A stretch of DNA of 64,000 nt from Alloalcanivorax dieselolei B5. Lineage in GTDB: Bacteria > Pseudomonadota > Gammaproteobacteria > Pseudomonadales > Alcanivoracaceae. Below the pieces are notes generated by a model, which was not told where the DNA came from, did not search any database, and saw nothing but the letters and a program-made list of their open reading frames with translations. The translations under genes were made by a program, and so were the position numbers. The stretch covers positions 2,852,001 through 2,916,000 of the forward strand of contig NC_018691.1 of NCBI RefSeq assembly GCF_000300005.1, written 5' to 3'. Every line of letters begins with the position of its first letter. Positions within the stretch are counted from its first letter, which is position 1. Of this stretch, positions 1 through 64,000 are shown piece after piece.

Positions 1-208
1 GATCCAGTTCCGGGTGCGCCTCCCGATAGGCGGCGTAGTCATCGTAGCTGAGCAGTTCCCGGGACAGCGGCGTTTCAATGGTTTCATCCGCCGGGAACAC
101 CTCCATGAGAACCCCTTCGGTTCTGGGGTCCACATGCAGCCAATCGCCGTTCGGCAGTTCCCGCCCCGCGTAGATTGTTATCGGATCCAAAACGATGACG
201 TCATCCAT
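1..208 (-). CDS. Hypothetical protein at the end of a VgrG island (3' end cut off)
   Basis: The reading frame runs off the left edge of the window, so only the first 69 residues are visible (MDDVIVLDPITIYAG...). ATG at 208 is chosen over the in-frame ATG at 217 because AAGGA lies 8 bases before 208, while the 217 start has the same purine run directly against it. The peptide is acidic, with no signal peptide or membrane segment, and matches no family I recognise. It is the last visible gene of the T6SS island and follows the lipoprotein gene by 39 bases, so it may be a further effector, immunity or accessory gene. Confidence 0.55.
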   Translation of the reverse strand, partial: MDDVIVLDPITIYAGRELPNGDWLHVDPRTEGVLMEVFPADETIETPLSRELLSYDDYAAYREAHPELD

Positions 209-247
209 CTCAGGCATCCTTTCCCATAGCCGCTACGGTCCCGCTGT

Positions 248-730
248 TTATCGGCCCCGCACCTTGACGATGATGACGTCCGTTATCCGCCAGCGGCCGT
301 CTTCGTCCAAGGCAATCGGCGCATGGAAAAAACGCATCAGCGGCGCCCGCGGCATCTGTTGCCGTTCGAACACCGGCCTCCCGGAAATCTCCGTGAGGCG
401 CCAGCCACCTATCCTGGCCACACCGTCTTCGCTAATCATGGGCGCGGAATGATCACGCAGCTCGCCGATAAGGAAGCCGTAGTCCTGCTCCGGCTTTTTT
501 TCGGACAGGACTTCAATCAGGTTCGCTTTGAGCGCTTCCAGATCCGCCAGGGTGAGCGGGTGGACGCCATCGGCGGTGTTCACTTCGATACTGATCATGG
601 TGGTATCCATTGGCGGGGGCTGCCCGCTGTTGTTTCCGTTGTTGTTTGCAACGCAGGCCTGAGTCAGGGCGGTCAGGCACAAGAGCCCCAACAAAAACGA
701 GCAACGCTCCATGGCCCTGAGCATATTCAT
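248..730 (-). CDS. Small secreted lipoprotein, candidate immunity protein
   Basis: 160 residues. The N-terminus is a short positive stretch, a hydrophobic core (FLLGLLCLTALTQAC) and a Cys at about residue 26, a weak lipobox (T-Q-A-C), followed by an Asn/Gly/Pro-rich linker. This suggests an exported lipoprotein. Its start codon overlaps the stop of the upstream DUF4150/HELIH gene by 4 bases (ATGA), so the two are probably translationally coupled. In T6SS islands the small gene just after the effector often encodes its periplasmic immunity protein; that role is inferred from position and export signal only. No family recognised in the mature part. Confidence 0.65.
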   Translation of the reverse strand: MNMLRAMERCSFLLGLLCLTALTQACVANNNGNNSGQPPPMDTTMISIEVNTADGVHPLTLADLEALKANLIEVLSEKKPEQDYGFLIGELRDHSAPMISEDGVARIGGWRLTEISGRPVFERQQMPRAPLMRFFHAPIALDEDGRWRITDVIIVKVRGR

Positions 731-1725
731 TCCTCCACAGGCGGGGTGTCGCCTTCACCCGGGCACTTCCACACCGAGCGGGGTACTTTTCTTTTACGGG
801 CCGTCTCCTCCAGTCCCGCTATGCGGTCTCCTTTCTCCGGTGGTCGCGTATTTCCATCGCTCAGTTGCACGTCACCGGAAGCGGTCACTCCCACCGGAAA
901 AGCCGCGTTTGGATCCGCCGGAATAGGATAAGCCTCTTGTACGAACCGCTCGATGTCATCACTGTTAGGCACGAGCGCGCCATCCGCGTTGGTGGTCCGG
1001 AACTCGAACCCGTCGATATCCGGGGCTGGCATCCCTCGTTCAATGGCCCACGCCTCGGTTCTGTAGTAGGCATCTTCCTCCATCGCCTGCCAGCTCATGG
1101 ATGGGTCCTGATGTTTGTGTATCAGCTCGTGATAGGCGGTGGTCGCGGCGGACTGTGCGGAACCGGTGGCCAGCATCAACAGCGAATCACCACTCCAGGA
1201 GCCGCCGCCAGGAAAGCGATCAACAATCCATTCGCTACCGTCGTAGATAAGGTCGTCGTAGTAGATATCGTCAGCCAGGTAGACATCCGTTTCGGCCAGA
1301 TCGTCCACCACGTCCTTATCCTCGGGACATAACACTTTCAGTAGTTGGGCGATGCTCCAGTTTCCGCCATGGCTGCCGTTCATCCAGAATTCGTCGTCGT
1401 GGCGAACAATCGGCTTGCCCTGTACAAAGACACTGCTGCTGCGTCCCTTGGGCCAGCTCGCCGCCCCCACCGTACCACTCTTCACCCCCTTGGCACTGCC
1501 GGCGGCATCCCCCAGGGTTTTGGACACCAGGCTGGCATCGAACAGCACCAGTTCATGGCCGTTGGCGCGCACCGTGGCCGCGGTCTTGCCGCTCTGCGCC
1601 AGCTCGGCGGTAACCGGGTACGGCACCGGCGGCGTGCTGCTGCCCATGGGAGTCTTGCACACATCCGGAGCCAGGCTCACTACCTTCCAGCCCCCTTGCT
1701 TGCGGGCGATGTAATCATCCGCCAT
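727..1725 (-). CDS. DUF4150 (PAAR-like) T6SS protein with a zinc-peptidase-like HELIH motif
   Basis: 332 residues. The first ~125 residues look like a DUF4150 domain (VCKTPMGSSTPPVPYPVTA near residue 23, and FVQGKPIVRHDDEFWMNG near 100), the PAAR-like tip that caps VgrG. The C-terminal region has the metallopeptidase signature AYHELIHKH, with H199, E200 and H203, followed by an EEDAYYRTE stretch (216-224) that could supply the third zinc ligand. It is therefore a candidate effector delivered on VgrG, perhaps a peptidase acting on envelope protein or peptidoglycan; the substrate cannot be told. It overlaps the DUF2169 gene upstream by 11 bases and the lipoprotein downstream by 4. No signal peptide, as expected for T6SS cargo. 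Confidence 0.8.
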   Translation of the reverse strand: MADDYIARKQGGWKVVSLAPDVCKTPMGSSTPPVPYPVTAELAQSGKTAATVRANGHELVLFDASLVSKTLGDAAGSAKGVKSGTVGAASWPKGRSSSVFVQGKPIVRHDDEFWMNGSHGGNWSIAQLLKVLCPEDKDVVDDLAETDVYLADDIYYDDLIYDGSEWIVDRFPGGGSWSGDSLLMLATGSAQSAATTAYHELIHKHQDPSMSWQAMEEDAYYRTEAWAIERGMPAPDIDGFEFRTTNADGALVPNSDDIERFVQEAYPIPADPNAAFPVGVTASGDVQLSDGNTRPPEKGDRIAGLEETARKRKVPRSVWKCPGEGDTPPVEE

Positions 1726-3082
1726 CCGTGGTTTCCTCCACTTCGATCCCGGCCTGATCCACCTTCACCAGCGGCGCTTCCGGATCGGTCTCAAAGCGGG
1801 CTTCGATCACGCGTACCGGCGTCCCCTCGGGAATGGAAATCCGGTGGGTCACATGCAGTTCCATGGCTTCGGTATCGACGATCAGGGTGTCGGTCAGCAG
1901 CGGCATCGGCACCATGGCGCCATTGCTCATTCGCAACAAAACAAAGGGCTTGTGCTGCGGCAATTCGGTTCGCAGATAGCCGCGCGGCGTCTGCGAGGGG
2001 TCGGTCAGATTCCACAACTCGATGTGCGTTCCCGGCAGCGGATACTCGATCTGCTGATCCGCTGGCGCCCCATTCCAATAAGCGAAATCGAAATCCTCCG
2101 GCAAGCCGGGCCAGCGCCGTTTCAGCCAGTCATCGTCGTAACTCCCGGCACGAGCCAGCCGTGGCGCCCAGGCACGACCGACAATACCAAACCCCGCCGG
2201 CGTGGCGCCGTACCCGGCGGCCAGGCGCGCCATTGCCCTGGCGTCCTGTTCACCGTCCGGATGACGGCCCTGCACCAGCTCACTGCATGGCTGTCGCGGG
2301 TCTTCAATTCGCGGCGCCGGCAGCCGGGTCAGCGATTGACCGACCTTGTTCGCGAGGCGGCGATGACGGCGCTCGATCCAGCCACATCCCAAAGGGTTAC
2401 TGAAACAGACTTCATTGAGCCAATGAGAAGGCGCGGACGGATCGCCGGCATGGCCGGGATTGGCGACTTCACTACGCCCGCCAAAGGCATATTCCCAGCG
2501 CAACGGCACCGTCCGGGCGCGGGCCGGGCGGGACAGCCACCAGCGTCCCCAGCGGCGTTTGAAATAACGCTCCCCGGTGACCTGGAGCACCTTGTCCATC
2601 AGCACGCGGGTGGTGGGCGCCTGCAGCCGTTCCCGTTCCGCCTGCTGACGCTCAAATTGCCATTGCTGCCGCTGCTTTTCCGACAACGGCATACGGGGAT
2701 TCAACGGCCGCGGCGGCGGCGTCTGAATATCCGCGGGAGTCATCGGCAGGCTCAATTTGAAGCGCACCCGCCATGATCGGGACGGCTTGCCCCCGGGCGC
2801 ATGAGCCTGCCCTCTGAGCAAGACATCGCACTTGGGTTTGTACGGCGCCAGGTCGCTTTCCTCGAAAGCACTGGAGTACCCCGGCTCCCCGTAGTAACGG
2901 TCTTCCATACACAAAGGCAGCGGCTCACCGTCCATCACCCGGGCATGGAACACGCCGGCTTCGTTGTCATCGGGCACAAGACGGTAGCCCACCTTCATCG
3001 CGATGATGCGATGCTCGGCGCCGGCCGGATCCAGACCACCGTAGCAAAGCGCATCGAAAGGCGTGAGGTTGCGGAATTCCAT
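1715..3082 (-). CDS. DUF2169 T6SS adaptor/chaperone
   Basis: 455 residues, starting MEFRNLTPFDALCYGGLD and continuing with a VGYRLVPDD stretch, the typical opening of DUF2169 proteins. Members of this family are encoded between vgrG and DUF4150/PAAR-like effectors and are thought to load them onto the VgrG spike. Here it lies exactly in that place: 3 bases after vgrG and overlapping the DUF4150 gene by 11 bases. The middle holds conserved RTVPLRWEYAFGG and GFGIVGRAWAPRL motifs. Cytoplasmic, no membrane segments. Length is normal for the one-domain form. Confidence 0.85.
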   Translation of the reverse strand: MEFRNLTPFDALCYGGLDPAGAEHRIIAMKVGYRLVPDDNEAGVFHARVMDGEPLPLCMEDRYYGEPGYSSAFEESDLAPYKPKCDVLLRGQAHAPGGKPSRSWRVRFKLSLPMTPADIQTPPPRPLNPRMPLSEKQRQQWQFERQQAERERLQAPTTRVLMDKVLQVTGERYFKRRWGRWWLSRPARARTVPLRWEYAFGGRSEVANPGHAGDPSAPSHWLNEVCFSNPLGCGWIERRHRRLANKVGQSLTRLPAPRIEDPRQPCSELVQGRHPDGEQDARAMARLAAGYGATPAGFGIVGRAWAPRLARAGSYDDDWLKRRWPGLPEDFDFAYWNGAPADQQIEYPLPGTHIELWNLTDPSQTPRGYLRTELPQHKPFVLLRMSNGAMVPMPLLTDTLIVDTEAMELHVTHRISIPEGTPVRVIEARFETDPEAPLVKVDQAGIEVEETTDGG

Positions 3083-3085
3083 CGG

Positions 3086-5224
3086 TCAGTTGATATCCAC
3101 GTCCTTGCCGATGATGTGAACCGGCCCGCTGGCGCCAAACTCAAACTGCACGCCATTGATGCGCACGGTGCCATCGGACTTCATCACCAGCGAGGATTTG
3201 CCAACGGTGATGGACAGCTCATCCCGCGCATTGATGGTGAAACGCTTGCCCACCAGAACGGATTTATTGATGCCTACCTGCTCCGACTGGGACAGCCCCA
3301 CCGTGGTGTTCATAGCGGCCCCCACGGAAACCTGATAAGCACCGCCGATGGTCAGCGCCTTGGCCAGGGCCACGGTTTCCGCCTTGGCCTGTTTGATCAG
3401 TTCGGTCTGATTGCCGCCGATCACCACATTCTCATTGTCGCCCACGTCCTCGCTGCGATTGGCGCCAATGGAAATGGTCTCGTTCCGGTCCACCCTTTCA
3501 GTGCGGTTGTTGTGCACGGTGATGGTTTCATCACGATCCACGGTTTCGGTGCGGTCGCGCTTGATGTGGCTGGTTTCATCGCGGTCGATGGTTTTGCTGC
3601 GATCCTGGCCGACCCAGTGGGTCTCGTCGTTCTCGACTTCAATATCCTGATTCTTTTCCGCGTGGATCCAGAGCTGCTCCTCGCCCTTCTTGTCCTCGAA
3701 GCGGATGGCATTGGCGTTGTCATAGCCGCCGCCCTGGCTGGAACGGGTCAGAATCCCGGTTTGGGTTTTGTTGGCGGGCAGATCCCAGGGCGGCATATTG
3801 GCCTGGTTATAGACCCGACCGGTGATGATCGGCTTGTCCGGATCACCGTCCAGAAACTGGACCAGAACTTCCTGACCAATGCGCGGCACCGCCATGAAAC
3901 CGAAGCGCTCACCGGCCCAGTTCGATGCCACCCTGACCCAACAGGAACTGGCCTCGTTACTCTGGCCTTCGCGGTCGAAATGAAACTGCAGCCGCACCCG
4001 CCCATACTCGTCGCAATAAATTTCCTCGCCGCTGGGGCCCACCACGGTGGCGGTCATCAGCCCGTACAGCTTGGGCTGCTGACTGTTGAAGCCACGCCCG
4101 GGCCGCCAGGGCACTTTCTTGCGCAGACACTGGAAGCGGTTTTCGTATTGGGAAACCGACTCCTTGCCGAGGTAGTTGTTGCGCGCCTGATGATGCGTCT
4201 CCACCACCAGGAACTGGTGGTCGCTTTCCTCTTCCACATCATGGTCGAAATGATCCGCCAGTCCGAACCAGCGGCCCGGCTGCAACCGGCTGCAATCGCC
4301 CTCGCCCTGGAACACCTTGGCGTGGGCCTCGATTTCCTCCATGCGGCGGCGGCTCTGCATTTCTCCGCTCTCCCGCGCCTTGAAACCATAGGCGCCGGCG
4401 TATTCGTAAACCTCCAGGTCCGGCACCATGCCCTGATCATTGACAGTGGCGGCGCTGGCCATCTGCGGTTGCGGATTCTTGAAGTTGAAACTGGCGGCGC
4501 TGTAAGCGGTGGACGCCAGACGGCGATGGGCGAACCACTCACTGATGGCGTCGCTGACCCGGCTGCCGCCTTCCTTGTGATAGCGCACCCGCTGTGAGCC
4601 ATCGACGGGTTCCGAGGTGGCGGAGTCATCACTGAGCACCAGGGTGTGGCCGTCGGCGTGATGCTCGTACCAGTAATACCAACCTCGCTCCTCCCAGCGC
4701 CGATGCAGATAGTTGTAGTCGGATTCATCCCACTGCATGGCGAAGGTCAGCGTGGCATCGTCCTCCGGCTTGATGAAATGAGTACGATAGTCCCGCAACG
4801 GATAGTCCGCGAAGACCTCCGCGGTCTGATCCGCCACGGTCTGGTTCTGGAACAGGTAATTATCCTTACGCAACTTCAGGAAACTGAGCCACGGCCCCAG
4901 CTGCATTTCGTAGGTGGCGTAGCCGCCATCGGTACCGCGCCGGGAAAACTCGAAAACATAACCGTTGAAATAACGAAGCGAGCCATCCTTGCGCACCAGT
5001 TCCAGGGTCACCATGCGGCCAATGAAGCTTTTGGCGTGCAGATGGGCATCATCGGATATCAGCGTCACCGTGTAGCTGAAATCCCGGCACAGACCTTCCG
5101 TAGCATCCAATTGCTCTGGCAACAGTACCGCATCCGGCCCATCGTTATGGGGAAACTTCAGTCGCAGCAAGCGATTGTGCTGCTCGTTGATCAAGGAACG
5201 AAACGCTTGCACAAGCATGCTCAT
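3086..5224 (-). CDS. vgrG: Type VI secretion spike protein VgrG
   Basis: 712 residues. The N-terminal half has the gp27/gp44-like fold typical of VgrG (FSYTVTLISDDAHLHAKSFIG; YLFQNQTVADQ; DESDYNYLHRRWEERGWYYW). The gp5-like OB region contains GRVRLQFHFDREG and WAGERFGFMAVPRIGQEVLV. The C-terminal region is the needle, a series of short repeats (DRDET, NRTERVDRNETI, NRSEDVGDNENV). There is no extra C-terminal enzyme domain, so cargo is probably carried by the DUF4150 protein encoded downstream. ATG at 5218 is a second possible start. No structural T6SS genes are in the window, so this is an orphan vgrG island. Confidence 0.95.
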   Translation of the reverse strand: MSMLVQAFRSLINEQHNRLLRLKFPHNDGPDAVLLPEQLDATEGLCRDFSYTVTLISDDAHLHAKSFIGRMVTLELVRKDGSLRYFNGYVFEFSRRGTDGGYATYEMQLGPWLSFLKLRKDNYLFQNQTVADQTAEVFADYPLRDYRTHFIKPEDDATLTFAMQWDESDYNYLHRRWEERGWYYWYEHHADGHTLVLSDDSATSEPVDGSQRVRYHKEGGSRVSDAISEWFAHRRLASTAYSAASFNFKNPQPQMASAATVNDQGMVPDLEVYEYAGAYGFKARESGEMQSRRRMEEIEAHAKVFQGEGDCSRLQPGRWFGLADHFDHDVEEESDHQFLVVETHHQARNNYLGKESVSQYENRFQCLRKKVPWRPGRGFNSQQPKLYGLMTATVVGPSGEEIYCDEYGRVRLQFHFDREGQSNEASSCWVRVASNWAGERFGFMAVPRIGQEVLVQFLDGDPDKPIITGRVYNQANMPPWDLPANKTQTGILTRSSQGGGYDNANAIRFEDKKGEEQLWIHAEKNQDIEVENDETHWVGQDRSKTIDRDETSHIKRDRTETVDRDETITVHNNRTERVDRNETISIGANRSEDVGDNENVVIGGNQTELIKQAKAETVALAKALTIGGAYQVSVGAAMNTTVGLSQSEQVGINKSVLVGKRFTINARDELSITVGKSSLVMKSDGTVRINGVQFEFGASGPVHIIGKDVDIN

Positions 5225-5668
5225 GGCGTCGCTCTACGCTGTCGGAAAAGAAGGGAATCAGAAGAAGTGCGCGGAAAGATCACAGATGAAACGCTCCCTG
5301 TTGATAGTGCCATTCCCATATCCGTAATAGGAATATCTCAGCTCGTCTTTTTCTTTTATACCACCAAGTTTGTCAACCAAATAACCACAACGAACAGGCC
5401 TTTATAAAGGGGTTATAACTGACCATAAAGCGTCATGATCCCATCCGTTGAAGACAGCTCGATGACAGTAAGGAAAGTGAATCGTATCAAAGCGCTAACG
5501 CCGGTTCTTCGGCGCCGAATGAGGAAGATTGCCAGTGCGGCGATAAAACATTTTCATAATACCGACAGACGTCAAGCGACTATTCTTCGCCACACAAACC
5601 AAATTCTCCGCCCTGATTTTGTGATGAATGTCACGTTTGTCAAAGCAGGTTCACACAGTTTGCACTAT

Positions 5669-5857
5669 GAAGCCGCTGTAGGAGCTTGCCCTGCAAGCGA
5701 ATGGAGCAACGCCGGAAGCCAAGATTCGCCAGCAGGGCTAGCTCCTACAGACCATGCTACGAAGCCGCTGTAGGAGCTTGCCTGCAAGCGAATATGGCAA
5801 AGGTCCCGGACAACGTCATTCGCTTGCAAGCGGAGCGCCGCCCGGCAAGCTTCCCAC
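5669..5857. repeat. REP-like palindromic repeat cluster in the vgrG-lldR gap
   Basis: Two inverted units built from CTGTAGGAGCTTGCC...GCAAGCGAAT and the complementary ATTCGCTTGC.../GCCAGCAGGGC...CTCCTACAG. The stem is GCTTGC/GCAAGC. One arm carries an altered version (GCCAGCAGGGCTAGCTCC). The rest of the gap (5225-5668) is AT-richer and holds no gene, terminator or operator that I can support. Confidence 0.8.
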
Positions 5858-5875
5858 AACGGGTATACCGGGCCC

Positions 5876-6646
5876 TCAACGCCGCACCCGGCGCTCGGCC
5901 CGCTCCACTCGTTGCGCCTGCTGGCGCGCTTCATCGAGCACTTCGCGCACGTAGCTGATGTGATTCTGCGCCACCGCGCGGGCATCCTCGGCACGCTGTT
6001 CCAGGATGGCGTCGAGAAGCTGGCGGTGCTGGGCCAGCAGCATGTCACGGGTTTCGTCCCGCTGTTCGTACATGCCACCGATGTTGGTGACCACATTGTG
6101 CTTGAGCAGCTCGAACAAGCCGCGAATGGTGTGCAGCAGCACGGCGTTGTGACTGGCCTCGGCAATGGCCAGATGGAAGGCGGCATCGGCGGCGCCTTCC
6201 TCGGCGCGAGCCACCTTGGCGTCGCTATAGCAGCGATGCAGGGTCTCGAACGCATCGCGCAGACGCTGGCGATCCAGTTCCGTGGCCCGCTGCGCGGCGT
6301 AATAGGCGCAGGCCCCTTCCAGGGTATGACGGAATTCCAGCAGATCCTGCTGGGCGTCGCTGTGCTTTTCCAGCAGATGCAGCAGTGGATCGCTGAAAGT
6401 GGAACCCAACTGCTCCGCCACGAAAGTGCCGCCGCCCTGGCGGCTGGTCAGCAGGCCCCGCACCACCAGTTGCTGAATCGCTTCACGCAGAGAGGGCCTC
6501 GACACACCGAACTGCTCCGCCAGGGCACGTTCCGCCGGCAAACGCTCTCCGGCTTTGAAACTGCCCTCCAGAATCATCGTTTCCAGCTTCTCCACGATCT
6601 CATCGGAAAGCCGCCGATGACGGACTTGCCCCGTATTCATACTCAC
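5876..6646 (-). CDS. lldR: Lactate-responsive GntR/FadR-type regulator LldR
   Basis: 256 residues. The N-terminal winged helix (residues ~8-75) has the GntR pattern KAGERLPAERALAEQFGVSRPSLREAIQQL. The C-terminal ~150 residues are an all-helical FCD ligand-binding domain (DLLEFRHTLEGACAYYAA; FHLAIAEASHN; HRQLLDAI). Divergent transcription from lldP and the two TGGT-N3-ACCA palindromes in the shared promoter match the known LldR/LldP arrangement, in which the protein represses until L- or D-lactate binds. GntR regulators of close families (PdhR, GlcC) look alike, but the context favours LldR. Confidence 0.88.
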   Translation of the reverse strand: MSMNTGQVRHRRLSDEIVEKLETMILEGSFKAGERLPAERALAEQFGVSRPSLREAIQQLVVRGLLTSRQGGGTFVAEQLGSTFSDPLLHLLEKHSDAQQDLLEFRHTLEGACAYYAAQRATELDRQRLRDAFETLHRCYSDAKVARAEEGAADAAFHLAIAEASHNAVLLHTIRGLFELLKHNVVTNIGGMYEQRDETRDMLLAQHRQLLDAILEQRAEDARAVAQNHISYVREVLDEARQQAQRVERAERRVRR

Positions 6647-6651
6647 CTCAG

Positions 6652-6668
6652 AATTGGTCTTACCAATT
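6652..6668. promoter_or_regulatory. LldR operator O1
   Basis: AATTGGTCTTACCAATT is a perfect palindrome with 7-bp arms and a 3-bp centre. It lies 6 bases before the lldR start codon, so binding should block lldR expression directly. The TGGT-N3-ACCA core is the known FadR/LldR subfamily operator form. Confidence 0.85.
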
Positions 6669-6793
6669 GAATTATCCTACGACGCTCCAAATCTTCACGC
6701 CATCCATTGCCCACCATCCCTAGACAAAGGTCGACCCACCCTCAGCCTTGACGCACCGAGGATCAGCTTTTAGTCTAGTTTTTCAGTTTGGAT

Positions 6794-6810
6794 AATTGGT
6801 CAGACCAATT
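6794..6810. promoter_or_regulatory. LldR operator O2
   Basis: AATTGGTCAGACCAATT has the same 7-bp arms as O1, differing only in the 3-base centre. It lies 54 bases before lldP. Centre-to-centre distance from O1 is 142 bp, which would allow repression of both divergent promoters or looping between the sites. Confidence 0.85.
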
Positions 6811-6863
6811 TACACAAATCCCATCGACGATGCAAACAACAATACCAAGGAGACGTTCGCGCC

Positions 6864-8555
6864 ATGCAACCCGGCCTGCTTGCTCTTTTCGCTTTCTCCC
6901 CCATCGTTCTCGCCGCGTTGCTGTTGATCGGCCTGCGCTGGCCGGCCCGCCGCGCCATGCCGGTGGTGTACCTGTTCACCGCCGTGGTGGCCCTGTTGGT
7001 CTGGGACATGAGTTTCAACCGCCTGCTCGCCTCCACGCTTCAAGGGCTGGTGATCACGCTGGGGTTGTTGTGGATCATCTTCGGTGCGCTGCTGCTGCTC
7101 AACACACTCAAGCATTCCGGCGCCATTGCCGTGATTCATAAGGGCTTCACCACACTCAGCCCGGACCGTCGCATTCAGGCCATCGTCATCGCCTGGTTGT
7201 TCGGCAGTTTCATCGAGGGCGCCTCCGGGTTCGGCACCACCGCCGCCATCGCCGCGCCCTTGCTGGTGGCGATCGGTTTCCCGGCCCTGGCGGCGGTACT
7301 GATGGGCATGCTGGTGCAAAGCACCCCGGTTTCCTTCGGCGCCGTCGGCACGCCCATTGTGGTCGGCGTCACCAGCGGTCTGGACAGCGCCGCCCTGAGC
7401 CTCGAGCTGACCGAGCGCGGTTCCAGCTGGGAGCAGTTTCTGCAGCAGATCACCAGTAGCGTGGCCATCACCCACGCCCTGGTGGGTACCATCATGCCGA
7501 TGATCATGGTGTTGATGCTGACCCGCTTTTTCGGCAAGGACAAAAGCTGGAAAGCCGGCTTCGAAGTGCTGCCGTTCGCGTTGTTCGCTGGCCTTGCCTT
7601 CACTCTGCCCTACCTGGCCACCGGCCTGCTGCTCGGCCCGGAGTTCCCGTCCCTGCTCGGCGGCCTGATCGGCCTGGCCATCGTCACCACCGCCATTCGT
7701 TTGAATTTCCTGGTCCCCAAACAGCAGTGGGATTTCGCCGACCGTGAACACTGGCCGCATCAGTGGCTGGGCAGCCTGGACATCAAGGTGGCGGATTTGA
7801 CCGGCCGCCCCATGGGTACCCTGCGCGCCTGGCTGCCCTATGTGCTGGTCGGGGGGTTGCTGGTGATCAGCCGGGTGTTCCCGGAAATCGGCGCGGCGCT
7901 GAAGAGCATCGCCGTCGGCTGCACCGACCTGCTCGGAGAAACCGGCATCAGCGCCAGCGTCCAGCCGCTGTATCTGCCCGGCGGCATCCTGGTGGCGGTG
8001 GTACTGATCACCTTCCTGCTGCACCGCATGAAACCCGCCGCCCTGGGCGCGGCGGTGAAGGAATCCTCCGGCGTTCTGCTCAGCGCCGGGTTCGTGTTGT
8101 TGTTCACCGTGCCGATGGTGCGGATTCTGATCAACTCCGGCGTCAATGCCTCGGATCTGCCTAGCATGCCGATTGCCATGGCCCGCTACGTAGCGGATAG
8201 CGTCGGCGGCATTTACCCCCTGTTCGCGCCCGCCGTGGGCGCGCTGGGGGCTTTTTTGGCCGGCTCCAACACGGTCAGCAACATGATGTTCAGCCAGTTT
8301 CAGTATGGCGTCGCCCACAGCCTCGGGCTGTCCGGTGCCATGATGGTGGCGGCCCAGGCGGTCGGCGCCGCCGCCGGCAACATGGTGGCGATCCACAATG
8401 TGGTGGCCGCCTCCGCCACCGTCGGCCTGCTCGGTCAGGAAGGGGCGACTTTGCGCAAAACCATCTGGCCGACGTTTTATTATGTGATGATGACAGGACT
8501 GATCGCCCTGCTGGCGCTCTACCTCCTCGGTGTCACCGATCCACTGGTTCAATGA
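6864..8555 (+). CDS. lldP: L-lactate permease LldP
   Basis: 563 residues, the usual length for the lactate permease (LctP) family. Hydrophobic throughout with about a dozen membrane segments. Family motifs visible include [36 protein letters not shown] and [19 protein letters not shown]. It imports lactate (and probably glycolate) with protons across the inner membrane. The start is set by AAGGAGAC about 11 bases before ATG. First gene of the lldP-lutABC-dld operon and controlled by the O2 operator. Confidence 0.95.
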
Positions 8556-8568
8556 AGGAATCGCCGCC

Positions 8569-9390
8569 ATGAACGCTCCCCGCACCTTCGTTCCCCAGGC
8601 CACCCGCACCGCCGAGCCAACCGCGGCGCCCCGGACTTATCCCGAGCACAAGCCCGAGCGGATTTATCTGTTCGGCACCTGCGTGGTGGATCTGTTTTTC
8701 CCGGAGGCCGGCATGGATGCCATACGGTTACTGGAACGGGAGGGGATTCAGGTGGTTTTCCCCCAGGCGCAAAGCTGCTGCGGCCAGCCGGCGTACACCA
8801 GCGGCTACACCGATCAGGCGCGCGAAGTGGCGCGGGCGCAGTTGGCGCTGTTCGACCAGGACTGGCCGGTGGTGGTGCCTTCCGGTTCCTGTGCCGGCAT
8901 GTTCCGCCATCATTACCTGGAGCTGTTCGCCGACGAGCCGGATACCCTGGCACGGGCCAGGGCCGTGGCGGAACGCACCTACGAACTGGCGGAGTTCCTG
9001 CTGCATGTTTGCCACGTCCAGTTGCGTGATCAGGGCCCGCCCACCGAGGTGGCCCTGCACACCTCCTGCAGCGCCCGCCGGGAAATGCACACCCACCATC
9101 ACGGTCGCGCCCTGCTCGATCAGTTGTCCGGGGTACGCCGGGTGGATCATGATCACGAAAGCGAGTGTTGCGGCTTCGGCGGCACTTTTTGTGTGCGCAT
9201 GCCGGAGATTTCCGGCGCCATGGTGGCGGACAAGACCCGCTCCCTGCGCGACAGCGGCGCCGCCCGCGTGGTGAGCGCGGACGCCGGCTGCCTGATGAAC
9301 ATCAACGGCGCCCTGGAAAAACAGCAAGCCCCCCTGCAAGGCCAGCATCTGGCCAGCTTTCTTTGGCAACGCACCGGAGGCCAGCCATGA
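8569..9390 (+). CDS. lutA: L-lactate oxidation subunit LutA/LldE (CCG domains)
   Basis: 273 residues. Two cysteine-rich CCG domains: CVVDLFFPEAG...SCCGQPAYTSG near the N-terminus and HTSCSARREM...ECCGFGGTFCVRMPE in the second half. These bind iron-sulfur or similar cofactors. Together with LutB and LutC it oxidises L-lactate to pyruvate, feeding the respiratory chain. The ATG at 8569 is preceded by GAAGGAA, so upstream in-frame codons that overlap lldP are not used. Its stop overlaps the lutB start by 4 bases (ATGA). Confidence 0.93.
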   Translation: MNAPRTFVPQATRTAEPTAAPRTYPEHKPERIYLFGTCVVDLFFPEAGMDAIRLLEREGIQVVFPQAQSCCGQPAYTSGYTDQAREVARAQLALFDQDWPVVVPSGSCAGMFRHHYLELFADEPDTLARARAVAERTYELAEFLLHVCHVQLRDQGPPTEVALHTSCSARREMHTHHHGRALLDQLSGVRRVDHDHESECCGFGGTFCVRMPEISGAMVADKTRSLRDSGAARVVSADAGCLMNINGALEKQQAPLQGQHLASFLWQRTGGQP

Positions 9391-10826
9391 GCCAGCCCGC
9401 GCGCATCCCGCTACGGGATGAATTCAACAGCCGCGCCCACGATGCACTGGGGGATGCCCAACTCAGACGCAATTTTCGCGGTGCCATGGACTCGCTGATG
9501 GAGAAGCGCGCCGCCGCCTTCAGCGACGCCGACGAGCGCGAGCGGTTGCGCACCCTGGGCAATCACATCCGCGCCCGCGCGCTGTCCCGGCTGCCGGATC
9601 TTCTGGAGCAGCTGGAAAGCAATCTCACCGCCAACGGTATCCAGGTGCACTGGGCGGAAACCACCGAGCAGGCCAATCGCATCGTCCTCGACATCGCCGA
9701 GCGCCGCCAGGCCAGGCAGGTGATCAAGGGCAAGTCCATGGTCAGCGAGGAGATGGATATGAACCATGTCCTCGCCGACCACGGTATCGAGTGTCTGGAA
9801 TCGGACATGGGCGAGTACATCATTCAGCTCGATCACGAGAAGCCCTCGCACATCATCATGCCGGCGATCCACAAGAATGCCGATCAGGTGGCCCGGTTGT
9901 TCGAACGGGAACTGGGCGAACCCTACACCCGCGACGTCAACCAACTGATTCAGACTGGCCGCCGGATACTGCGGCAAAAATTCTTCGACGCCGACATCGG
10001 TGTCTCCGGCGTCAATTTCGCGGTGGCCGAAACCGGCACCCTGGTGCTGGTGGAAAACGAGGGCAACGGCCGCATGAGCACCACCGTGCCCAAGGTGCAC
10101 ATCGCCGTCACCGGCATCGAAAAAGTGGTGGCCCATCTGCGTGATGTAGTGCCGCTGCTGTCGCTGCTGACCCGCTCCGCTCTGGGGCAGCCGATCACCA
10201 CCTACATCAACATGATCTCCCGTCCGCGCCAGGCCGGCGAGCGCGACGGGCCGGAAGAAGTCCACCTGGTGCTGCTCGACAACGGTCGCAGCCAAGCCTT
10301 CGCCGACAGCGAACTGCGGCAGACCCTGAACTGCATCCGCTGCGGCGCCTGCATGAACCACTGCCCGGTGTACACCCGCGTCGGCGGCCACACCTATGGC
10401 GAGGTCTACCCCGGCCCCATCGGCGCCATCATCACCCCGCACCTGGTGGGCCTGGACAAAGTGCCGGACCATCCCAGCGCGTCTTCCCTGTGCGGCGCCT
10501 GCGGCGAAGTCTGCCCGGTGCGGATTCCGATTCCATCGCTGTTGCGGCGCTTGCGCGAAGAGAACGTGTCCCGTCCGGACCCCGGGCACGCGGTGATGCG
10601 CGGCCAGGGCAGCAAATACTCGGCACTGGAGAGTACCGTCTGGACGCTCTGGCGCACGCTGTACACGCGCCCGCTGCTGTACCGGCTGTTCCGCTTCTTC
10701 GCCACCCGCTTGCGCGCGCTGACACCCTCGCGTCTCGGCCCCTGGACCGAGCACCGCGGCGCCCCCAAACCCGCCGCCCGTTCCCTGCACGAACTGGCCC
10801 GCAAACATCTGGAGCAGTCCCGATGA
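9387..10826 (+). CDS. lutB: L-lactate oxidation iron-sulfur subunit LutB/LldF
   Basis: 479 residues. The N-terminal ~300 residues form the LUD domain (QVIKGKSMVSEEMDMN; GVNFAVAETGTLVLVENEGN). Two ferredoxin-type clusters follow: CIRCGACMNHCPVY and CGACGEVCPVRIP. The C-terminus has the LutB extension with aromatic residues. Starts at the ATG inside the ATGA overlap with lutA; an upstream-extended frame exists but lies entirely within lutA. Works in a complex with LutA and LutC in L-lactate oxidation. Length is normal. Confidence 0.94.
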   Translation: MSQPARIPLRDEFNSRAHDALGDAQLRRNFRGAMDSLMEKRAAAFSDADERERLRTLGNHIRARALSRLPDLLEQLESNLTANGIQVHWAETTEQANRIVLDIAERRQARQVIKGKSMVSEEMDMNHVLADHGIECLESDMGEYIIQLDHEKPSHIIMPAIHKNADQVARLFERELGEPYTRDVNQLIQTGRRILRQKFFDADIGVSGVNFAVAETGTLVLVENEGNGRMSTTVPKVHIAVTGIEKVVAHLRDVVPLLSLLTRSALGQPITTYINMISRPRQAGERDGPEEVHLVLLDNGRSQAFADSELRQTLNCIRCGACMNHCPVYTRVGGHTYGEVYPGPIGAIITPHLVGLDKVPDHPSASSLCGACGEVCPVRIPIPSLLRRLREENVSRPDPGHAVMRGQGSKYSALESTVWTLWRTLYTRPLLYRLFRFFATRLRALTPSRLGPWTEHRGAPKPAARSLHELARKHLEQSR

Positions 10827-11662
10827 GCGCCAAAGCCCGCATTCTCGACAAACTCCGGCACAGCCTGGCCGGCACCGAAACGCTGCCGGACGATTTCGAC
10901 GAGACGCTGGTCACCGAACCCTGGCGCTATCCGCCGGAGCAGCGCCTTGCCCGCTTGCGGGAATTGATGGAAGCGGTGCGCACGGAAATTCATCTCACCA
11001 GCCAGACTCAATGGCCGGACCTGCTGGCCGCCCTGCTCGCCGAAAAGCAACTGACACGTCTGCTGATCGCACCGGAGACCGACCATGGCCGGCAATTAAC
11101 CGCGCACTGGTCGACCCGTTCCGATGCGTCACTATCCACCCTCTCCCTGTCCCTCTCCCCTCAAGGGAGAGGGGACCGAATAGATGGGCCTGTCTTGTCT
11201 CCCCTCTCCCTTGAGGGGAGAGGGGCCGGGGGAGAGGGTGAAACAGCGGCCGGATCCGGCACGGACTCAACTCAGGAGCATTCGCCCTCCGATTTACCGG
11301 CCTTGCACGCCTACGACCGGCCCGTGGAAGAGTGGAAACACGAGCTGTTCCATGACACCCCGGCCAGTCTCACCGGCACGGTCGGCGCCATCGCCGCCAC
11401 CGGCAGTCTGATTCTGTGCCCGGACCGCCACGAACCGCGCTTGATGAGTCTGGTGCCGCCGGTGCATTTCGCGCTACTGCGCGCCAGCACCATCCATGAC
11501 AATCTCTATGAAGCCCAGCGCGCCTTGAACTGGCGCGCCGGCATGCCCACCAACGCGCTGTTGATCTCTGGCCCGTCCAAGACCGCCGACATCGAGCAGG
11601 TACTGGCCTACGGCGCCCACGGCCCCAAGGACCTGGTGGTACTGATTCTGGAGGACGCATGA
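10823..11662 (+). CDS. lutC: L-lactate oxidation subunit LutC/LldG with a palindromic repeat inside the frame
   Basis: 279 residues, a LUD-domain protein. The C-terminal half is normal (LTGTVGAIAATGSLIL; LMSLVPPVHFALLRAS; ISGPSKTADIEQVL). Residues about 105-140 are encoded by a 104-bp palindromic repeat and read STLSLSLSPQGRGD...EGRGAGGEGE, a low-complexity Ser/Gly/Arg stretch with no place in the family. It lies in the variable linker between the N-terminal helices and the LUD core, and the frame stays open across it, so the protein is probably made with an extra loop. ATGA overlaps with lutB and dld on both sides show it is still in the operon. Confidence 0.9.
   Translation: MSAKARILDKLRHSLAGTETLPDDFDETLVTEPWRYPPEQRLARLRELMEAVRTEIHLTSQTQWPDLLAALLAEKQLTRLLIAPETDHGRQLTAHWSTRSDASLSTLSLSLSPQGRGDRIDGPVLSPLSLEGRGAGGEGETAAGSGTDSTQEHSPSDLPALHAYDRPVEEWKHELFHDTPASLTGTVGAIAATGSLILCPDRHEPRLMSLVPPVHFALLRASTIHDNLYEAQRALNWRAGMPTNALLISGPSKTADIEQVLAYGAHGPKDLVVLILEDA
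11137..11240. repeat. 104-bp palindromic repeat, copy 1 (inside lutC)
   Basis: Begins CACCCTCTCCC and ends GGGAGAGGGTG, with inner arms CCCTCTCCCCTCAAGGGAG and CTCCCTTGAGGGGAGAGGG. The whole folds as nested hairpins. It matches the copy at 14489-14592 in both arms and in length; differences lie only in the central loop. It is in frame in lutC. Confidence 0.92.
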
Positions 11663-14481
11663 CCGCTGCCGCCCACGGCCCGCTGCCCGCCCCTTTTCTG
11701 CGGGCAGTGGAAGCCCTGATTCCCGCCTCACGGCGTTTCGACGATCCGTTGTCCACTCTGGCGTTCGGCACCGACGCCAGCTTTTACCGTCTGATTCCGA
11801 AACTGGTGATCCGGGTGGAAACGGAAGCGGAAGTGGTGACGCTGCTGCAGCTGGCCGGCGAGCATGCCGTGCCGGTGACGTTCCGCGCCGCCGGCACCAG
11901 TTTGTCCGGCCAGGCGATCAGTGATTCCGTGCTGATCGTGCTGGGCGACCAGTGGAACGGCCGGGAAATTCGTAACGACGGCGAACAGATCCGCCTGCAA
12001 CCCGGCGTCATCGGTGCCCAGGCCAACGCCTGGCTGGCGCCGCTGGGCCGCAAGATCGGCCCGGATCCGGCGTCCATCAACGCCGCCAAGATCGGCGGCA
12101 TCGTCGCCAACAATTCCAGCGGCATGTGCTGCGGCACCGCCCAGAACACCTACCACACCCTGGCCGGCATGCGCCTGGTGCTGGCCGACGGCACCGTGCT
12201 GGACAGCGAGGACGCGGACAGCATCACGCGCTTCCGGCAAAGCCACGCGGCCCTGCTCGAACAACTGGCGGCACTGGGCCGGGCGACCCGCGCCGATATG
12301 CCTCTAAGCAGCCGTATCCGCCATAAATACCGTCTCAAGAACACCACCGGCCTGTCCTTGAACGCGCTGGTGGATTACGACGATCCGCTGGATATTCTCA
12401 CCCATCTGATGGTGGGCTCGGAGGGAATCCTTGGCTTCATCAGCGCGGTCACCTACGACACCGTGCCGGAGTACCCGCACCGGGCCAGCGCCCTGATCGT
12501 GTTCCCCGACGTGGACACCTGCTGCCGGGCGGTGCCGGTGCTGAAGCAGCAACCGGTGTCGGCGGTGGAATTGCTCGACCGCCGCAGTCTGCGCTCGGTA
12601 CAGGATCAGCCGGGCATGCCCGACTGGGTGCCGGGCCTGTCCGACGGCGCCTGCGCCTTGCTGATCGAATCCCGCGCCGCCGCCGAAACCCTGTTGCAGG
12701 AACAATTACAGGGTATTCGCCAGGCCCTCGCCGCCTTCGCGGTGGAGAAGCAGGTGGATTTCAGCACCGATGCGGCGGTGAACGAGCAACTCTGGGCCAT
12801 CCGCAAAGGCACCTTTCCGGCGGTGGGCGCGGTGCGGCCCACCGGCACCACGGTGATCATCGAGGACGTGACCTTCCCGGTGGAACAACTCGCCGACGGC
12901 GTGCGCGGCCTGCTCACCCTGTTCGATAAACACGGTTATGACGAAGCGATCATCTTTGGCCACGCCCTGGAAGGCAATCTGCACTTCGTGTTCACCCAGG
13001 GCTTCGACGACCCGGCCCAGGTGCAACGCTATGAAGCCTTCATGGGCGACGTGGCCAAACTGGTGGCGGAAGACTTCGGCGGCGCGCTCAAGGCCGAGCA
13101 CGGCACCGGCCGCAACATGGCGCCCTTCGTGGAGCTGGAATGGGGCCGCGACGCCTATCAACTGATGTGGAAAATCAAACGGCTGCTCGACCCCGCCGGT
13201 ATCCTCAACCCGGATGTGGTGTTGTCCGAGGACCCGCGCATTCACCTGAAACATCTCAAGCCGCTGCCCGCCGCCAACGAGATCGTCGACAAGTGTATCG
13301 AGTGCGGCTTCTGCGAACCGGTGTGCCCTTCCCGCGGCCTGACCCTGACACCGCGCCAGCGCATCGTGGTGTGGCGGGACATTCAGGCCAAACGCCGCGA
13401 CGGAGCCGGCGCCACCGCGCTCTGGAACGACTATCTGTATCGCGGCATCGATTCCTGCGCGGCCACCGGCCTGTGCGCCCAGCGCTGCCCGGTGGGCATC
13501 AACACCGGCGATCTGGTGCGTGAATTGAGAGCCGAACAGGCCCGGCACACCGGCACCGCCGACCGGCTGGCCGATCATTTCAGCGGCGCTCTTGCCGCCA
13601 CCCGGGTTACCCTGCGCGGTGCCACCACCGCGCAAAAACTGCTCGGCGGGGAACGGCTGCAAACGCTGTCCAAGGGCCTGCGCCAACTGTCCGGTGAACG
13701 TATTCCGATGTGGACGCCGGCCATGCCGCAAGCCACCTCCCTGCCCCGCCATCAACCTCTTTCCGCCGGGCAGCGCCCGCGCGTGGTCTATCTGGCCGCC
13801 TGCGTCTCCCGCACCATGGGACCATCGCTGAGCGATCCGGAGCAAGTACCGCTGATCGACAAAACCCGGGCGCTGCTGGAAAAAGCAGGCTTCGAGGTGG
13901 TGTTCCCGGAAGATCTGGACAGCCTGTGCTGCGGCCAGCCTTTCGCTTCCAAAGGCTATCCGGAACAGGGGGACCGTAAACGGGATCAATTGGCGGCGGC
14001 GCTGCTGAAAGCCAGCCGCGATGGCGAGGATCCAATTTATTGCGACACCAGCCCCTGTACCTTGCGGCTGACGGAAGGCCCTCTGGACAAGCGACTGAAA
14101 CTCTATGATCCGGTGAAGTTCATTCGCGAGCATCTCTATTCCCGGCTCACGTTTTCACCGCTGGACACGTCGGTGGCGGTGCACGTCACCTGCAGCACGC
14201 AGCATCTTGGGGAAAGCGCCGGTCTGCTCGATATCGCCCGTCGCTGTGCCCGGGAGGTGGTGGTTCCGGAAGGGATTCACTGCTGCGGCTTCGCCGGTGA
14301 CAAGGGCTTCACCACCCCGGAGCTCAACGCCCACGCGCTGCGTGATCTGCACGACACCGTGCGGCACTGCGACGAGGGCATCTCCACCAGCCGCACCTGC
14401 GAGATTGGTCTCAGCCATCATGGCGGCATTGATTATCACGGGCTGGTGTATCTGGTGGACCGGGCGACCACGGCGGTTTGA
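11659..14481 (+). CDS. dld: FAD/iron-sulfur D-lactate dehydrogenase
   Basis: 940 residues. The N-terminal FAD_binding_4 domain is clear (VPVTFRAAGTSLSGQAISD; GPDPASINAAKIGGIVANNSSG), then the FAD-oxidase C-terminal domain (ALEGNLHFVFTQGF; LKAEHGTGRNMAPFVE). Next come two [4Fe-4S] motifs (CIECGFCEPVCPSRG; CAATGLCAQRCPVGIN), then CCG-type cysteine motifs (CCGQPFASKGYPEQG; CCGFAGDKGFTTPE). This layout is that of the large respiratory D-lactate dehydrogenase found with lldP in pseudomonads; a 2-hydroxyglutarate or glycolate role is less likely in this operon. Starts in the ATGA overlap with lutC and is the last gene of the operon. Confidence 0.92.
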   Translation: MTAAAHGPLPAPFLRAVEALIPASRRFDDPLSTLAFGTDASFYRLIPKLVIRVETEAEVVTLLQLAGEHAVPVTFRAAGTSLSGQAISDSVLIVLGDQWNGREIRNDGEQIRLQPGVIGAQANAWLAPLGRKIGPDPASINAAKIGGIVANNSSGMCCGTAQNTYHTLAGMRLVLADGTVLDSEDADSITRFRQSHAALLEQLAALGRATRADMPLSSRIRHKYRLKNTTGLSLNALVDYDDPLDILTHLMVGSEGILGFISAVTYDTVPEYPHRASALIVFPDVDTCCRAVPVLKQQPVSAVELLDRRSLRSVQDQPGMPDWVPGLSDGACALLIESRAAAETLLQEQLQGIRQALAAFAVEKQVDFSTDAAVNEQLWAIRKGTFPAVGAVRPTGTTVIIEDVTFPVEQLADGVRGLLTLFDKHGYDEAIIFGHALEGNLHFVFTQGFDDPAQVQRYEAFMGDVAKLVAEDFGGALKAEHGTGRNMAPFVELEWGRDAYQLMWKIKRLLDPAGILNPDVVLSEDPRIHLKHLKPLPAANEIVDKCIECGFCEPVCPSRGLTLTPRQRIVVWRDIQAKRRDGAGATALWNDYLYRGIDSCAATGLCAQRCPVGINTGDLVRELRAEQARHTGTADRLADHFSGALAATRVTLRGATTAQKLLGGERLQTLSKGLRQLSGERIPMWTPAMPQATSLPRHQPLSAGQRPRVVYLAACVSRTMGPSLSDPEQVPLIDKTRALLEKAGFEVVFPEDLDSLCCGQPFASKGYPEQGDRKRDQLAAALLKASRDGEDPIYCDTSPCTLRLTEGPLDKRLKLYDPVKFIREHLYSRLTFSPLDTSVAVHVTCSTQHLGESAGLLDIARRCAREVVVPEGIHCCGFAGDKGFTTPELNAHALRDLHDTVRHCDEGISTSRTCEIGLSHHGGIDYHGLVYLVDRATTAV

Positions 14482-14488
14482 CGTTTTG

Positions 14489-14592
14489 CACCCTCTCCCT
14501 GTCCCTCTCCCCTCAAGGGAGAGGGGACCGAATAGAAAGGTTTGTCTTAGCTCCCCTCTCCCTTGAGGGGAGAGGGGCCGGGGGAGAGGGTG
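14489..14592. repeat. 104-bp palindromic repeat, copy 2 (after dld)
   Basis: Same ends and arms as copy 1 in lutC. It occupies nearly all of the space between dld and the convergent lipoprotein gene, where its hairpin may also end transcription. Confidence 0.92.
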
Positions 14593-14599
14593 AATAAAC

Positions 14600-15436
14600 C
14601 TACAACCGCCCATCCACGTCATAACACTGCCCCGCCACCAGATTCTGGGCCAGCATGAAGCGGTCCTGGGCGTTGGTGGCCTGCAGTTCGGCCACACTCA
14701 GGGATTTCAGCATCCAGGTGTTCCAGACACTGACGAACTGAGTGTCGATATCCATGTCGCCCCGGGGCATGGTGGCGTTGAGCGCGCGCACCGACAGGCT
14801 GTCGCCTTCCCATTGCATCTCATAACCTTCATTGGGATAGGCCACTTCGAGACAGGAGAGGAATTCCTTCATGGAGCGTTCCGAGGGCTGCCCGATGGCA
14901 TAGGCCAGAGGCTGGTCCGGCACCTCTCTGAGCACTTGCAGGATATGCGCGTCCGCCATCCGTTCGCGCAGTTGCGCCATGGCGTCCTCGGCGGCGGAGT
15001 CGTTGCGGGCCTCGGCCTCTTCCCGGGCCTGGGCGATGGCACGGCGCACCTGCTCGCGGCGGCGCTCGCGCCGTTCACGTTCCAGCCGTGCCTGAATAGT
15101 GGCATCCCAGGCCTCGGACACCAGACGATCCAGTTCCTGATCCTGTTCACGGGCATCCAGCACCCGGCGCACCCTGGCGCCGCAGCGGGCGATCAACCCT
15201 GCGCGCTGGTCATTGGGCAGCCAGCGGTCTTGCCGCCAGGCCGTGGCCAGCTCGTCACAGGCCGGGTCCGCGACCCCCAATCGGTTCTGGGTGACATAGT
15301 CCAGGCCGGCCACCATGGCCGGCGCCGGCGCCAGGCCGAGCCAGCCGCCGGCGGTTTGCCGCAGACTGGCGCAGCCACCCAGCAGCAGGGCGCACAACGC
15401 CAATGCCCCCCAACGAGACAACGCAACAGTATTCAT
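14600..15436 (-). CDS. Outer-membrane or periplasmic lipoprotein of unknown function
   Basis: 278 residues. A clear signal peptide and lipobox (ALCALLLGGC, Cys ~22). Residues ~95-160 are very rich in Arg, Glu, Gln and Ala (ARLERERRERRREQVRRAIAQAREE), a likely coiled coil. The C-terminal third carries LSCLEVAYPNEGYEMQWEG and ends GQCYDVDGRL; these do not bring a family to mind. Encoded 61 bases after the fumarase gene on the same strand, so perhaps co-transcribed. Confidence 0.8.
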   Translation of the reverse strand: MNTVALSRWGALALCALLLGGCASLRQTAGGWLGLAPAPAMVAGLDYVTQNRLGVADPACDELATAWRQDRWLPNDQRAGLIARCGARVRRVLDAREQDQELDRLVSEAWDATIQARLERERRERRREQVRRAIAQAREEAEARNDSAAEDAMAQLRERMADAHILQVLREVPDQPLAYAIGQPSERSMKEFLSCLEVAYPNEGYEMQWEGDSLSVRALNATMPRGDMDIDTQFVSVWNTWMLKSLSVAELQATNAQDRFMLAQNLVAGQCYDVDGRL

Positions 15437-15497
15437 AGTGGTCTGTCTGACGCGTTCCGCCCCGAGAGGTTCCCCCCGGGGCGGAAGCGAGGCAGGA

Positions 15498-17024
15498 TTA
15501 CGCCGACTTCTTGGCGGCGATCTTCTCTTTCCAGATCACCGGGCCGGTCTTGTGTACCGATTCGCCGTTGGAATCCACCGCCACGGTCACCGGCATGTCT
15601 TCCACCTCGAATTCGTAGATCGCTTCCATGCCCAGGTCCTCGAAAGCCGCCACGCGGGACTTGCGGATCGCCTTGGACACCAGATAAGCGGCGCCGCCCA
15701 CGGCCATCAGGTAAACCGCCTTGTTGTCCTTGATCGCCTGGATCGCGGTGTCGCCACGCTCGGCCTTGCCGACCATGCCGATCAGGCCGGTTTCCTCGAG
15801 CATGGTACGGGTGAACTTGTCCATGCGGGTGGCGGTGGTCGGACCGGCCGGGCCCACCACTTCGTCGCCCACCGGGTCCACCGGGCCGACGTAGTAGATG
15901 AAGCGGTTGGTGAAGTCCACCGGCAGCTTCTCGCCCTTGGAAATCATATCCACCATGCGCTTGTGGGCGGCGTCACGGCCGGTGAGCAGCTTGCCGGACA
16001 GCAGCAGCGTATCGCCGGGCTGCCAGGTCTGCACTTCTTCCGGGGTCACGGTGTCCAGATTGACGCGCTTGGCGCCCTCGTCGTTGCCCCAGGCAATGTC
16101 CGGCCACTCTTCCAGATCCGGCGCCTTGAGATCCGCCGGGCCGCTGCCGTCGAGAATAAAGTGGGCATGGCGGGTGGCGGCGCAGTTGGGAATGATCGCC
16201 ACCGGCTTGTTGGCCGCGTGGGTGGGGTAATCCGCCACTTTCACATCCAGCACCGTGGTCAGGCCACCCAGGCCCTGGGCACCGATGCCCAGCGCGTTGA
16301 CCTTCTCGAACAGCTCCAGGCGCAGTTCCTCGGCCCGGGTTTGCGGGCCACGGGCCTGCAACTCGTGAATGTCGATGGGGTCCATCAGGGATTCCTTGGC
16401 GATCAGCATGGCCTTCTCGGCGGTACCGCCGATGCCGATGCCAAGCATGCCCGGCGGGCACCAGCCGGCGCCCATCTTCGGCACCTGCTCCAGCACCCAG
16501 TCGACGACGGAGTCGGACGGGTTGAGCATGGCGAACTTGGACTTCGCCTCGGAACCGCCGCCCTTGGCGGCCACGTCGATCTCCAGGGTGTCGCCGGGCA
16601 CGATGGAATAGTTGATCACCGCCGGGGTGTTGTCCTTGGTGTTGGCGCGCTTGCCATCCGGATCAGCCAGCACCGAGGCGCGCAGCACGTTGTCGGGGTG
16701 GTTGTAGGCCCGGCGCACGCCTTCGTTGATCATGTCGTCCAGAGACATGCTCTCTTCCCCGGAGGACGCTTCGAAGGTGACGTTCATGCCGACCTTGGCG
16801 AACACGGTGACGATACCGGTGTCCTGGCAGATCGGGCGGTGCCCCATGGCGGACATGCGCGAGTTCACCAGAATCTGCGCCATGGCGTCCTTGGCCGCCT
16901 TGCTCTCTTCCTTCTCGTAGGCTTCCTTTACCGCGCGGATGAAGTCCACCGGGTGGTAATAGGAGATGTACTGCAGGGCATCGGCCACGCTTTGGATCAG
17001 ATCGTCCTGGCGAATCACCGTCAT
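15498..17024 (-). CDS. fumA: Class I (iron-sulfur) fumarate hydratase
   Basis: 508 residues. Interconverts fumarate and malate in the TCA cycle. Typical class I motifs: RPICQDTGIVTVFAKVG near residue 63, GAGWCPPGMLGIGIGGT, and PNCAATRHAHF; their cysteines are the expected ligands of the [4Fe-4S] cluster. The C-terminal beta domain has YYVGPVDPVGDEVVGPAGPTTATRMD. ATG at 17024 is chosen because CAGGAG lies 8 bases upstream; the frame extends further to 17120 but that part is not fumarase-like. Confidence 0.96.
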   Translation of the reverse strand: MTVIRQDDLIQSVADALQYISYYHPVDFIRAVKEAYEKEESKAAKDAMAQILVNSRMSAMGHRPICQDTGIVTVFAKVGMNVTFEASSGEESMSLDDMINEGVRRAYNHPDNVLRASVLADPDGKRANTKDNTPAVINYSIVPGDTLEIDVAAKGGGSEAKSKFAMLNPSDSVVDWVLEQVPKMGAGWCPPGMLGIGIGGTAEKAMLIAKESLMDPIDIHELQARGPQTRAEELRLELFEKVNALGIGAQGLGGLTTVLDVKVADYPTHAANKPVAIIPNCAATRHAHFILDGSGPADLKAPDLEEWPDIAWGNDEGAKRVNLDTVTPEEVQTWQPGDTLLLSGKLLTGRDAAHKRMVDMISKGEKLPVDFTNRFIYYVGPVDPVGDEVVGPAGPTTATRMDKFTRTMLEETGLIGMVGKAERGDTAIQAIKDNKAVYLMAVGGAAYLVSKAIRKSRVAAFEDLGMEAIYEFEVEDMPVTVAVDSNGESVHKTGPVIWKEKIAAKKSA

Positions 17025-17120
17025 TGGGGGCACTCCTGGCTGGAACGAGGGGCGCGCATTATAGCCCATGGCCGGGCATGGCTCCACGGCATGGGGACAT
17101 GACGCTTGAGGTCGCCACAA

Positions 17121-17390
17121 GGTCGCTGTTGGAGCCAGCCTGCTGGCGAATCTTTTTTGGCGTTTGGGGACTATTCGCTGGCAAGGCTGGCTCCCACAGC
17201 CCGGACTACGAAGCCGCTGTAGGAGCCTGCCCTGCAGGCGAATGGGACATAAGAAAAAAGATTCGCCAGCAGGGCTGGCTCCTACAGACCGGACTACGAA
17301 GCCGCCGTGGGAAGCTGGCTTGCCAGCGAATAGTCCCCAAACGCCACAGCTGATTCGCGAGCGAGCTCGCTTCCCACAGCGGCTTCGTAG
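17121..17390. repeat. Array of four to five REP-like palindromes
   Basis: Head-to-head units with different stems: GGAGCCAGCctGCTGGCGAAT, GGAGCCTGCcctGCAGGCGAAT and GGAAGCTGGCttGCCAGCGAAT, plus a GCGAGCGAGCTCGC variant, linked by CTACGAAGCCGC. The stems differ but each keeps base pairing. This is the largest cluster in the window. Confidence 0.85.
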
Positions 17391-17856
17391 TCCCGGCTGA
17401 GGGAAGATGGCCGGGCGGCGCTCCGCTTGGCAGCGATTTTTTCCTGTCCCCTTTTTAAAATACGTTTCCCCGCTTATTAATAATCCCGTCCTCGCTCTTC
17501 ATTAAAGGACAGAGCGGCGCGCCTTTGTCCGAAAAAGACAGGAAAACGGTAGAATAACGACACCACTTTGTTTACTTATCCCTTACTCTTATTCTTTTTA
17601 CACTCCCTTTCGCTTCCCTTTTCTTGCTCAAAAAATCATCCCAACCATTTGTTTTTAATCAACTTTTCGACATAAAAACAAAATCATGACCGACCGTTCT
17701 CAATCGCCGGTTATGGGCGCCCGCCAACCACTCCTAGGCTCTGGCTGCCAACGATGCAGATCGTGCCTTTCTTTAAAACCAAAACAACACAAAAAAAATC
17801 GTGACAAAAAAGAAAACGCAATAACGACCACAATAATCTTTGGAGGATTTCCTGAA
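17391..17856 (+). other. AT-rich upstream region of the FadL-like gene, copy A
   Basis: No gene supported. After CTGTCCCCTTTTT at 17444 the DNA becomes AT-rich, as expected for a long promoter/leader region. A GC-rich patch at about 17700-17768 (GGCTGCCAACGATGCAGATC, containing the hairpin ACGAT-GCAG-ATCGT) sits in the probable 5' leader, followed by an A-rich stretch up to the GGAGGA ribosome site at 17842. An ATG at 17686 is in frame with the porin, but the residues it adds are not like a signal peptide and copy B lacks them. Confidence 0.5.
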
Positions 17857-19188
17857 ATGATCTCCCGTTCTCGACTGAAGCCCCACTTCGGGCCACGGCG
17901 CCTGGGGGCCGCGGCGCTGTTGCTTGCCCCGGCGATTGCTTGCGCGAACATGGGTAACATAGCCACCACCTACGGTGTCCTGCCCAGTGATGTCGCCACC
18001 GTCCAGGCCCTGTCCATGTTCAACACCCAGGTCTCCACCGCCTACTACAACCCGGCCTTCCTCGCCCGCGATACCCGTGGCGAAATGACCGCCGGACTCA
18101 TGCACGCCGATCCCAACCTCAAGGCCGACAGCCAGAACCACGGCACCTACAAGGTCCAGGACGATCCCACCCAGCAAATCCTACTCGGCCTGCGCACCGA
18201 TCTCTCCGGCATCGCCGAACTCGGCCAACCCCTGGTCCTCGGCCTGCTGCTCGGCTCCGAGAAATACTCCGAAGAACTGATGGCCTTCACCTCCCAGACC
18301 GCCCCCTACGGCCAGTATTTCAATCACGGCCGTGAGCCGCTATTCCTGTCCCTCGGCATCGGCACCAACATCTGGCGCGGCCTGGCCATCGGCTTCGCCA
18401 CCCGCGTCACCCTCCACTCCGACGCCAAGCTGGTCGCCCACACCGACCTCTCCGGCAACACCCAGTACGAGACCCTGGACGTCACCGCCAAGCCGGTGTT
18501 GCGCCCCATCCTCAGCATGAGCCTGGACTGGAAGGAGACTTTCTGCCCCGCTGCCGAGTGCTGGTACAACGGCGTGGAAACCGCCTTCGCCTTCCGTGGC
18601 TACTCTTACGCCCGGGTCAGCGTCGACGCCAACACCATTATTCCCGGCACCATCCCCGAGCCGGGTCTGTTTATTAACCTGAGCACCATCGACTCCTACC
18701 AGCCCAACACCTATGTGTTCGGCACTCAGGTGAAAAAAGGCAAATGGCGCACCGGCGTCGCATTGGAGTTCCAGGAATGGTCCAAGCTGGAGGACAAACT
18801 CACCGCCGGCCACGACGACATCAAGGACGTCGGTGATCTGCAGTTCCGTGACACCTTCACCCCGCGCATTGGCGTGGAATACGAGTTTGAGCCCGGCATT
18901 GGGTTTTCCGGCGGTATTGCCTATCAGGAATCCCCGCTGGAGACCGGCGTCAACAAAGAGATCAACTATCTGGACGCCCGCCGCACCATCTTTGGTATCG
19001 GCTTCCACGCCACCGCCCAGCGGGTCTACGGCATGGTCCACCCGGTGCGGTTCGATCTGGCCTACCAGTACCACGCCATCGGCGAGCGGGACTTCCGTTT
19101 GCTCTCCGACCAGAACGGGAATAACGACCGCGTCAAGACCGACGGTGACGTCAACGTCTTCGCCGCCTCCATCAGCATGCAGTTTTAA
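17857..19188 (+). CDS. FadL-like outer-membrane transporter, copy A
   Basis: 443 residues. A signal peptide ends near ACA|NMGN. The mature start (NMGNIATTYGVLPSDVATVQA) and the STAYYNPAFLARD motif (NPA) are typical of the FadL/TodX/OmpP1 family, which moves hydrophobic compounds (long-chain fatty acids, hydrocarbons) through the outer membrane. The chain ends in Phe (ISMQF), the outer-membrane barrel signal. The start at 17857 has TGGAGGA 9 bases upstream. It is nearly identical to the protein at 40282. The lipoprotein gene follows 14 bases later. Substrate unknown; the host context suggests alkanes, fatty acids or esters. Confidence 0.88.
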   Translation: MISRSRLKPHFGPRRLGAAALLLAPAIACANMGNIATTYGVLPSDVATVQALSMFNTQVSTAYYNPAFLARDTRGEMTAGLMHADPNLKADSQNHGTYKVQDDPTQQILLGLRTDLSGIAELGQPLVLGLLLGSEKYSEELMAFTSQTAPYGQYFNHGREPLFLSLGIGTNIWRGLAIGFATRVTLHSDAKLVAHTDLSGNTQYETLDVTAKPVLRPILSMSLDWKETFCPAAECWYNGVETAFAFRGYSYARVSVDANTIIPGTIPEPGLFINLSTIDSYQPNTYVFGTQVKKGKWRTGVALEFQEWSKLEDKLTAGHDDIKDVGDLQFRDTFTPRIGVEYEFEPGIGFSGGIAYQESPLETGVNKEINYLDARRTIFGIGFHATAQRVYGMVHPVRFDLAYQYHAIGERDFRLLSDQNGNNDRVKTDGDVNVFAASISMQF

Positions 19189-19202
19189 GGGGGGAGAACC
19201 TT

Positions 19203-22200
19203 ATGCTTCGCGGAACCTTTAACCGGACCCTCTACGGGACCTTATTCGTCACCGCCTGTGCCACCGTCCTCACCGCCTGCGGCGGCAGCGACGGCTCCAG
19301 CATGCCCGGCAATGATGCCAACGACGCCCAACGTCAAAGCCTGCTCTATGCCTATCCAGACGACGGCCAAAGTGAAGTGGCGATCCCCGCTCCAGTGGTA
19401 TTGCGCTTCACCAGCGACATCGAGCTGGCCGCCGCTGAAAACAACATCAAACTGCGCCTTGGGGGCGCCGATGGGGACATCGTCCCCGTCACCTACAGCA
19501 AAGTGGAAGCCGATGGCCGCAGCATCCTGCTGACACCCACGGAAAAACTGCAACCGCTCACCGACTACACCGTGACCCTGCGCGGCGTGCAACTGAGCGT
19601 GGGCAAGGCACCGAACCGGGATATCCACTTCACCACCCGCGCGCTGCAACGGGGCCCGAAATCCCTGGTGGTGGCCGACGACGACTTCACCCTCGCCCGC
19701 GCCATTCCCAGCGGTGACACCGAAGAACCGGTAATGGACTTCTCTACTTTCCGTTTCCAGTTCACCCAGCCCATCGACCCCACCAGCGCCCGCTACGGCC
19801 TCAACCCCGGCGACGGCACCACGCCAGCGGACACCGTGGCCCTGGTGGACGGCAGTGGCGAGCTGGTGGAAGCGCGCCTGCTCACCGAAGGGCCCTACAT
19901 GACCCTGGACCCCGCGCCCGAGCACCTCACTCCGGGAGAGACCTACACCCTCACCCTGGGCGACGGTCTGGCCAGCACCTTCGGCAATACATTCGGTGGC
20001 CATGAACTCACCGTCACCCCGCAAGACTCATCACCGCGTGGCGAGCCGGCCATCCTGGTACAGCGCATCACCGACTCAGAAAACCGCACCCGCACCTCCC
20101 CGCTCACCGGCAAACCGGTGAACGAAGTACCGGTGAACGCCACCCTGCTCGGCCAGGACAACGTCACCCAGGCCAGCGGCGACGTGCGCGCGGAGCTGGG
20201 CGACGTCACCGTCTACCCGGACGTCACCCCGGTACGCATCCCCGCTGAAACCATCCTCAGCGGCACCAGCCTGGAAGTCCTGATCGGCGGCGAAGTACCC
20301 GCCGGCTTTGAATCCGGCGAAGTGAAAATGCACTTCCTCAGCGACGCCACCGGCTACCTGGTGCCCAACCCCTACGACACCCACAATCGCGCCGACGCCC
20401 TGCGCATCGTGCGGCTGTTCATGGACGTGGCCATCACCACCGACGAAGCCCGCGCCAACGGCGGCTTTACTCAGGATATGCTACACATCGAACTGATAGG
20501 CGTCGGCGAAGTGGATCCACAGGAAGGCGTGCTGAAAATCGACGCGGTCAGCGTGGTGGAACCGGACGTGCTCGGCCAGGAATTCGCCCACGGCATGCTC
20601 AGCTTCCAGCTGGAGTCCTAAGGATCAGCTCAACGCCCCGGCACCTATTCCCGACACCACGCCGTTGGAGTTCCAGAGCTGGACCTTGGGTGTGGATGGG
20701 CAGACTGGTCTGGATAAGACCGCTATGGCCAAACCCGGCGATCCGATTGTGCTCAACTTCAATCGGCCACTGGATCGGGAATCCGTTCGCGGCAAAGTGT
20801 CTCTCATGCTTACGGACAACAACAACACCGCTGTACCTCAGGACATTGACTACTACGCCGATGGTGCCGCGCTGGTGATCAAGCCCAAGGAGCCACTTCG
20901 CTACAGCCCGGAGACCAATCCGACGTCCTATCGTTTGCAGTTGGCGAGTGGGATCAAGGATTTGCGGGGGGAAGATTGGAGTGGGAGCTTTGATGAGGAG
21001 TTTCTGCTACCCCATACGATCGAAAAGTGGATGGCTTTTGATTATTCCTCAGATGGGAATGAACTTGCACGAACTCAAAGTGACACACAACTTAGATCCC
21101 CATTTATTCTTGGGTTATACCCAGGGTTCCCGTGTGTCTTGGATGAAAGCACTTTGAATTTGGCAAGTTTGATATCGGGCCGTTGCAAGGGCGGAATCTA
21201 CCCAAATGATTATGGAAAAGCCGAAAACGATCTCATGCCGATCATCGAGCTACCTGCCAACAGACCAATCATAGTGGCATTTTCTCAAGACATGGATCCG
21301 TCAAGTTTTCATTTAGGAACAAGTTTTATTGTAGAACACATCACCGAAAATGGAGATGTACTTAATTCAGTGCCTGGCGACTTAGAGATAAAACCAAGAT
21401 CCGTCTATTTCCATCCACATACCCCCTGGAAAAAGGGGGATTTCTATCGCTACACTCTCGTGTCAAATGGACAACTATCATCAAGTGATACAAATTGCGG
21501 AGAAACCCTCTGTAGCCTATCAGGCCTACCTCTACAGACCCAGCTCTTAGCAAATATACAAATCCAAGAGGGCAACTTCAGCAACCCATCAGTTCCTGAT
21601 CACCTTCTTCTCCCATACAAGATCGTTCCACAAACGCATCTCGGATACGATGAAGCGACAGGAGGTGGTCCCAATTTAGTTCAGTATTTCATCGGAGCGC
21701 CACCAACCTCCAATGTGCTTCAGATGCTGACAACCTCCCCCATTTCCGACATCAATGGCAATCTAGTAAGCGACAGGCAGAGGATCTACCGAGGCGAAGA
21801 TGGGGAACGAAAAGAACTCAGACAAGGCCTAGGGTGGAATAGACTGGATCCTAACAATCCTTTCTTCTATAAGCCGGAAATCGCCTTTGATGGCATCTAT
21901 GAACTGGAGGAGCCCGGCCCTAAAATGATATCTGACCCAAATACTGAATCATTAACTGACTCAGATAACTTGGGGTGGGGTTATATGATGGATCCAGACG
22001 GAGTCAAACCTTCCCCCAACAGTGCCAAAGTCCTTTCATCCAGATTTGACGTTGCAAACCCAGATGCAGACTGGCCTTATCTATCCATCAACAATACGAT
22101 GTATGCTGGTGCGAATGTGGGGTGTGGTTATCAGAACATTCAGGGTGTTGATTCAACATGCCAAGACAATCCATTCCCAGGCCTTCCTCCGATTTGCGCT

Positions 22201-22794
22201 CAAGAGAGAGCGGTGCCATCAATCTGCCCCACAGAAAAGTTCACCTATCTTAGCAGTGTTCTTTTTGCAGAGGTAACAAGTGAAGTCAGTGAAGATGGCT
22301 CCATTAAAGTAAACATATTTCCTGGCCACGTAGTAACAACATCTTTCTTAACAGTTGTCAGAGGTGGCATTAAAGGAACCACGATGGTCCCTACACCTAG
22401 CGGGTATCAAGTTATGCGAATGAGATATACCGAAGATGGCAGTAATAATAGAATCTATCCCATAGAGGCCGAGATCGGAAAGAGCCCTGAGGGCACGCCT
22501 CAACTGAGCGCATCGGTAGACTTATATCTGGATGCTCCTCTACTGTGGAGAAACATTCAGAATACTCAAGGAACGCTTGGAGGACCAGACCACAACTTCT
22601 TTAGTTACGAAACCTCATTTTCTCTAACTGGAGGGGTTAAATTCTTGGAAGATGGTAGAATGATCGCAGAGCAGATAAACCAAAACGAGGTAAATTTTTC
22701 TTTACGAGGCAATCAACCTGCCACGTTTATAGATCTAATCATTCCCAAAGAAGGCAGCTTTCTACAGTATATTTCCCAGCCTATTAAGGAATAA
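19203..22794 (+). pseudogene. Large Big_5/Ig-like lipoprotein, copy A, split by a frameshift
   Basis: Homologue of the intact 1166-residue protein at 41608. The first part (19203-20621) encodes a lipoprotein signal (VLTAC, then GGSDGSS) and Ig-like SbsA/Big_5-type modules (SLLYAYPDDGQSEVAIPAPVV). At 20619 the frame meets TAA, where copy B reads S-Y-K-D-Q. Loss of two bases explains it: restoring them gives SYKDQ and joins the frame that stays open to 22794 (a 709-codon frame from ATG 20665, but open from about 20620). The second part has conserved Cys pairs and ends LQYISQPIKE. It could still give a 472-residue secreted N-terminal half. A sequencing error is possible. The DNA becomes clearly AT-richer after about 20990. 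Confidence 0.85.
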
Positions 22795-22872
22795 GCTGAA
22801 ATTTTAGGCTTGAAGGTGAGCGACCATATAGTTGGAAATCAGATGGCCGCTCAGTCACATAAAACTCAAAAA

Positions 22873-22898
22873 GGGCCCCGGGTCGAAACCCGGGCCCC
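22873..22898 (-). terminator. Rho-independent terminator of the PraB-like gene A
   Basis: GGGCCCCGGGT-CGAA-ACCCGGGCCC forms a GC-rich stem with one bulged C. Read on the minus strand it is followed by TTTTTGAGTTTT. It lies 22 bases after the stop of the minus-strand gene. Confidence 0.85.
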
Positions 22899-22920
22899 CT
22901 ACCATAGCACCAAAAGCTAG

Positions 22921-23412
22921 TTATCTATCATCTGCGACCAGGGTCAGGTCAGCGGTTATACTACAGTTAGTCCCGTAAGCCCCGGAAACATTTACACTTG
23001 ATGGAGTGTTGATGGTCCCTGAGGCGGTTGGGCCGTACGTGATACCCGTAACCAAACCGCCGCATGTGGTAATCACACTACCACCGGCGTATACGACAGT
23101 ACTATCAGTACCTGTCGCCAAAGTCCCACCGGCCAAAGTACCTGTCCAATTCTCGTTGCCGATTCGAAGGAGAGTACAGTTCGGATCCCCTGGCTTTACG
23201 CCAACAGACTTAACATTAATATCTCCATCGTTGGTGATAGTTCCACCGATCGTCAGGTAGCAGGTAATAGAACCAACATCGCTATTAGTTAGAGTGGAAG
23301 TCCCATTATACAGGGCCCACTCCGGATCATCCGCATGTGCGGATCCAGTCCCAGCTAACGCTACAGCCCCAGCCAGTGCCAACATCATTGGTTTAAAGGT
23401 TTTGCTATTCAT
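22921..23412 (-). CDS. Small secreted Cys-containing protein, PraB-like, copy A
   Basis: 163 residues. A classic Sec signal peptide (MLALAGAVALAGTGSAHA|DD). The mature part is Gly/Thr/Ser-rich, predicted beta-structured, with Cys in the contexts ITCYLTIGG, PNCTLL, TTCGG and TNCSI. The order and spacing resemble the 182-residue protein at 48230, and both remind me of the PraA/PraB secreted proteins linked to alkane use in Pseudomonas; that assignment is by recall and is tentative. The start has AGGAG 8 bases upstream. It faces the cassette A lipoprotein gene and has its own terminator and structured leader. Confidence 0.75.
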   Translation of the reverse strand: MNSKTFKPMMLALAGAVALAGTGSAHADDPEWALYNGTSTLTNSDVGSITCYLTIGGTITNDGDINVKSVGVKPGDPNCTLLRIGNENWTGTLAGGTLATGTDSTVVYAGGSVITTCGGLVTGITYGPTASGTINTPSSVNVSGAYGTNCSITADLTLVADDR

Positions 23413-23560
23413 TGCTATGTCTCCTGTTTATAGCATTTGAACGTTTTTAGGTTTGATGGAGAACAGGTCGACTGCATCCCTGGCCTGCCTCCGGTCAACG
23501 GAGTTGCTCCGTTGGCCACCTCCGGGTTGTTCACCCTTCGGCACGAACCAGATAAATAGA
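23413..23560 (-). promoter_or_regulatory. Structured 5' leader of the PraB-like gene A
   Basis: Read on the minus strand, it holds a hairpin GGGT-GAACA-ACCC and a strong hairpin CAACGGAG-CAA-CTCCGTTG, then the block GACCGG..GGCAGGCC..GATGCAGTCGAC. Part of this block (+ strand 23467-23496) recurs in the leader of the second PraB-like gene. It may be a cis-regulatory RNA; it does not match any riboswitch class I can name. The rest of the gap to 23880 is AT-rich, with CTGTCCCC-type motifs at 23587 and (inverted) 23741. Confidence 0.5.
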
Positions 23561-23880
23561 TTCACAACAGCAAAACAATAGATTACCTGTCCCCTTAAGC
23601 ACTTTTTCTTTTTTCAAAAACACAAACCCAGTAACCATGCGGTTTACAGAAAATGTACCTGGAACCTTTTTTGGATAAGAGACGGTGTCGCTCACGAAAA
23701 AACGACGCTTTTTTTGAGGGAAAAATTCAGAAAATAAAATGGGGACAGAAATAAAAAGGGAGAAAAGGAAACATTTCCGGGAAAACGTTTACCGTTTCGA
23801 GTGGAAAAGATGGTTGTTTGTGTTGGGAAGAGGAATGAGGGGTAGGATCGCGTTGTCTGGTCGGTTGATGGGGGTGCGTC

Positions 23881-24006
23881 GATTCGCTGCCGAGGCAGCT
23901 TCCCACAGGCGGGAGTGGGCTGCGAAGTCGCTGTGGGAGCTAGCCTTGCTGGCGAAGGTTTTCTTGGGGAGGAGAAAAGAATTCGCCTGCAGGCAGGCTC
24001 CTACAG
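23881..24006. repeat. REP-like repeats
   Basis: GATTCGCTGCCGAGGCAGCTTCCCAC, then GGAGCTAGCcttGCTGGCGAA and ATTCGCCTGCaGGCAGGCTCC. The first unit has a shortened stem (GCTGCC-GAGGCAGC) that recurs at 25177 and 27453, each time next to an Rpn/DUF4351 copy. Confidence 0.78.
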
Positions 24007-24028
24007 GGGAATAAACCTCGGGTGGGTG

Positions 24029-25036
24029 CTAGTCGAAAACCGCCTCCACTGTCTCCACTTCGTAGACGCGGTCGATCCAGTCTTCCAGCTGTTCCCGGCT
24101 GGCGCTGTTCAGCCTGGTTTCGATCTCCGCCGGCACGTCGCCGAAGCGGCGCCGTAGCTGGCGCAGCAGGATGTTTCGGGCTTCGGTGGTGGAACCTTGT
24201 TCCACACCTCGTTCAATACCTCGTTCAATGCCTTGTGCGAGGCCTTTTTCCAGGCCTTCCCTCAGACCCACCTGATGGTGCATGTCCTTCCATTCCTGAG
24301 CACTGTTGCGCGTCATTTCCTGGATCTCCTGTAAGTCGAGCAATTGTGGGATCGTTACACCCGGCATCCATTGGGGAAGCCGGCGGCGCAGCCATGCCAC
24401 GAAGCTGTGCCGCAGACCCGCCAGTTCCGGTGGACGTAACCAGTCTATCAAATCATTAAGAACCTCGGGTACTTCGGCAAAGGTGCGATGTTGTTCCAAC
24501 CGGAACAGAGCGGCGACCAGGTTGCGCATGGACGCCAGTTGATCCAGATCAAAAGCCCCTTGATCCAGAAGTAAAAAGGCCTGCTCCGGCTGAAGACCGG
24601 CAAACTCCGCGGGGCCAGGCAGGATCAGGTTCCTGACGTGGATGGGAGCCCGCCATCGGGGTTCTCCGTTATACAGTACGACGGGCAAGATAAAGGGCAG
24701 TTTCTGGTGGTTATCTTCAAGCCTCTTGCGGCGAATCAGGTCTTGATATAAAAGGCCCGTGTAGGTATGAACCCGCACCGACATGAACCGATCCACACTG
24801 GATTGGAACTCCAACAACAGATAAAGATGAATCCAATCCCGCCCCCAGCGAATCCGCCAGATGGCGTCGTCGTGACGGGTGCGCAAGTCGTCGCTAACGT
24901 AGCTGCCGTTCATCTTTTCCAGGGAATGCCAATCCAGTCCCTGAATCCAATCCCCAGGCATGAAGCCTTCCAGAAGGTCCCTCACCATGGCCGCATGGGA
25001 AAACAGTAATTTATAGCCGGTGTCATGATCCGTCAT
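24029..25036 (-). CDS. Rpn-family nuclease / transposase_31 with DUF4351 C-terminus
   Basis: 335 residues, the only full-length copy of this family here. The N-terminal half is a PD-(D/E)XK nuclease: RHDDAIWRI (D56/D57) and LYLLLEFQSS (E76, Q78). The C-terminal half has a Gly/Glu/Gln repeat linker (GLEKGLAQGIERGIERGVEQG) and a DUF4351-type tail (ILLRQLRRRFGDVPAEIETRLN...WIDRVYEVETVEAVFD). E. coli Rpn proteins are DNA endonucleases that raise recombination; some are encoded with toxin-antitoxin or defence roles. The tail is the source of at least five partial copies elsewhere in the window. Confidence 0.88.
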   Translation of the reverse strand: MTDHDTGYKLLFSHAAMVRDLLEGFMPGDWIQGLDWHSLEKMNGSYVSDDLRTRHDDAIWRIRWGRDWIHLYLLLEFQSSVDRFMSVRVHTYTGLLYQDLIRRKRLEDNHQKLPFILPVVLYNGEPRWRAPIHVRNLILPGPAEFAGLQPEQAFLLLDQGAFDLDQLASMRNLVAALFRLEQHRTFAEVPEVLNDLIDWLRPPELAGLRHSFVAWLRRRLPQWMPGVTIPQLLDLQEIQEMTRNSAQEWKDMHHQVGLREGLEKGLAQGIERGIERGVEQGSTTEARNILLRQLRRRFGDVPAEIETRLNSASREQLEDWIDRVYEVETVEAVFD

Positions 25037-25176
25037 GTGCCCTCCAGTAGCAGAAGGACACTATGACGATGGATGAGGGACTGGTCTGTCAGCCGAAACG
25101 GAAAGGTATGTCAGTGGGAAAGGACTGTGAGTGTAGGAAAGGTGCGCGTCATTCGGATCAGGTCTTTCCTGGCGTG

Positions 25177-25206
25177 CCGATTCGCAGCCGAGGCAGCTTC
25201 CCACAA
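25177..25206. repeat. Short REP-like unit beside an Rpn fragment
   Basis: GATTCGCAGCCGAGGCAGCTTCCCAC, the same short variant as at 23881 and 27453. Confidence 0.6.
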
Positions 25207-25228
25207 GGGGTGTGAATACAGGGCGGTG

Positions 25229-25378
25229 CTAGTCGAAAACCGCCTCCAGTGTCTCCACTTCGTAAACGCGGTCGATCCAGTCTTCCAGCTGCTCCCGGTT
25301 GGCGCTGTTCAGCCTGGTTTCGATCTCCGCCGGCACTTCACCGAAGCGGCGCCGTAACTGGCGCAGCAGGATGTTGTG
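25229..25378 (-). pseudogene. Rpn/DUF4351 C-terminal fragment
   Basis: About 150 bases nearly identical to the last 50 codons of the gene at 24029, including the VFD-stop end. It breaks off abruptly at 25376-25379 and joins unrelated sequence, so only the DUF4351 tail is left, without a start codon. Confidence 0.85.
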
Positions 25379-25475
25379 GACGCAGCGGCGACCAGATTTA
25401 TTTCGCCCGGAGATCTTTTCCTACATCCGCACTGCTACGGCTGACACCCATTTCCTCGCGGGCTGACAGATTCCC
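25379..25475. repeat. Direct repeat flanking higBA, left copy
   Basis: Starts ACGCAGCGGCGACCAGATTT and ends GGGCTGACAGATTCC. It matches 26809-26907 in order and spacing with scattered changes. Both copies lie next to a broken Rpn tail. The rest of the stretch to 25560 holds no gene. Confidence 0.8.
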
Positions 25476-25586
25476 TTCCAAACCTCCAGCACACTCTTTC
25501 CATAAATAGAAGGTATCGCCAGACAGCATCTCCTTACGGGCAGATTGGAGCGAGCGTCATGAGCGTTGACAATAGCCCATATCCTA

Positions 25587-25604
25587 TATAGCCTTAAACC
25601 TATA
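25587..25604. promoter_or_regulatory. Possible higBA promoter and autoregulatory operator
   Basis: TATAG-N8-CTATA is an inverted repeat 14 bases before the toxin start. A TTGACA at 25566 and TATA-type sequences in the palindrome suggest that the operator covers the -10 region, as is usual for HigA-type autoregulation. The -35/-10 spacing (13-15) is short. Confidence 0.45.
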
Positions 25605-25617
25605 ATCGAGTGTCCAA

Positions 25618-25971
25618 ATGTGGAAAGTTCAAACAACGGATCTGTTTGACCAGTGGTTCAAAGGGCGTGACGATTCTGATCGGGTAAATATAATCGCGGC
25701 GATGCTTGTTCTGGAGCAGAAAGGACCCTATCTGCTCCGCCCCTACGCGGATACGGTAAAAGGAAGCGTCCACGCCAACATGAAGGAACTGCGCATCCAA
25801 AGCAAGGGAAGGCCCATCCGGGTGTTTTTCGCCTTCGATCCCCGCAGAACAGCCGTACTGCTATGCGCGGGCATGAAAGCCGGCAAGGAAAAACGCTTTT
25901 ATCAGACGATGATCCCTCTGGCTGACAAAGCGTTCTCTTTGCATCTGGAGCAACTCAAAAAGGGAGGTTGA
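25618..25971 (+). CDS. higB: HigB-like (RelE superfamily, DUF891/Gp49) toxin
   Basis: 117 residues. Matches the phage-Gp49-like HigB pattern: FDQWFKGRDDSDRVNIIAAMLVLEQKGPYLLRPYADTVKGS, then MKELRIQSKGRPIRVFFAFDPRRTAVLL, then GMKAGKEKRFYQTMIPLADKAF. Such toxins cut mRNA on the ribosome. The toxin gene comes first, as is normal in higBA, and its stop is separated from the antitoxin ATG by one base. It lies between two direct-repeat copies of an Rpn tail plus flank. Confidence 0.9.
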   Translation: MWKVQTTDLFDQWFKGRDDSDRVNIIAAMLVLEQKGPYLLRPYADTVKGSVHANMKELRIQSKGRPIRVFFAFDPRRTAVLLCAGMKAGKEKRFYQTMIPLADKAFSLHLEQLKKGG

Positions 25972-25972
25972 A

Positions 25973-26275
25973 ATGGGTAAAACACTGAATCAGATTCTGA
26001 GGACCGAAAAGCCCGAGGTCGTTAGAAAGGCAAAGGAGAAGGCCGACACCATCCTTCTCAACATCCACCTTAACGAGATCCGCACGCTGATGCGGAAAAC
26101 ACAGGTTGAAATGGCCCAGTCGCTCGGAGTGAAACAACCCACCATCGCGGGTATGGAAAAGCCCGGACAGGACCTGAAGCTCTCTACTCTGAAGCGCTAT
26201 ATCGAAGCGGCGGGAGGGAAAGTCCGGCTCGATATAGAGCTACCGGATGGGAAGCACCACCAAATCATGTTGTAG
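25973..26275 (+). CDS. higA: HigA-like XRE antitoxin
   Basis: 100 residues. The C-terminal half is a Cro/C1-type helix-turn-helix (TQVEMAQSLGVKQPTIAGMEKPGQDLKLSTLKRYIEAAGG). It neutralises HigB and probably represses the operon through the TATAG-N8-CTATA site upstream. ATG follows the toxin stop after a single base, and there is an AGGGAGG within the end of higB as ribosome site. Confidence 0.9.
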   Translation: MGKTLNQILRTEKPEVVRKAKEKADTILLNIHLNEIRTLMRKTQVEMAQSLGVKQPTIAGMEKPGQDLKLSTLKRYIEAAGGKVRLDIELPDGKHHQIML

Positions 26276-26293
26276 CTACAGCCTGACAACCCA

Positions 26294-26362
26294 TGTAGGA
26301 GCCAGCCTTGCTGGCGAAGTTTTTTTGGGGAAAAGAATTCGCCTGCAGGCAGGCTCCTACAG
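26294..26362. repeat. REP-like inverted pair
   Basis: TGTAGGAGCCAGCcttGCTGGCGAA and ATTCGCCTGCaGGCAGGCTCCTACAG. It has the same order of stems as the unit at 23941-24006, which likewise lies just beyond an Rpn stop codon. Confidence 0.8.
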
Positions 26363-26383
26363 GGGGTGTGAATGCGGGTGGTG

Positions 26384-26836
26384 CTAGTCGAAAACCGCCG
26401 CCACTGTCTCCACTTCGTAAACGCGGTCGATCCAATCTTCCAGCTGTTCCCGGCTGGCGGCGTTCAGCCTGATTTCGATCTCCGTCGGCACGTCGCCGAA
26501 GCGGCGCCGTAGCTGGCGCAGCAGGATGTTTCGGGCTTCGGCGGTGGAGCCTTGTTCGAGGCCCTGTTCGAGGCCTTGTTCGAGACCTTCCCTCAGACCC
26601 ACCCGGTGGTGCATGTCCTTCCATTCCTGAGCACTATTGCGCGTCATTTTCTGGATCTCCTGTAGGTCGAGCAGCTGCGGGATCGTTACACCCGGCATCC
26701 ATTGGGGCAGACGGCGGCGCAGCCATTCCAAAACACCTTGCTGAGGTATTATTGCTCTGGATCCTTCAACCAGTCCATCAAACACGCGATGACGCACAGC
26801 ATGTCGCGAACGCAGCAGCGACCAGATTTCTTTCAC
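26384..26836 (-). pseudogene. Rpn/DUF4351 C-terminal fragment with a foreign N-terminus
   Basis: A 150-codon open frame. From residue ~37 it matches the gene at 24029 (LEWLRRRLPQWMPGVTIPQLLDLQEI...VFD). The nuclease half is missing, and the first ~36 codons come from sequence belonging to the direct repeat and a short piece of other origin. The Gln/Gly repeat linker (GLEQGLEQGLEQG) is kept. Possibly translated, but without the nuclease centre. Confidence 0.75.
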
Positions 26837-26907
26837 TCGGCACTATTTCCCTACAATCGCACTGCTTCGGCTGACAACAACGTCCGCGCTGGCTGACAGA
26901 TACCGTT
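26809..26907. repeat. Direct repeat flanking higBA, right copy
   Basis: CGCAGCAGCGACCAGATTTC through GGCTGACAGATACCG matches 25379-25475. Together with the Rpn tails next to them, the two copies frame higBA. Confidence 0.8.
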
Positions 26908-26998
26908 CGCTACACCATTCATACTACTGCGCTCCTCTGCCATCCCCCATCCACGAGGGCTCTGGCATGCCCAATCTTATCAACAGATGATATACTCC

Positions 26999-27226
26999 AT
27001 GCAATATGATCCCGCCATGGCGACCTTGCTTGATCTGGATGGCTCGGTTCTCGACCAGGAGCGCGGGTACTGGATCAAAATCAAGGCCTGGGCGTAAAGC
27101 CTTCGCCTGAGGTAGCGCACGGCATTCGATATTCGCTAACACTCCATGAGCCGTATGGAATTGGTTTACTTCCATGCGCTCCCTCGCCGAGGTTCTGAGT
27201 GACGACAATCGCGCGCTGCTCAAGGT
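26999..27226 (+). pseudogene. TumE-like (DUF6516) toxin, frameshifted and cut short
   Basis: ATG at 26999 gives MQYDPAMATLLDLDGSVLDQ then RGYWIKIKAWA and a TAA. One frame over, the reading continues VKPSPEVAHGIRYSLTLHEP then YGI, which is how TumE-family toxins go on (HGIRYSLTLHD). A one-base loss near 27094 explains the break. The end of the family sequence is missing as well: the frame runs straight into the antitoxin start. The toxin is therefore most likely dead. Confidence 0.7.
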
Positions 27227-27407
27227 GATAATGGAAACCCGGCCAGCCTCTATCTCCACCTTGGCGGAAACCACGGGCCGAAGGGTGAGTAATTTGTCCC
27301 GCACTCTGAAAACGCTGTCGCATTACGGCATCGTGGATCTGAAACGGGAACAGAATCGGGTGCGCCCTATCGCCAAAGCAGCCCGCTTCCGTATCATCGC
27401 GGCCTGA
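27174..27407 (+). CDS. TumA-like winged-helix antitoxin, N-terminally shortened
   Basis: 77 residues: MRSLAEVLSDDNRALLKVIM then ASISTLAETTGRRVSNLSRTLKTLSHYGIVDLKREQ. This is the MarR-like helix-turn-helix of the antitoxin that partners TumE. Relatives usually have some 30 more residues in front, so a deletion probably fused the remains of toxin and antitoxin. The DNA-binding part is complete and may still bind its old operator. Confidence 0.7.
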   Translation: MRSLAEVLSDDNRALLKVIMETRPASISTLAETTGRRVSNLSRTLKTLSHYGIVDLKREQNRVRPIAKAARFRIIAA

Positions 27408-27452
27408 CCGATTCCCTTTGAAGCGCCATTCGGATGGTCTTGCCTGGCGCGT

Positions 27453-27479
27453 CGATTCGCGGCCAAGGCAGCTTCCCAC
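27453..27479. repeat. Short REP-like unit
   Basis: GATTCGCGGCCAAGGCAGCTTCCCACC, a third copy of the short variant seen next to Rpn tails. Confidence 0.55.
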
Positions 27480-27506
27480 CGGGGGAATGAAAATGTTGAA
27501 TGCGCT

Positions 27507-27884
27507 CTACTCGAACACTTCGCCCAGGCTTTTTACCTGGTAAGGACGGTCGAGCCAATATTTTAGTTCTTCTGGGGTAGCAGCTCGTAGCTTGATCTGA
27601 ATCTCCTTCGGTACCTCTCCGAAGCGGCGAATTATCTGACGGCGCAAAATAAAGCGCATCTCGCTTACAGCCCCTCTTTCTGCGGCTTTCTTCCGAGCGT
27701 ACAAGGTAATTGCCAGTACCATCATAACCATGTTCTCGCCATGGAACGGAGCCAACCATTCCTCTATCCAACCCTCCCTCCACCCCTCTATCCAATCTTC
27801 AAAGGTCATCGCTTCGATAGCCCCTACAGATGACAAGCCTCCCGATAATGGGCGCCTCGTTACCAACCCCATGAAAAAATTCAC
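27507..27884 (-). pseudogene. Rpn-related DUF4351 fragment
   Basis: 125 codons. The last ~55 residues (FILRRQIIRRFGEVPKEIQIKLRAATPEELKYWLDRPYQV, ending EVFE) are a diverged DUF4351 tail. There is no nuclease domain. An internal Met (MTFEDWIEGWREGWIEEW) is a likelier start than the first. Its 5' end overlaps the next fragment by 4 bases, so two tails now lie in tandem. Confidence 0.7.
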
Positions 27885-28156
27885 TCGAAAACCGCCTCCA
27901 AAGTATCTACTTCATAAGGGCGATCAATCCAGCTCTCCAAGCGCTCCCGGTCCGCGTCATTCAATCGGGCTTCGATATCCTCCGTGATCTGACCAAAACG
28001 ACGAAATAACTGGTCGCGCAGAATGTTCCGAGCCTCTTCAGTCGACCCTCGATCCATACCCTCTCTCTTAGCGTCCACGAGCATCTTAATCAGTACCAAC
28101 TCCAATTGCTCACCGCGGAACTCCTCTATCCATCTTCGCATGTTATCTTCAAGCAT
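27881..28156 (-). pseudogene. Rpn-related DUF4351 fragment
   Basis: 91 codons: MLEDNMRRWIEEFRGEQLEL, then a DRGSTEEARNILRDQLFRRFGQITEDIEARLN tail ending AVFE. It is more diverged from the full gene at 24029 than the fragments at 25229 and 26384, so it probably came from an older or different family member. The nuclease domain is absent. Confidence 0.7.
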
Positions 28157-28454
28157 GGCGTTCCAGTCCTACCGCTATACGGCGACGCTTCCCCCATAGA
28201 AGCAACGCCCTTTTATTTCGCTGAGTATCCTCGGAGGCAAAAAGACGCTCAAACCAGAGGCCGATTGGTTTGGGGCCAATATGGAGACAGGGAAGGCCCT
28301 GGTTGAGCGTGCATAAACAACAGTACAAGCCAATCATTCATCCTCGATCGGAAACACAAGGCTCCTGATCGATACGGATCACTATCGCTTATCCAGCCTG
28401 GCCAAACAACCTTTTTCAGATAAAAAACATCAATAAAAAGAGTGACTTACGCTC
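28157..28454. other. Gap between an Rpn fragment and a RAYT gene
   Basis: About 300 bases with no supported gene. A short minus-strand frame (28149-28337) has no family likeness and no ribosome site. The last 60 bases are AT-rich. Confidence 0.5.
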
Positions 28455-29147
28455 TTATCCTTTCTTCCTGGGCCGGCCGCGCCCCCGGAAGTGGAGGCGC
28501 TCGCCAGTGAGTTTTTCCAGCTTGTCGGCGTAAGCCCGGCTACCGATGTACTGATTGCGTTTCACCGCGGCCTCGATACGCTCCCGTTCGCGCTCCTCGC
28601 ACCCCACCGATAACAGTTCCCTGAACGCTTCCCGGCGGCTGTTGATGTCCGGCCCCAAATGCAGGAAACCTTCGTTGAAATCGAGCAATCCAGGAGGGTC
28701 GCCGCGCATCCTCGCCCCGTGGCTGCTCCAACGATAACGGCCCGCTGATTTGCTCAGTCCCTGCATCACCGGCAGCAGTTCCATGTAGCGCAGGTCCGCC
28801 AACAGCCACTGACCGGGTTCCACCAGGGCGCTGCGGAAGCGCCCGTGCCAAAGCGCGCCATCACGGCCATGACGGTGGTTGAAGTCCTGACTGTAGCGGC
28901 GCTGCACATACTGAACACAGCAACTCAGGTCGTCTGCCTTGCGCATGGGGCGCAGCAGCAAGTGGGCGGCATTGGGCAGCAGGCACCAGCCATGCACCCG
29001 CACCTGGAAGCGGCCTTTGGCGACTTGCAGCAGACGCAGGTACTCCTGGTAATCCTGGTCCTCGATGAATACCGGTTCCCGGTTATGGCTTTCCTCAAAG
29101 ACGTGATGAGCTTCCCCCACCACCAGAATTCGTTTCTTCCTTGACAT
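28455..29147 (-). CDS. REP-associated tyrosine transposase (RAYT) 1
   Basis: 230 residues of the Y1_Tnp/RAYT family: HHVFEESHNREPVF near the start, then VHGWCLLPNAAHLLLRP, then VQRRYSQDFNHRHGRDGALWHGRF and YRWSSHGARMRG; a basic tail ends GRGRPRKKG. The HUH motif (normally N-H-V-H-L) reads N-A-A-H-L, so the first His (residue 60) is Ala while the second (62) remains. The catalytic Tyr is kept (Y85). RAYTs mobilise or maintain REP palindromes, which are common here. Cleavage ability is doubtful. Confidence 0.88.
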   Translation of the reverse strand: MSRKKRILVVGEAHHVFEESHNREPVFIEDQDYQEYLRLLQVAKGRFQVRVHGWCLLPNAAHLLLRPMRKADDLSCCVQYVQRRYSQDFNHRHGRDGALWHGRFRSALVEPGQWLLADLRYMELLPVMQGLSKSAGRYRWSSHGARMRGDPPGLLDFNEGFLHLGPDINSRREAFRELLSVGCEERERERIEAAVKRNQYIGSRAYADKLEKLTGERLHFRGRGRPRKKG

Positions 29148-29522
29148 GCCCCTGCTCCATAGTCGCCTTTGGCCCTATCGGAAATCATTGTGTTTTCAGG
29201 TGGCTGCGCTGACTTCCTCATGCCGGTATGGCGCTGACAGGAAATTGAGATTTTCTATTATTTTTATACAATTCAATTTATAACAAATAATTATCTTAGC
29301 GTCGATCACTTCCGGGCCCGCTCTGCTTCTTTTCAAGGCTCCCCCTCTTCGATTCGATTTTTCGCAATTCTCTTCGAGCCGGTTTTTGCGGCAATACCAA
29401 TTTCCCGCCTTTCTTTTTATATTTTTCTCAGGAAATGGAATAAGTTCGGGGGCCAAAGCCCCCTTCCGATCATAAGGATAAAAGCGAAGTCAGCTCTTTC
29501 CTAAAATGGATATAAGAGAACC
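29148..29522. other. AT-rich gap with one hairpin
   Basis: No gene supported; a minus-strand 86-codon frame has no family likeness. GGGGGC-CAAA-GCCCCC at 29448-29463 forms a 6-bp stem 60 bases past the stop of the MBL gene and could be its terminator, though a clean T run is absent. Confidence 0.45.
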
Positions 29523-30458
29523 TCAGCCCCCCAGCCGATAGATACCCGATTCGTCCACGATCACCCGTCCATTGGTCGTGAGCTCGGCCAGGTGCTGGGA
29601 AATCGTGCGGCTCTCGGCGTCCGTGACCCAGGCGGCGTTGAACCCGGCAGGATAGAGAAGCCGCTGTTCCACCAGTTGTTCCAGCGTCCTTGGAGACTCG
29701 CTCAGCAGATCCAGTAGCCGCTGCTCACGCTGGTCGATCTTGGCGGTGAAGGCGGCCAGGTCATTGAGAAAATGCGCCCGATCGGTGTAGACGCCCCGGT
29801 GATGGGAGGTGACCCAGACTTTGGCGGGAATATCCGGCAGCCGCGCCAGGGTGCGGCGGAAGTCGCCCAGGTTCGAACAGGCGTCCCCATAGTAAGGGCC
29901 GAACCCGGTCAGATCGATATCACCGATAAAGGCCACACCCTCGGGTTCCACCAGTAGCACACAGTGGCCCGCGGTATGGCCGGGCATATGGAAGGCACGG
30001 ACCGTGGAACCGCCAAGTTCCCAGCACGCGCCATCCTGGTACCCCTGTGCATCGGGCCGGGGCGCGTAGAAGAAATCTCGCTGGAACTTCTTCAGCGTCT
30101 GCTCGATACGCTGCTCCGATGTCATGCCGAAGGCGGCCACCAGGCCCTCCCAGCTCCGCGCCGATGGCAGGTCGGCCTCATGCACATGAACCTCGGCTTC
30201 CGGCAGACGGTGCAGCCCCGCCATATGGTCTTCATGCACATGCCCCATCACCACCAGTTCGGTGGCGTCGAACTCCGCGCCGATATAGTTCGAGACAATC
30301 GGGGTGTCAAACGCCGCGCGTGTATCCGTACCCCGTATGAGCACCTGATTACCATCGGGGTATTTCCCGCTTTTTTCACCAAACAGGACGGAAACACGAC
30401 CGAAGTCAGCGCGCTGTATGGCTATATTGGAAGCTTTTCTAGTCTCGCCTGAATCCAT
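29523..30458 (-). CDS. Metallo-beta-lactamase-fold hydrolase
   Basis: 311 residues. The zinc-binding motif MGHVHEDHMAG (H73, H75, D77, H78) and a later MPGHTAGHCVLL and FIGDIDL are standard for MBL-fold enzymes. The C-terminal ~80 residues look helical, with a winged-helix-like stretch (RTLEQLVEQRLLYPAG...ISQHLAELTTNGRVI), as in the MBL group with an added C-terminal domain. ATG at 30458 is preferred over 30539 because AAGAAGG lies 8 bases upstream. Substrate unknown. Confidence 0.85.
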   Translation of the reverse strand: MDSGETRKASNIAIQRADFGRVSVLFGEKSGKYPDGNQVLIRGTDTRAAFDTPIVSNYIGAEFDATELVVMGHVHEDHMAGLHRLPEAEVHVHEADLPSARSWEGLVAAFGMTSEQRIEQTLKKFQRDFFYAPRPDAQGYQDGACWELGGSTVRAFHMPGHTAGHCVLLVEPEGVAFIGDIDLTGFGPYYGDACSNLGDFRRTLARLPDIPAKVWVTSHHRGVYTDRAHFLNDLAAFTAKIDQREQRLLDLLSESPRTLEQLVEQRLLYPAGFNAAWVTDAESRTISQHLAELTTNGRVIVDESGIYRLGG

Positions 30459-30554
30459 TTTATTAACCTTCTTGAAAGAATGTCTTGCAATATCAGTAGA
30501 CACCCTAAAGCAGTGAGCAACGCAACGGCATATTGACATCTTTTATTGTCGGCG

Positions 30555-31454
30555 TCAGGCGTTCTCCGGCAGACCGGCTTCCTCCTTCAGCCACTGCCAG
30601 AACACTTGCACGGCCCGGTCATGCCGACGCCCGGGCGCGGTGGCGATGTGGTAATGGCCGGGAATCGACCAGGGGCCGGGAAAGGCCACGGCGAGGCGCC
30701 CGCTTTCCAGAAACGGGTTCACCAGGGGACGAACGCCCAGGGCGACACCCAGGCCGCGGGCGGCGGCTTCGTACAAAACCTGCAAACTGTCGAAACGAAG
30801 CCGTTCCTGGCCGGACCAGGACGGCTGCCCCGCCCATTGAAACCAGTCGCGCCATTGATTGGCGGGGTACACCGCTTCGAGCAGGCGGTGCCGGGGCAAA
30901 TCTTCTTTCCCTCCGGGCGGCGGCAAATCGTAAGCCAGGCGCTCGGCGCAGACCACCTCGGCGGTGACCGCCATTAACGGCTCCGAGACCAGATGACGCC
31001 ATTTCCCGTCACCGAAGAGAACCCCCACATCGGCGGCACCACCCACCAGATCAATATCACCGGAGCGGGTTTGCAGGATCAGTTCGATACCCGGCTCACG
31101 GGCCTGGAAGCGATGCAGGCGGGGCAACAGCCAGCTGATGGCAAGCGATTGGGAAATGCCCACCCGCAATGGACGGTGTGTTGGATCCGGAGCCATCCAT
31201 TCGGTGGCGGCGCGCAGGGCCTGATAGCCGGGCTCCAGACGCAGAAGATAACGGCGGCCGGCGGCGGTGAGTTGCGGAGAGGGCCCGGAGCGATCAAACA
31301 GTTGCACGCCGATGTGTTCTTCCAGAGCCTGGATGCGGCGTGAGAATGCCGATGGGCTCAGCCCCAGCTTCTCCGCCGCGTCACGAAACCCGCCAGTGCG
31401 CGCGGCGACAATGAACGCCTCTATTGCCCCCCAGGGTGGCGAGCGCCGGTTCAC
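30555..31454 (-). CDS. LysR-family transcriptional regulator (GcvA-like)
   Basis: 299 residues. The N-terminal helix-turn-helix is PPWGAIEAFIVAARTGGFRDAAEKLGLSPSAFSRRIQALE. The substrate-binding domain starts at about residue 90 (LRVGISQSLAISWLLPRLHRF). The RTGSG/GDIDL-type stretch (LQTRSGDIDLVGGAADVGVLFGDG) is like the GcvA subgroup. It lies 24 bases after the DUF2855 gene on the same strand and may control it or the neighbouring SDR. Confidence 0.9.
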   Translation of the reverse strand: MNRRSPPWGAIEAFIVAARTGGFRDAAEKLGLSPSAFSRRIQALEEHIGVQLFDRSGPSPQLTAAGRRYLLRLEPGYQALRAATEWMAPDPTHRPLRVGISQSLAISWLLPRLHRFQAREPGIELILQTRSGDIDLVGGAADVGVLFGDGKWRHLVSEPLMAVTAEVVCAERLAYDLPPPGGKEDLPRHRLLEAVYPANQWRDWFQWAGQPSWSGQERLRFDSLQVLYEAAARGLGVALGVRPLVNPFLESGRLAVAFPGPWSIPGHYHIATAPGRRHDRAVQVFWQWLKEEAGLPENA

Positions 31455-31478
31455 ATTCGCATCTCCTCCGACAAGAGG

Positions 31479-32573
31479 TCACCAGTAAAGCACGTTTGCC
31501 TGATCGACGCGTGCCCGGCCCTCCAGCACCTCACGGTAGACCTGTTCCACCGCTTCCGGCCCATGGGACGACTGGATTTCCAGCCATCGCTCCGCGTGCC
31601 GGTAAAAGCGCGCGGAGTGATCCCGCACCGTCTCCGCCAGGCGCTCCGCGCCCCAGGCCCGCCGCCGGGCGAGAATATGATCCGGCGCGAAAAACAAAGT
31701 CGGCGGCGGTCCCGGTAAATCCGGCTCCTGCTCACGCAGGTTCGGCGAGGCCGCGTCCCAGTGCGTAAAGCCTACCCGGCAACTGTGACGAAGAGCCTCA
31801 CCGAGATGGCGATGCACCGCCGCCCTGCTGCCCTGGTTGCCGGAGATGTCCACATACACCGATGGCCGGCGCCGGATCGTATCCAGATCGGAATAACACA
31901 GCACCGTGTCGTAGAGTCCGGTGCTTTCCACGAAGTGCCGATTGGCCGGGGCGGTAAGCCCGATCACCTCACTGGCGGGACGGTCCGCTCCGGTCAGCAT
32001 GAAGCCCAATCCCAAGGCGGTCTTGCTGGATGCACTGGAGATCAGGATCTGCTCGGCGCCGAAAGCCCGCTGCTGCTGTAACCAGTCGGCCAGAAAAAAC
32101 GACAGGCTGAACAAGGGCCGCAACACCAGATGGGGGTTTTCCCGGTCCGTTTCCGGCTCCGTCACGCGGGTGTATTCATTATAGGTGGACGGCAGCGCGC
32201 GGCGGTGCGCGGCGCCGTCCAGAAACCGCCGGGCGGTCACTTTTTCCGGTGCCAGGCGCAGGTGGCTGCTCATCGGCAAGTAGCCGTACACTCGCTCGCC
32301 CACTGCGATCGCCTCATGCCGGGAGGCGATGACATGCCCGTACCCCCACACCGGCACCGAACCCCAGCCGTCCGCCTGCGGGAAGAAGTCCCAGTAACGG
32401 CCGCTGTCCCCCAAACGCGCGTAGGTGATGTTGTTGGCGGTGAACGCGAATTTCTCCACCGCCACCTCGATTTCACCCTCCGGCAAAGCGGGGGATCGCT
32501 GATCCCGCTGCCAGCGGACGGTACGCGGATCGTCGCGCTGTACCCAAAAACGGACCTGGTCACTATTGTTCAT
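31479..32573 (-). CDS. DUF2855 family protein
   Basis: 364 residues. DUF2855 proteins have a quinone-reductase-like layout: a GroES-like part (EGEIEVAVEKFAFTANNITYARLG; YLPMSSHLRLAPEKV) and a nucleotide-binding part (EQILISSASSKTALGLGFML). The activity is not known; a link to zinc-free MDR-type oxidoreductases is an inference from this layout. ATG at 32573 is used because GGAG lies 9 bases upstream; the frame begins further out at 32663. Confidence 0.85.
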   Translation of the reverse strand: MNNSDQVRFWVQRDDPRTVRWQRDQRSPALPEGEIEVAVEKFAFTANNITYARLGDSGRYWDFFPQADGWGSVPVWGYGHVIASRHEAIAVGERVYGYLPMSSHLRLAPEKVTARRFLDGAAHRRALPSTYNEYTRVTEPETDRENPHLVLRPLFSLSFFLADWLQQQRAFGAEQILISSASSKTALGLGFMLTGADRPASEVIGLTAPANRHFVESTGLYDTVLCYSDLDTIRRRPSVYVDISGNQGSRAAVHRHLGEALRHSCRVGFTHWDAASPNLREQEPDLPGPPPTLFFAPDHILARRRAWGAERLAETVRDHSARFYRHAERWLEIQSSHGPEAVEQVYREVLEGRARVDQANVLYW

Positions 32574-32691
32574 AATCATACTCTCCCTCTGGGAAGCCCA
32601 TCCTAAGCGGCACGATCCCCCCGGATCGATTGCGTTAAGCGCAATCCGCGTTGCAACAAACATGGGCGGTATGAATTCAGAGACTTCTACA

Positions 32692-32779
32692 AAGCCGCTG
32701 TAGGCGCTTGCCCTGCAAGCGAATTGGCCGTTAGGTCCGAAGAGATTCGCTTGCAGGGCAAGCTCCTACAGCGGCTTCG
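32692..32779. repeat. REP-like inverted pair
   Basis: AAGCCGCTGTAGGCGCTTGCCCTGCAAGCGAATT facing its complement with GCGGCTTCGT at the end. Near-perfect inverted pair around a 20-base loop. The remainder of the gap (32780-32974) shows no gene. Confidence 0.85.
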
Positions 32780-32980
32780 TGGCCCAGCAGTGGGAAACGA
32801 GTGGCATGCCGGATAGCGGAGCATTGTTCGTTGAGTTCGAACACTGCTGTCGAGAATGGAGGCATGATCCCGGGAAAACGGGTGGTTAACCTCAACGAGG
32901 ACGGTGACCTTCCCTGCCCTTGATTCGGGGATTCACCGTATTGCATACGCAGCTAAAGTCCAGCAAAGGAGATAATGGAT

Positions 32981-33736
32981 ATGACCGCGCAGACTCTGGA
33001 AAACAAAGTCGCCGTGATCGGCGCCGGCGCCAAGAACCTGGGTGGCCTGATCAGCCGTAAGATGGCGGAAGGCGGGGCCAAGGTGGTAGTGCACTATCAC
33101 AGCGACGGTTCCAAGGATGACGCCGACGCCACGGTACAGGCGATCAAGGACGCCGGCGGTGACGCTCTGGCGGTACAGGGCGACCTGAGCAAACCGGACC
33201 AGGTCACCGCCTTGTTCGATCAGGCCGTGAGCCACTTCGGCGGCGTGGACATCGCCGTGAACACGGTGGGCAAGGTACTGCGTAAGCCGATCCTGGAAAC
33301 GTCGGAAGACGAGTACGACTCGATGTTCGACATCAACTCCAAGGCCGCTTATTTCTTTATCAAGGAGGCGGGCCGTAACCTGAACGACAACGGCAAGATC
33401 ATCACCATCGTCACCGCCCTGCTGGGCGCCTTCACCGACGGCTATTCCACCTACGCCGGCGGCAAAGCACCGGTGGATCATTTCACCCGGGCCGCCGCCA
33501 AGGAGTTCGGTTCCCGTGGTATCTCCGTCACCGCCATCGCCCCGGGCCCCATGGACACGCCGTTTTTCTATCCCCAGGAAACTCCGGAGCGAGTAGAGTT
33601 TCATAAATCCCAGGCGATGAATGGCGACCTGACCCGAATCGAGGACATCGAACCCATCGTTCGCTTCCTCGCCACCGACGGCTGGTGGATCACCGGCCAG
33701 ACGATTTTCGCCAACGGCGGCTACACCACGCGCTGA
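32981..33736 (+). CDS. Short-chain dehydrogenase/reductase
   Basis: 251 residues. Rossmann start AVIGAGAKNLGGLISRKMAEGGAKVVV; the YxxxK pair is Y158 and K162 (YSTYAGGKAP). The usual catalytic Ser 13 residues before Tyr is Thr145, which is uncommon though the hydroxyl is kept. The C-terminus has the SDR tail WWITGQTIFANGGY. ATG at 32981 is used because GGAG lies 9 bases upstream; ATG at 32975 is the alternative. Substrate unknown. Confidence 0.88.
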   Translation: MTAQTLENKVAVIGAGAKNLGGLISRKMAEGGAKVVVHYHSDGSKDDADATVQAIKDAGGDALAVQGDLSKPDQVTALFDQAVSHFGGVDIAVNTVGKVLRKPILETSEDEYDSMFDINSKAAYFFIKEAGRNLNDNGKIITIVTALLGAFTDGYSTYAGGKAPVDHFTRAAAKEFGSRGISVTAIAPGPMDTPFFYPQETPERVEFHKSQAMNGDLTRIEDIEPIVRFLATDGWWITGQTIFANGGYTTR

Positions 33737-33770
33737 GGCTTCTGTGGGATGCCAATTTGAGGAAATCACC

Positions 33771-34028
33771 ATGCGTACGCTTCTGTTCATCGCCGCGGGA
33801 CTGCTGTTACTGGGTCTGCTGCTGTTATTCAGCCGCCCCCACTGGCGTGGCCGCGCGGCCCTGGGGTTCATCGTGGTGTGGCTGCTGGTCAGTGCCGTCA
33901 ACCTCAGTCAGGGACTGCGCGCCGGCTATGCGCTCGGTGAAGAGTTGCTGGTGCATCTGTTTCTTTTCGGCATTCCCGCCCTTGCCGGGCTTTGGGCCTG
34001 GCGGCAGCAACGCCTCCCAAGACAATGA
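33771..34028 (+). CDS. Small inner-membrane protein
   Basis: 85 residues with three hydrophobic segments (LLFIAAGLLLLGLLLLF; ALGFIVVWLLVSAVNL; LLVHLFLFGIPALAGLWAW). TGAGGA sits 10 bases before ATG 33771, so the frame's earlier codons are not used. It overlaps the next membrane-protein gene by 4 bases (ATGA), as in an operon with ltrA. Not a family I recognise. Confidence 0.75.
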   Translation: MRTLLFIAAGLLLLGLLLLFSRPHWRGRAALGFIVVWLLVSAVNLSQGLRAGYALGEELLVHLFLFGIPALAGLWAWRQQRLPRQ

Positions 34029-34633
34029 ACCCGCGGAATCTGCTGAACCTGAAGCTGTTCCTGCTGCTGGTGATTCTCGCCCAGTTCGGCTTCCCTCTCA
34101 CCGTGTACGGGCCTTTCTGGGAAGGACTGTACATGGTGTTTTACGCCGGCATGCTGGTGTTTGGCATCGCCGTGGCTCGCCAGCGGGAGCAGCCGATCTG
34201 GCCCAACCTGATTCTGGTGATATTTGTTCTGATCTTCGCCGGCGGCGTGGTGGCCGACCCGGCGGACCCGAGACTGTCTCTTGGCATGTACCTGTCCATC
34301 GGCCTGTTTCTGTTCAGCATCACGCTGACGCTGTTAAAACTGATCTTCCAGCGGCGCGCCGCCGATGGCACCGATATGCCAGTAACCCTTCAGGAAAAGG
34401 AGACGCCTGAATGTCCCGCCAGCTTCGTCCTCCACGCAGTCGCCATCATCTGTCCGAGCACGACGCCGCCAAACCGACCTGGCTGGAGTTGTTCTACGAT
34501 CTGGTGTTCGTCGCCCTCTTCATTCAGATCGGCAATTTGCTCAGCCACCATCTGGATACGGCGGGCTTTCTCAAGGTCCTGGTGCTGTTCGCGCCGTTGT
34601 GGTGGGTATGGGCGAACGTCGCTTGGTATATGA
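34025..34633 (+). CDS. Small membrane protein whose frame runs into ltrA
   Basis: The first ~128 residues hold four membrane segments (LFLLLVILAQFGFPLTVYG; GLYMVFYAGMLVFGIAVA; LILVIFVLIFAGGVV; LGMYLSIGLFLFSITLTLL). The frame then misses the TGA at 34408, one base out of phase just before the ltrA ATG, and reads 75 more codons within ltrA, giving a Cys/Arg/Ser-rich tail of no sense. A small indel near the 3' end has probably removed the normal stop. The upstream gene couples to it by ATGA. Confidence 0.65.
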   Translation: MNPRNLLNLKLFLLLVILAQFGFPLTVYGPFWEGLYMVFYAGMLVFGIAVARQREQPIWPNLILVIFVLIFAGGVVADPADPRLSLGMYLSIGLFLFSITLTLLKLIFQRRAADGTDMPVTLQEKETPECPASFVLHAVAIICPSTTPPNRPGWSCSTIWCSSPSSFRSAICSATIWIRRAFSRSWCCSRRCGGYGRTSLGI

Positions 34634-35604
34634 ACCGCTTCGACGTGGATGATGTGCCGCACCGGTTGCTGTTACTGGTGCAGATTTTTTTCATCGCCTG
34701 GATGGGACTGAGTGTGCCGCAGGCGTTCGGCGATCACAGCACACAGTTCGTGGTGTGCTATATCGGCTTTCGCCTGACCATGATCGCCATGTACCTGCGT
34801 TCCCTGCGCCATGCTCCGCAACAACGGCAACTGCTGATCCGCCATATCAGCCATTTTCACGGCCCGGGGGCGTTATTGTGGGGGCTGTCACTGCTGTTGC
34901 CACCGGAACAGCGGCCACTGGTCTGGGTCGCCACTTTCCTGTGGGAGGCCGGCAATACGCTGATGCCCCGTTTCCAGGCGCTGATGCGGCAATTTCCCGT
35001 GCACACTCATCATCTGGTGGAACGCTTCGGCACTTTGATCATTCTGGTGCTCGGCGAAACCTTCATCAAAAGCATCACCGTTGACCCGGCCCCTGCCCTG
35101 TCTCTCCAGGCCGGGCTGTTCTCGGCGCTGGCCATCACCACCTTCTTTGGTTTGTGGTGGCTTTACTTCACCGCCATCGATGGCGAGAACGCCGCCGAAA
35201 GCACGGTGTGCGTGGGCAATCCGATCCCCTGGATTTTCGCCCACCTGCCATTGGGGTTGGTGCTGATCATTTCGGCGGTGGCCAAGAGCAAGCTGTTCCA
35301 GTCGGTGATCAGCGGGCACGCAAACGCGCTTTACGCGGCCCTGTATCTGGCCACGCTGGCGGCGTTCTTCCTGTTGTTGTGCGTGGTGGCGGGAGATCGC
35401 CGGCACGGCGCCGTGGCGGCCCGTCTGGGTGCGGCTGGGGTATTCGCGTTGCTGGTGCCGGTGGCGTTGCTGTGGCCGCTGCCACCGATGCTGGTAGCGG
35501 CCATCGCCACGGGGGTGATCGCCATCATGGTGGCACGGGATGTGGCGCTTCAGCGGAATACTTCGCCAATGGTCAGACTATCGAACAGGCGGTCGATCCA
35601 CTGA
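34411..35604 (+). CDS. ltrA: Low temperature requirement protein LtrA
   Basis: 397 residues. The N-terminus SEHDAAKPTWLELFYDLVFVALF is the family hallmark, followed by about ten membrane segments and HLVERFGTLIILVLGETFIK. LtrA was named for growth of Listeria at low temperature; its molecular role is unknown. AAGGAGA lies 11 bases before ATG. The last 18 codons (35550-35604) are antisense to the DUF4351 fragment, so the natural end was probably replaced when that fragment arrived. Confidence 0.9.
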   Translation: MSRQLRPPRSRHHLSEHDAAKPTWLELFYDLVFVALFIQIGNLLSHHLDTAGFLKVLVLFAPLWWVWANVAWYMNRFDVDDVPHRLLLLVQIFFIAWMGLSVPQAFGDHSTQFVVCYIGFRLTMIAMYLRSLRHAPQQRQLLIRHISHFHGPGALLWGLSLLLPPEQRPLVWVATFLWEAGNTLMPRFQALMRQFPVHTHHLVERFGTLIILVLGETFIKSITVDPAPALSLQAGLFSALAITTFFGLWWLYFTAIDGENAAESTVCVGNPIPWIFAHLPLGLVLIISAVAKSKLFQSVISGHANALYAALYLATLAAFFLLLCVVAGDRRHGAVAARLGAAGVFALLVPVALLWPLPPMLVAAIATGVIAIMVARDVALQRNTSPMVRLSNRRSIH

Positions 35605-35861
35605 TCCAGGTCGTCCAGGCGCGCCGCGTTCAGTTGGGATTCGATATGAGGGGGAATGTGACCAAAGCGGCGCTGCAGTTGCCGTTGCAGAATGGACCGG
35701 GCGACATCGGTGGCGCCCTTTTCAACGCCCTGTTGCCATTGCTGAGCCACGCCCTGGGACAGGCCCGCCTGTCGGTATTGTTGTTGCGATTCTTTTATTC
35801 TTTCTACCAGCATGGTGGTTACCTCTTGCCAGTTTCGCCCACGCCTCACGGCGTTTGACAT
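35550..35861 (-). CDS. DUF4351 / Rpn C-terminal fragment, convergent with ltrA
   Basis: 103 codons: a Gln-rich helix (ERIKESQQQYRQAGLSQGVAQQWQQGVEKGATDVARS) and a DUF4351 tail (ILQRQLQRRFGHIPPHIESQLN...WIDRLFDSLTIGEVFR). The nuclease domain is missing, so it may be a remnant, but the frame is clean from ATG to stop. It overlaps ltrA by 55 bases tail to tail. Confidence 0.65.
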   Translation of the reverse strand: MSNAVRRGRNWQEVTTMLVERIKESQQQYRQAGLSQGVAQQWQQGVEKGATDVARSILQRQLQRRFGHIPPHIESQLNAARLDDLDQWIDRLFDSLTIGEVFR

Positions 35862-35910
35862 TCCATGATCTGGCTTTGAGTCTAACAGATGTCCGGCTCC
35901 CGGCTAGCCC

Positions 35911-36573
35911 CTAATCCGCCAACGGCAGTCCCGCCGCGCGCCACTCCAGGATGCCCGCCTGATAGCAACGCACCTGGAAGCCCCGCTCATGCAACAGGCG
36001 GGCGGCATCATGGGAGAACGTGCAGTAGACCCCACGGCAATAGGCGACGATTTCCCGGTCCCGCGGCAGAGCCGACAACATGCTTTCCAATTCCGCTACC
36101 GGCGCGTTCAGGGCACCAGGCAGGTGGCCTGCCTGATATTCCGCATTGGGGCGCACATCCAGCAAGGTCACCTCGCCGTTCTCCAGGGCCCGCTGTAATT
36201 CCGCGCGGGTCATCGGCTCAAGGGTTTCACCGGCATCATCGTCGGCGAACAGCCGCCCCATAAGGCGCTCCATTTCAGCCAGGTGGGTTTCCGCCACCTC
36301 CTGCAGCAGCGTCAGCAGCCGCGGAATGCGCTCGTCGGTGAGCCGATAGACCCTTTGTCGCCCGTCCCGGCGGGCGGTGACCAACCCGGCGCGACGCAGA
36401 TGCTGGAGATGCTGCGAGGCATTGGCGATGGACAGGCCGCTGGCCTTCGCCAGCTCTTCCACCGGAGCGTCCCTCTGCGCCAGATGTTCCAACAGCGCCA
36501 GCCGATGGCCGTTTGCCAAAGCGCGACCCAGCTGGGAGAGCACATCAAACAGTTCCTGGCGGGATACCGGCAT
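35911..36573 (-). CDS. ArsR-type regulator fused to a rhodanese domain
   Basis: 220 residues. The N-terminal ~95 are an ArsR winged helix (GRALANGHRLALLEHLAQRDAPVEELAKASGLSIANASQHLQHLRRAGLV). The C-terminal ~105 are a rhodanese domain (VTLLDVRPNAEYQAGHLPGALN) with the active Cys in VAYCRGVYCTFS. Such fusions probably sense sulfane sulfur or thiol state through the rhodanese Cys and adjust DNA binding. No obvious sulfur gene is adjacent; the target may be its own promoter. Confidence 0.9.
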   Translation of the reverse strand: MPVSRQELFDVLSQLGRALANGHRLALLEHLAQRDAPVEELAKASGLSIANASQHLQHLRRAGLVTARRDGRQRVYRLTDERIPRLLTLLQEVAETHLAEMERLMGRLFADDDAGETLEPMTRAELQRALENGEVTLLDVRPNAEYQAGHLPGALNAPVAELESMLSALPRDREIVAYCRGVYCTFSHDAARLLHERGFQVRCYQAGILEWRAAGLPLAD

Positions 36574-36683
36574 GCACGGACCTCAAATGATCAATGAATC
36601 AATTGAATAAAACCTTATCCAAGGTCGCGTTTTATCGCAATCTCTGCCGTCACCAATTCGCTGCCAAGCGGCCGGAGAAAAGT

Positions 36684-37427
36684 TCAGCGGCGGCGGCGGC
36701 GGCGTGCTTTGCGGCGGCGAGGGGTTCGGGATACCGAGCCTTTGGGACGGCCAGGTCCGCGGCTGGCCAGACGGACACCGGTGGCTTTTTCCACCTGATC
36801 AACAAAGCGTTCATCACCGGTAAGCTGGCTGCGGTGAATGGCGTTATGGATCCGGCACCATTCGGCGTCCCCCATCTCCCGGGCCAGGAGCCGGCGGTAA
36901 AGCTTCTGCCGCTCTGTTTCATCGCTGTGCAGAGCCAGATAATCCGGATGATCATCCAGCGGATAGCCGGCCACGAATCCCATACGGATGACATGGCTGG
37001 ACCAGTCGTAATGATCAATATGTTCCACCCCCGCCATACTCAAGGGCAGGGTTTCGATATAACGCATACTGGACAACGACCATGGACCCCATTGCACCGG
37101 ACTTGAGCGATAACGCCCATCCCAGAGCCGGCCATTACGCTTGGCTATGCGATTGTGCCGGCGCACCGTTCTCACCGACAGCGATTTCATGAATTCGCTA
37201 ATGCGCTGGGGATCGCCCATGGGATCAAGCAGTAAGTTAACCTGATCGCTCAGCAGACACCATGCATAAACCCTCACACCCAGTTTGGTGCGCAGATCCT
37301 GAACGTCCAGCAAGTATTTATGAAATTCCTCCACCTCCCGGAATATCCGCTCACCGGTTCGGGCTCGCTGCATGATATGACAGGGGAAGTCTGGAAGAAT
37401 AAAACGCCTCTTCCGTGGCATAGCCAT
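36684..37427 (-). CDS. RAYT-like protein 2, catalytic residues lost
   Basis: 247 residues. Clearly of the RAYT family (CHIMQRARTGERIFREVEEFHKYL; VYAWCLLSDQVNLLLDP; NGRLWDGRYRSSPVQWGPW; YDWSSHVIRMG), with a basic tail (RRRKARRRRRR). The HUH motif is D-Q-V-N-L: both His are gone (Q62, N64), and the Tyr position holds Thr87. The frame is full length, so it may be kept as a DNA-binding protein rather than an active transposase. Closest in the window to the protein at 49252. Confidence 0.85.
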   Translation of the reverse strand: MAMPRKRRFILPDFPCHIMQRARTGERIFREVEEFHKYLLDVQDLRTKLGVRVYAWCLLSDQVNLLLDPMGDPQRISEFMKSLSVRTVRRHNRIAKRNGRLWDGRYRSSPVQWGPWSLSSMRYIETLPLSMAGVEHIDHYDWSSHVIRMGFVAGYPLDDHPDYLALHSDETERQKLYRRLLAREMGDAEWCRIHNAIHRSQLTGDERFVDQVEKATGVRLASRGPGRPKGSVSRTPRRRKARRRRRR

Positions 37428-37683
37428 GCTCTCTGCACAGTCTTTAATTATGTTTCGATAATTTTACACTTCACTTTAAAAATACCAACCCGAAATCGGC
37501 ACCATGGTACAGATTTTATCTGTCCCCTTTTGTTGTGCCGCGACAACCTACCTTAAAAGAGGCGACGAACCTTGTTTTTCCGTATAAAAAAGCGAATCTG
37601 AAATAGCAAAATACACTACCCAGGATAATAACAAAGGCGCTCTTTAATTTGCTTTTTAAAATATCGAACGCAAGCGTTATGTA
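37428..37683. other. AT-rich region upstream of RAYT 2
   Basis: No gene. Contains TCTGTCCCCTTTTG at 37519 and further AT-rich sequence, like the upstream region of the RAYT at 49252. Confidence 0.5.
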
Positions 37684-37710
37684 TAAAAAAACGGCACCCT
37701 GAGGTGCCGT
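37684..37710 (-). terminator. Rho-independent terminator of RAYT 3
   Basis: ACGGCACC-CTGA-GGTGCCGT is a perfect 8-bp stem followed on the minus strand by a seven-T run. It lies 52 bases past the RAYT 3 stop. Confidence 0.85.
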
Positions 37711-37761
37711 GAAAGAGCCATTGTTGGCTTGGAAGGCAGAAACCGTCGTTACTCTTTGTCG

Positions 37762-38376
37762 TTATCCTTTTAACGGCGATGCTCTGAGCAAGGCTTCACG
37801 GATGGTCGCGGCCTCGCCATCCGGCACGCCGCGCCCCATGAACAGCCGGTAACATTCCCGGCGATCTTCTTCATCATTCCCCATGCGCAGGTAGCCCAGG
37901 TAGGGATCCAGCAAGGCACTGGGTTCGATGCCCATGCGCGCCCGGAAGCTGCTCCAGGCGTAATTCCAGGGCATGTCACACTCACCGGCCCGTACCGGCA
38001 GGAACTCCATGTAGCGCATACACGCCAGCGGCCAGTACCCCGGGGCCACCTGACACAGTTGAAAACGCTGTTCCCAACGACGGCTGGCGGTGCTCGGAGC
38101 CGGCATACGGCGCGGCTCCACCTGGAACAGGCTCAGCGACTGCATGAATTCGGTGGCATCGTCGCTATTGCGAAACGGGCCGGTGAGGATGCTGGCGCTC
38201 ACGGGCAGCAGGCACCAGGCATAAATCGGCACTTCAAAACGCAATTTGAGTTCGTACAGGTTGGCGAGATAGCGGCGGCAGTCGAGATTGTCGCGGAACA
38301 CGCTGCGCATGGCGTCTCCGCATTGCTCGAAGTAATTGAAATATCCGTTTATAACGGGACGCTGAGTCCGGGACAT
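37762..38376 (-). CDS. RAYT-like protein 3, catalytic residues lost
   Basis: 204 residues. RAYT features remain (VFRDNLDCRRYLANLYELKLRFEVPIYAWCLLP; YWPLACMRYMEFLPVRAGE; YAWSSFRARMG), but the HUH site reads V-S-A-S-I (S60, S62) and the Tyr position is Gln85. It is the most diverged of the four in the catalytic region. ATG at 38376 has AGGAGG 4-5 bases upstream and replaces the earlier start at 38424. The terminator downstream suggests it is still transcribed as a unit. Confidence 0.82.
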   Translation of the reverse strand: MSRTQRPVINGYFNYFEQCGDAMRSVFRDNLDCRRYLANLYELKLRFEVPIYAWCLLPVSASILTGPFRNSDDATEFMQSLSLFQVEPRRMPAPSTASRRWEQRFQLCQVAPGYWPLACMRYMEFLPVRAGECDMPWNYAWSSFRARMGIEPSALLDPYLGYLRMGNDEEDRRECYRLFMGRGVPDGEAATIREALLRASPLKG

Positions 38377-38481
38377 GGCTCCTCCTGAGCACTTTTTTCT
38401 TCCATCGTGCCTGACATTGAACACCAGTCAAGCGGTTGTTGTCGTGAAACAGTGTAGAAATTGTGATTCCGTTCTCGGGCG

Positions 38482-38991
38482 CTATTCCTGCTTCGCCTCC
38501 CGTTGCTCCTCATCCGCGCGCCACAGGCGATAGCGCAGCTCGAACCCTTCCGGCAGGTACACCACCACCGGCAGACGGCTGTTGTAGGGTAGCACGAAGC
38601 CATCACCGTTGACGCCGACAAAGGCGTCACGGCGGGTATCGTCGCCGCAGCCCATCAACGTGGACGCCGGCCCGCTGACATCCGTCAGCCGCCAGTAGGA
38701 ATAACCCCAGCCGTCCAGGGTCTGTTGCTCCAGTTTGCCGTGAAACCAGGTGTGGTTGCAGTCCACTGACTGAACTTTTCCGGGCATCAGTTCCACCTGC
38801 ATGCGCGCCGGGTTCTCCGTTTCGGGCAGGCGGATCACCCAGCGCTGGTAACCTTCCTCCGCTTGCGGATAAGGGGCGACTTTCTCCAGTGGGAGAGGCT
38901 CCAGCGGGCGCGGCTCCGACTCGGCCGCCAGGGCGGGCAAGGTAACGGTGAGCAGCACGCCGCCCAGCAGAGCATTGATCCTTGAATTCAT
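38482..38991 (-). CDS. eco: Ecotin, periplasmic serine-protease inhibitor
   Basis: 169 residues with a signal peptide ([18 protein letters not shown]). Motifs of ecotin are clear: [57 protein letters not shown]. The reactive loop is [11 protein letters not shown], so the P1 residue is probably Leu where E. coli has Met; this should favour chymotrypsin- or elastase-like proteases. The Cys of VDCN and MGC form the conserved disulfide next to the loop. Confidence 0.93.
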
Positions 38992-39275
38992 TCTTCAGCC
39001 TCCATTCACTATGCGGTGGTGCCGTTGGACACGCCTTTTAAACTACCCGTTCTCGAGCTTCCGCTCCAAACCGCCTGTGCGAATTTGCGTGATGGCCTGG
39101 CCCGGTTTCCCTGTGATCGGCAATCCACGCAAAGGTTGCATCGAAAACCGCTGAAAAGCGGTCAAATACGGTAAAACAGGTAACCGTTCATCTACTTTTA
39201 CAGTCCTTTTATGGTGTTTCCGCTTCACCTCACGCCACAATCGGGGTGTTGGCATTAACCATGGAGGTTCTGGCC

Positions 39276-39518
39276 ATGATGATGATTCAGTTGAATCCGG
39301 CGATTCCCCTGAATACCCCCAGGGGTGAGGGACTGGCCCATGTACTGATCGACTATGGGCCGGAACACGAGCTCTACTGGACCGTGTTTCTCTCCGAAAC
39401 CGGAGACGTCTATACCTTCTCCAACGGTGAGGTGCGTGCGTCAAAAAACGTCAAACTGGGTCGTTTAAAGCCCGAACGGCCCAAGACCAACGGCCACGCG
39501 CAAAACCTCATTACCTGA
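39276..39518 (+). CDS. Small conserved hypothetical protein
   Basis: 80 residues: MMMIQLNPAIPLNTPRGEGL, then HVLIDYGPEHELYWTVFLSETGDVYTF. GGAGG lies 8 bases before ATG 39276, which picks this start over those at 39246 and 39261. The pattern of a short soluble beta-rich protein of this kind is known to me from gammaproteobacteria, without any function. A hairpin (GAAGCCCG...CGGGCTTC, 39597-39622) follows the gene. Confidence 0.7.
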   Translation: MMMIQLNPAIPLNTPRGEGLAHVLIDYGPEHELYWTVFLSETGDVYTFSNGEVRASKNVKLGRLKPERPKTNGHAQNLIT

Positions 39519-39675
39519 CACGGGAGTCGATTCTGAGCTGGCTTCGCAGCAGCACCGGCAGTCAGCACTGACCCGTCTCGGGGACAAACAATGCCTGAAG
39601 CCCGAGATCCGATCCGGGCTTCGGGAAACGGGCTTTATCGTATTTTTTCCGCCTCTCCTTTCTGAGCCCCGCCCC

Positions 39676-39756
39676 ACGAAGTCTCTGTAGGAGCTTGCCC
39701 TGCAAGCGAATATCACCATGCCGAGGCCGGTTCGCCAGCAGGGCTGGCTCCTACAG
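39676..39756. repeat. REP-like inverted pair
   Basis: CTGTAGGAGCTTGCCCTGCAAGCGAAT faces TTCGCCAGCAGGGCTGGCTCCTACAG: the two arms have different stems (GCTTGC and GCCAGC types), so this is a mixed pair. Confidence 0.78.
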
Positions 39757-40281
39757 ACGCTTAGCAGTCCGTTCCCCACCGGTTGGCAGCCGAGACAAAA
39801 ATTGCCGTCATCACGGTAGTGAACATATGTTTACTTAAAAACCAATGATTCGTGGCGGACAGGAACAAGAGCCAAGCCCTTACTTTACGGGCATTCCGGC
39901 GCTAATCCCTTCGCCCTATCGTTCATGTCCCCTTTTTCAGAGTACAGCGCCGAACAGGGTATACGATTTGTGTCCCCATATTGTCCGTGCCAAGGTAAAC
40001 TTTTTAGGCATTTTTGTTTCTTTTTTCCTTGGACCTTAGCCCCCAAAGAGCGTTACATGGCATTTACAATAAAATCATAACTATTTGTTTTTGCTAATTT
40101 TTTCCATTTCGTCAAGTGTCTTGAAGAGCCTCATTTCAATGACAAATTCTGGACACAGAGACTTCTGTCCTACCCTACCCCTTGTACGCCGCTCCAACCC
40201 TTTACTCTCCCGAATCCGGAGGCGGCACTACATAAAAAAAACGCCAAGAAGATCACATAAGAAATTGGAGGATTGTCACCA
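39757..40281 (+). other. AT-rich upstream region of FadL-like copy B
   Basis: No gene supported. Contains ATGTCCCCTTTTT at 39925 and a second TGTCCCC at 39971, then AT-rich DNA to 40140. A short GC-rich patch (40170-40225, TCCGGAGGCGGCAC) precedes an A-rich run and the ribosome site GGAGGA at 40267. The layout is the same as in front of copy A, though the DNA itself is not closely alike. Confidence 0.5.
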
Positions 40282-41598
40282 ATGTCATCACGCTCCCGCC
40301 TGAGAAACGGACTTCGCGCCGGCGCACTGTTACTCGCCCCCGCGATCGCTTCCGCGAACATGGGTAACCTGGCCACCACCTACGGCGTCATGCCCAGCGA
40401 CGTCGCCACCGTGCAAGCCCTGTCCATGTTCAACACCCAGGTCTCCACCGCCTTCTACAATCCCGCTTATCTGGCCCGCGACACCCGCGGTGAGATGACC
40501 GCTGGCCTGATGCACGCCGATCCCAACCTCAAGGCGGACAGCCAGAACCACGGCACCTACAAGGTGCAGGACGATCCCGCCCAGCAGATCCTGCTCGGCC
40601 TGCGCACCGATCTCTCCGACATCACCGAACTGGGCCAGCCCATCGTGCTCGGCCTGCTGATCGGCTCCGAGAAATACTCCCAGGAGTTGATGGCGTTTAA
40701 CTCCAGCACCGCCCCCTATGGCCAGTATTTCAGCCATGGCCGTGAGCCCCTGTTTCTGTCCCTGGGCATCGGCACCAATATCTGGCGTGGCCTGGCCATC
40801 GGCTTCGGCACCCGCATCACCCTGCATTCCGACGCCAAGCTCTATGCCTGGAGCAACCTCTCTGGCGACACCCAGTACGAACAACTGGACGTCACCGCCA
40901 AGCCGGTACTGCGGCCCATCCTCAGCATGAGCCTGGATTGGAAGGAGACCTTCTGCCCCGACGCCGAGTGCTGGTACAACGGCGTGGAAACCGCCTTTGC
41001 CTTCCGTGGCTACTCCTATGCGCGGGTCAGCGTTGACGCCAACATGGTCATCCCGGAAACCATCGAAGAGCCCGGCCTGTTCATCAACCTGAGCACCATC
41101 GACTCCTACCAGCCCAACACCTATGTGTTCGGCACTCAGGTGAAAAAAGGCAAATGGCGCACTGGCGTGGCCCTGGAATTCCAGGAGTGGTCCAAGCTGG
41201 AAGATAAATTGACCGCTGGCCACGACGACATCAAGGACGTGGGTGATCTGCAGTTCCGCGACACCTTTACCCCGCGCATCGGTGTGGAATACGAGTTCGA
41301 GCCCGGCACCGGCTTCTCCGGCGGCATCGCCTATCAGGAGTCCCCGCTGGAAACCGGCGTCAACCGGGAAATCAACTACCTGGATGCCCGCCGCACCATC
41401 TTTGGCCTCGGCTTCCACGCCACCGCCAACCGTGTCTACGGCTTCAAACACCCGGTGCGCTTCGATCTGGCCTACCAGTACCACGCCATCGGCGAGCGGG
41501 ACTTCCGGGTCCTCTCCGATCAGGAAAGCAACGACGACCGCGTCAAGACCGACGGTGACGTCAGTGTTTTCGCCGCCTCCATCAGCATGCAGTTCTAA
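40282..41598 (+). CDS. FadL-like outer-membrane transporter, copy B
   Basis: 438 residues, close to copy A along the whole length (for example NMGNLATTYGVMPSDVATVQA, STAFYNPAYLARDTRGEMTAGL, and the Phe-terminated ISMQF end). Signal peptide ends near ASA|NMGN. Differences cluster in a few loops (YAWSNLSGDTQYEQ against VAHTDLSGNTQYET). The ATG at 40282 has GGAGGA 9 bases upstream. The lipoprotein gene follows after 9 bases, so both are one operon. Confidence 0.88.
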   Translation: MSSRSRLRNGLRAGALLLAPAIASANMGNLATTYGVMPSDVATVQALSMFNTQVSTAFYNPAYLARDTRGEMTAGLMHADPNLKADSQNHGTYKVQDDPAQQILLGLRTDLSDITELGQPIVLGLLIGSEKYSQELMAFNSSTAPYGQYFSHGREPLFLSLGIGTNIWRGLAIGFGTRITLHSDAKLYAWSNLSGDTQYEQLDVTAKPVLRPILSMSLDWKETFCPDAECWYNGVETAFAFRGYSYARVSVDANMVIPETIEEPGLFINLSTIDSYQPNTYVFGTQVKKGKWRTGVALEFQEWSKLEDKLTAGHDDIKDVGDLQFRDTFTPRIGVEYEFEPGTGFSGGIAYQESPLETGVNREINYLDARRTIFGLGFHATANRVYGFKHPVRFDLAYQYHAIGERDFRVLSDQESNDDRVKTDGDVSVFAASISMQF

Positions 41599-41607
41599 GG
41601 AGTAGAC

Positions 41608-44600
41608 ATGAATACGTTGACCCTGAAGCGGGGGGGCCTGCTGATTGCCTCCGCTCTGATTCTCAGCGCTTGCGGCGGCGGTGGCGGCAGTGACATGCCG
41701 GGCCCTGGCACCGGCGATAGCAAAACGCAGAGCCTGCTCTACGCCTACCCCGACAACGGCCAGACCGAAGTGCCGACGCCGGCCCCGGTGGTACTGCGCT
41801 TCTCCAGCGCCGTCACCGTGGCCGATGCCGAGGCAGCCATTACCCTGCACGAAGGCGACGCCAGCGGGCCCGCCCTGGCCGCCAATTTCTCCACCGTAGA
41901 CGGCGAACCGCGCGGCCTGGTGCTAACCCCGGACGACAAACTCAAACCGCTCACCGACTACACCGTGGTGATCAGGAACCTGAAACTGGAGAAAGGTACC
42001 GCCGCCAATCAGGTGCTGGGCTTCACCACCCGGCCGCTGCATGAAGGCCCGCGCTCCCTGGTGGTCAGCAGCGACGACTTCGTCATCGAACGGCGCATCC
42101 CGGACGGCGGCAGCAGCGAACCGGTGATGGACTTCTCCACCTTCCGCTTCCAGTTCAGCCAGCCCATCGACCCGGCCACCGTGCACTACGGCGACGCCCC
42201 GGCCAGCAGCACCGCGCCGGCGGACAACGTGGGCCTGTACGACAGCCAGGGCAACCTGGTGGACGCGGTGCTGGTGGTCAACGACCGCTACATGACCGTG
42301 GACCCGAACCCGCAGTCCGACGATCCCGAAGACAAGTATTTCTCCTACCTGACGCCGGGAGAAACCTACACCCTGCGCCTGGGCGACGGCATCACCAGCG
42401 TCTATGGCGAAACCTTCGGCGGCGACGAAATCGCCTTCACTCCGAAGGATTCCTCACCGCGTGGTGAACCGGCGGTGCTGGTGCAACGCATCACCGACTC
42501 CGCCAACCGCACCAACCTGTCACCGCTGACCGGCAAGCCGATCAACGAGGTGCCGGTGAACGGCGTACTGCTCGGCGAAGACGCCAACATTACCCAGGCC
42601 AGCAACAACGCGGTCATGGCGGAACTGGCGGACGTCACCCAGTACCCGGATGTCACCCCGATCCGTCTGCCGCGCAACACCGTGCTCGACGGCAGCAGCA
42701 TCGACGTACTGATCGGCGGCCACGTACCGGCGGGCTTCTCCTCCGGCCAGGTGGAAATGCGCATGCTCAGCGACGCCACCGGCTACCTGGTGCCCAACCC
42801 CTATAACAGCAACCGCAGCGACGCCCTGCGCATCGTGCACCTGTTCATGGACGTGGCCATCGCCACCGAGGACCCGCGCACCAACGGCGCCTTCACCCAG
42901 GACCTTCTGCACATCGAACTGATCGGCACCGCCGCCGTGGATACCACCGAAGGCGTGCTCAACATCGACGCCGTCAGCGTGGTGGAACCGAACGTGCTCG
43001 GCCAGGAATACGGCTACGGCCTGCTCAGCTTCCAGCTGCAGTCTTACAAAGATCAACAGAATCCGCCGGTGGATGCGGTGGCTGAGATGGAAGATAACCA
43101 GCCGCCGGTGCTCCAGAGCTGGACTCTGGGTGAGTACACCGATGAAAATGGCGTCGTTCATGATAAATCCCAGCTCTATATGCCTGGCGACCCTATCATT
43201 CTGAACTTCAGCGAAAAGCTGGATCTTCAGAATATCGGTGGGGAGAGATTTGTATTCTATGAGAATGGCATAGAACAAGAAATCAGCTACTACGCTGATG
43301 GGACCTCTATCGTCATTAAACCCAAAAATAACCTGAAGAATCCTAGACCCGAGCAGGACTATGTCTATAGCCTTACAATTCCCACAGGAATCACCGATCT
43401 TGCGGGCAATCCGCTACAGCCCTCGCAAATAAACGATATTACTCTCCCTCTGGTTGTCACGGAAAGGGAAGCCATCTCCGGAGAAAATGGAGCCCCCCCT
43501 CCTACAACCGGCCCTATCCCGGTAGAGCACCGCTCACCAGTCGTCCTGTCGACGTATCCCGGCTTTCCGTGTGCCATTGATGAAACGACCCGGGACTTGG
43601 ACAACGACATACAAGGCCGTTGCGAAGGCGCATTCCCAGGGTGGGATCAAGGCTCACAATATGACCAGAAAGAAGCAGACGACCTGCTGCCAGTCCCGAA
43701 GCTCTCCGCAAACAAACCAATCGTCGTTCAGTTTTCAAGAGAAATTGACCCGATGAGCATCAAACTCGGCAGCAGCTTCCTTGTCAGCGAATTTGATGAG
43801 AATGGCAATTCCACACCTGTGGAGGGGGCCTATTCTCTCAGCGGCAAGGTTTTGAAGTTCACGCCGGCGACACCCTGGGTAGAAGGCAAGTTATATAGTT
43901 ATACCCTTAAGTCCAATGGCGACAGCTATTCCAACACCGCGACATGCGATGGCAGCCAGGCAGTTTGCGATCTCGACGGCTACCCGATACAAACGGATTA
44001 CTTTGCCGACATCGATTTTGAACCCGTCTATGCCGCCGGCCCTCCTGGAACCCCTCTTCCTGATAGCTCAGAAAGAGAATGGAATTTCCTCACCGAGCGA
44101 AAGCCCTATGACGCAGGTGGTCCGGACATCGTTCTATACTTTAAGGGCGATACGACGAATAGCAACGTGCTTCAGATCCTGGCGAATTCGCCATCCTATG
44201 ATGTCAACGCAAACTTCGTGCACGAAAAAAACGAACAAATCACTGACGGCTCAGGAGCATTCTATACAAGCCCTGCTACTGACCTCTACCAATACTACGC
44301 CGAAGAAAAAGGGGCTGACGATCAACCCTTGGATCCCAACGCGGATCCCCTGCTCGACCCGAATGGCGTTTTACCTCCCCCCAACAGCGCCAAGGTATTT
44401 TCCTTGGATACAAGGGGCGTTGAACCGGATTCTACAAAGGTACCTCCAGCCCCTGTCGTAAACGGAGCCAGTGTTGGGTGTGGCTATAAAGAGGCCATTG
44501 CATGGGACCCCGCAGTTCCCTTCGCGGTATATGGTATTCCCTATGAATGCCCCAAACAGAAGTTCACCTATCTTACCGGCGCCCTTACCGCTGAGGTCAC

Positions 44601-45108
44601 TGGAGAGTACGTGGAAGGCCGCGGCATCAAGGTCCTGATCTGGCCCAGCCAGTTCATGTCAACCTCTATTCCGGTACGTTTCCATCTCACCGGTGGGCCA
44701 ATCTTTGGCTCCAGCAAAAGCGGCGCACAAATGCTAAGAATGCGCTATGCCAAAGGCCAGTCAGGAGTCCGCTCTCAAGCAATTGAAGGCTGGATCAAAG
44801 ACGAGGGCAACGGCACCCCAATATTAACCACCTCGGTGGATCTCTATATGGACGGCATCGAACTGGGCCACAATCTTCCTTACCTGGACCCAACCCATAG
44901 CTTTATGAGCTACCCCGCCACAATGGACCTTTCAGGGGAAATACAGTTCCTTGATGATGGGAGAATGATGATTTCTCAGTTCAACACGAACGATGTCGAT
45001 GTCGATATCGTGCTGCATCAGCACGATGGCGTAAGCGCCGGCAGCCTTCCTCTAAGAATCCCAGCGTACGGCAGCCGCCTTCAGTATATATCCGCTCCAA
45101 TCAAATAA
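41608..45108 (+). CDS. Large Big_5/Ig-like lipoprotein, copy B (intact)
   Basis: 1166 residues. Lipobox ALILSAC followed by GGGGG, so lipid-anchored. Several Ig-like modules of the SbsA/Big_5 kind (LLYAYPDNGQTEVPTPAPVVLRFSS; PLTDYTVVIRNLKL; PGDPIILNFSEKLD; ANKPIVVQFSREIDPMSIKLGSSF). The C-terminal half has conserved Cys (GFPCAIDE, GRCEG, ATCDG/AVCDLDG, VGCGY, YECPKQKFTYL) and ends LQYISAPIK. Downstream of and coupled to the FadL-like porin; it may sit at the cell surface and feed or cap the porin. No catalytic motif recognised; the strong match to copy A ends near residue 475. Confidence 0.85.
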   Translation: MNTLTLKRGGLLIASALILSACGGGGGSDMPGPGTGDSKTQSLLYAYPDNGQTEVPTPAPVVLRFSSAVTVADAEAAITLHEGDASGPALAANFSTVDGEPRGLVLTPDDKLKPLTDYTVVIRNLKLEKGTAANQVLGFTTRPLHEGPRSLVVSSDDFVIERRIPDGGSSEPVMDFSTFRFQFSQPIDPATVHYGDAPASSTAPADNVGLYDSQGNLVDAVLVVNDRYMTVDPNPQSDDPEDKYFSYLTPGETYTLRLGDGITSVYGETFGGDEIAFTPKDSSPRGEPAVLVQRITDSANRTNLSPLTGKPINEVPVNGVLLGEDANITQASNNAVMAELADVTQYPDVTPIRLPRNTVLDGSSIDVLIGGHVPAGFSSGQVEMRMLSDATGYLVPNPYNSNRSDALRIVHLFMDVAIATEDPRTNGAFTQDLLHIELIGTAAVDTTEGVLNIDAVSVVEPNVLGQEYGYGLLSFQLQSYKDQQNPPVDAVAEMEDNQPPVLQSWTLGEYTDENGVVHDKSQLYMPGDPIILNFSEKLDLQNIGGERFVFYENGIEQEISYYADGTSIVIKPKNNLKNPRPEQDYVYSLTIPTGITDLAGNPLQPSQINDITLPLVVTEREAISGENGAPPPTTGPIPVEHRSPVVLSTYPGFPCAIDETTRDLDNDIQGRCEGAFPGWDQGSQYDQKEADDLLPVPKLSANKPIVVQFSREIDPMSIKLGSSFLVSEFDENGNSTPVEGAYSLSGKVLKFTPATPWVEGKLYSYTLKSNGDSYSNTATCDGSQAVCDLDGYPIQTDYFADIDFEPVYAAGPPGTPLPDSSEREWNFLTERKPYDAGGPDIVLYFKGDTTNSNVLQILANSPSYDVNANFVHEKNEQITDGSGAFYTSPATDLYQYYAEEKGADDQPLDPNADPLLDPNGVLPPPNSAKVFSLDTRGVEPDSTKVPPAPVVNGASVGCGYKEAIAWDPAVPFAVYGIPYECPKQKFTYLTGALTAEVTGEYVEGRGIKVLIWPSQFMSTSIPVRFHLTGGPIFGSSKSGAQMLRMRYAKGQSGVRSQAIEGWIKDEGNGTPILTTSVDLYMDGIELGHNLPYLDPTHSFMSYPATMDLSGEIQFLDDGRMMISQFNTNDVDVDIVLHQHDGVSAGSLPLRIPAYGSRLQYISAPIK

Positions 45109-45118
45109 ACCTTCGTTG

Positions 45119-45140
45119 AGCCCCGCGTCCATGCGGGGCT
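45119..45140 (+). terminator. Rho-independent terminator of the lipoprotein operon
   Basis: AGCCCCGC-GTCCAT-GCGGGGCT is a perfect 8-bp stem followed by TCCTTTC, 10 bases after the stop codon. Confidence 0.82.
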
Positions 45141-45446
45141 TCCTTTCATATTTTACTACCTGCTGAATCATAGTGCTTTTAACAGTCTCCTTTTAATCTG
45201 AAAAATCCCTGTATTTAATCACCGATACGCCTCGCAAATTTCTCAGTTAACGAAGTCGTCTCTCACGGAACCACATCACTCATTAGATTAGAAGACCCTG
45301 GAGAGCAGGCATAATCGTCGTATCTATGTAACGAAAACCCGAAAATATAAGATTCATCGCGGAATAACGGTAATGCGGACCTCCATCGGGGATGCGGGTC
45401 TGCATGGAGGGTAATTCCAGTGTAAGCGTCCGGTAATCCCACCTTG

Positions 45447-47024
45447 TCAGGCGGAGGTCGGCGCCCAGTTTTGCGGCAGGAGTTCGTCGATGGCGTTGTT
45501 CTTGTGCGTCGGCAGCCGAGCCAGCACATCCTTCAGATACGCATAAGGATCGTGGCCGTTCAGCTTCGCCGACTGGATCAGGCTCATGACGGCGGCCGCA
45601 CGTTGACCACTGCGCAGAGAGCCCGCGAACAGCCAGTTATTGCGCCCCAGCGCCCAGGGGCGGATCTGGTTTTCCACCCGGTTGTTGTCGATCGGCACCG
45701 CGCCATCGTCCAGGTAGCGCGTCAGCGCCGCCCAGCGTTTCAGGCTGTAGTCCAGGGCTTTGGCCGTACCCGAGCCGTCCGGGACTTTTTGCCGTCGGGA
45801 GATCATCCATTGGTGCAGGGCGTCGGCGATGGGCCGGGCTTTTTCGTTGCGCAAGCGCTGGCGGTCTTTATCCGGCAGATCCTTCGCCTCTCGCTCGATC
45901 CCGTACAGCGCACCGATGGACTCCAGCGCTTGGGCGGCCAGCTCACTCTTGTTGGCCACGTGCAGGTCGTGGAACTTGCGACGGGCGTGCGCCAGGCAAC
46001 CGATCTCGGTAATGCCCTCGCCGAAGCCCGCCTTATAGCCAGCGTAGTCGTCACACACCAGCTTGCCATGCCAGTCCCCCAGGAAGGCGCGGGCGTGTGC
46101 GCCCGCCCGGCTGGGCGCGAAGTCGTAGACCGTGGCCTTCAGTTCAGAGAACGAGGTGCTGCAGTAAGCCCACACATAGGCCCGGTGGGTTTTCTTCTTG
46201 CCCGGTGCCAGCATCGCTACCGGCGTTTCATCCGCGTGCAGCACCGGCTGGGCTAGCAACTGGGCTCTGAGCGCATCCACCAGTGGCTGCAACCACACAC
46301 CGCAGGTGCCCACCCACTCGGCCAGGGTGGAACGGGGGATCGCCAGACCGGCCCGGCCGAAGATGCGCTCCTGGCGGTACAGGGGCAGATGATCGGCGTA
46401 CTTGGCCACCAGCACCTGGGCCAGCAGCCCAGACGTCGGGATGCCTTTGTCGATGACTTGCCTCGGCACCGGCGCCTGGATCAAGGTCTCGCATTGCTCG
46501 CAGGCCCACTTGCCCCGGATATGGCGCTCCACCGTGAACTCGCCCGGCACGTAGTCCAGCTTCTCGCTGATGTCCTCGCCGACGCGCTTGAGCGCACACC
46601 CACAGCGGCATTGCGTATCCTCGGGTTCATGGTGGATCAGGGTGCGGGGCAGTTGGGGCGGTAGCGGGGCGCGCTTGGGCTGTTGCTTGGCAGCGGCGGG
46701 GGGCGCCTGCGTTGGAAGTAACTCGGCCAGCTCCGCCTCCATGGCGGCCAGGTCGGCGTCGATCAGTTCGTCAAGCAACTGGCCCTGCACGCCCTTGAAC
46801 TGCTCGCTGCGCCGGGCGAACTTGTGGCGCTTGAGCAGCGCCAGTTCGTGGGCCTGTTTCTCGATCACCGCGTCGCGGTGACGGATCGCTTTTTCTTGTT
46901 GGCTGAGGGTCCGGTCATTTTGGGCGAGGACCCGATCCTTGCTCTCCAAGTGATCGAACAACTCGGTGGCCAGGGCACGGAGTTGGTCGGGAGAGAGGGC
47001 GTTGAGGTCAGGGCGCGAGGTCAT
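45447..47024 (-). CDS. tnpC: IS66 transposase TnpC
   Basis: 525 residues. An N-terminal coiled/leucine-rich region (residues ~20-75), a Cys zinc-finger (CRCGCALKRVGEDISEKLDYVPGEF and CEQCETLIQAP) and the DDE core: VLHADETPV, LVCDDYAGYKAG, and NRVENQIRPWALGRNNWLFAGS. The C-terminal IS66 tail (PYAYLKDVLARLP) is complete. Third gene of the element, 75 bases after tnpB. Confidence 0.97.
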   Translation of the reverse strand: MTSRPDLNALSPDQLRALATELFDHLESKDRVLAQNDRTLSQQEKAIRHRDAVIEKQAHELALLKRHKFARRSEQFKGVQGQLLDELIDADLAAMEAELAELLPTQAPPAAAKQQPKRAPLPPQLPRTLIHHEPEDTQCRCGCALKRVGEDISEKLDYVPGEFTVERHIRGKWACEQCETLIQAPVPRQVIDKGIPTSGLLAQVLVAKYADHLPLYRQERIFGRAGLAIPRSTLAEWVGTCGVWLQPLVDALRAQLLAQPVLHADETPVAMLAPGKKKTHRAYVWAYCSTSFSELKATVYDFAPSRAGAHARAFLGDWHGKLVCDDYAGYKAGFGEGITEIGCLAHARRKFHDLHVANKSELAAQALESIGALYGIEREAKDLPDKDRQRLRNEKARPIADALHQWMISRRQKVPDGSGTAKALDYSLKRWAALTRYLDDGAVPIDNNRVENQIRPWALGRNNWLFAGSLRSGQRAAAVMSLIQSAKLNGHDPYAYLKDVLARLPTHKNNAIDELLPQNWAPTSA

Positions 47025-47098
47025 GCGGACAGTATGCCAAGCCAGCGCCCGGTGGGCGATTGGAGGTTGGGCGTATAGCCAACGGGAACGAGGTGTGG

Positions 47099-47434
47099 TT
47101 ACAGCACCGAGATCACGGCCTCGTCGCCCAGTCGCTGCCAGGGCAGGCCCTGCACCAGGGCGGCCAGTTGTTCTTCATTCAGGCGCAACTGATCGCCGCG
47201 CCAAGCGTCACCCCAGTGGAACTTGCCCCGATGGAGCCGGCGGGCGCACAGCCAGATACCGAAGCCGTCGTGGATCAGCACTTTCATGCGGTTGCCCCGG
47301 CGGTTGGCGAACAGGTAAGCCTGATGTGGCTTCGCCGCACCGAACACCTGGATCACCCGGGCCAGGGCCTTGTCCGGTCCGGCGCGCATGTCCAGTGGCG
47401 CGGTGGCCAGCCAGATCTCGTCGATGCGGATCAT
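47099..47434 (-). CDS. tnpB: IS66 accessory protein TnpB
   Basis: 111 residues, starting MIRIDEIWLATAPLDMRAG and containing AYLFANRRGNRMKVLIHDGFGIWLCARRLHRGKF, the family pattern of IS66 Orf2. ATG at 47434 overlaps the tnpA stop by 4 bases and is used instead of the longer frame. Needed for IS66 transposition; exact role unknown. Confidence 0.96.
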   Translation of the reverse strand: MIRIDEIWLATAPLDMRAGPDKALARVIQVFGAAKPHQAYLFANRRGNRMKVLIHDGFGIWLCARRLHRGKFHWGDAWRGDQLRLNEEQLAALVQGLPWQRLGDEAVISVL

Positions 47435-47814
47435 CGCAGCAGCTCGCGTAACAGGGCCAGGCACTGATGGGCTTGCTCGGCGGGCCATTCCACGATGACC
47501 GGTCCGCCGGAGCGGGGCACTTCAATGCGGATGCGGTTACCCGACTCCTTGGCGCAAGACCGGTCAGGAGGGCTCGACGCCACCGGTACCGCCAAGGGCA
47601 TAAACGCGGGTGACGTTATTGTCTGGCCGGCTTGCTCGGCTTCACGGATCCAGCGGCGGACCAGGTTGGCGTTGAGTTGGTTGTCCAGGGCGATCCGGGA
47701 GACGGACACGCCCGGTTCCTGACAGGCGGCCACGATGTGCGCCTTGAACTCACGGGAGAAGTGACGGCGACGTCGTGGTTGAGGTTGGGGCTGAGATACG
47801 CTTAACGGGTCCAT
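47431..47814 (-). CDS. tnpA: IS66 accessory protein TnpA
   Basis: 127 residues. Helix-turn-helix of the IS3/IS66 OrfA type (RRHFSREFKAHIVAACQEPGVSVSRIALDNQLNANLVRRWIRE), then a Pro-rich linker and an IRIEVP..GGPVIVEWP segment. First gene of the element; probably binds the IS ends or assists TnpC. Confidence 0.95.
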   Translation of the reverse strand: MDPLSVSQPQPQPRRRRHFSREFKAHIVAACQEPGVSVSRIALDNQLNANLVRRWIREAEQAGQTITSPAFMPLAVPVASSPPDRSCAKESGNRIRIEVPRSGGPVIVEWPAEQAHQCLALLRELLR

Positions 47815-48120
47815 CGATAGTGTCCACTAAGAAATAAGTGGACACTATCGTGAAGGCCGCAACCGTCGACTCAAGATGGGGTCGCCGGACGCTTACATTC
47901 CAGTTCCCTCCAAACCGCAATGAACCAAATATAAGCCTCCTACCCCGCCTTCGGCATAGAACCCAATCAAGCGGCTATGACCCGATTCCATTTAGCCGGT
48001 CCAGAGCACATGATCCATAGTCGCCTTCCTGTGAAATTCCCTATATAGGGCCGCTTTCATTAAGAAACGGCTGGCAAGTATCAAGCAACCATAGGGCATT
48101 ACATATACGCCAGAAACAGA

Positions 48121-48150
48121 AAACCCCGACCAAGTGTGGCCGGGGTTTTT
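48121..48150. terminator. Rho-independent terminator after the PraB-like gene B
   Basis: AAACCCCGACC-AAGTGT-GGCCGGGGTTTTT has one mismatch in the stem and A/T runs on both sides, so it could work in both directions. It lies 80 bases beyond the stop of the minus-strand gene. Confidence 0.8.
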
Positions 48151-48229
48151 ACTGGGATCCGTAACAACACCTAATTTACCATGGCGCCATCACAAAACCA
48201 TTAGAAGAGAGAAGTTCTCTTCATTAGCT

Positions 48230-48778
48230 TTACGGCAGCAGATCTACGTCCTGGGTCGGGAAGTTCTGACCCGTCAGAGTGCCGTTTACGGTGCAGTTAG
48301 AGCCGACGTTGGTATTAAAGGAGAACTGAGAAGCCGCAGCGTTCAGTGCCACACTACCATTGTTGAATACTGCATCCACGGAATTACCGCTGGAGCTACC
48401 ACAGTACTGCTTGCCAAACAAAGTAGTATAAACAATTACCCCGTCGAAGGTGACCGCAGTATCTTCACCCGCTGCAGCAGCGGTAGTCGTAGTAGCAGTC
48501 CACGGGAATTCAAGCTCCACTGCGCTACAGCCGAAGCCACCGCTGACGGAACCACTAGTCACGTCAACAGTCACGGCCCCACCACCAGAAGTTACATTAC
48601 CGGTCAGGCTCAGGGTACAAGTAATTGACGGCAAGCCAGTTTGATTAAGAACCGTAGAACCTACAAAGGTGAAGGGGTTAGAGCCAACTTGGGAGATGCT
48701 GGCCGCCTGAGCACCAGCAGCCCCCATCAGAGCCGCACCGCCGATCGCCATGATCAAAGCTTTCTTCATATTCTTCAT
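48230..48778 (-). CDS. Small secreted Cys-containing protein, PraB-like, copy B
   Basis: 182 residues. Signal peptide MKKALIMAIGGAALMGAAGAQA|AS. The mature part is Gly/Ser/Thr/Val-rich and beta-like, with Cys in SITCTLSLTG, GGFGCSAVEL, KQYCGSSSG and GSNCTVNG, the same order as in the 163-residue protein at 22921. Family link to PraB (alkane-related, Pseudomonas) is tentative. Start ATG 48778 has GAGGA 7-8 bases upstream. Its leader shares a block with that of copy A. Confidence 0.75.
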   Translation of the reverse strand: MKNMKKALIMAIGGAALMGAAGAQAASISQVGSNPFTFVGSTVLNQTGLPSITCTLSLTGNVTSGGGAVTVDVTSGSVSGGFGCSAVELEFPWTATTTTAAAAGEDTAVTFDGVIVYTTLFGKQYCGSSSGNSVDAVFNNGSVALNAAASQFSFNTNVGSNCTVNGTLTGQNFPTQDVDLLP

Positions 48779-48900
48779 GATCAATTCCTCATTAGTCCAT
48801 ATTTTGGGTTGGTGGCAAGTCGTTACTGCTTCCTTTGGCTTGCCGTAGCCGGTACCGGTCGCTGTGTTGCCCCCCGTACCGACTGACTATGAGGTTACAA
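48779..48900 (-). promoter_or_regulatory. Structured 5' leader of the PraB-like gene B
   Basis: On the minus strand: CGGTACGGGGGGCAAC, then CGACCGGTACCGGCTACGGC, then GGCAAGCC..AAGCAGT..CGACTTGCC, which can pair GGCAAG with CTTGCC. Across + strand 48819-48860 it shares the ordered blocks GTCG, ACTGC, GGC-TGCC and CCGGTC with the copy A leader. Confidence 0.5.
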
Positions 48901-49251
48901 CGGTGCACAGTTGTGTCTTAAGTTGATCTTTCGAAATCCGCCATTTATCGTTCAGTTACATTTTAAAGGCGCTCTTAAATCAATCACTTAGCCTCAGTTA
49001 CCTGTCCCCCTTTTGCTTCCCTGAAAGGCCCGAAAGGCCCAAGGTCCGGGCAAAAAAGATACATTTATGCCGTAAAGGTTTACTCATTCTCGAAACATCT
49101 TTATTTCTTTAACTCGCTGTTTTTTATGGAAATTTGAAATAAAGTTCCGAAACACAGACCGAGGAAAGGGCGCGCAGGGCGTCAGAAGTCTACGGACAAG
49201 AGATGGAAGAGGTGTGCCCCCGCTCATTGAGCGGGGGATGAGGGGGGAGAC
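48901..49251. other. Gap between the PraB-like gene B and RAYT 4
   Basis: No gene. Contains CCTGTCCCCCTTTTG at 49001, and CCCGCTCATTGAGCGGG at 49218-49234, a hairpin that could end RAYT 4 transcription (it lies 18 bases past its stop). Confidence 0.5.
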
Positions 49252-49947
49252 TCAGGATTTCCGGCTTCGGGGGCGGGTTCGGTTACGTGATGTAACCGTC
49301 CTGGATGCCTTGTTGGCGGCGGATTGGGTGAACATATCATCACCGATGGGCTGGCTGCGACGCAGCGCCAGTTCAATATGGTGCCACTCCTGCTCGCTCT
49401 GCCCTTGCCGCATCAGCAGGCGGTAGCTCTCCCGCCGTTCTTCATCGGTACGGCCAAGCGCCAGGTAATCGGCGTGGGGATCAAGGCAATAGGGTTCCGC
49501 TCTGCCCATGCGTTCGCGGTAGCTGGACCAGCGGTAGCTGCCCACGTGGGCCGCTTCACCGTGCACCACGGCTTGCAGCTCAATGCCGCGCAGGGCGGCG
49601 AGAAACCAATAGCCGGTTTGTACCGGGGAGGAGCGGTAGCGTCCTTCCCACAGGCTGCCGTTTTGCTGACGACGCCGATTGCGGTGGCGTGTGGTGCGCA
49701 GGGAGAGTGCCTTCATGAATTCCGGCAGGGCCTCAGGATCGGAGCCCGGGTCCAGCAACAGATGCACCTGGTTGCTGAGCAGACACCAGGCGTAGATACG
49801 CACGCCCAGTTCCTCTCTCAGTTCGCGCATGTCGCGCAGGTACTTGCGGAAATCCCCATCGGTGTGGAATACCGTTTGACCACGGAATCCCTGCTGCATG
49901 ACGTGATGTGGATGCCCTGGAAGAATCAACCGCCCGCTCCGTGGCAT
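49252..49947 (-). CDS. RAYT-like protein 4, catalytic residues partly lost
   Basis: 231 residues: HHVMQQGFRGQTVFHTDGDFRKYL, IYAWCLLSNQVHLLLDP, NGSLWEGRYRSSPVQTGYW, YRWSSYRERMG; a basic tail. HUH reads N-Q-V-H-L (Q60, H62) and the Tyr position is Thr85. Closest to RAYT 2. Full-length frame. Not next to a REP pair; TGTCCCC and two other palindromes lie upstream. Confidence 0.86.
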   Translation of the reverse strand: MPRSGRLILPGHPHHVMQQGFRGQTVFHTDGDFRKYLRDMRELREELGVRIYAWCLLSNQVHLLLDPGSDPEALPEFMKALSLRTTRHRNRRRQQNGSLWEGRYRSSPVQTGYWFLAALRGIELQAVVHGEAAHVGSYRWSSYRERMGRAEPYCLDPHADYLALGRTDEERRESYRLLMRQGQSEQEWHHIELALRRSQPIGDDMFTQSAANKASRTVTSRNRTRPRSRKS

Positions 49948-50066
49948 GGTCGTCCCCTTTTTCGCTGTTATTTTTTTCCGAGGCCGACGGATTTTAACCC
50001 GTCGGTGCAGTCATTTACTTTGAAACGACCGATTGATTTTGTCCAGAGTTTCTGTCCCCTTTTTTT

Positions 50067-50166
50067 GTAACCGCCGTCCATGGCGGTTACCCTGCGGGCC
50101 GTTGCCAAGGCAACGTCAAAAATCGTTCCCGACGATTTTTTGTAACCGGCCGTCCATGGCGGTTAC
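50067..50166. repeat. Pair of GTAACC palindromes around a bidirectional terminator
   Basis: GTAACCGCC-GTCCAT-GGCGGTTAC at 50067-50090 and GTAACCGGCC-GTCCAT-GGCGGTTAC at 50142-50166. Between them are GTTGCC-AA-GGCAAC and the terminator at 50118. This palindrome type is unlike the REP family of the window. Confidence 0.75.
50118..50141. terminator. Bidirectional rho-independent terminator
   Basis: AAAAATCGT-TCCCG-ACGATTTTT is a perfect 9-bp stem ending in T runs on both strands. It should end transcription of the LLM oxidoreductase gene (stop at 50195). Confidence 0.78.
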
Positions 50167-50194
50167 CTTTTAAATCAACGATATCAATCCGCCA

Positions 50195-51187
50195 TCATGG
50201 CAATTCGCTTAATATCTCCGACGCCATTTTGTATGAACGCAAACGGGCGTCGTGGTCGAATATGCCTGAGGTAATAATGACCTCATCCACTTGAGTTTTG
50301 TCGAGAAACTCCCGCAGCCCTTCGGTGACCGTGGTTTTATCGCCGACCATGGAACAACGCAGCGCCTGCTCTACACCGGCCCGTTCCAGCGGCGACCAGA
50401 ATTCATCCATGTTTTCCAGCGGCGGCGGCAGCGGCCCCGGGCGGCCCCGGCGCAGGTTGGTGAACTGCTGCTGCACCGAGGTAAACAGCCGCTGGGCTTC
50501 GCGGTTGTCGTCGGCGCCGTAGACGCCGATACCCGCCGCGGCGTAGGGCTTGTCCAGGTAGCGTGACGGCTCGAAGCGGTCGCGGTAGATCGCCAGGGCG
50601 TCGTGCAGCGCTTCCGGTGCGAAGTGGGAGGCGAACGCGAATGGCAGGCCGAGACGGGCCGCCAATTGCGCACTGAACAAGCTGGAACCCAGCAGCCACA
50701 CCGGCACCTTGGTGCCCACGCCGGGGATCGCCTTGACCCGTTGTTCCGGGTCCGGGTCATCCAGATAGGCCATCAGTTCCTGCACGTCCTGGGGGAATTC
50801 CATGGCACTGGATTGCAGGTCGCGACGCAAGGCGCGGGCGGTTTCCATGTCGGTGCCCGGCGCCCGGCCCAGTCCCAGGTCGATGCGGCCGGGGTGCAGG
50901 GACGCGAGGGTGCCGAACTGCTCCGCCACCACCAGCGGCGCGTGGTTGGGCAACATGATACCGCCGGAACCGACCCGGATGCGTTGAGTGCCAGCGGCGA
51001 TGTGGGCGATCACCACGGCGGTGGCGGAGCTGGCCACACCGGGCATGTTGTGATGCTCCGCCACCCAATAGCGGGTGTAGCCCCACTGCTCGGCGTGGCG
51101 GGCCAGATCCAGGGAATGGCGAAACGATTGGGTGGGATCCCCGCCACGCAGGATGGGACAGAGATCCAGAACGGAATAGGCCGTCAT
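50195..51187 (-). CDS. LLM-class flavin-dependent oxidoreductase (luciferase-like)
   Basis: 330 residues of the MsnO8/YhbW subgroup: [86 protein letters not shown]. These proteins use reduced FMN and oxygen (or act as F420/FMN reductases) on unknown substrates. The C-terminus has [19 protein letters not shown]. Single gene with its own terminator. Confidence 0.93.
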
Positions 51188-51339
51188 ATAAACTCCCGAA
51201 CGAACAAACGATGGGCAAAGAGATGGGGCAGTTGGCGGTAAAAGTCAAAGGAAAGCCAGGTACGGCGGGGGCCAGGCATAGGAATGGGCAAGGATCGGCG
51301 GCTAAATTACAAGAGGCCCGGGCATAGAGCTGCTCGCCA

Positions 51340-51495
51340 TATTCGCCAGCAAGCTAGCTCCCACAGTTTGCGCTACGAGGTCACTGTGGGAGCTTGCCTG
51401 CAAGCGAACGGGCTCTTGGTCAACGGATTCGCTTGCAGCGGCCCGCCGCCCGGACAAGCTTCCACGGACCGGGCAAGCTCCTACGGCGGCTTCGT
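51340..51495. repeat. REP-like repeats upstream of the LLM gene
   Basis: ATTCGCCAGCAAGCTAGCTCC, GTGGGAGCTTGCCTGCAAGCGAA and ATTCGCTTGCAGCGGCCC, finishing GGGCAAGCTCCTACGGCGGC. Several units are degenerate. The flanking rest of the gap (51188-51508) is empty. Confidence 0.75.
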
Positions 51496-51508
51496 CGCCG
51501 GCCCGGGG

Positions 51509-51751
51509 TCAGGCGCCGTTGAGCAGGCGCTTCAGGATCTGATCCTTGAGCTGCAGCCGGTGGCGTTTCAGTGCTTCCATTTCCTCGTCGCCGATGGGGC
51601 TTTCGCGCAGCTCCAGGCCACGGATCCGCTTATCGAGTTTATCGTGTTCCTGGATTTGGGAGCGGAATCCTGGATCGCTGCGGGCCAGGTCGTCGATCCG
51701 GGCGTGGTGTTCGGGAAATTCGTGGTGAATGCTGTGTATCTCGCCAAGCAT
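51509..51751 (-). CDS. DUF465 (YdcH family) small protein
   Basis: 80 residues, helical and charged: IHHEFPEHHARIDDLARSDPGF, then HDKLDKRIRGLELRESPIGDEEMEALKRHRLQLKDQI. This is the usual DUF465 pattern, a cytoplasmic protein of unknown role found in many proteobacteria. A single gene between djlA and the REP cluster. Confidence 0.9.
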   Translation of the reverse strand: MLGEIHSIHHEFPEHHARIDDLARSDPGFRSQIQEHDKLDKRIRGLELRESPIGDEEMEALKRHRLQLKDQILKRLLNGA

Positions 51752-51833
51752 GTCGATCCCTCATCAACGGGCGGTCGCAAGGACGGGCGGGTCTCTCCAA
51801 CGCTAACCCAGGGCCCGGGTACTGTCGAGGGGT

Positions 51834-52667
51834 CTAGAAGCCCCTCGCGGTCTTGATCATTTCATAGGCTTTGCTGATTTCCGCGGTCTTTTCCGTGGCC
51901 ATGCGAATCATTTCCTCCGGCACGCCGCGGGCTGCCAGCTTATCCGGGTGATGCTGGCTCATCAGCTTGCGGTAGGCCCGTTTGATTTCCTGATTGGAGG
52001 CGGAAGGTTCCACCCCCAGCACGCCGTAGGCCTCATTGATGGAGGGGCGGCTGGCGCCGGGCTGGCCGCTCCCGGCACCGCCGGCCGCGCCGCCGGCTCC
52101 GGCGAAACGGGCCTGGGCCAGCAGCATATTGAGGATCTGGCGGAACTGGTCCGGCGGCACCCCGAGCCCGTTGGCCACCCGGATCAGAATCCGTTCTTCC
52201 TCCGGTTTCAGTTCTCCGTCCGCCAGGCAGGTCTGGAGCAGGATTTCCAGGAACACCAGCACCAGATGGCGGCGGTGACGGATACGCTGCCGGAACTCCA
52301 CCACGGTGGCGTCCAGGGGAAAGTCCGACGCCTTGCCCCGGTTGAAGCAGTCGATGGCGTGACGGCGCTGTTCCGGGTTCAGCTGCATGCGCGCCATCAC
52401 CGCCTCGGCGTGCTGGATCTCGGTGCGGCTGACCTGGCCATCGGCCTTGGCCAGATGTCCCATGATCGAAAACACCGCCGACATCAGCGCGTCCTGTACC
52501 TCTTCCTTCTCACCGGGCCGGTACGGCCGGAATGGGTTGAACGACTGCACCCGTTCCACGCCGCGATCCAGAAAGTGTCCGATCAACACTCCCACCGCCA
52601 GACCGATGGGGCCGCCCACCAGCATACCGAGCAGACCGACAATGATCTTGCCACCCCAACTTCTCAT
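51834..52667 (-). CDS. djlA: Co-chaperone DjlA
   Basis: 277 residues. One N-terminal membrane segment (GKIIVGLLGMLVGGPIGLAVGVLIGHFLDRG), a TerB-like domain (SAVFSIMGHLAKADGQVSRTEI; ADGELKPEEERIL), a Gly/Ala linker and a C-terminal J domain with HHPDK (AYGVLGVEPSASNQEIKRAYRKLMSQHHPDKLAARG). It stimulates DnaK at the inner membrane and links to envelope stress. Normal length. Confidence 0.95.
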   Translation of the reverse strand: MRSWGGKIIVGLLGMLVGGPIGLAVGVLIGHFLDRGVERVQSFNPFRPYRPGEKEEVQDALMSAVFSIMGHLAKADGQVSRTEIQHAEAVMARMQLNPEQRRHAIDCFNRGKASDFPLDATVVEFRQRIRHRRHLVLVFLEILLQTCLADGELKPEEERILIRVANGLGVPPDQFRQILNMLLAQARFAGAGGAAGGAGSGQPGASRPSINEAYGVLGVEPSASNQEIKRAYRKLMSQHHPDKLAARGVPEEMIRMATEKTAEISKAYEMIKTARGF

Positions 52668-52706
52668 AAAGACTCGCTTGCTCCTGTCCTTAGTGGTGCG
52701 TGCGGG

Positions 52707-53480
52707 TTAAACCGGCAGCCAGCCGAGGCTGTCCCCGGTGTGTCCCAGAGGCCGGTATTCGGCGCTGACCCAACCCTGATAGCCGATCTGGTCCAGCCGC
52801 GCGAACAGCTCCGCCAGCGGAATCTCGCCGCTGCCCGGCTGATGGCGGCCGGGGGCATCGGCGAACTGTACATGCCCTATATGGGGCCGCAAGCGGGAAA
52901 GGGAAGCCGCCACCGCCTCGCCCATCACCCAGGCGTGGTAAAGATCGTACTGCAAACGCAGATTAGGCCGGTCCGCCGCCGTGATCGCGGCCAGCGCCTG
53001 GTCGCTGGTGGCGAGAAAGAAACCGGGCATATCCACTCGGGTGTTGATCGGCTCCACGGTCACTTCCCTGCCCTGCTCCGCCAATTGATCGGCGGCGTAA
53101 CGCAGATTGTGGACCAGCGTTTCGAAGCAATGTTCCGGATCGGCGTCCGGGGAAGGAATGCCGGCCAGACAATTGACCCGTGGACAGTCCAGCGCTTCGG
53201 CATAGGTGAGGGCCCGCGCCACGCCGTCGCGGAATTCCGCTTCCCGGCCGGGCAAGGCGGCCAGACCACGGTCGCCGGCGTCCCAATCCCCGGCCGGCAG
53301 ATTGAACAGCACCTGCCGCAGATCATTGTCGTGCAGCCTCCGCGCCAGCTCCGCCGGCCCCCATTCATAGGGAAACAGACACTCCACACCCTTGAAGCCG
53401 GCCCGGGCAGCGGCGGCGTAGCGTTCCATAAAGGGGTATTCAGTGAATAGCAGGGTCAGATTGGCGGCAAAACGGGGCAT
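52707..53480 (-). CDS. hyi: Hydroxypyruvate isomerase-like (Hyi/OtnI) TIM-barrel protein
   Basis: 257 residues of the AP-endonuclease-2-like sugar isomerase fold: FAANLTLLFTEYPFMERYAAAARAGFKGVECLFPYEW, NCLAGIP, VEPINTRVDMPGFFL, LQYDLYHAWVMGE, HVQFADAPGRHQPGSGEIP, SAEYRPLG. The E in VEPIN, D in YDLYH, H in HVQ and E in SAEY are the expected metal ligands. Converts hydroxypyruvate and tartronate semialdehyde or 2-oxo sugars. ATG at 53480 is chosen since family proteins begin MPRFAANL. Confidence 0.9.
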   Translation of the reverse strand: MPRFAANLTLLFTEYPFMERYAAAARAGFKGVECLFPYEWGPAELARRLHDNDLRQVLFNLPAGDWDAGDRGLAALPGREAEFRDGVARALTYAEALDCPRVNCLAGIPSPDADPEHCFETLVHNLRYAADQLAEQGREVTVEPINTRVDMPGFFLATSDQALAAITAADRPNLRLQYDLYHAWVMGEAVAASLSRLRPHIGHVQFADAPGRHQPGSGEIPLAELFARLDQIGYQGWVSAEYRPLGHTGDSLGWLPV

Positions 53481-53544
53481 GCGGGAATTCCCAGACCAAA
53501 GCGCCGCCACATGGTACCCGATCCCACCCGCCCCACAAACAAAA

Positions 53545-53573
53545 CGCGGCCCGAGAGAATCCCCCGGGCCGCG
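53545..53573 (-). terminator. Rho-independent terminator of the iron permease gene
   Basis: CGCGGCCCG...CGGGCCGCG is a 9-bp stem with an 11-base loop. On the minus strand it is followed by TTTTGTTTG. 54 bases past the FTR1 stop. Confidence 0.85.
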
Positions 53574-53626
53574 CTGTTTTTCGTCTTTCGCTGTCAACTG
53601 TCCACTGTCAACTATCAACTGCTCTT

Positions 53627-55540
53627 CTAGCTGCTTTTCACCTGCCCCCGGCTACGCAGCCACATCAGCACCGCCAGCACGATCGCCGCGGCCTGAGCCA
53701 ATGCCCCCTGAATGGTGGGGAAGAAGCCCAGCCATTCAATGGTTGGCAACGGCAGATAGCGGGCGTTCAGGATACCGGCTTCCTGCAGCGCGGCCACGCC
53801 CTTGCCGAGCAGGATCACCGACAATACCAGCAGCACCAGACTGGTGGCCTTGAAGAACAGCCCCAGCGGCAGCTTCATGCCGATGCGGAAGATCAACACA
53901 CAGACCACGGCCAGGGCCACCACGGCGGCGCCGAAGCCATAGAACAGGTAGGACTGGGTCGCCGCGGTCACCTGGGTCCACAGCGCCTGGTAGAACAGGA
54001 TGGTTTCGAACATCTCGCGGTACACGGAGATGAACGACACCACCGCCAGGGCCCATACCGTGCCGCCATCCAGAGCACTGTCGACCTTGTTCTTGATGTA
54101 ACCCAGCCACTTCTGGCTCTGGCTGTTGTTGTGCATCCAGAAACCGACGTAGAACAGAATCACGGCGGCGGCGATACCGGCCACGCCCTCGGTGATTTCC
54201 CGGGTGGCGCCGCTCAGGTTGATCAGGGTGGAAGCCACGTACCAGGTGGCGATACCGGCTACCAGAGCCAGTATCCAGCCGTAATGAATATAACGGGTGG
54301 CGGTCTTGGCGTCGGCCTTGCGGGTGAAGGTCAGCAACGCGGCGATGATCAGCAGCGCTTCCAGCCCTTCCCGGAACAGGATGAAGAAACTGGCGGAGAA
54401 GGTGGCGGCGGCGCTCAGGCCATCACCGCTGAGGATGTCCTCCGCTTCCTGCAGACCGGCGCGGGCCTGATCCACCCGGTCACTGACTTCCGCTTCCGGC
54501 AGGCCACGCTCGATGCCTTCGCGCACGGCCATGAAGCGGCGTTCGATGCCACGCATGACGGCCGGGTCCACGGCGGAGAGCTGCTGCTCGATCATTTCAA
54601 AGCCGTCCAGGTAGGCGGACAGCGCGGCGGCGCGGGCGGCGCCGGTATCGCCGGCGGCATAGGCCTGCTCGGCCTCCGACAGCTTGCCGTCACTGATCTC
54701 GATGAAGCGGTTCTGGCTGAACAGCGCCTTGGGCTCGGTACGCAGGTAACCGGCGGCGTCATAGGCTTCGTCACCAAGCTGATTGCGCACGTCTTCCGGC
54801 GCCTTGGCGATCACCGCGTCCAGGGTCAGCGCGGTTTTCAGTTCCTGCTCATTGTTGATGGCGGTCTTGCCGCTGGCGGCCATGTCCGGGGTCACCGCCA
54901 TGCTGCCGACATAGAAGGCCAGCGCCCAGCGGTCGGCTTCACTCAGGGTCTCTTCATAGGCGGCCATGCCGGTGCCTTCCACACCGCCGGTGATGGTGGT
55001 GTACAGCCCCAGCAGGGAACGGCCTTCGTAACGGGCCAGTTCATGGAAATCGGTGGGCGCCGGCTCCAGCGCGGCGCCGGCGGCGCCATCACCGCGCCCT
55101 TCGGCGCCGTGACACAGGGCACAGGTGCTTTGATAAACCTCCGCGGCCCGCGCCATATCCGGCGCCGCCTTGGGCATCACCGGGATGCCGTAGACGTCCA
55201 CCAGGGTACCGCGTATGGACTGGGCCAGGGCTTTCACCTCGGCCTCCGGTGCCTTGTCGGCCACCGCCTGTTGCAGTGCGGCGGCCTGCTCCAGCAGGGT
55301 GTCCCGGCCTTCCACGTCGTCGAGTTGACCGATCCCTTCATGCAGCAGACGGGAGAACTCTTCCATCTCCGCGTATTCTTCGTCGCTGACGATGGTGCCG
55401 TCCTGCACCGCATTGATGTAGTCGGCGCCGACGTACTCCACCAATTGCACCAAAGCGGTCTGGGAGGCGGCCTGAGCCAGGGGTGACAGCAAAAACAGTA
55501 CAACGAAAGCGCTCAGCCAGCGCTGAAGGGTTCTGGTCAT
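53627..55540 (-). CDS. FTR1-family iron permease with periplasmic cytochrome c domain
   Basis: 637 residues. Signal peptide (LSAFVVLFLLSPLAQA|A), a helical periplasmic part, a class I cytochrome c with C140-A-L-C143-H144 (STCALCHGAEGRGDG) and a Met-ligand region (EGTGMAAYEETLSE), then a second helical part. The C-terminal ~260 residues form the FTR1 permease with about seven membrane segments and its two REXXE motifs, REGLE (about residue 385) and REMFE. This combination oxidises Fe(II) and imports iron across the inner membrane. ATG 55540 starts the signal peptide; the frame upstream of it is not coding. A Fur-like site lies upstream. Confidence 0.92.
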   Translation of the reverse strand: MTRTLQRWLSAFVVLFLLSPLAQAASQTALVQLVEYVGADYINAVQDGTIVSDEEYAEMEEFSRLLHEGIGQLDDVEGRDTLLEQAAALQQAVADKAPEAEVKALAQSIRGTLVDVYGIPVMPKAAPDMARAAEVYQSTCALCHGAEGRGDGAAGAALEPAPTDFHELARYEGRSLLGLYTTITGGVEGTGMAAYEETLSEADRWALAFYVGSMAVTPDMAASGKTAINNEQELKTALTLDAVIAKAPEDVRNQLGDEAYDAAGYLRTEPKALFSQNRFIEISDGKLSEAEQAYAAGDTGAARAAALSAYLDGFEMIEQQLSAVDPAVMRGIERRFMAVREGIERGLPEAEVSDRVDQARAGLQEAEDILSGDGLSAAATFSASFFILFREGLEALLIIAALLTFTRKADAKTATRYIHYGWILALVAGIATWYVASTLINLSGATREITEGVAGIAAAVILFYVGFWMHNNSQSQKWLGYIKNKVDSALDGGTVWALAVVSFISVYREMFETILFYQALWTQVTAATQSYLFYGFGAAVVALAVVCVLIFRIGMKLPLGLFFKATSLVLLVLSVILLGKGVAALQEAGILNARYLPLPTIEWLGFFPTIQGALAQAAAIVLAVLMWLRSRGQVKSS

Positions 55541-55563
55541 GAGATAAGGAGCCCGATAGAAAG

Positions 55564-55582
55564 CAGAATTATTCTCATTTAT
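55564..55582 (-). promoter_or_regulatory. Fur-box-like site upstream of the iron permease
   Basis: Minus strand TAAATGAGAATAATTCTGC lies about 24 bases before the start codon. It resembles the Fur consensus in the AATGAGAATAATT core, so iron repression is likely. Confidence 0.65.
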
Positions 55583-55644
55583 GGTCGCGCTCCGATGGGC
55601 AAAAGTCAAAGTGTTCTTCTCTGCTTTGCGATCTTTACTTTGGC

Positions 55645-56313
55645 TTATCCCACGGTGAAGGCCAGAATCTTGCTGATGTGCGCCTGGGGGCGGCCGGATT
55701 CCTTTTGCCACTGATTGAACGCGGCCTGGGCGGCGGCCTGATCGCGCTGGCTGACCGGCGGCTTGTCGATGATACGGTGGGACTTGAGCACGGCGATGAC
55801 ATCGTTGGTGGGATACCAGGTATCGCGGCCGACCATGCGCAGAAAGGCGGCGCCGGAATTGCCGCCAAGCTGTTTGCCGCGCTTCTTCAGCAACTGCCAC
55901 ATGCCGACGGTGTCCTCCTCGGGCCAGCCGGCCAGCCAGCGCCCTACTCCGCCGTATTCCTTGCGCAGATCCAGCACCAGTTGCGCATTATGGCGAATCG
56001 CTTTCATCTTGCCCCAGTGCCGGATCAGACGGGTGTCCTGCATGCGCTCTTCCAGCATGGTGTCGGGCATCAGCACCAGTTTCTCCGGGTCGAAGCCGAA
56101 GAACGCCTGCTCGAACGCCGGCCATTTGGCGTCCACCAGACGGTGAGTAAGACCGGCCCGGAACACACGGCGGGTCATGGCGGAGAAGTAAAAGGCATCG
56201 TCCGGTTTACGCAATTGCGCCGGCGTTTTCACTTCCGGCAGCGCCGCCTCCACCGCTTTGAGGCCGCCCTTGCGGTTGACCGCCAGGGCCATCAGTTCCT
56301 CGAACTTGATCAT
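55645..56313 (-). CDS. DNA-3-methyladenine glycosylase I-like protein
   Basis: 222 residues. Helical, of the Tag/AlkA-like HhH group: DAFYFSAMTRRVFRAGLTHRLVDAKWPAFEQAFFGFDPEKL and MQDTRLIRHWGKMKAIRHNAQLVLDL are typical of this family, and LGGNSGAAFLRMVGRDTWYPTNDVIAVLKSHRII holds the conserved end with Asp near the catalytic region. Probably removes alkylated bases. Gap of about 100 bases to the iron permease. Confidence 0.82.
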   Translation of the reverse strand: MIKFEELMALAVNRKGGLKAVEAALPEVKTPAQLRKPDDAFYFSAMTRRVFRAGLTHRLVDAKWPAFEQAFFGFDPEKLVLMPDTMLEERMQDTRLIRHWGKMKAIRHNAQLVLDLRKEYGGVGRWLAGWPEEDTVGMWQLLKKRGKQLGGNSGAAFLRMVGRDTWYPTNDVIAVLKSHRIIDKPPVSQRDQAAAQAAFNQWQKESGRPQAHISKILAFTVG

Positions 56314-56420
56314 GGTATTGCTTCTCCTTTTTGGGGCCGCCCCTTCATATACAGCATTTCCACGCCCATGTAGAATCGGTTCCCATTCTTCTGTTGCGCG
56401 GATCAGGGCGAGAGATCTCC

Positions 56421-57650
56421 ATGAGCGGTTATCCTTTCAGGATCGGTAAGTCGGACAAACTCAACGGTGTTTGCTATGACATTCGCGGTCCGGTGCTGCG
56501 TGAAGCGCATCGGCTCGAGGATGAAGGCCACCGGGTGATCAAACTGAACATCGGCAACCCCGCGCCGTTCAGTTTCGAGGCACCGGAAGAACTGCTCCAG
56601 GATGTGATCCATAATCTGCCCGACGCCACCGGCTATTGCCACTCCAAAGGCCTGTTCCCGGCCCGCAAGGCGGTGATGCAGTACAGCCAGACCAAGGGCA
56701 TTCAGGATGTCTCGGTGGACGACATCATTATCGGCAACGGCGTCTCCGAGCTGATCGTGATGGCCATGCAGGCCCTGCTCAACAACGGCGATGAGGTGCT
56801 GCTGCCGGCGCCGGACTATCCGCTGTGGACCGCCGCGGTGCGGCTCTCCGGCGGCAACCCGGTGCATTACCTGTGCGACGAAAAGCAGGACTGGCACCCG
56901 GCCCTGGACGATCTGCGCTCGAAAATCACCGACCGCACCCGCGCCCTGGTGATCATCAACCCGAACAATCCCACCGGCGCCAACTATGACCGCGCGTTGC
57001 TGGAAGACATGCTGCAGATCGCCCGCGAACACAACCTGATCGTGTTCGCCGACGAAATCTACGACAAGATTCTCTACGACGAAGAGAAACACACCTCCAT
57101 CGCTTCCCTGGCGGACGACCTGCTGTTCATTACCTTCAACGGCCTGTCCAAGAACTACCGCGCCGCCGGCTTCCGCTCCGGCTGGATGATCATCTCCGGC
57201 GCCAAACATCTGGCGGACAGCTACATTGAGGGTCTGGAGATGCTGGCCAGTATGCGCCTGTGCGCCAATGTGCCCAGCCAGAACGCGATCCAGGCGGCGC
57301 TGGGGGGCTACCAGAGCATCGATGATCTGGTGGCGCCGGGCGGGCGGCTGTGCCGGCAGCGGGACATTGCCTGGGACATGCTCAGTGCCATTCCCGGGGT
57401 CAGTTGCGTCAAGCCCAAGTCCGCCCTTTACCTGTTCCCACGGCTGGACCCGAAGGTGTTCCCGTTCCAGGATGACGAGGCCTTTGCCCTGGATCTGCTG
57501 CGCGAGGAGCACGTGCTGATCGTTCAGGGCACGGCCTTCAACTGGCCGGATCCGGACCACTTCCGGGTGGTGTTCCTGCCCCGGGTGGACGACCTGGAAG
57601 ACTCCATCGGCCGCATCGCCCGCTATCTGGATCGCATTCGCAAGAAGTAG
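56421..57650 (+). CDS. alaA: Alanine aminotransferase AlaA-type (class I PLP)
   Basis: 409 residues. YfbQ/AlaA family: SDKLNGVCYDIRGPVLREAHRLEDEGHRVIKLNIGNPAPF, LLPAPDYPLWTAAVRLSGG, INPNNPTGANYD (Asn/Pro motif), FADEIYDKILYD (Asp211 holds the PLP nitrogen), FNGLSKNYRAAGFRSGW (Lys244 binds PLP). It makes alanine from pyruvate with glutamate. The start at 56421 fits the family N-terminus MSGYPFRIGKSDKL; the longer frame is not used. A REP pair follows. Confidence 0.93.
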   Translation: MSGYPFRIGKSDKLNGVCYDIRGPVLREAHRLEDEGHRVIKLNIGNPAPFSFEAPEELLQDVIHNLPDATGYCHSKGLFPARKAVMQYSQTKGIQDVSVDDIIIGNGVSELIVMAMQALLNNGDEVLLPAPDYPLWTAAVRLSGGNPVHYLCDEKQDWHPALDDLRSKITDRTRALVIINPNNPTGANYDRALLEDMLQIAREHNLIVFADEIYDKILYDEEKHTSIASLADDLLFITFNGLSKNYRAAGFRSGWMIISGAKHLADSYIEGLEMLASMRLCANVPSQNAIQAALGGYQSIDDLVAPGGRLCRQRDIAWDMLSAIPGVSCVKPKSALYLFPRLDPKVFPFQDDEAFALDLLREEHVLIVQGTAFNWPDPDHFRVVFLPRVDDLEDSIGRIARYLDRIRKK

Positions 57651-57664
57651 AGGACGACGACTCA

Positions 57665-57750
57665 CCGTAGGAGCCTGCCCTGCAGGCGAATGGTTTTGCC
57701 TTCCCCACCACCATTCGCCTGCAGGGCAGGCTCCTACAGCGGCTTCGTAG
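57665..57750. repeat. REP-like inverted pair after alaA
   Basis: CGTAGGAGCCTGCCCTGCAGGCGAATGG facing CCATTCGCCTGCAGGGCAGGCTCCTACAGCGGC. Both arms have the GCCTGC/GCAGGC stem. Confidence 0.88.
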
Positions 57751-57753
57751 TAC

Positions 57754-58680
57754 TCATGTGAGAGCCGGCCGCCGATAACGATAGTGCAGCACTTTCAATG
57801 CCGGCTCCGCGGCTTCATCGAAGCCCGGCGCTCCCGGTAGTACCGCCTCCAGAACGGCGCCCGGCAATCGCTCCGCCACCCGCGCCTCGATCCAGTCCCG
57901 TCCCAGCCAGGGCGCGTTCAGACACACCAGCAATTCCGCCTCCGGCGCCAGCAGCTTGGACAGCCGCTCCAGCACCTTGGGATAGTCCTTCTCCACCATG
58001 AAACTGCCGCGCTGGGCGCTGGGCGGGTCCACCACGATCAGGTCATAGCGGCCCAGGCTGTGCAGCTTTTTCCAGCTGCGGAAAATATTGTGCGGCAGAT
58101 AGTGCACGCGGGCGTCGGCGAAGCCGTTGGCGACCTGGTTCTCCCGCCCCAGGGCCAGCGCCGGCGCGGACAGATCGATGTTCACCACCGATTCGGCGCC
58201 GCCGGCCAGCGCCGCCAGCGAGAAGGCGCAGGTGAAACTGAACAGATTCAGCACTGTCTTGCCCGCCGCCCGCTCCCGCAGCCAGCTCCGCCCCGGCGCC
58301 ATATCGGCGAAGAACCCCAGATTCTGGCCCCGTTCAAAATCCAGCCGGTAACGCAGGCCCGCTTCATGGGCCCAGTGCGGTTCCGGCACGGCGCCGGTGA
58401 TTACCCGGGTCAGGGCCGGTCGGCGATGACGATGCTGAAACACCAGGGTGTCACAACCCAGCTCCGGCAGCGCCGCCCGCAGCCGCTGTTCCAGCGCCTC
58501 CAGAGTGGCGGCGTCGTAGTCGTCGAACAGGGTCGCCATCAACACCGGCGGAAAGCGGTCAAGAGTCAGCCCCTCCCAGCCGGGCAGGGTTTTGCCACGC
58601 CCGTGAAAGAGGCGGTGCCGGTGGTCCTTCGGGGGAACCAAATAGGGATCGAGCTGGTCAATGGAATGGGAGTGGGTCAT
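57754..58680 (-). CDS. SAM-dependent methyltransferase (RlmI-like)
   Basis: 308 residues. The Rossmann core is clear: KTVLNLFSFTCAFSLAALAGGAESVVNIDLSAPALALGRENQVANG and the NPPY-like DLIVVDPPSAQRGSFMVEKDY. The order of motifs is as in class I rRNA cytosine methyltransferases of the RlmI/RlmK type, but without the PUA domain, so the substrate could be rRNA or protein. ATG at 58680 is preferred over the longer frame (58797). Confidence 0.82.
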   Translation of the reverse strand: MTHSHSIDQLDPYLVPPKDHRHRLFHGRGKTLPGWEGLTLDRFPPVLMATLFDDYDAATLEALEQRLRAALPELGCDTLVFQHRHRRPALTRVITGAVPEPHWAHEAGLRYRLDFERGQNLGFFADMAPGRSWLRERAAGKTVLNLFSFTCAFSLAALAGGAESVVNIDLSAPALALGRENQVANGFADARVHYLPHNIFRSWKKLHSLGRYDLIVVDPPSAQRGSFMVEKDYPKVLERLSKLLAPEAELLVCLNAPWLGRDWIEARVAERLPGAVLEAVLPGAPGFDEAAEPALKVLHYRYRRPALT

Positions 58681-58868
58681 AGCCTGGGCATTCGCAGTCA
58701 CGCCGGGAAAAGCGGGAGTATTCCGCTGCCGGACCTTGAAGGCAACCGCCCTGCCCCCATTTTCCATTGAAGTTTGCTCGATGTGGGGGCCCTCCACGTC
58801 GGGTACGCTGGTGTCCGGGCATCGGACCCATCAGGGCCAACAACATCAGTCAGTGGAGAAACATACCG

Positions 58869-59765
58869 ATGATGCGCATTGCGCTTTTCCTGCTCACTAA
58901 CCTGGCGGTTATCGTGGTCGCCAGCATTACTTTGAGCCTGTTGGGGGTGAATTCCTACCTGGCGCAAAGTGGCAGCGGGTTGGATCTGACCAATTTGCTG
59001 ATTTTCAGTGCTGTCTTTGGCTTCGCCGGCTCGCTCATTTCCCTGCTCATTTCCAAGCCGATGGCGAAATGGTCCGCCAAGGTGCAAGTGATTGAGCAGC
59101 CCAGCAACGACGCCGAGCGCTGGCTGCTGGCCACCGTCGATGAGCTGTCCCGGAAAGCGGGCATCAAGATGCCGGAAGTGGGTATCTTTCCCGCCCAGCA
59201 ATCCAACGCCTTCGCCACCGGCTGGAACAAGAACGCCGCTCTGGTGGCGGTATCCCAGGGGCTGTTGCAACGCTTCCGCCCCGAGGAAGCCCGCGCGGTA
59301 CTGGCCCATGAAATCGGCCACGTGGCCAATGGCGACATGATCACCCTCAGCCTGATCCAGGGCGTGGTCAACACCTTCGTCATCTTCGCCGCCCGGGTGG
59401 TGGGCTACGTGATCGACAGCTTCCTGCGCCGCGACGGCCAGGGCGGCCTGGGCTTCGGCTACTACATCGTGGTATTCGTGGCGGAGATCATCTTCGGTAT
59501 CGCCGCCAGCGTCATCGTCATGTGGTTCTCCCGCTTCCGTGAGTACCGCGCCGATGCCTCCGGCGCCCAGCTGGCGGACCGCCGCGACATGATCGCCGCT
59601 CTGCAACGGCTGAAAGCGGAATCCGAAGTACCGAACCAGATGCCCGACAGTCTGGTGGCGTTCGGTATCAACAGCGGCGTGCGCCGGGGGCTCTCCGCGC
59701 TGTTCCGCTCGCACCCGCCGCTGGATGATCGGATCCAGGCGCTGAGCGATAAGCGCTACGGTTAG
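58869..59765 (+). CDS. htpX: Membrane zinc protease HtpX
   Basis: 298 residues, the usual length. Two N-terminal membrane segments ([22 protein letters not shown] and a second at ~42-62), the HEIGH motif (H147, E148, H151), then two more segments, and [16 protein letters not shown] with Glu225 as the third ligand. Degrades misfolded inner-membrane proteins. GGAG lies upstream of the ATG ATG pair at 58869. Confidence 0.96.
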
Positions 59766-59787
59766 GGCCACCTACCCCGCGGAGAAG

Positions 59788-59870
59788 ACTACGAAGCCGC
59801 TGTGGGAGCTTGCCTGCAAGCGAATTGGGCGTGTTACCCATGAATTCGCTTGCAAGGCAAGCTCCTACAG
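59788..59870. repeat. REP-like inverted pair after htpX
   Basis: ACTACGAAGCCGCTGTGGGAGCTTGCCTGCAAGCGAATT facing AATTCGCTTGCAAGGCAAGCTCCTACAG. GCTTGC stems. Confidence 0.85.
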
Positions 59871-59979
59871 CAGCCCTGTAGCGGCCTCTGAGTTCATATT
59901 CCAGGGCCAACCCGCCCCTCCTTTTCCACTTCCCCGCCTGCCCCGCTCCGTGTAGGGTGTCGCTTATATAACTACTAAC

Positions 59980-61137
59980 ATGCCTCGGCATCCCGGCCTT
60001 TTCGCCCTGGGTGACCATTGGCCGCTGTCTTTGAGTCGACATTCATTGGAACCCGGTTTTCGTTTGCTACCCCGGGATCACCCGGATCGGGCCCTGCGCC
60101 TGCGCCGCCTGCTGATGGCGGTGTACTCCTATTTGCTGATGTGGGGCGGGCTGGCGATCGGCACCAGACTGGGCGCGGTGGCGCCGGATCTGCCTCATCT
60201 GCCTTTATTACTGGTCCTGCTGGCGGTCAACGCGGTGTTTTTCGTGATCATCCGCAGCGGTTACAGCGAGCGTTTCAAGGACCCCAGCCTGACCGTGGCG
60301 CAAATGCTGGCGGGCATCGCCATGATCACGCTGATTCTGCACTACGCACGGGAACTGCGCGGCGCCCTGCTGTGCTTGTACCTGATGCTGATGACCTTCG
60401 GTGTGTTCTCGATCCACCGGCGCCGGCAGATCGCCATGGCGCTGGTGGCGCAAAGCGCCTTCACCTTGCTGCTGATCTACGAATGGCTGCACCAGCCGGC
60501 TCAACGGCAGTTCACTCTGATGTTCGGTCACTGGGGTATTCTCGCCCTCACCCTGACCTGGTTCGTGTCCATGGGCAGCCACATTCAGAGCCTGCAACAG
60601 CGTTTCCGGGCTCAGCGCGAATCGCTGCTGCAAGCCCATGACCGGCTCGCGCGCATCGCCGTGCGCGACGAACTCACCGGTCTTTATAACCGCCGCCACT
60701 TTCTCGAACGGTTTGATGAAGAGCTGAGCCGGATCAGCCGGGAGCCGGCACCGCTGTATCTGGCGCTGGTGGACCTGGATCACTTCAAACCGGTCAACGA
60801 TACCTACGGGCATCAGGCCGGCGACGCGGTGCTGCAGCGATTCGCCAACGTCGCCAGCCACTGCCTGCGGCGCACCGATGTGCTGGCCCGCTACGGCGGT
60901 GAGGAATTCGCCATTCTGTTTCCACGCAGCCACCATGAGGCCTGCCTGGCGGCCATCACCCGGCTGCGCGAACGGTTCGCCGAGGCACGCTATGCCTTCG
61001 CCCCGGACCTGCGGGTGACCCTGTCCTGCGGCCTCGCCGCCTACCAGCCCGGCGACACCGCCCGCACCTTGCTGGAACGGGCCGACCAGGCCCTGTACCG
61101 GGCGAAATCCGAAGGCCGCAACCGGGTCAGCGGGTAG
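59980..61137 (+). CDS. Membrane-bound diguanylate cyclase (GGDEF)
   Basis: 385 residues. Five or six membrane segments (residues ~45-200), a short coiled linker (IQSLQQRFRAQRESLLQAHDRLARI), then the GGDEF domain (VRDELTGLYNRRHFLERFDEEL; VDLDHFKPVNDTYGHQAGD). The catalytic motif is YGGEEF (306-310). RRTD at 297-300 fits the inhibitory RxxD site five residues before it, so product feedback is likely. No EAL domain. The membrane part has no known sensor name. The start has no good ribosome site; an internal Met is possible. Confidence 0.92.
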   Translation: MPRHPGLFALGDHWPLSLSRHSLEPGFRLLPRDHPDRALRLRRLLMAVYSYLLMWGGLAIGTRLGAVAPDLPHLPLLLVLLAVNAVFFVIIRSGYSERFKDPSLTVAQMLAGIAMITLILHYARELRGALLCLYLMLMTFGVFSIHRRRQIAMALVAQSAFTLLLIYEWLHQPAQRQFTLMFGHWGILALTLTWFVSMGSHIQSLQQRFRAQRESLLQAHDRLARIAVRDELTGLYNRRHFLERFDEELSRISREPAPLYLALVDLDHFKPVNDTYGHQAGDAVLQRFANVASHCLRRTDVLARYGGEEFAILFPRSHHEACLAAITRLRERFAEARYAFAPDLRVTLSCGLAAYQPGDTARTLLERADQALYRAKSEGRNRVSG

Positions 61138-61197
61138 GTACATGGCGCTTCCATCCGTGGCGCAAACCGGTATCCTTGCCCGCATGTGGAGGAATCT

Positions 61198-61743
61198 ATG
61201 AGCGATGTCAGCAACCCGAGTCTCAAGCAAACCATCGAAGGGCATTTCGCCAGTGAGGGCGAGGACGCCCCTACCTGGGTGGAAATTCATGGCCTGACCT
61301 GCGCCCTGGCGGTGGGGCCTTATGGGGGGCCGGAGGATTTCGTCACCGCCCTGGAGAGCGAGCTGCCGGAGCCGGTCCTGGAGGCTCTGGTGTCACTGCG
61401 CGGCCGTCTGCTGACCGGCCTGTATAACGGTGAACGCACTACTCTGCCGTGCCTGCTGGATCCGTACCGGGAAGAGGATGGCAATGATCTGGCCAGTTGG
61501 TGCGCGGGGTTTCTTGCCGGCGTGTTCCTGCGCGAGGAAGACTGGTATCAGGATCACGAAGACACCATGGCCAACTGGCTGCTGCCGGTGGTGTTGATCT
61601 CCGGCGTGGACGAGGACCCGTCCCTGGACGAACTGTGGGAAAACTCCGCCGTGGTAAGACAAATGGCCACCGGCCTGCCGGACCTGCTGGAAGAACTGGT
61701 GCTGCACTTTCATGGCAGCGGCATATCCCCGGAGAATAGTTAA
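61198..61743 (+). CDS. UPF0149 (YgfB/YecA-like) family protein
   Basis: 181 residues. TWVEIHGLTCALAVGP and DLASWCAGFLAGVFLREEDW are the standard UPF0149 motifs. Acidic and helical. Its role is not clear in most organisms. GGAGGA lies 5 bases before ATG 61198, so the earlier in-frame start at 61186 is rejected. It follows the diguanylate cyclase by 60 bases. Confidence 0.88.
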   Translation: MSDVSNPSLKQTIEGHFASEGEDAPTWVEIHGLTCALAVGPYGGPEDFVTALESELPEPVLEALVSLRGRLLTGLYNGERTTLPCLLDPYREEDGNDLASWCAGFLAGVFLREEDWYQDHEDTMANWLLPVVLISGVDEDPSLDELWENSAVVRQMATGLPDLLEELVLHFHGSGISPENS

Positions 61744-61752
61744 TTCTTTAGC

Positions 61753-61830
61753 ACCGTAGGAGCCTGCCCTGCAGGCGAACATCCCCGTCTTCAAGCGCCC
61801 GGTAATTCGCCTGCAGGGCAGGCTCCTACA
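61753..61830. repeat. REP-like inverted pair overlapping a stop codon
   Basis: CCGTAGGAGCCTGCCCTGCAGGCGAA facing AATTCGCCTGCAGGGCAGGCTCCTACA. Its last bases contain CTA (61826-61828), the TAG stop of the next minus-strand gene. Confidence 0.88.
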
Positions 61831-62593
61831 AAAATTCCGGTGTCTGCTCTTCCGCTCTTTCCCCGCCCATCCGGTAACAATCGTCCAGCGCCAGCAGGTA
61901 GTATTCCAGCCCGCGGCGGGCGGCGGCGAAGGCGCGGCGGCGGGATTCCGGGTCGATCGCCAGGCGTTTGATCAGTTCCATGGCTTCGTGGGGATGGGCG
62001 TCGTCGTAGCTGGCATGGGCGCGTAACCAGGCCATGGTGTGCCGGTTGATCCGCGCCACGCCCTGCTCCGCGTAATGGGTCATGCCTTTCACCACGCGCT
62101 GACTCCATTCGCCGGTGGCCCACTCGATGGCCAGGTTGGTGGCGGCGATGCTTTCTTCCAGCGTGCCGCGCTCGCCGACGGACCAGAGGTAATGGTTCAC
62201 CGCGTCCATGGCGGCGGGCGGCACGGTGTTCTCCAGGATGGATTGATCGATGCCGAAGCCGGCGGCCCAGTCCTGATACCAATAGGCGTGCCGCTGCTCC
62301 ACCTTGATGTTACCGATCAGCCAGTTCTTGCTTTCCTCGTGACCGGGGAAAATGCCCGGCCGGGTTTTGGCCAATGCCAGGCCCATGTATTTGGGGAAAT
62401 TTTCCACCAAGGGGTAGAAGTGCAGCAGCGCGTCACGGAACCGCTCCGGTGCCAAAGTCCCCTCGCCCATTTCCACGAACAACGGATGCTCAACCACCTG
62501 GTCCTTGTAGGGCACCAGCGCCTGCCAAAAACGTTGCGCCCAGGGTTCGTGTCCGGTGAGTTGCAGAGCTTCCTTATAACGCGCGACGGACAT
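61826..62593 (-). CDS. TenA/PqqC/CADD-like oxidase
   Basis: 255 residues, all-helical. HPLFVEMGEGTLAPERFRDALLHFYPLVENFPKYMGLAL, EQRHAYWYQDWAAGFGI, ATNLAIEWATGEWS, and SYDDAHPHEAMELIKRLA match the haem-oxygenase-like fold with His/Glu positions that could hold a di-metal centre, as in CADD and related enzymes. Function unknown; pABA-synthesis-like or a redox role are both possible. ATG 62593 is set by GGGGAAAGC. Its stop codon is contributed by the REP element downstream. Confidence 0.8.
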   Translation of the reverse strand: MSVARYKEALQLTGHEPWAQRFWQALVPYKDQVVEHPLFVEMGEGTLAPERFRDALLHFYPLVENFPKYMGLALAKTRPGIFPGHEESKNWLIGNIKVEQRHAYWYQDWAAGFGIDQSILENTVPPAAMDAVNHYLWSVGERGTLEESIAATNLAIEWATGEWSQRVVKGMTHYAEQGVARINRHTMAWLRAHASYDDAHPHEAMELIKRLAIDPESRRRAFAAARRGLEYYLLALDDCYRMGGERAEEQTPEFL

Positions 62594-62698
62594 GCTTTCC
62601 CCTTTTGTCGGATCCGTTCCCGTGATCATCGAGGCATAAAGCCTACTGCGCTCTTGGTGGTTGTGCCAGTGACGAGACATGAATTGAAAAGATCGCTA

Positions 62699-62786
62699 CA
62701 AGGCCGCTGTAGGAGCTTGCCCTGCAAGCGAATTGTGCTGTGCCCCAAGAATTCGCTTGCAGGGCAAGCTCCTACAGCGGCTTCGT
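62699..62786. repeat. REP-like inverted pair
   Basis: AAGGCCGCTGTAGGAGCTTGCCCTGCAAGCGAATT facing its complement, ending GCGGCTTCGT. GCTTGC stems; near-perfect, 15-20 base loop. It lies between two minus-strand genes. Confidence 0.88.
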
Positions 62787-62815
62787 GGTGCTTTCCCTTG
62801 GGTGCCCGATAAGAG

Positions 62816-64000
62816 TCAACGGCACGCCTTCAACAACCGCCGTCGTTGCCGGCGCAAAGTTCGCAACGCGCCGATGGAAGGCGCCGTGTCCTGTTGATAG
62901 GCCAGCCGTTCGAAGGCCTCCCGCCAGGTCCGTGCCGGCGTTTCCGCCGCCGGCCAGCGGCGCGCGATCCGCTCGCACAGTTGGGTGGCGGACAGGCGCT
63001 CCGCCCCCCGTACTCCGCGTTTGCTCAGCCCCCGGGCCAGCCGCCGGTATTCACGGGTCAGCGGCGTGGCGGAACGGGGACCGCGCCCCCGGAACATGAT
63101 CAGCGCCGTGGCCAGCACCAGCAGCGCCGCCAGGGTCAGCAGCAGCATGGCGAGCCGCCAGGGCGTCACCGCGCCTAGCCAACGGGACAGCCATTGGTTC
63201 TGGCGCTCCAGGTCATAGCCCAGCACCCAGCTCTGCCAGCGGAATTCGAGCAGGTCCGCCCATTGCCGCAATTGAAACAGCACCGGCAAACGTCCGATCC
63301 CATCGCCGGGAAGCCGGGCCTCGCCGGCCTGGCTGAGGGAGCCACGCAAGCCCAGTTCCACCCGCTCCGGCGCCACCGCCGCGGTGGGGTCCACTTCCAC
63401 CCAGCCGCGTCCGGGCAGCCACACCTCGGCCCAGGCGTGGGCATCGTACTGACGGATCAACAGGTGCCGGCCCATGGGGTTGGCTTCGCCGCCCTGGTAG
63501 CCCCCCACCACCCGGGCTGGAATACCGGCGGCGCGCATCAGCACCACGAAGCTGCTGGCGTAATGCTCGCAAAACCCCCGGCGGGTATTGAACAGAAAGC
63601 CGTCCACCACATCCGGGCCGACGGCGGGCGGGCTGAGGGTGTAATGAAACGGCTCATTGCCAAACCAGTCCAGGGCGGCGCTCACCAGGGCGCTATCGTC
63701 CTGATATTGCCGGCGCCATTGGCTGGCCAGTTCGCGGGCGCGCGGGAACCCCTGTTCCGGCAAACTCAGCATCAACGCGCGCTGATCCGGCGCCAGCGGT
63801 TCGCTCAGTGGCACCCCGGTGTAACTGCGTACCCGATAGCGGAAATTACCGCTGACCGGTTCGGTGGCGACTAGGTGCCGGTCTCGGGCCAGCACCAGAC
63901 CATCGAACTCCGGCACCGGGGTATTGAGCGCGTACAGCCAGCGCCGCTGGCTCGGCGCCATGATCACCTGGTAGTCCCAGTAAGGGCGGTCCGCGGCTCG
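62816..64000 (-). CDS. tgpA: TgpA-type membrane transglutaminase (N-terminus outside the window)
   Basis: 395 codons are visible, open to the right edge. The transglutaminase core has the Cys in RRGFCEHYASSFVVLMRAAGIPARVVGGYQGGE, His in YDAHAWAEVWLPGRG and Asp in VEVDPTAAVAP. A membrane segment follows (WRLAMLLLTLAALLVLATALIMF), then a cytoplasmic DUF4129-like tail. The missing N-terminal half should hold several membrane segments. In Pseudomonas aeruginosa TgpA is needed for viability; its substrate is unknown. The gene starts further right. Confidence 0.9.
   Translation of the reverse strand, partial: RAADRPYWDYQVIMAPSQRRWLYALNTPVPEFDGLVLARDRHLVATEPVSGNFRYRVRSYTGVPLSEPLAPDQRALMLSLPEQGFPRARELASQWRRQYQDDSALVSAALDWFGNEPFHYTLSPPAVGPDVVDGFLFNTRRGFCEHYASSFVVLMRAAGIPARVVGGYQGGEANPMGRHLLIRQYDAHAWAEVWLPGRGWVEVDPTAAVAPERVELGLRGSLSQAGEARLPGDGIGRLPVLFQLRQWADLLEFRWQSWVLGYDLERQNQWLSRWLGAVTPWRLAMLLLTLAALLVLATALIMFRGRGPRSATPLTREYRRLARGLSKRGVRGAERLSATQLCERIARRWPAAETPARTWREAFERLAYQQDTAPSIGALRTLRRQRRRLLKACR

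Follow-up and report, generated by a model that had tools for sequence, protein, structure and literature searches.

The 3′ half of aupB and the pra gene act as one exchangeable, GC-poor module in Pra-linked aupAB operons, and this module is new here. The window, meaning the whole 64-kb stretch of DNA that was analysed from the marine oil degrader Alloalcanivorax dieselolei B5, carries two trios, each consisting of a porin gene, a lipoprotein gene and, on the opposite strand, a gene for a small exported protein. A third trio, arranged alike in gene order and orientations, starts 36.7 kb upstream (locus L008, 9343–16134); a transposase ORF separates its aupB from its pra. Three porin-lipoprotein pairs away from the trios bring the genome total to six aupAB pairs. 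The features of the window are as follows.

17857–19188, + strand: aupA copy 1, FadL-type outer-membrane porin (PF03349, 45.6 bits; NCBIfam AupA, 500 bits)
19203–20621, + strand: aupB copy 1, N-half of a broken gene (Big_5; in-frame stop, homology resuming in another frame)
20665–22794, + strand: aupB copy 1, C-half in that other frame, inside the exchange block (homology to other C-halves)
20800–23462, no strand: exchange block of copy 1, without DNA similarity to the ortholog L016
22921–23412, − strand: pra copy 1, small exported Pra-like protein (NCBIfam PraB, 22 bits, E 1e-4)
24029–25036, − strand: Rpn gene adjoining copy 1 (YhgA-like, Transposase_31 plus DUF4351, nuclease family; PF04754, 91.8 bits)
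40282–41598, + strand: aupA copy 2 (PF03349, 45 bits; NCBIfam AupA, 507.5 bits)
41608–45108, + strand: aupB copy 2, intact 1166-aa lipoprotein with four Big_5 stretches
43137–48691, no strand: exchange block of copy 2 by blastn (aupB 3′ half, terminators, IS66 insertion, mature pra)
45118–45141, + strand: terminator-like stem 3′ of aupB copy 2 (10 pairs, 7 of them GC)
45447–47814, − strand: IS66 element inside the copy 2 block (TnpC, TnpB and a small HTH ORF; PF03050, PF05717, PF01527)
48120–48149, − strand: terminator-like stem 3′ of pra copy 2 (13 pairs); the region holds 20 terminator-like sites against 8.6 expected
48230–48778, − strand: pra copy 2 (NCBIfam PraA, 44.9 bits; PraB, 39.1 bits)

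An earlier note on this DNA had reported the trio twice in the same arrangement and had assigned the lipoproteins to the Big_5 type; the positions and strands above and the Pfam Big_5 matches bear this out. Its description of the porins as nearly identical holds as 89%–91% protein identity, but the partner genes diverge far more, with 61% identity in the N-half of the lipoprotein, 35% in the C-half and merely 24%–28% between the Pra proteins. The lipoprotein gene follows the porin gene on the same strand after 14 bases in copy 1 and 9 bases in copy 2. Two features had been overlooked: the first lipoprotein gene, which spans ~3.6 kb overall, is broken by a change of frame, and the aupB 3′ half is exchanged together with pra.

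What kind of system are these trios? The earlier note knew of no description of a joint system. However, the porin and lipoprotein are homologues of AupAB, an alkane-uptake family of Marinobacter that is already in print (PMC5989066), so the joint system has been described in part. Both porins score above the PF03349 (Toluene_X/FadL) gathering cut-off of 29.7 bits, and their NCBIfam AupA match is nearly full length (E ~1e-150, residue 24 to the end). At 500–507 bits they lie below the curated NCBIfam equivalog cut-off of 840 bits, which is exceeded in none of the 46 genomes of the family, and hence they are homologues rather than proven equivalogs. Among 390 genomes searched, in each of which part of the first-look candidates was scored, 12 carry an AupA above this cut-off, and the gene 4–14 bases after it matches the profile of the window lipoproteins in 12 of 12 places (one per genome, from 13 places in total). 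The small proteins, which had been called PraB-like, do match NCBIfam PraA and PraB, but only as weak, distant relatives: the cut-offs of 150 bits (PraA) and 120 bits (PraB) compare with 44.9 and 39.1 bits for copy 2 and 22 bits (PraB) for copy 1, and the PraB cut-off is passed in 0 of 13 genomes of the genus. With AupA at 500–507 against 840 bits and Pra far under its cut-offs, a common substrate with the known systems is not assured. Copy 1 of Pra scores 144.6 bits against the alignment model A4, of which it is itself a row; A4 was built from family members, so matches to it inside the family are not independent, and the Pra model was itself refined by iteration over the fetched loci. Export of the small proteins was judged by eye on the N-terminal sequence.

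AupB is a tandem of two halves, and in both of them a beta-rich domain comes after two Big_5/CopC-like domains. In copy 2 (AlphaFold2 model with pLDDT 86.3 and pTM 0.88), residues ~25–479 are the conserved N-half and ~510–1166 the exchangeable C-half. The Big_5 pairs of the two halves are homologous, and the start of the C-half resembles the N-half. A Pfam search of either half returned Big_5 alone, and a structure search covered mostly residues 37–472. Three cysteines are invariant across 63 aligned AupBs, and conserved positions of the C-half run to its end. A lipobox is recognised in 129 of 134 AupBs, and in 104 of these 129 its cysteine is followed by Gly.

The trio recurs more often than chance would allow. 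The fetched loci, which were collected around aupA, aupB or Pra matches, contain 67 Pra genes in 44 loci; 59 share their locus with aupB and 53 of the 67 sit 3′ of it on the opposite strand, in convergent orientation. Neighbourhood, co-variation, Rpn and lipobox counts leave out the overlapping loci L103–L105, L109, L110 and L112 (the same as L020–L022, L016, L056 and L057), and L090–L092, the same places as L017–L019, were left out of the analysis. The recurrent envelope trio proposed earlier is therefore seen, and the compound it handles is probably hydrophobic as proposed; the expected neighbourhood holds inside the family. The trio is not universal, as 91 of 133 AupB genes in the fetched loci have no detected Pra. 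Several genomes carry tandem or extra Pra genes. Rpn-like ORFs are present in 17 of the 44 Pra loci and in 0 of 74 other loci.

The exchange is seen by comparing each copy with its orthologs. In copy 1, the flanks of the block are mostly 89%–99% alike in the balearicus ortholog L016, with dips to 75%. Identity to this ortholog is 95% in AupA, 98% in the AupB N-half and 46% in the C-half, and GC content is 46.3% in the C-half versus 64.5% in the N-half. In copy 2, L017 and L018 have no collinear blastn match between 43133/43136 and 48705/48692; two IS66-like stretches, at 76% and 85%, lie in the L018 block in opposite orientation. The first breakpoint, at codons ~500–510 of aupB, coincides with the junction of the two AupB halves. 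The far breakpoint coincides with the end of the Pra signal peptide: in a codon profile, the first ~25 codons of pra copy 2 (the signal peptide, by eye) are conserved, and the mature part is exchanged. A breakpoint at the signal peptide is seen in copy 2 only; the copy 1 breakpoint falls immediately upstream of pra, and the signal peptides themselves are also different in the more distant loci L098, L093 and L096. Against L017 and L018, dS reaches saturation or comes close to it in the C-half and in mature Pra, versus 0.19–0.30 in aupA and 0.12–0.13 in the N-half. Against the xenomutans locus L019, block dS is 0.03–0.05, lower than in aupA (0.27) and the N-half (0.15), and thus the block has moved recently. 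The IS66 element between lipoprotein and pra in copy 2 (TnpC ORF 45447–47024 and two small ORFs) has no counterpart in L019.

The same pattern extends across Pra-linked operons. For example, L100 and L098 are 97.5%–100% alike per 200-base step across 6 kb and have nothing in common from mid-aupB on (these profiles cover one strand; the blastn comparison covered both). At an AupB N-half identity of at least 90%, all 8 Pra-linked ortholog groups contain at least two C-half alleles, versus 0 of 12 unlinked groups, and C-half identity falls below 60% in 17 of 19 linked pairs versus 0 of 25 unlinked pairs. These counts drop the doubly fetched L093 12482–16000 and treat as Pra-linked the three AupB genes that run off a contig or locus end (L100, L135, L096); without the two rules, and with the overlapping loci named above removed, 16 of 18 linked pairs and 0 of 25 unlinked pairs fall below 60%. 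The Pra-linked AupBs group essentially in a single clade, so the association of Pra linkage with exchange amounts to one evolutionary contrast. Mean GC falls by 13.4 points from N-half to C-half in 39 linked genes versus 1.4 in 95 others, the L093 duplicate and the L100, L135 and L096 genes standing among the 95. At 60% identity, the 39 linked C-halves make 31 clusters. Close linked pairs that are unswapped also exist (N-half 88%, C-half 84%; N-half 82%, C-half 86%). AupB ORFs below 900 aa, including the broken copy 1, were excluded from the allele, GC, clade and co-variation analyses. The loci are mosaics: conserved flanks enclose a variable part that has sharp boundaries and a different ancestry.

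Within the block, the two genes vary together. AupB-C similarity follows Pra given AupB-N (partial Mantel r 0.58, 0 of 2000 permutations) and does so within genera (r 0.72, 0 of 2000), with the nearest Pra used where a trio has several. Indeed, the C-half correlates better with Pra (0.60) than with its own adjoining N-half (0.44). Such linked co-variation is what a lock-and-key pair of exported factor and receptor would show, and it would look the same for contact between AupB-C and Pra as for mere co-transfer. That AupB-C and Pra pass together between related bacteria, as one block, points to a pair whose members are matched to each other in their work.

How might such a pair work? The trio probably encodes an alkane-uptake system in which the docking half of AupB and the exported Pra are matched, a reading of contact and function drawn from sequence. 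AupA would serve as the outer-membrane channel of FadL type, and the large lipoprotein AupB would contact it; the convergent pra codes for a small protein that is exported and has alkane-oxidation activators among its relatives. Pra may bind or solubilise alkane and may be handed to, or dock on, the C-half of the AupB encoded with it, from which the alkane would pass on. If AupB-C and Pra must match, they would therefore move together. Exchange would most simply occur by homologous recombination in conserved flanks: aupA with aupB-N at one end, and at the other the pra 5′ end or the DNA immediately before it. With the two genes converging, their starts, their export signals and the N-half stay out of the block, which takes in both 3′ ends.

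What maintains so many alleles? First, the variation could be one of exposed surfaces, with AupB-C and Pra swapped as phages or grazers recognise them and the partner moving because it shares the block. This is possible, if not probable; it addresses the upkeep of allele diversity and overlaps with the matched-pair reading. Exchange of variable regions in mosaic outer-membrane proteins is a known phenomenon (PMC12175518), the allele pool is very large and its block GC-poor, and the Rpn-like genes seen at Pra loci and at none of the 74 others belong to a family reported to be anti-phage (PMC10327210). However, AupA, the surest outward-facing protein, is conserved (95%–99% in set c2), AupB of Marinobacter is mainly inner-membrane, and the C-half follows Pra better than it follows its N-half. 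Second, a matched pair could serve private goods, a tentative proposal: Pra, an exported alkane solubiliser, would once loaded be accepted only by AupB-C of the same allele, so that the benefit would go to kin and not to strangers. The genes for lock and key would lie tail to tail in one recombining block, and rare-type advantage would keep diversity, as for siderophores and their receptors. Third, the modules may be tuned to different alkanes, esters or emulsion types and swapped as niches shift, which again overlaps with the matched-pair reading and is rather unlikely. Alcanivorax genomes contain up to six non-identical aupAB copies (PMC5989066), as many as here, and A. dieselolei transporters take different chain lengths (Wang and Shao 2014, cited in PMC5174103), but the channel is nearly constant while its partner changes, and 31 clusters seem beyond the need of a few substrate classes.

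Two further explanations fare worse. The C-half could merely evolve fast in a dispensable duplicate, with Pra hitchhiking; copy 1 is frame-broken, transposase genes lie in the upstream trio and copy 2, and the C-half is also the less conserved one in unlinked copies (N-half 93–98, C-half 77–84 in one set). This relaxed constraint is very unlikely, since the sharp breakpoints largely refute it and dS is saturated in the block alone, with a GC step; the block is also more alike between two species than its flanks, and the C-halves keep conserved positions, including the three invariant cysteines. Polymorphic effector/immunity systems usually combine a swapped C-terminal part with a linked small gene, the layout seen here, but an effector C-half neutralised by Pra is highly improbable given Big_5 alone in the Pfam search of either half, a C-half that starts homologous to the N-half and is conserved to its end, and Pra relatives in f21/g60 loci that adjoin a porin without any AupB.

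Why would a matched pair matter? The passage of very insoluble alkanes through the Gram-negative envelope is poorly known, and the exchange block points to where AupB encounters a variable counterpart. Pra is the likely partner of that part, and natural alleles provide both matched and mismatched pairs. If partner matching is true, marine hydrocarbon degradation would have a kin-restricted step comparable to siderophore use.

The closest known system is AupA/AupB of Marinobacter hydrocarbonoclasticus SP17, where a large partner likewise follows a FadL-type porin at short distance and genomes carry multiple copies; likeness to the SP17 partner family rests on position and profile, not on SP17's own sequence letters. 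The SP17 proteins co-precipitate and have a role in micellar hexadecane uptake, their contact and alkane-dependent growth and induction are known for SP17 alone, and the role of AupB in print is a proposed one (PMC5989066). Marinobacter AupB fractionates mainly with the inner membrane (PMC5989066), a poor fit to contact with extracellular Pra. Unlike SP17 AupAB, the window copies lie below the NCBIfam AupA cut-off, have an attached Pra and have an exchangeable C-half, the latter two going unmentioned in the available part of the published account (PMC5989066). Rpn/YhgA-like proteins are recombination-promoting nucleases (PMC5350276), and family members adjoin many exchange loci; any role of theirs in driving the exchange would be hypothetical. 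PraA and PraB are said to have alkane-solubilizing effects in Pseudomonas, where a cluster alkB-praA-praB-ompP1 is in print (PMC4542665). In agreement with the Pra-porin part of that cluster, Pra lies beside a FadL-like porin in four of four fetched f21/g60 loci (L155–L158). These are also small exported proteins of one family adjoining a FadL-type porin, but unlike in the window, Pra is on the strand of the porin and AupB is absent. L155, the one locus scanned, has PraA and PraB above the NCBIfam cut-offs, whereas the window Pra are below. Pyoverdine and its receptor FpvA are an exported factor and uptake partner that diversify together; pyoverdine is a peptide siderophore made by synthetases, whereas Pra is a gene-encoded protein with putative partner recognition. 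Finally, E. coli outer-membrane proteins with mosaic evolution have exchanged variable regions (PMC12175518) and, like AupB, combine a conserved frame with a locally recombined variable part. Those mosaics mostly concern extracellular loops of single proteins, whereas here a whole C-half is exchanged together with a second, convergent gene.

Both of the porin, lipoprotein and exported-protein trios that the earlier note had placed in the window were found there. The two porins exceed the PF03349 gathering score and both lipoproteins carry Big_5 domains (Pfam, window). By NCBIfam, the porins are AupA at 500 and 507.5 bits, against a curated cut-off of 840, and the small proteins have weak PraA/PraB similarity (22 to 44.9 bits; cut-offs 120 and 150). 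The copy 2 lipoprotein gene is unbroken (1166 aa), and an IS66 element stands between it and its pra. That of copy 1 is split into 19203–20621 and 20665–22794, in different frames. The frame break in this gene (aupB, 19203–22794) lies close to where its two halves meet. Since the C-half frame is open over 709 codons, the break arose recently, reflects a sequencing error, or marks a genuine split into two genes. Six aupAB pairs occur in the genome (one contig, 4,928,223 bases), three of which, copy 0 upstream of the window and copies 1 and 2 within it, are close relatives inside about 85 kb. Three Pra genes were detected genome-wide, each 3' of the aupAB of copy 0, 1 or 2, on the opposite strand. 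The genome's most distant aupAB pair (locus L014, 3283–10360) lies near a flavin monooxygenase-like gene, and its map position suggests it as a candidate for the ompT-1 of the literature.

The aupB 3' half and pra are exchanged together. For copy 2, three relatives carry an ortholog whose flanks are conserved. In comparison with two of these (loci L017 and L018), identity is 88.4–100% in 250-base steps across aupA and the aupB N-half; no collinear similarity then follows until the end of the pra signal-peptide region, from which identity resumes. The breakpoints lie at about codon 500–510 of aupB and about codon 25 of pra. Within the gap, L018 has two IS66-like stretches on the opposite strand.

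Protein identity of window copy 2 to L017 and L018, respectively
AupA: 97 and 99%
AupB N-half: 98 and 97%
AupB C-half: 46 and 51%
Pra after residue 27: 42 and 35%

In the same comparisons, dS is 0.19–0.30 for aupA and 0.12–0.13 for the N-half, saturated for the C-half (pS 0.78), and 2.3–2.7 for mature Pra (pS 0.72–0.73). The third relative, L019, has the opposite pattern: dS is 0.03 for the C-half and 0.05 for Pra, below aupA (0.27) and the N-half (0.15), so the exchange block of copy 2 has itself moved recently. For copy 1 against L016, protein identities are 95% (AupA), 98% (N), 46% (C) and 41% (Pra). Loci L100 and L098 are 97.5–100% alike across the first 6 kb, with no similarity beyond.

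How general is this exchange? We surveyed 133 AupB genes of at least 900 aa, 42 of them Pra-linked, defining ortholog groups by N-half identity of at least 90% and distinct C alleles as those under 70% alike. At least two C alleles occur in 8/8 Pra-linked groups versus 0/12 unlinked groups. Counted by pairs, which are not independent, C identity is below 60% in 17/19 linked versus 0/25 unlinked pairs at N ≥90%, and, again for non-independent pairs, in 8/11 versus 1/57 at N 80–90%. The C-halves of 39 linked genes form 31 clusters at 60%, and their N-halves 7. In linked genes, GC is 63.6% in the N-half and 50.2% in the C-half, with a drop exceeding 8 points in 32/39; in the other genes it is 60.7% and 59.3%, with such a drop in 8/95. 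In an AupB-N tree of 134 genes, the Pra-linked AupBs are essentially one clade, with 6 state changes; linkage and exchange are therefore one contrast rather than many. Five unlinked genes fall within this clade, four of them either truncated by the end of a contig or of the fetched stretch, or retrieved twice. The single clade counts against the reading, and so do two further observations: the C-half is less conserved than the N-half in unlinked copies too, and some close Pra-linked pairs are unswapped.

The exchanged parts also co-vary. Across 39 trios, pairwise identities correlate at 0.60 for C–Pra, 0.44 for N–C and 0.19 for N–Pra. Given N, the C–Pra correlation is 0.58, and 0.49 when pairs with C ≥75% are excluded, with 0/2000 permutations as high in either case. 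It is 0.72 within genera and 0.70 in the window's genus alone (25 trios; 0/2000 each); with C <70% only, it is 0.60 and 0.63, respectively. Some C modules also occur on unrelated N-halves (identities C 73/N 53 and C 69/N 46). These data show that C and Pra descend jointly; from sequence, we infer that Pra may contact the AupB C-half.

Pra matches alignment A4, built here from family members, in 24/46 family genomes (61 matches). Among 67 Pra genes at 44 non-duplicate loci, 53 are on the strand opposite an aupB and 3' of it, 51 of these within 5 kb (median distance 1039 bases); the remainder are 3' on the same strand (4), 5' (2), or on stretches without aupB (8). Two to four tandem Pra genes, neighbours being 60–80% alike, occur at L102 (1697–4934; four after one aupB), L118, L129, L130, L126 and L107. 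Of 293 genomes sampled order-wide, 10 have Pra; five of these do not belong to the family, four sharing one genus (f21/g60) and the fifth, G133, giving a weak match. No AupB match was found in the four f21/g60 genomes, and that of G133 is weak (60.7 bits) and on a contig other than Pra's. In f21/g60, Pra lies beside a FadL-like porin scoring 30–36 bits with our AupA profile (4/4). At the one f21/g60 locus scanned (L155), PraA and PraB score above their NCBIfam cut-offs, and the porin has a FadL match under the cut-off; the ORF before praA/praB has no family match, and alkB was not confirmed there. An alkB-praA-praB-ompP1 cluster and alkane-solubilising effects of PraA and PraB are described for Pseudomonas (PMC4542665).

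Alongside the observed gene order, families, block exchange and co-variation, a mechanism can be proposed. From the known families, AupA and AupB would be in contact and act in micellar alkane uptake; Pra may load or disperse alkane, possibly pairing with the AupB C-half. At copy 2, the convergent layout leaves the AupA-proximal half, along with the export signals, beyond the limits of the swapped block. Rpn-like genes occur at 17/44 Pra loci versus 0/74 others, although the 74 include short fragments and presence is confounded with clade. Overexpressed E. coli Rpn relatives promote RecA-independent recombination (PMC5350276); a role in exchange is a lead only. In the window (24025–28027), a 143-base stretch from the Rpn-like gene's end occurs in five copies, 61–100% alike, resembling an array of orphan Rpn tails.

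Positions of the 143-base stretch in the window
24033
25233
26388
27511
27885

At 28455–29147 and 49252–49947 lie two genes resembling REP-associated tyrosine transposases, with scores under the curated cut-off.

AupA is found in 44/46 genomes of the family. Five species have two tandem aupA genes before a single aupB.

Tandem aupA pairs
L093, 2214–4954
L098, 1851–4660
L100, 1870–4679
L096, 13292–16035
L102, 10318–13133

Units of aupB and pra without adjoining aupA, away from contig ends, occur at L108 (6172–10326) and L129 (2482–8226). In six draft genomes (G001, G005, G007, G010, G011 and G012), aupA is cut by contig ends at several places; this would be expected were the paralogous aupA genes of one genome near identical.

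The earlier note had proposed one working uptake system from the conserved trio; that system exists and holds more interest than the note described, though not for the reason it gave. The uptake family is already known; what is new is the exchangeable half-gene and partner module. Order-wide, AupA exceeds the NCBIfam curated cut-off in 12 of 390 genomes, at 13 places. With one place fetched per genome, the next same-strand gene, 4–14 bases on, matches our AupB profile in 12/12 (E 1.2e-223 or better). By such profile matches, the window's porin and lipoprotein pairs are assigned to the AupAB family. In Marinobacter, aupA and aupB are 11 nt apart and hexadecane-induced, and their products co-precipitate and are required to take up micellar hexadecane; in Alcanivorax, up to six aupAB copies are reported (PMC5989066). 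The Marinobacter system has the same porin-then-AupB arrangement as the 12/12 places, a likeness of profile and position rather than a letter-by-letter match to the SP17 proteins.
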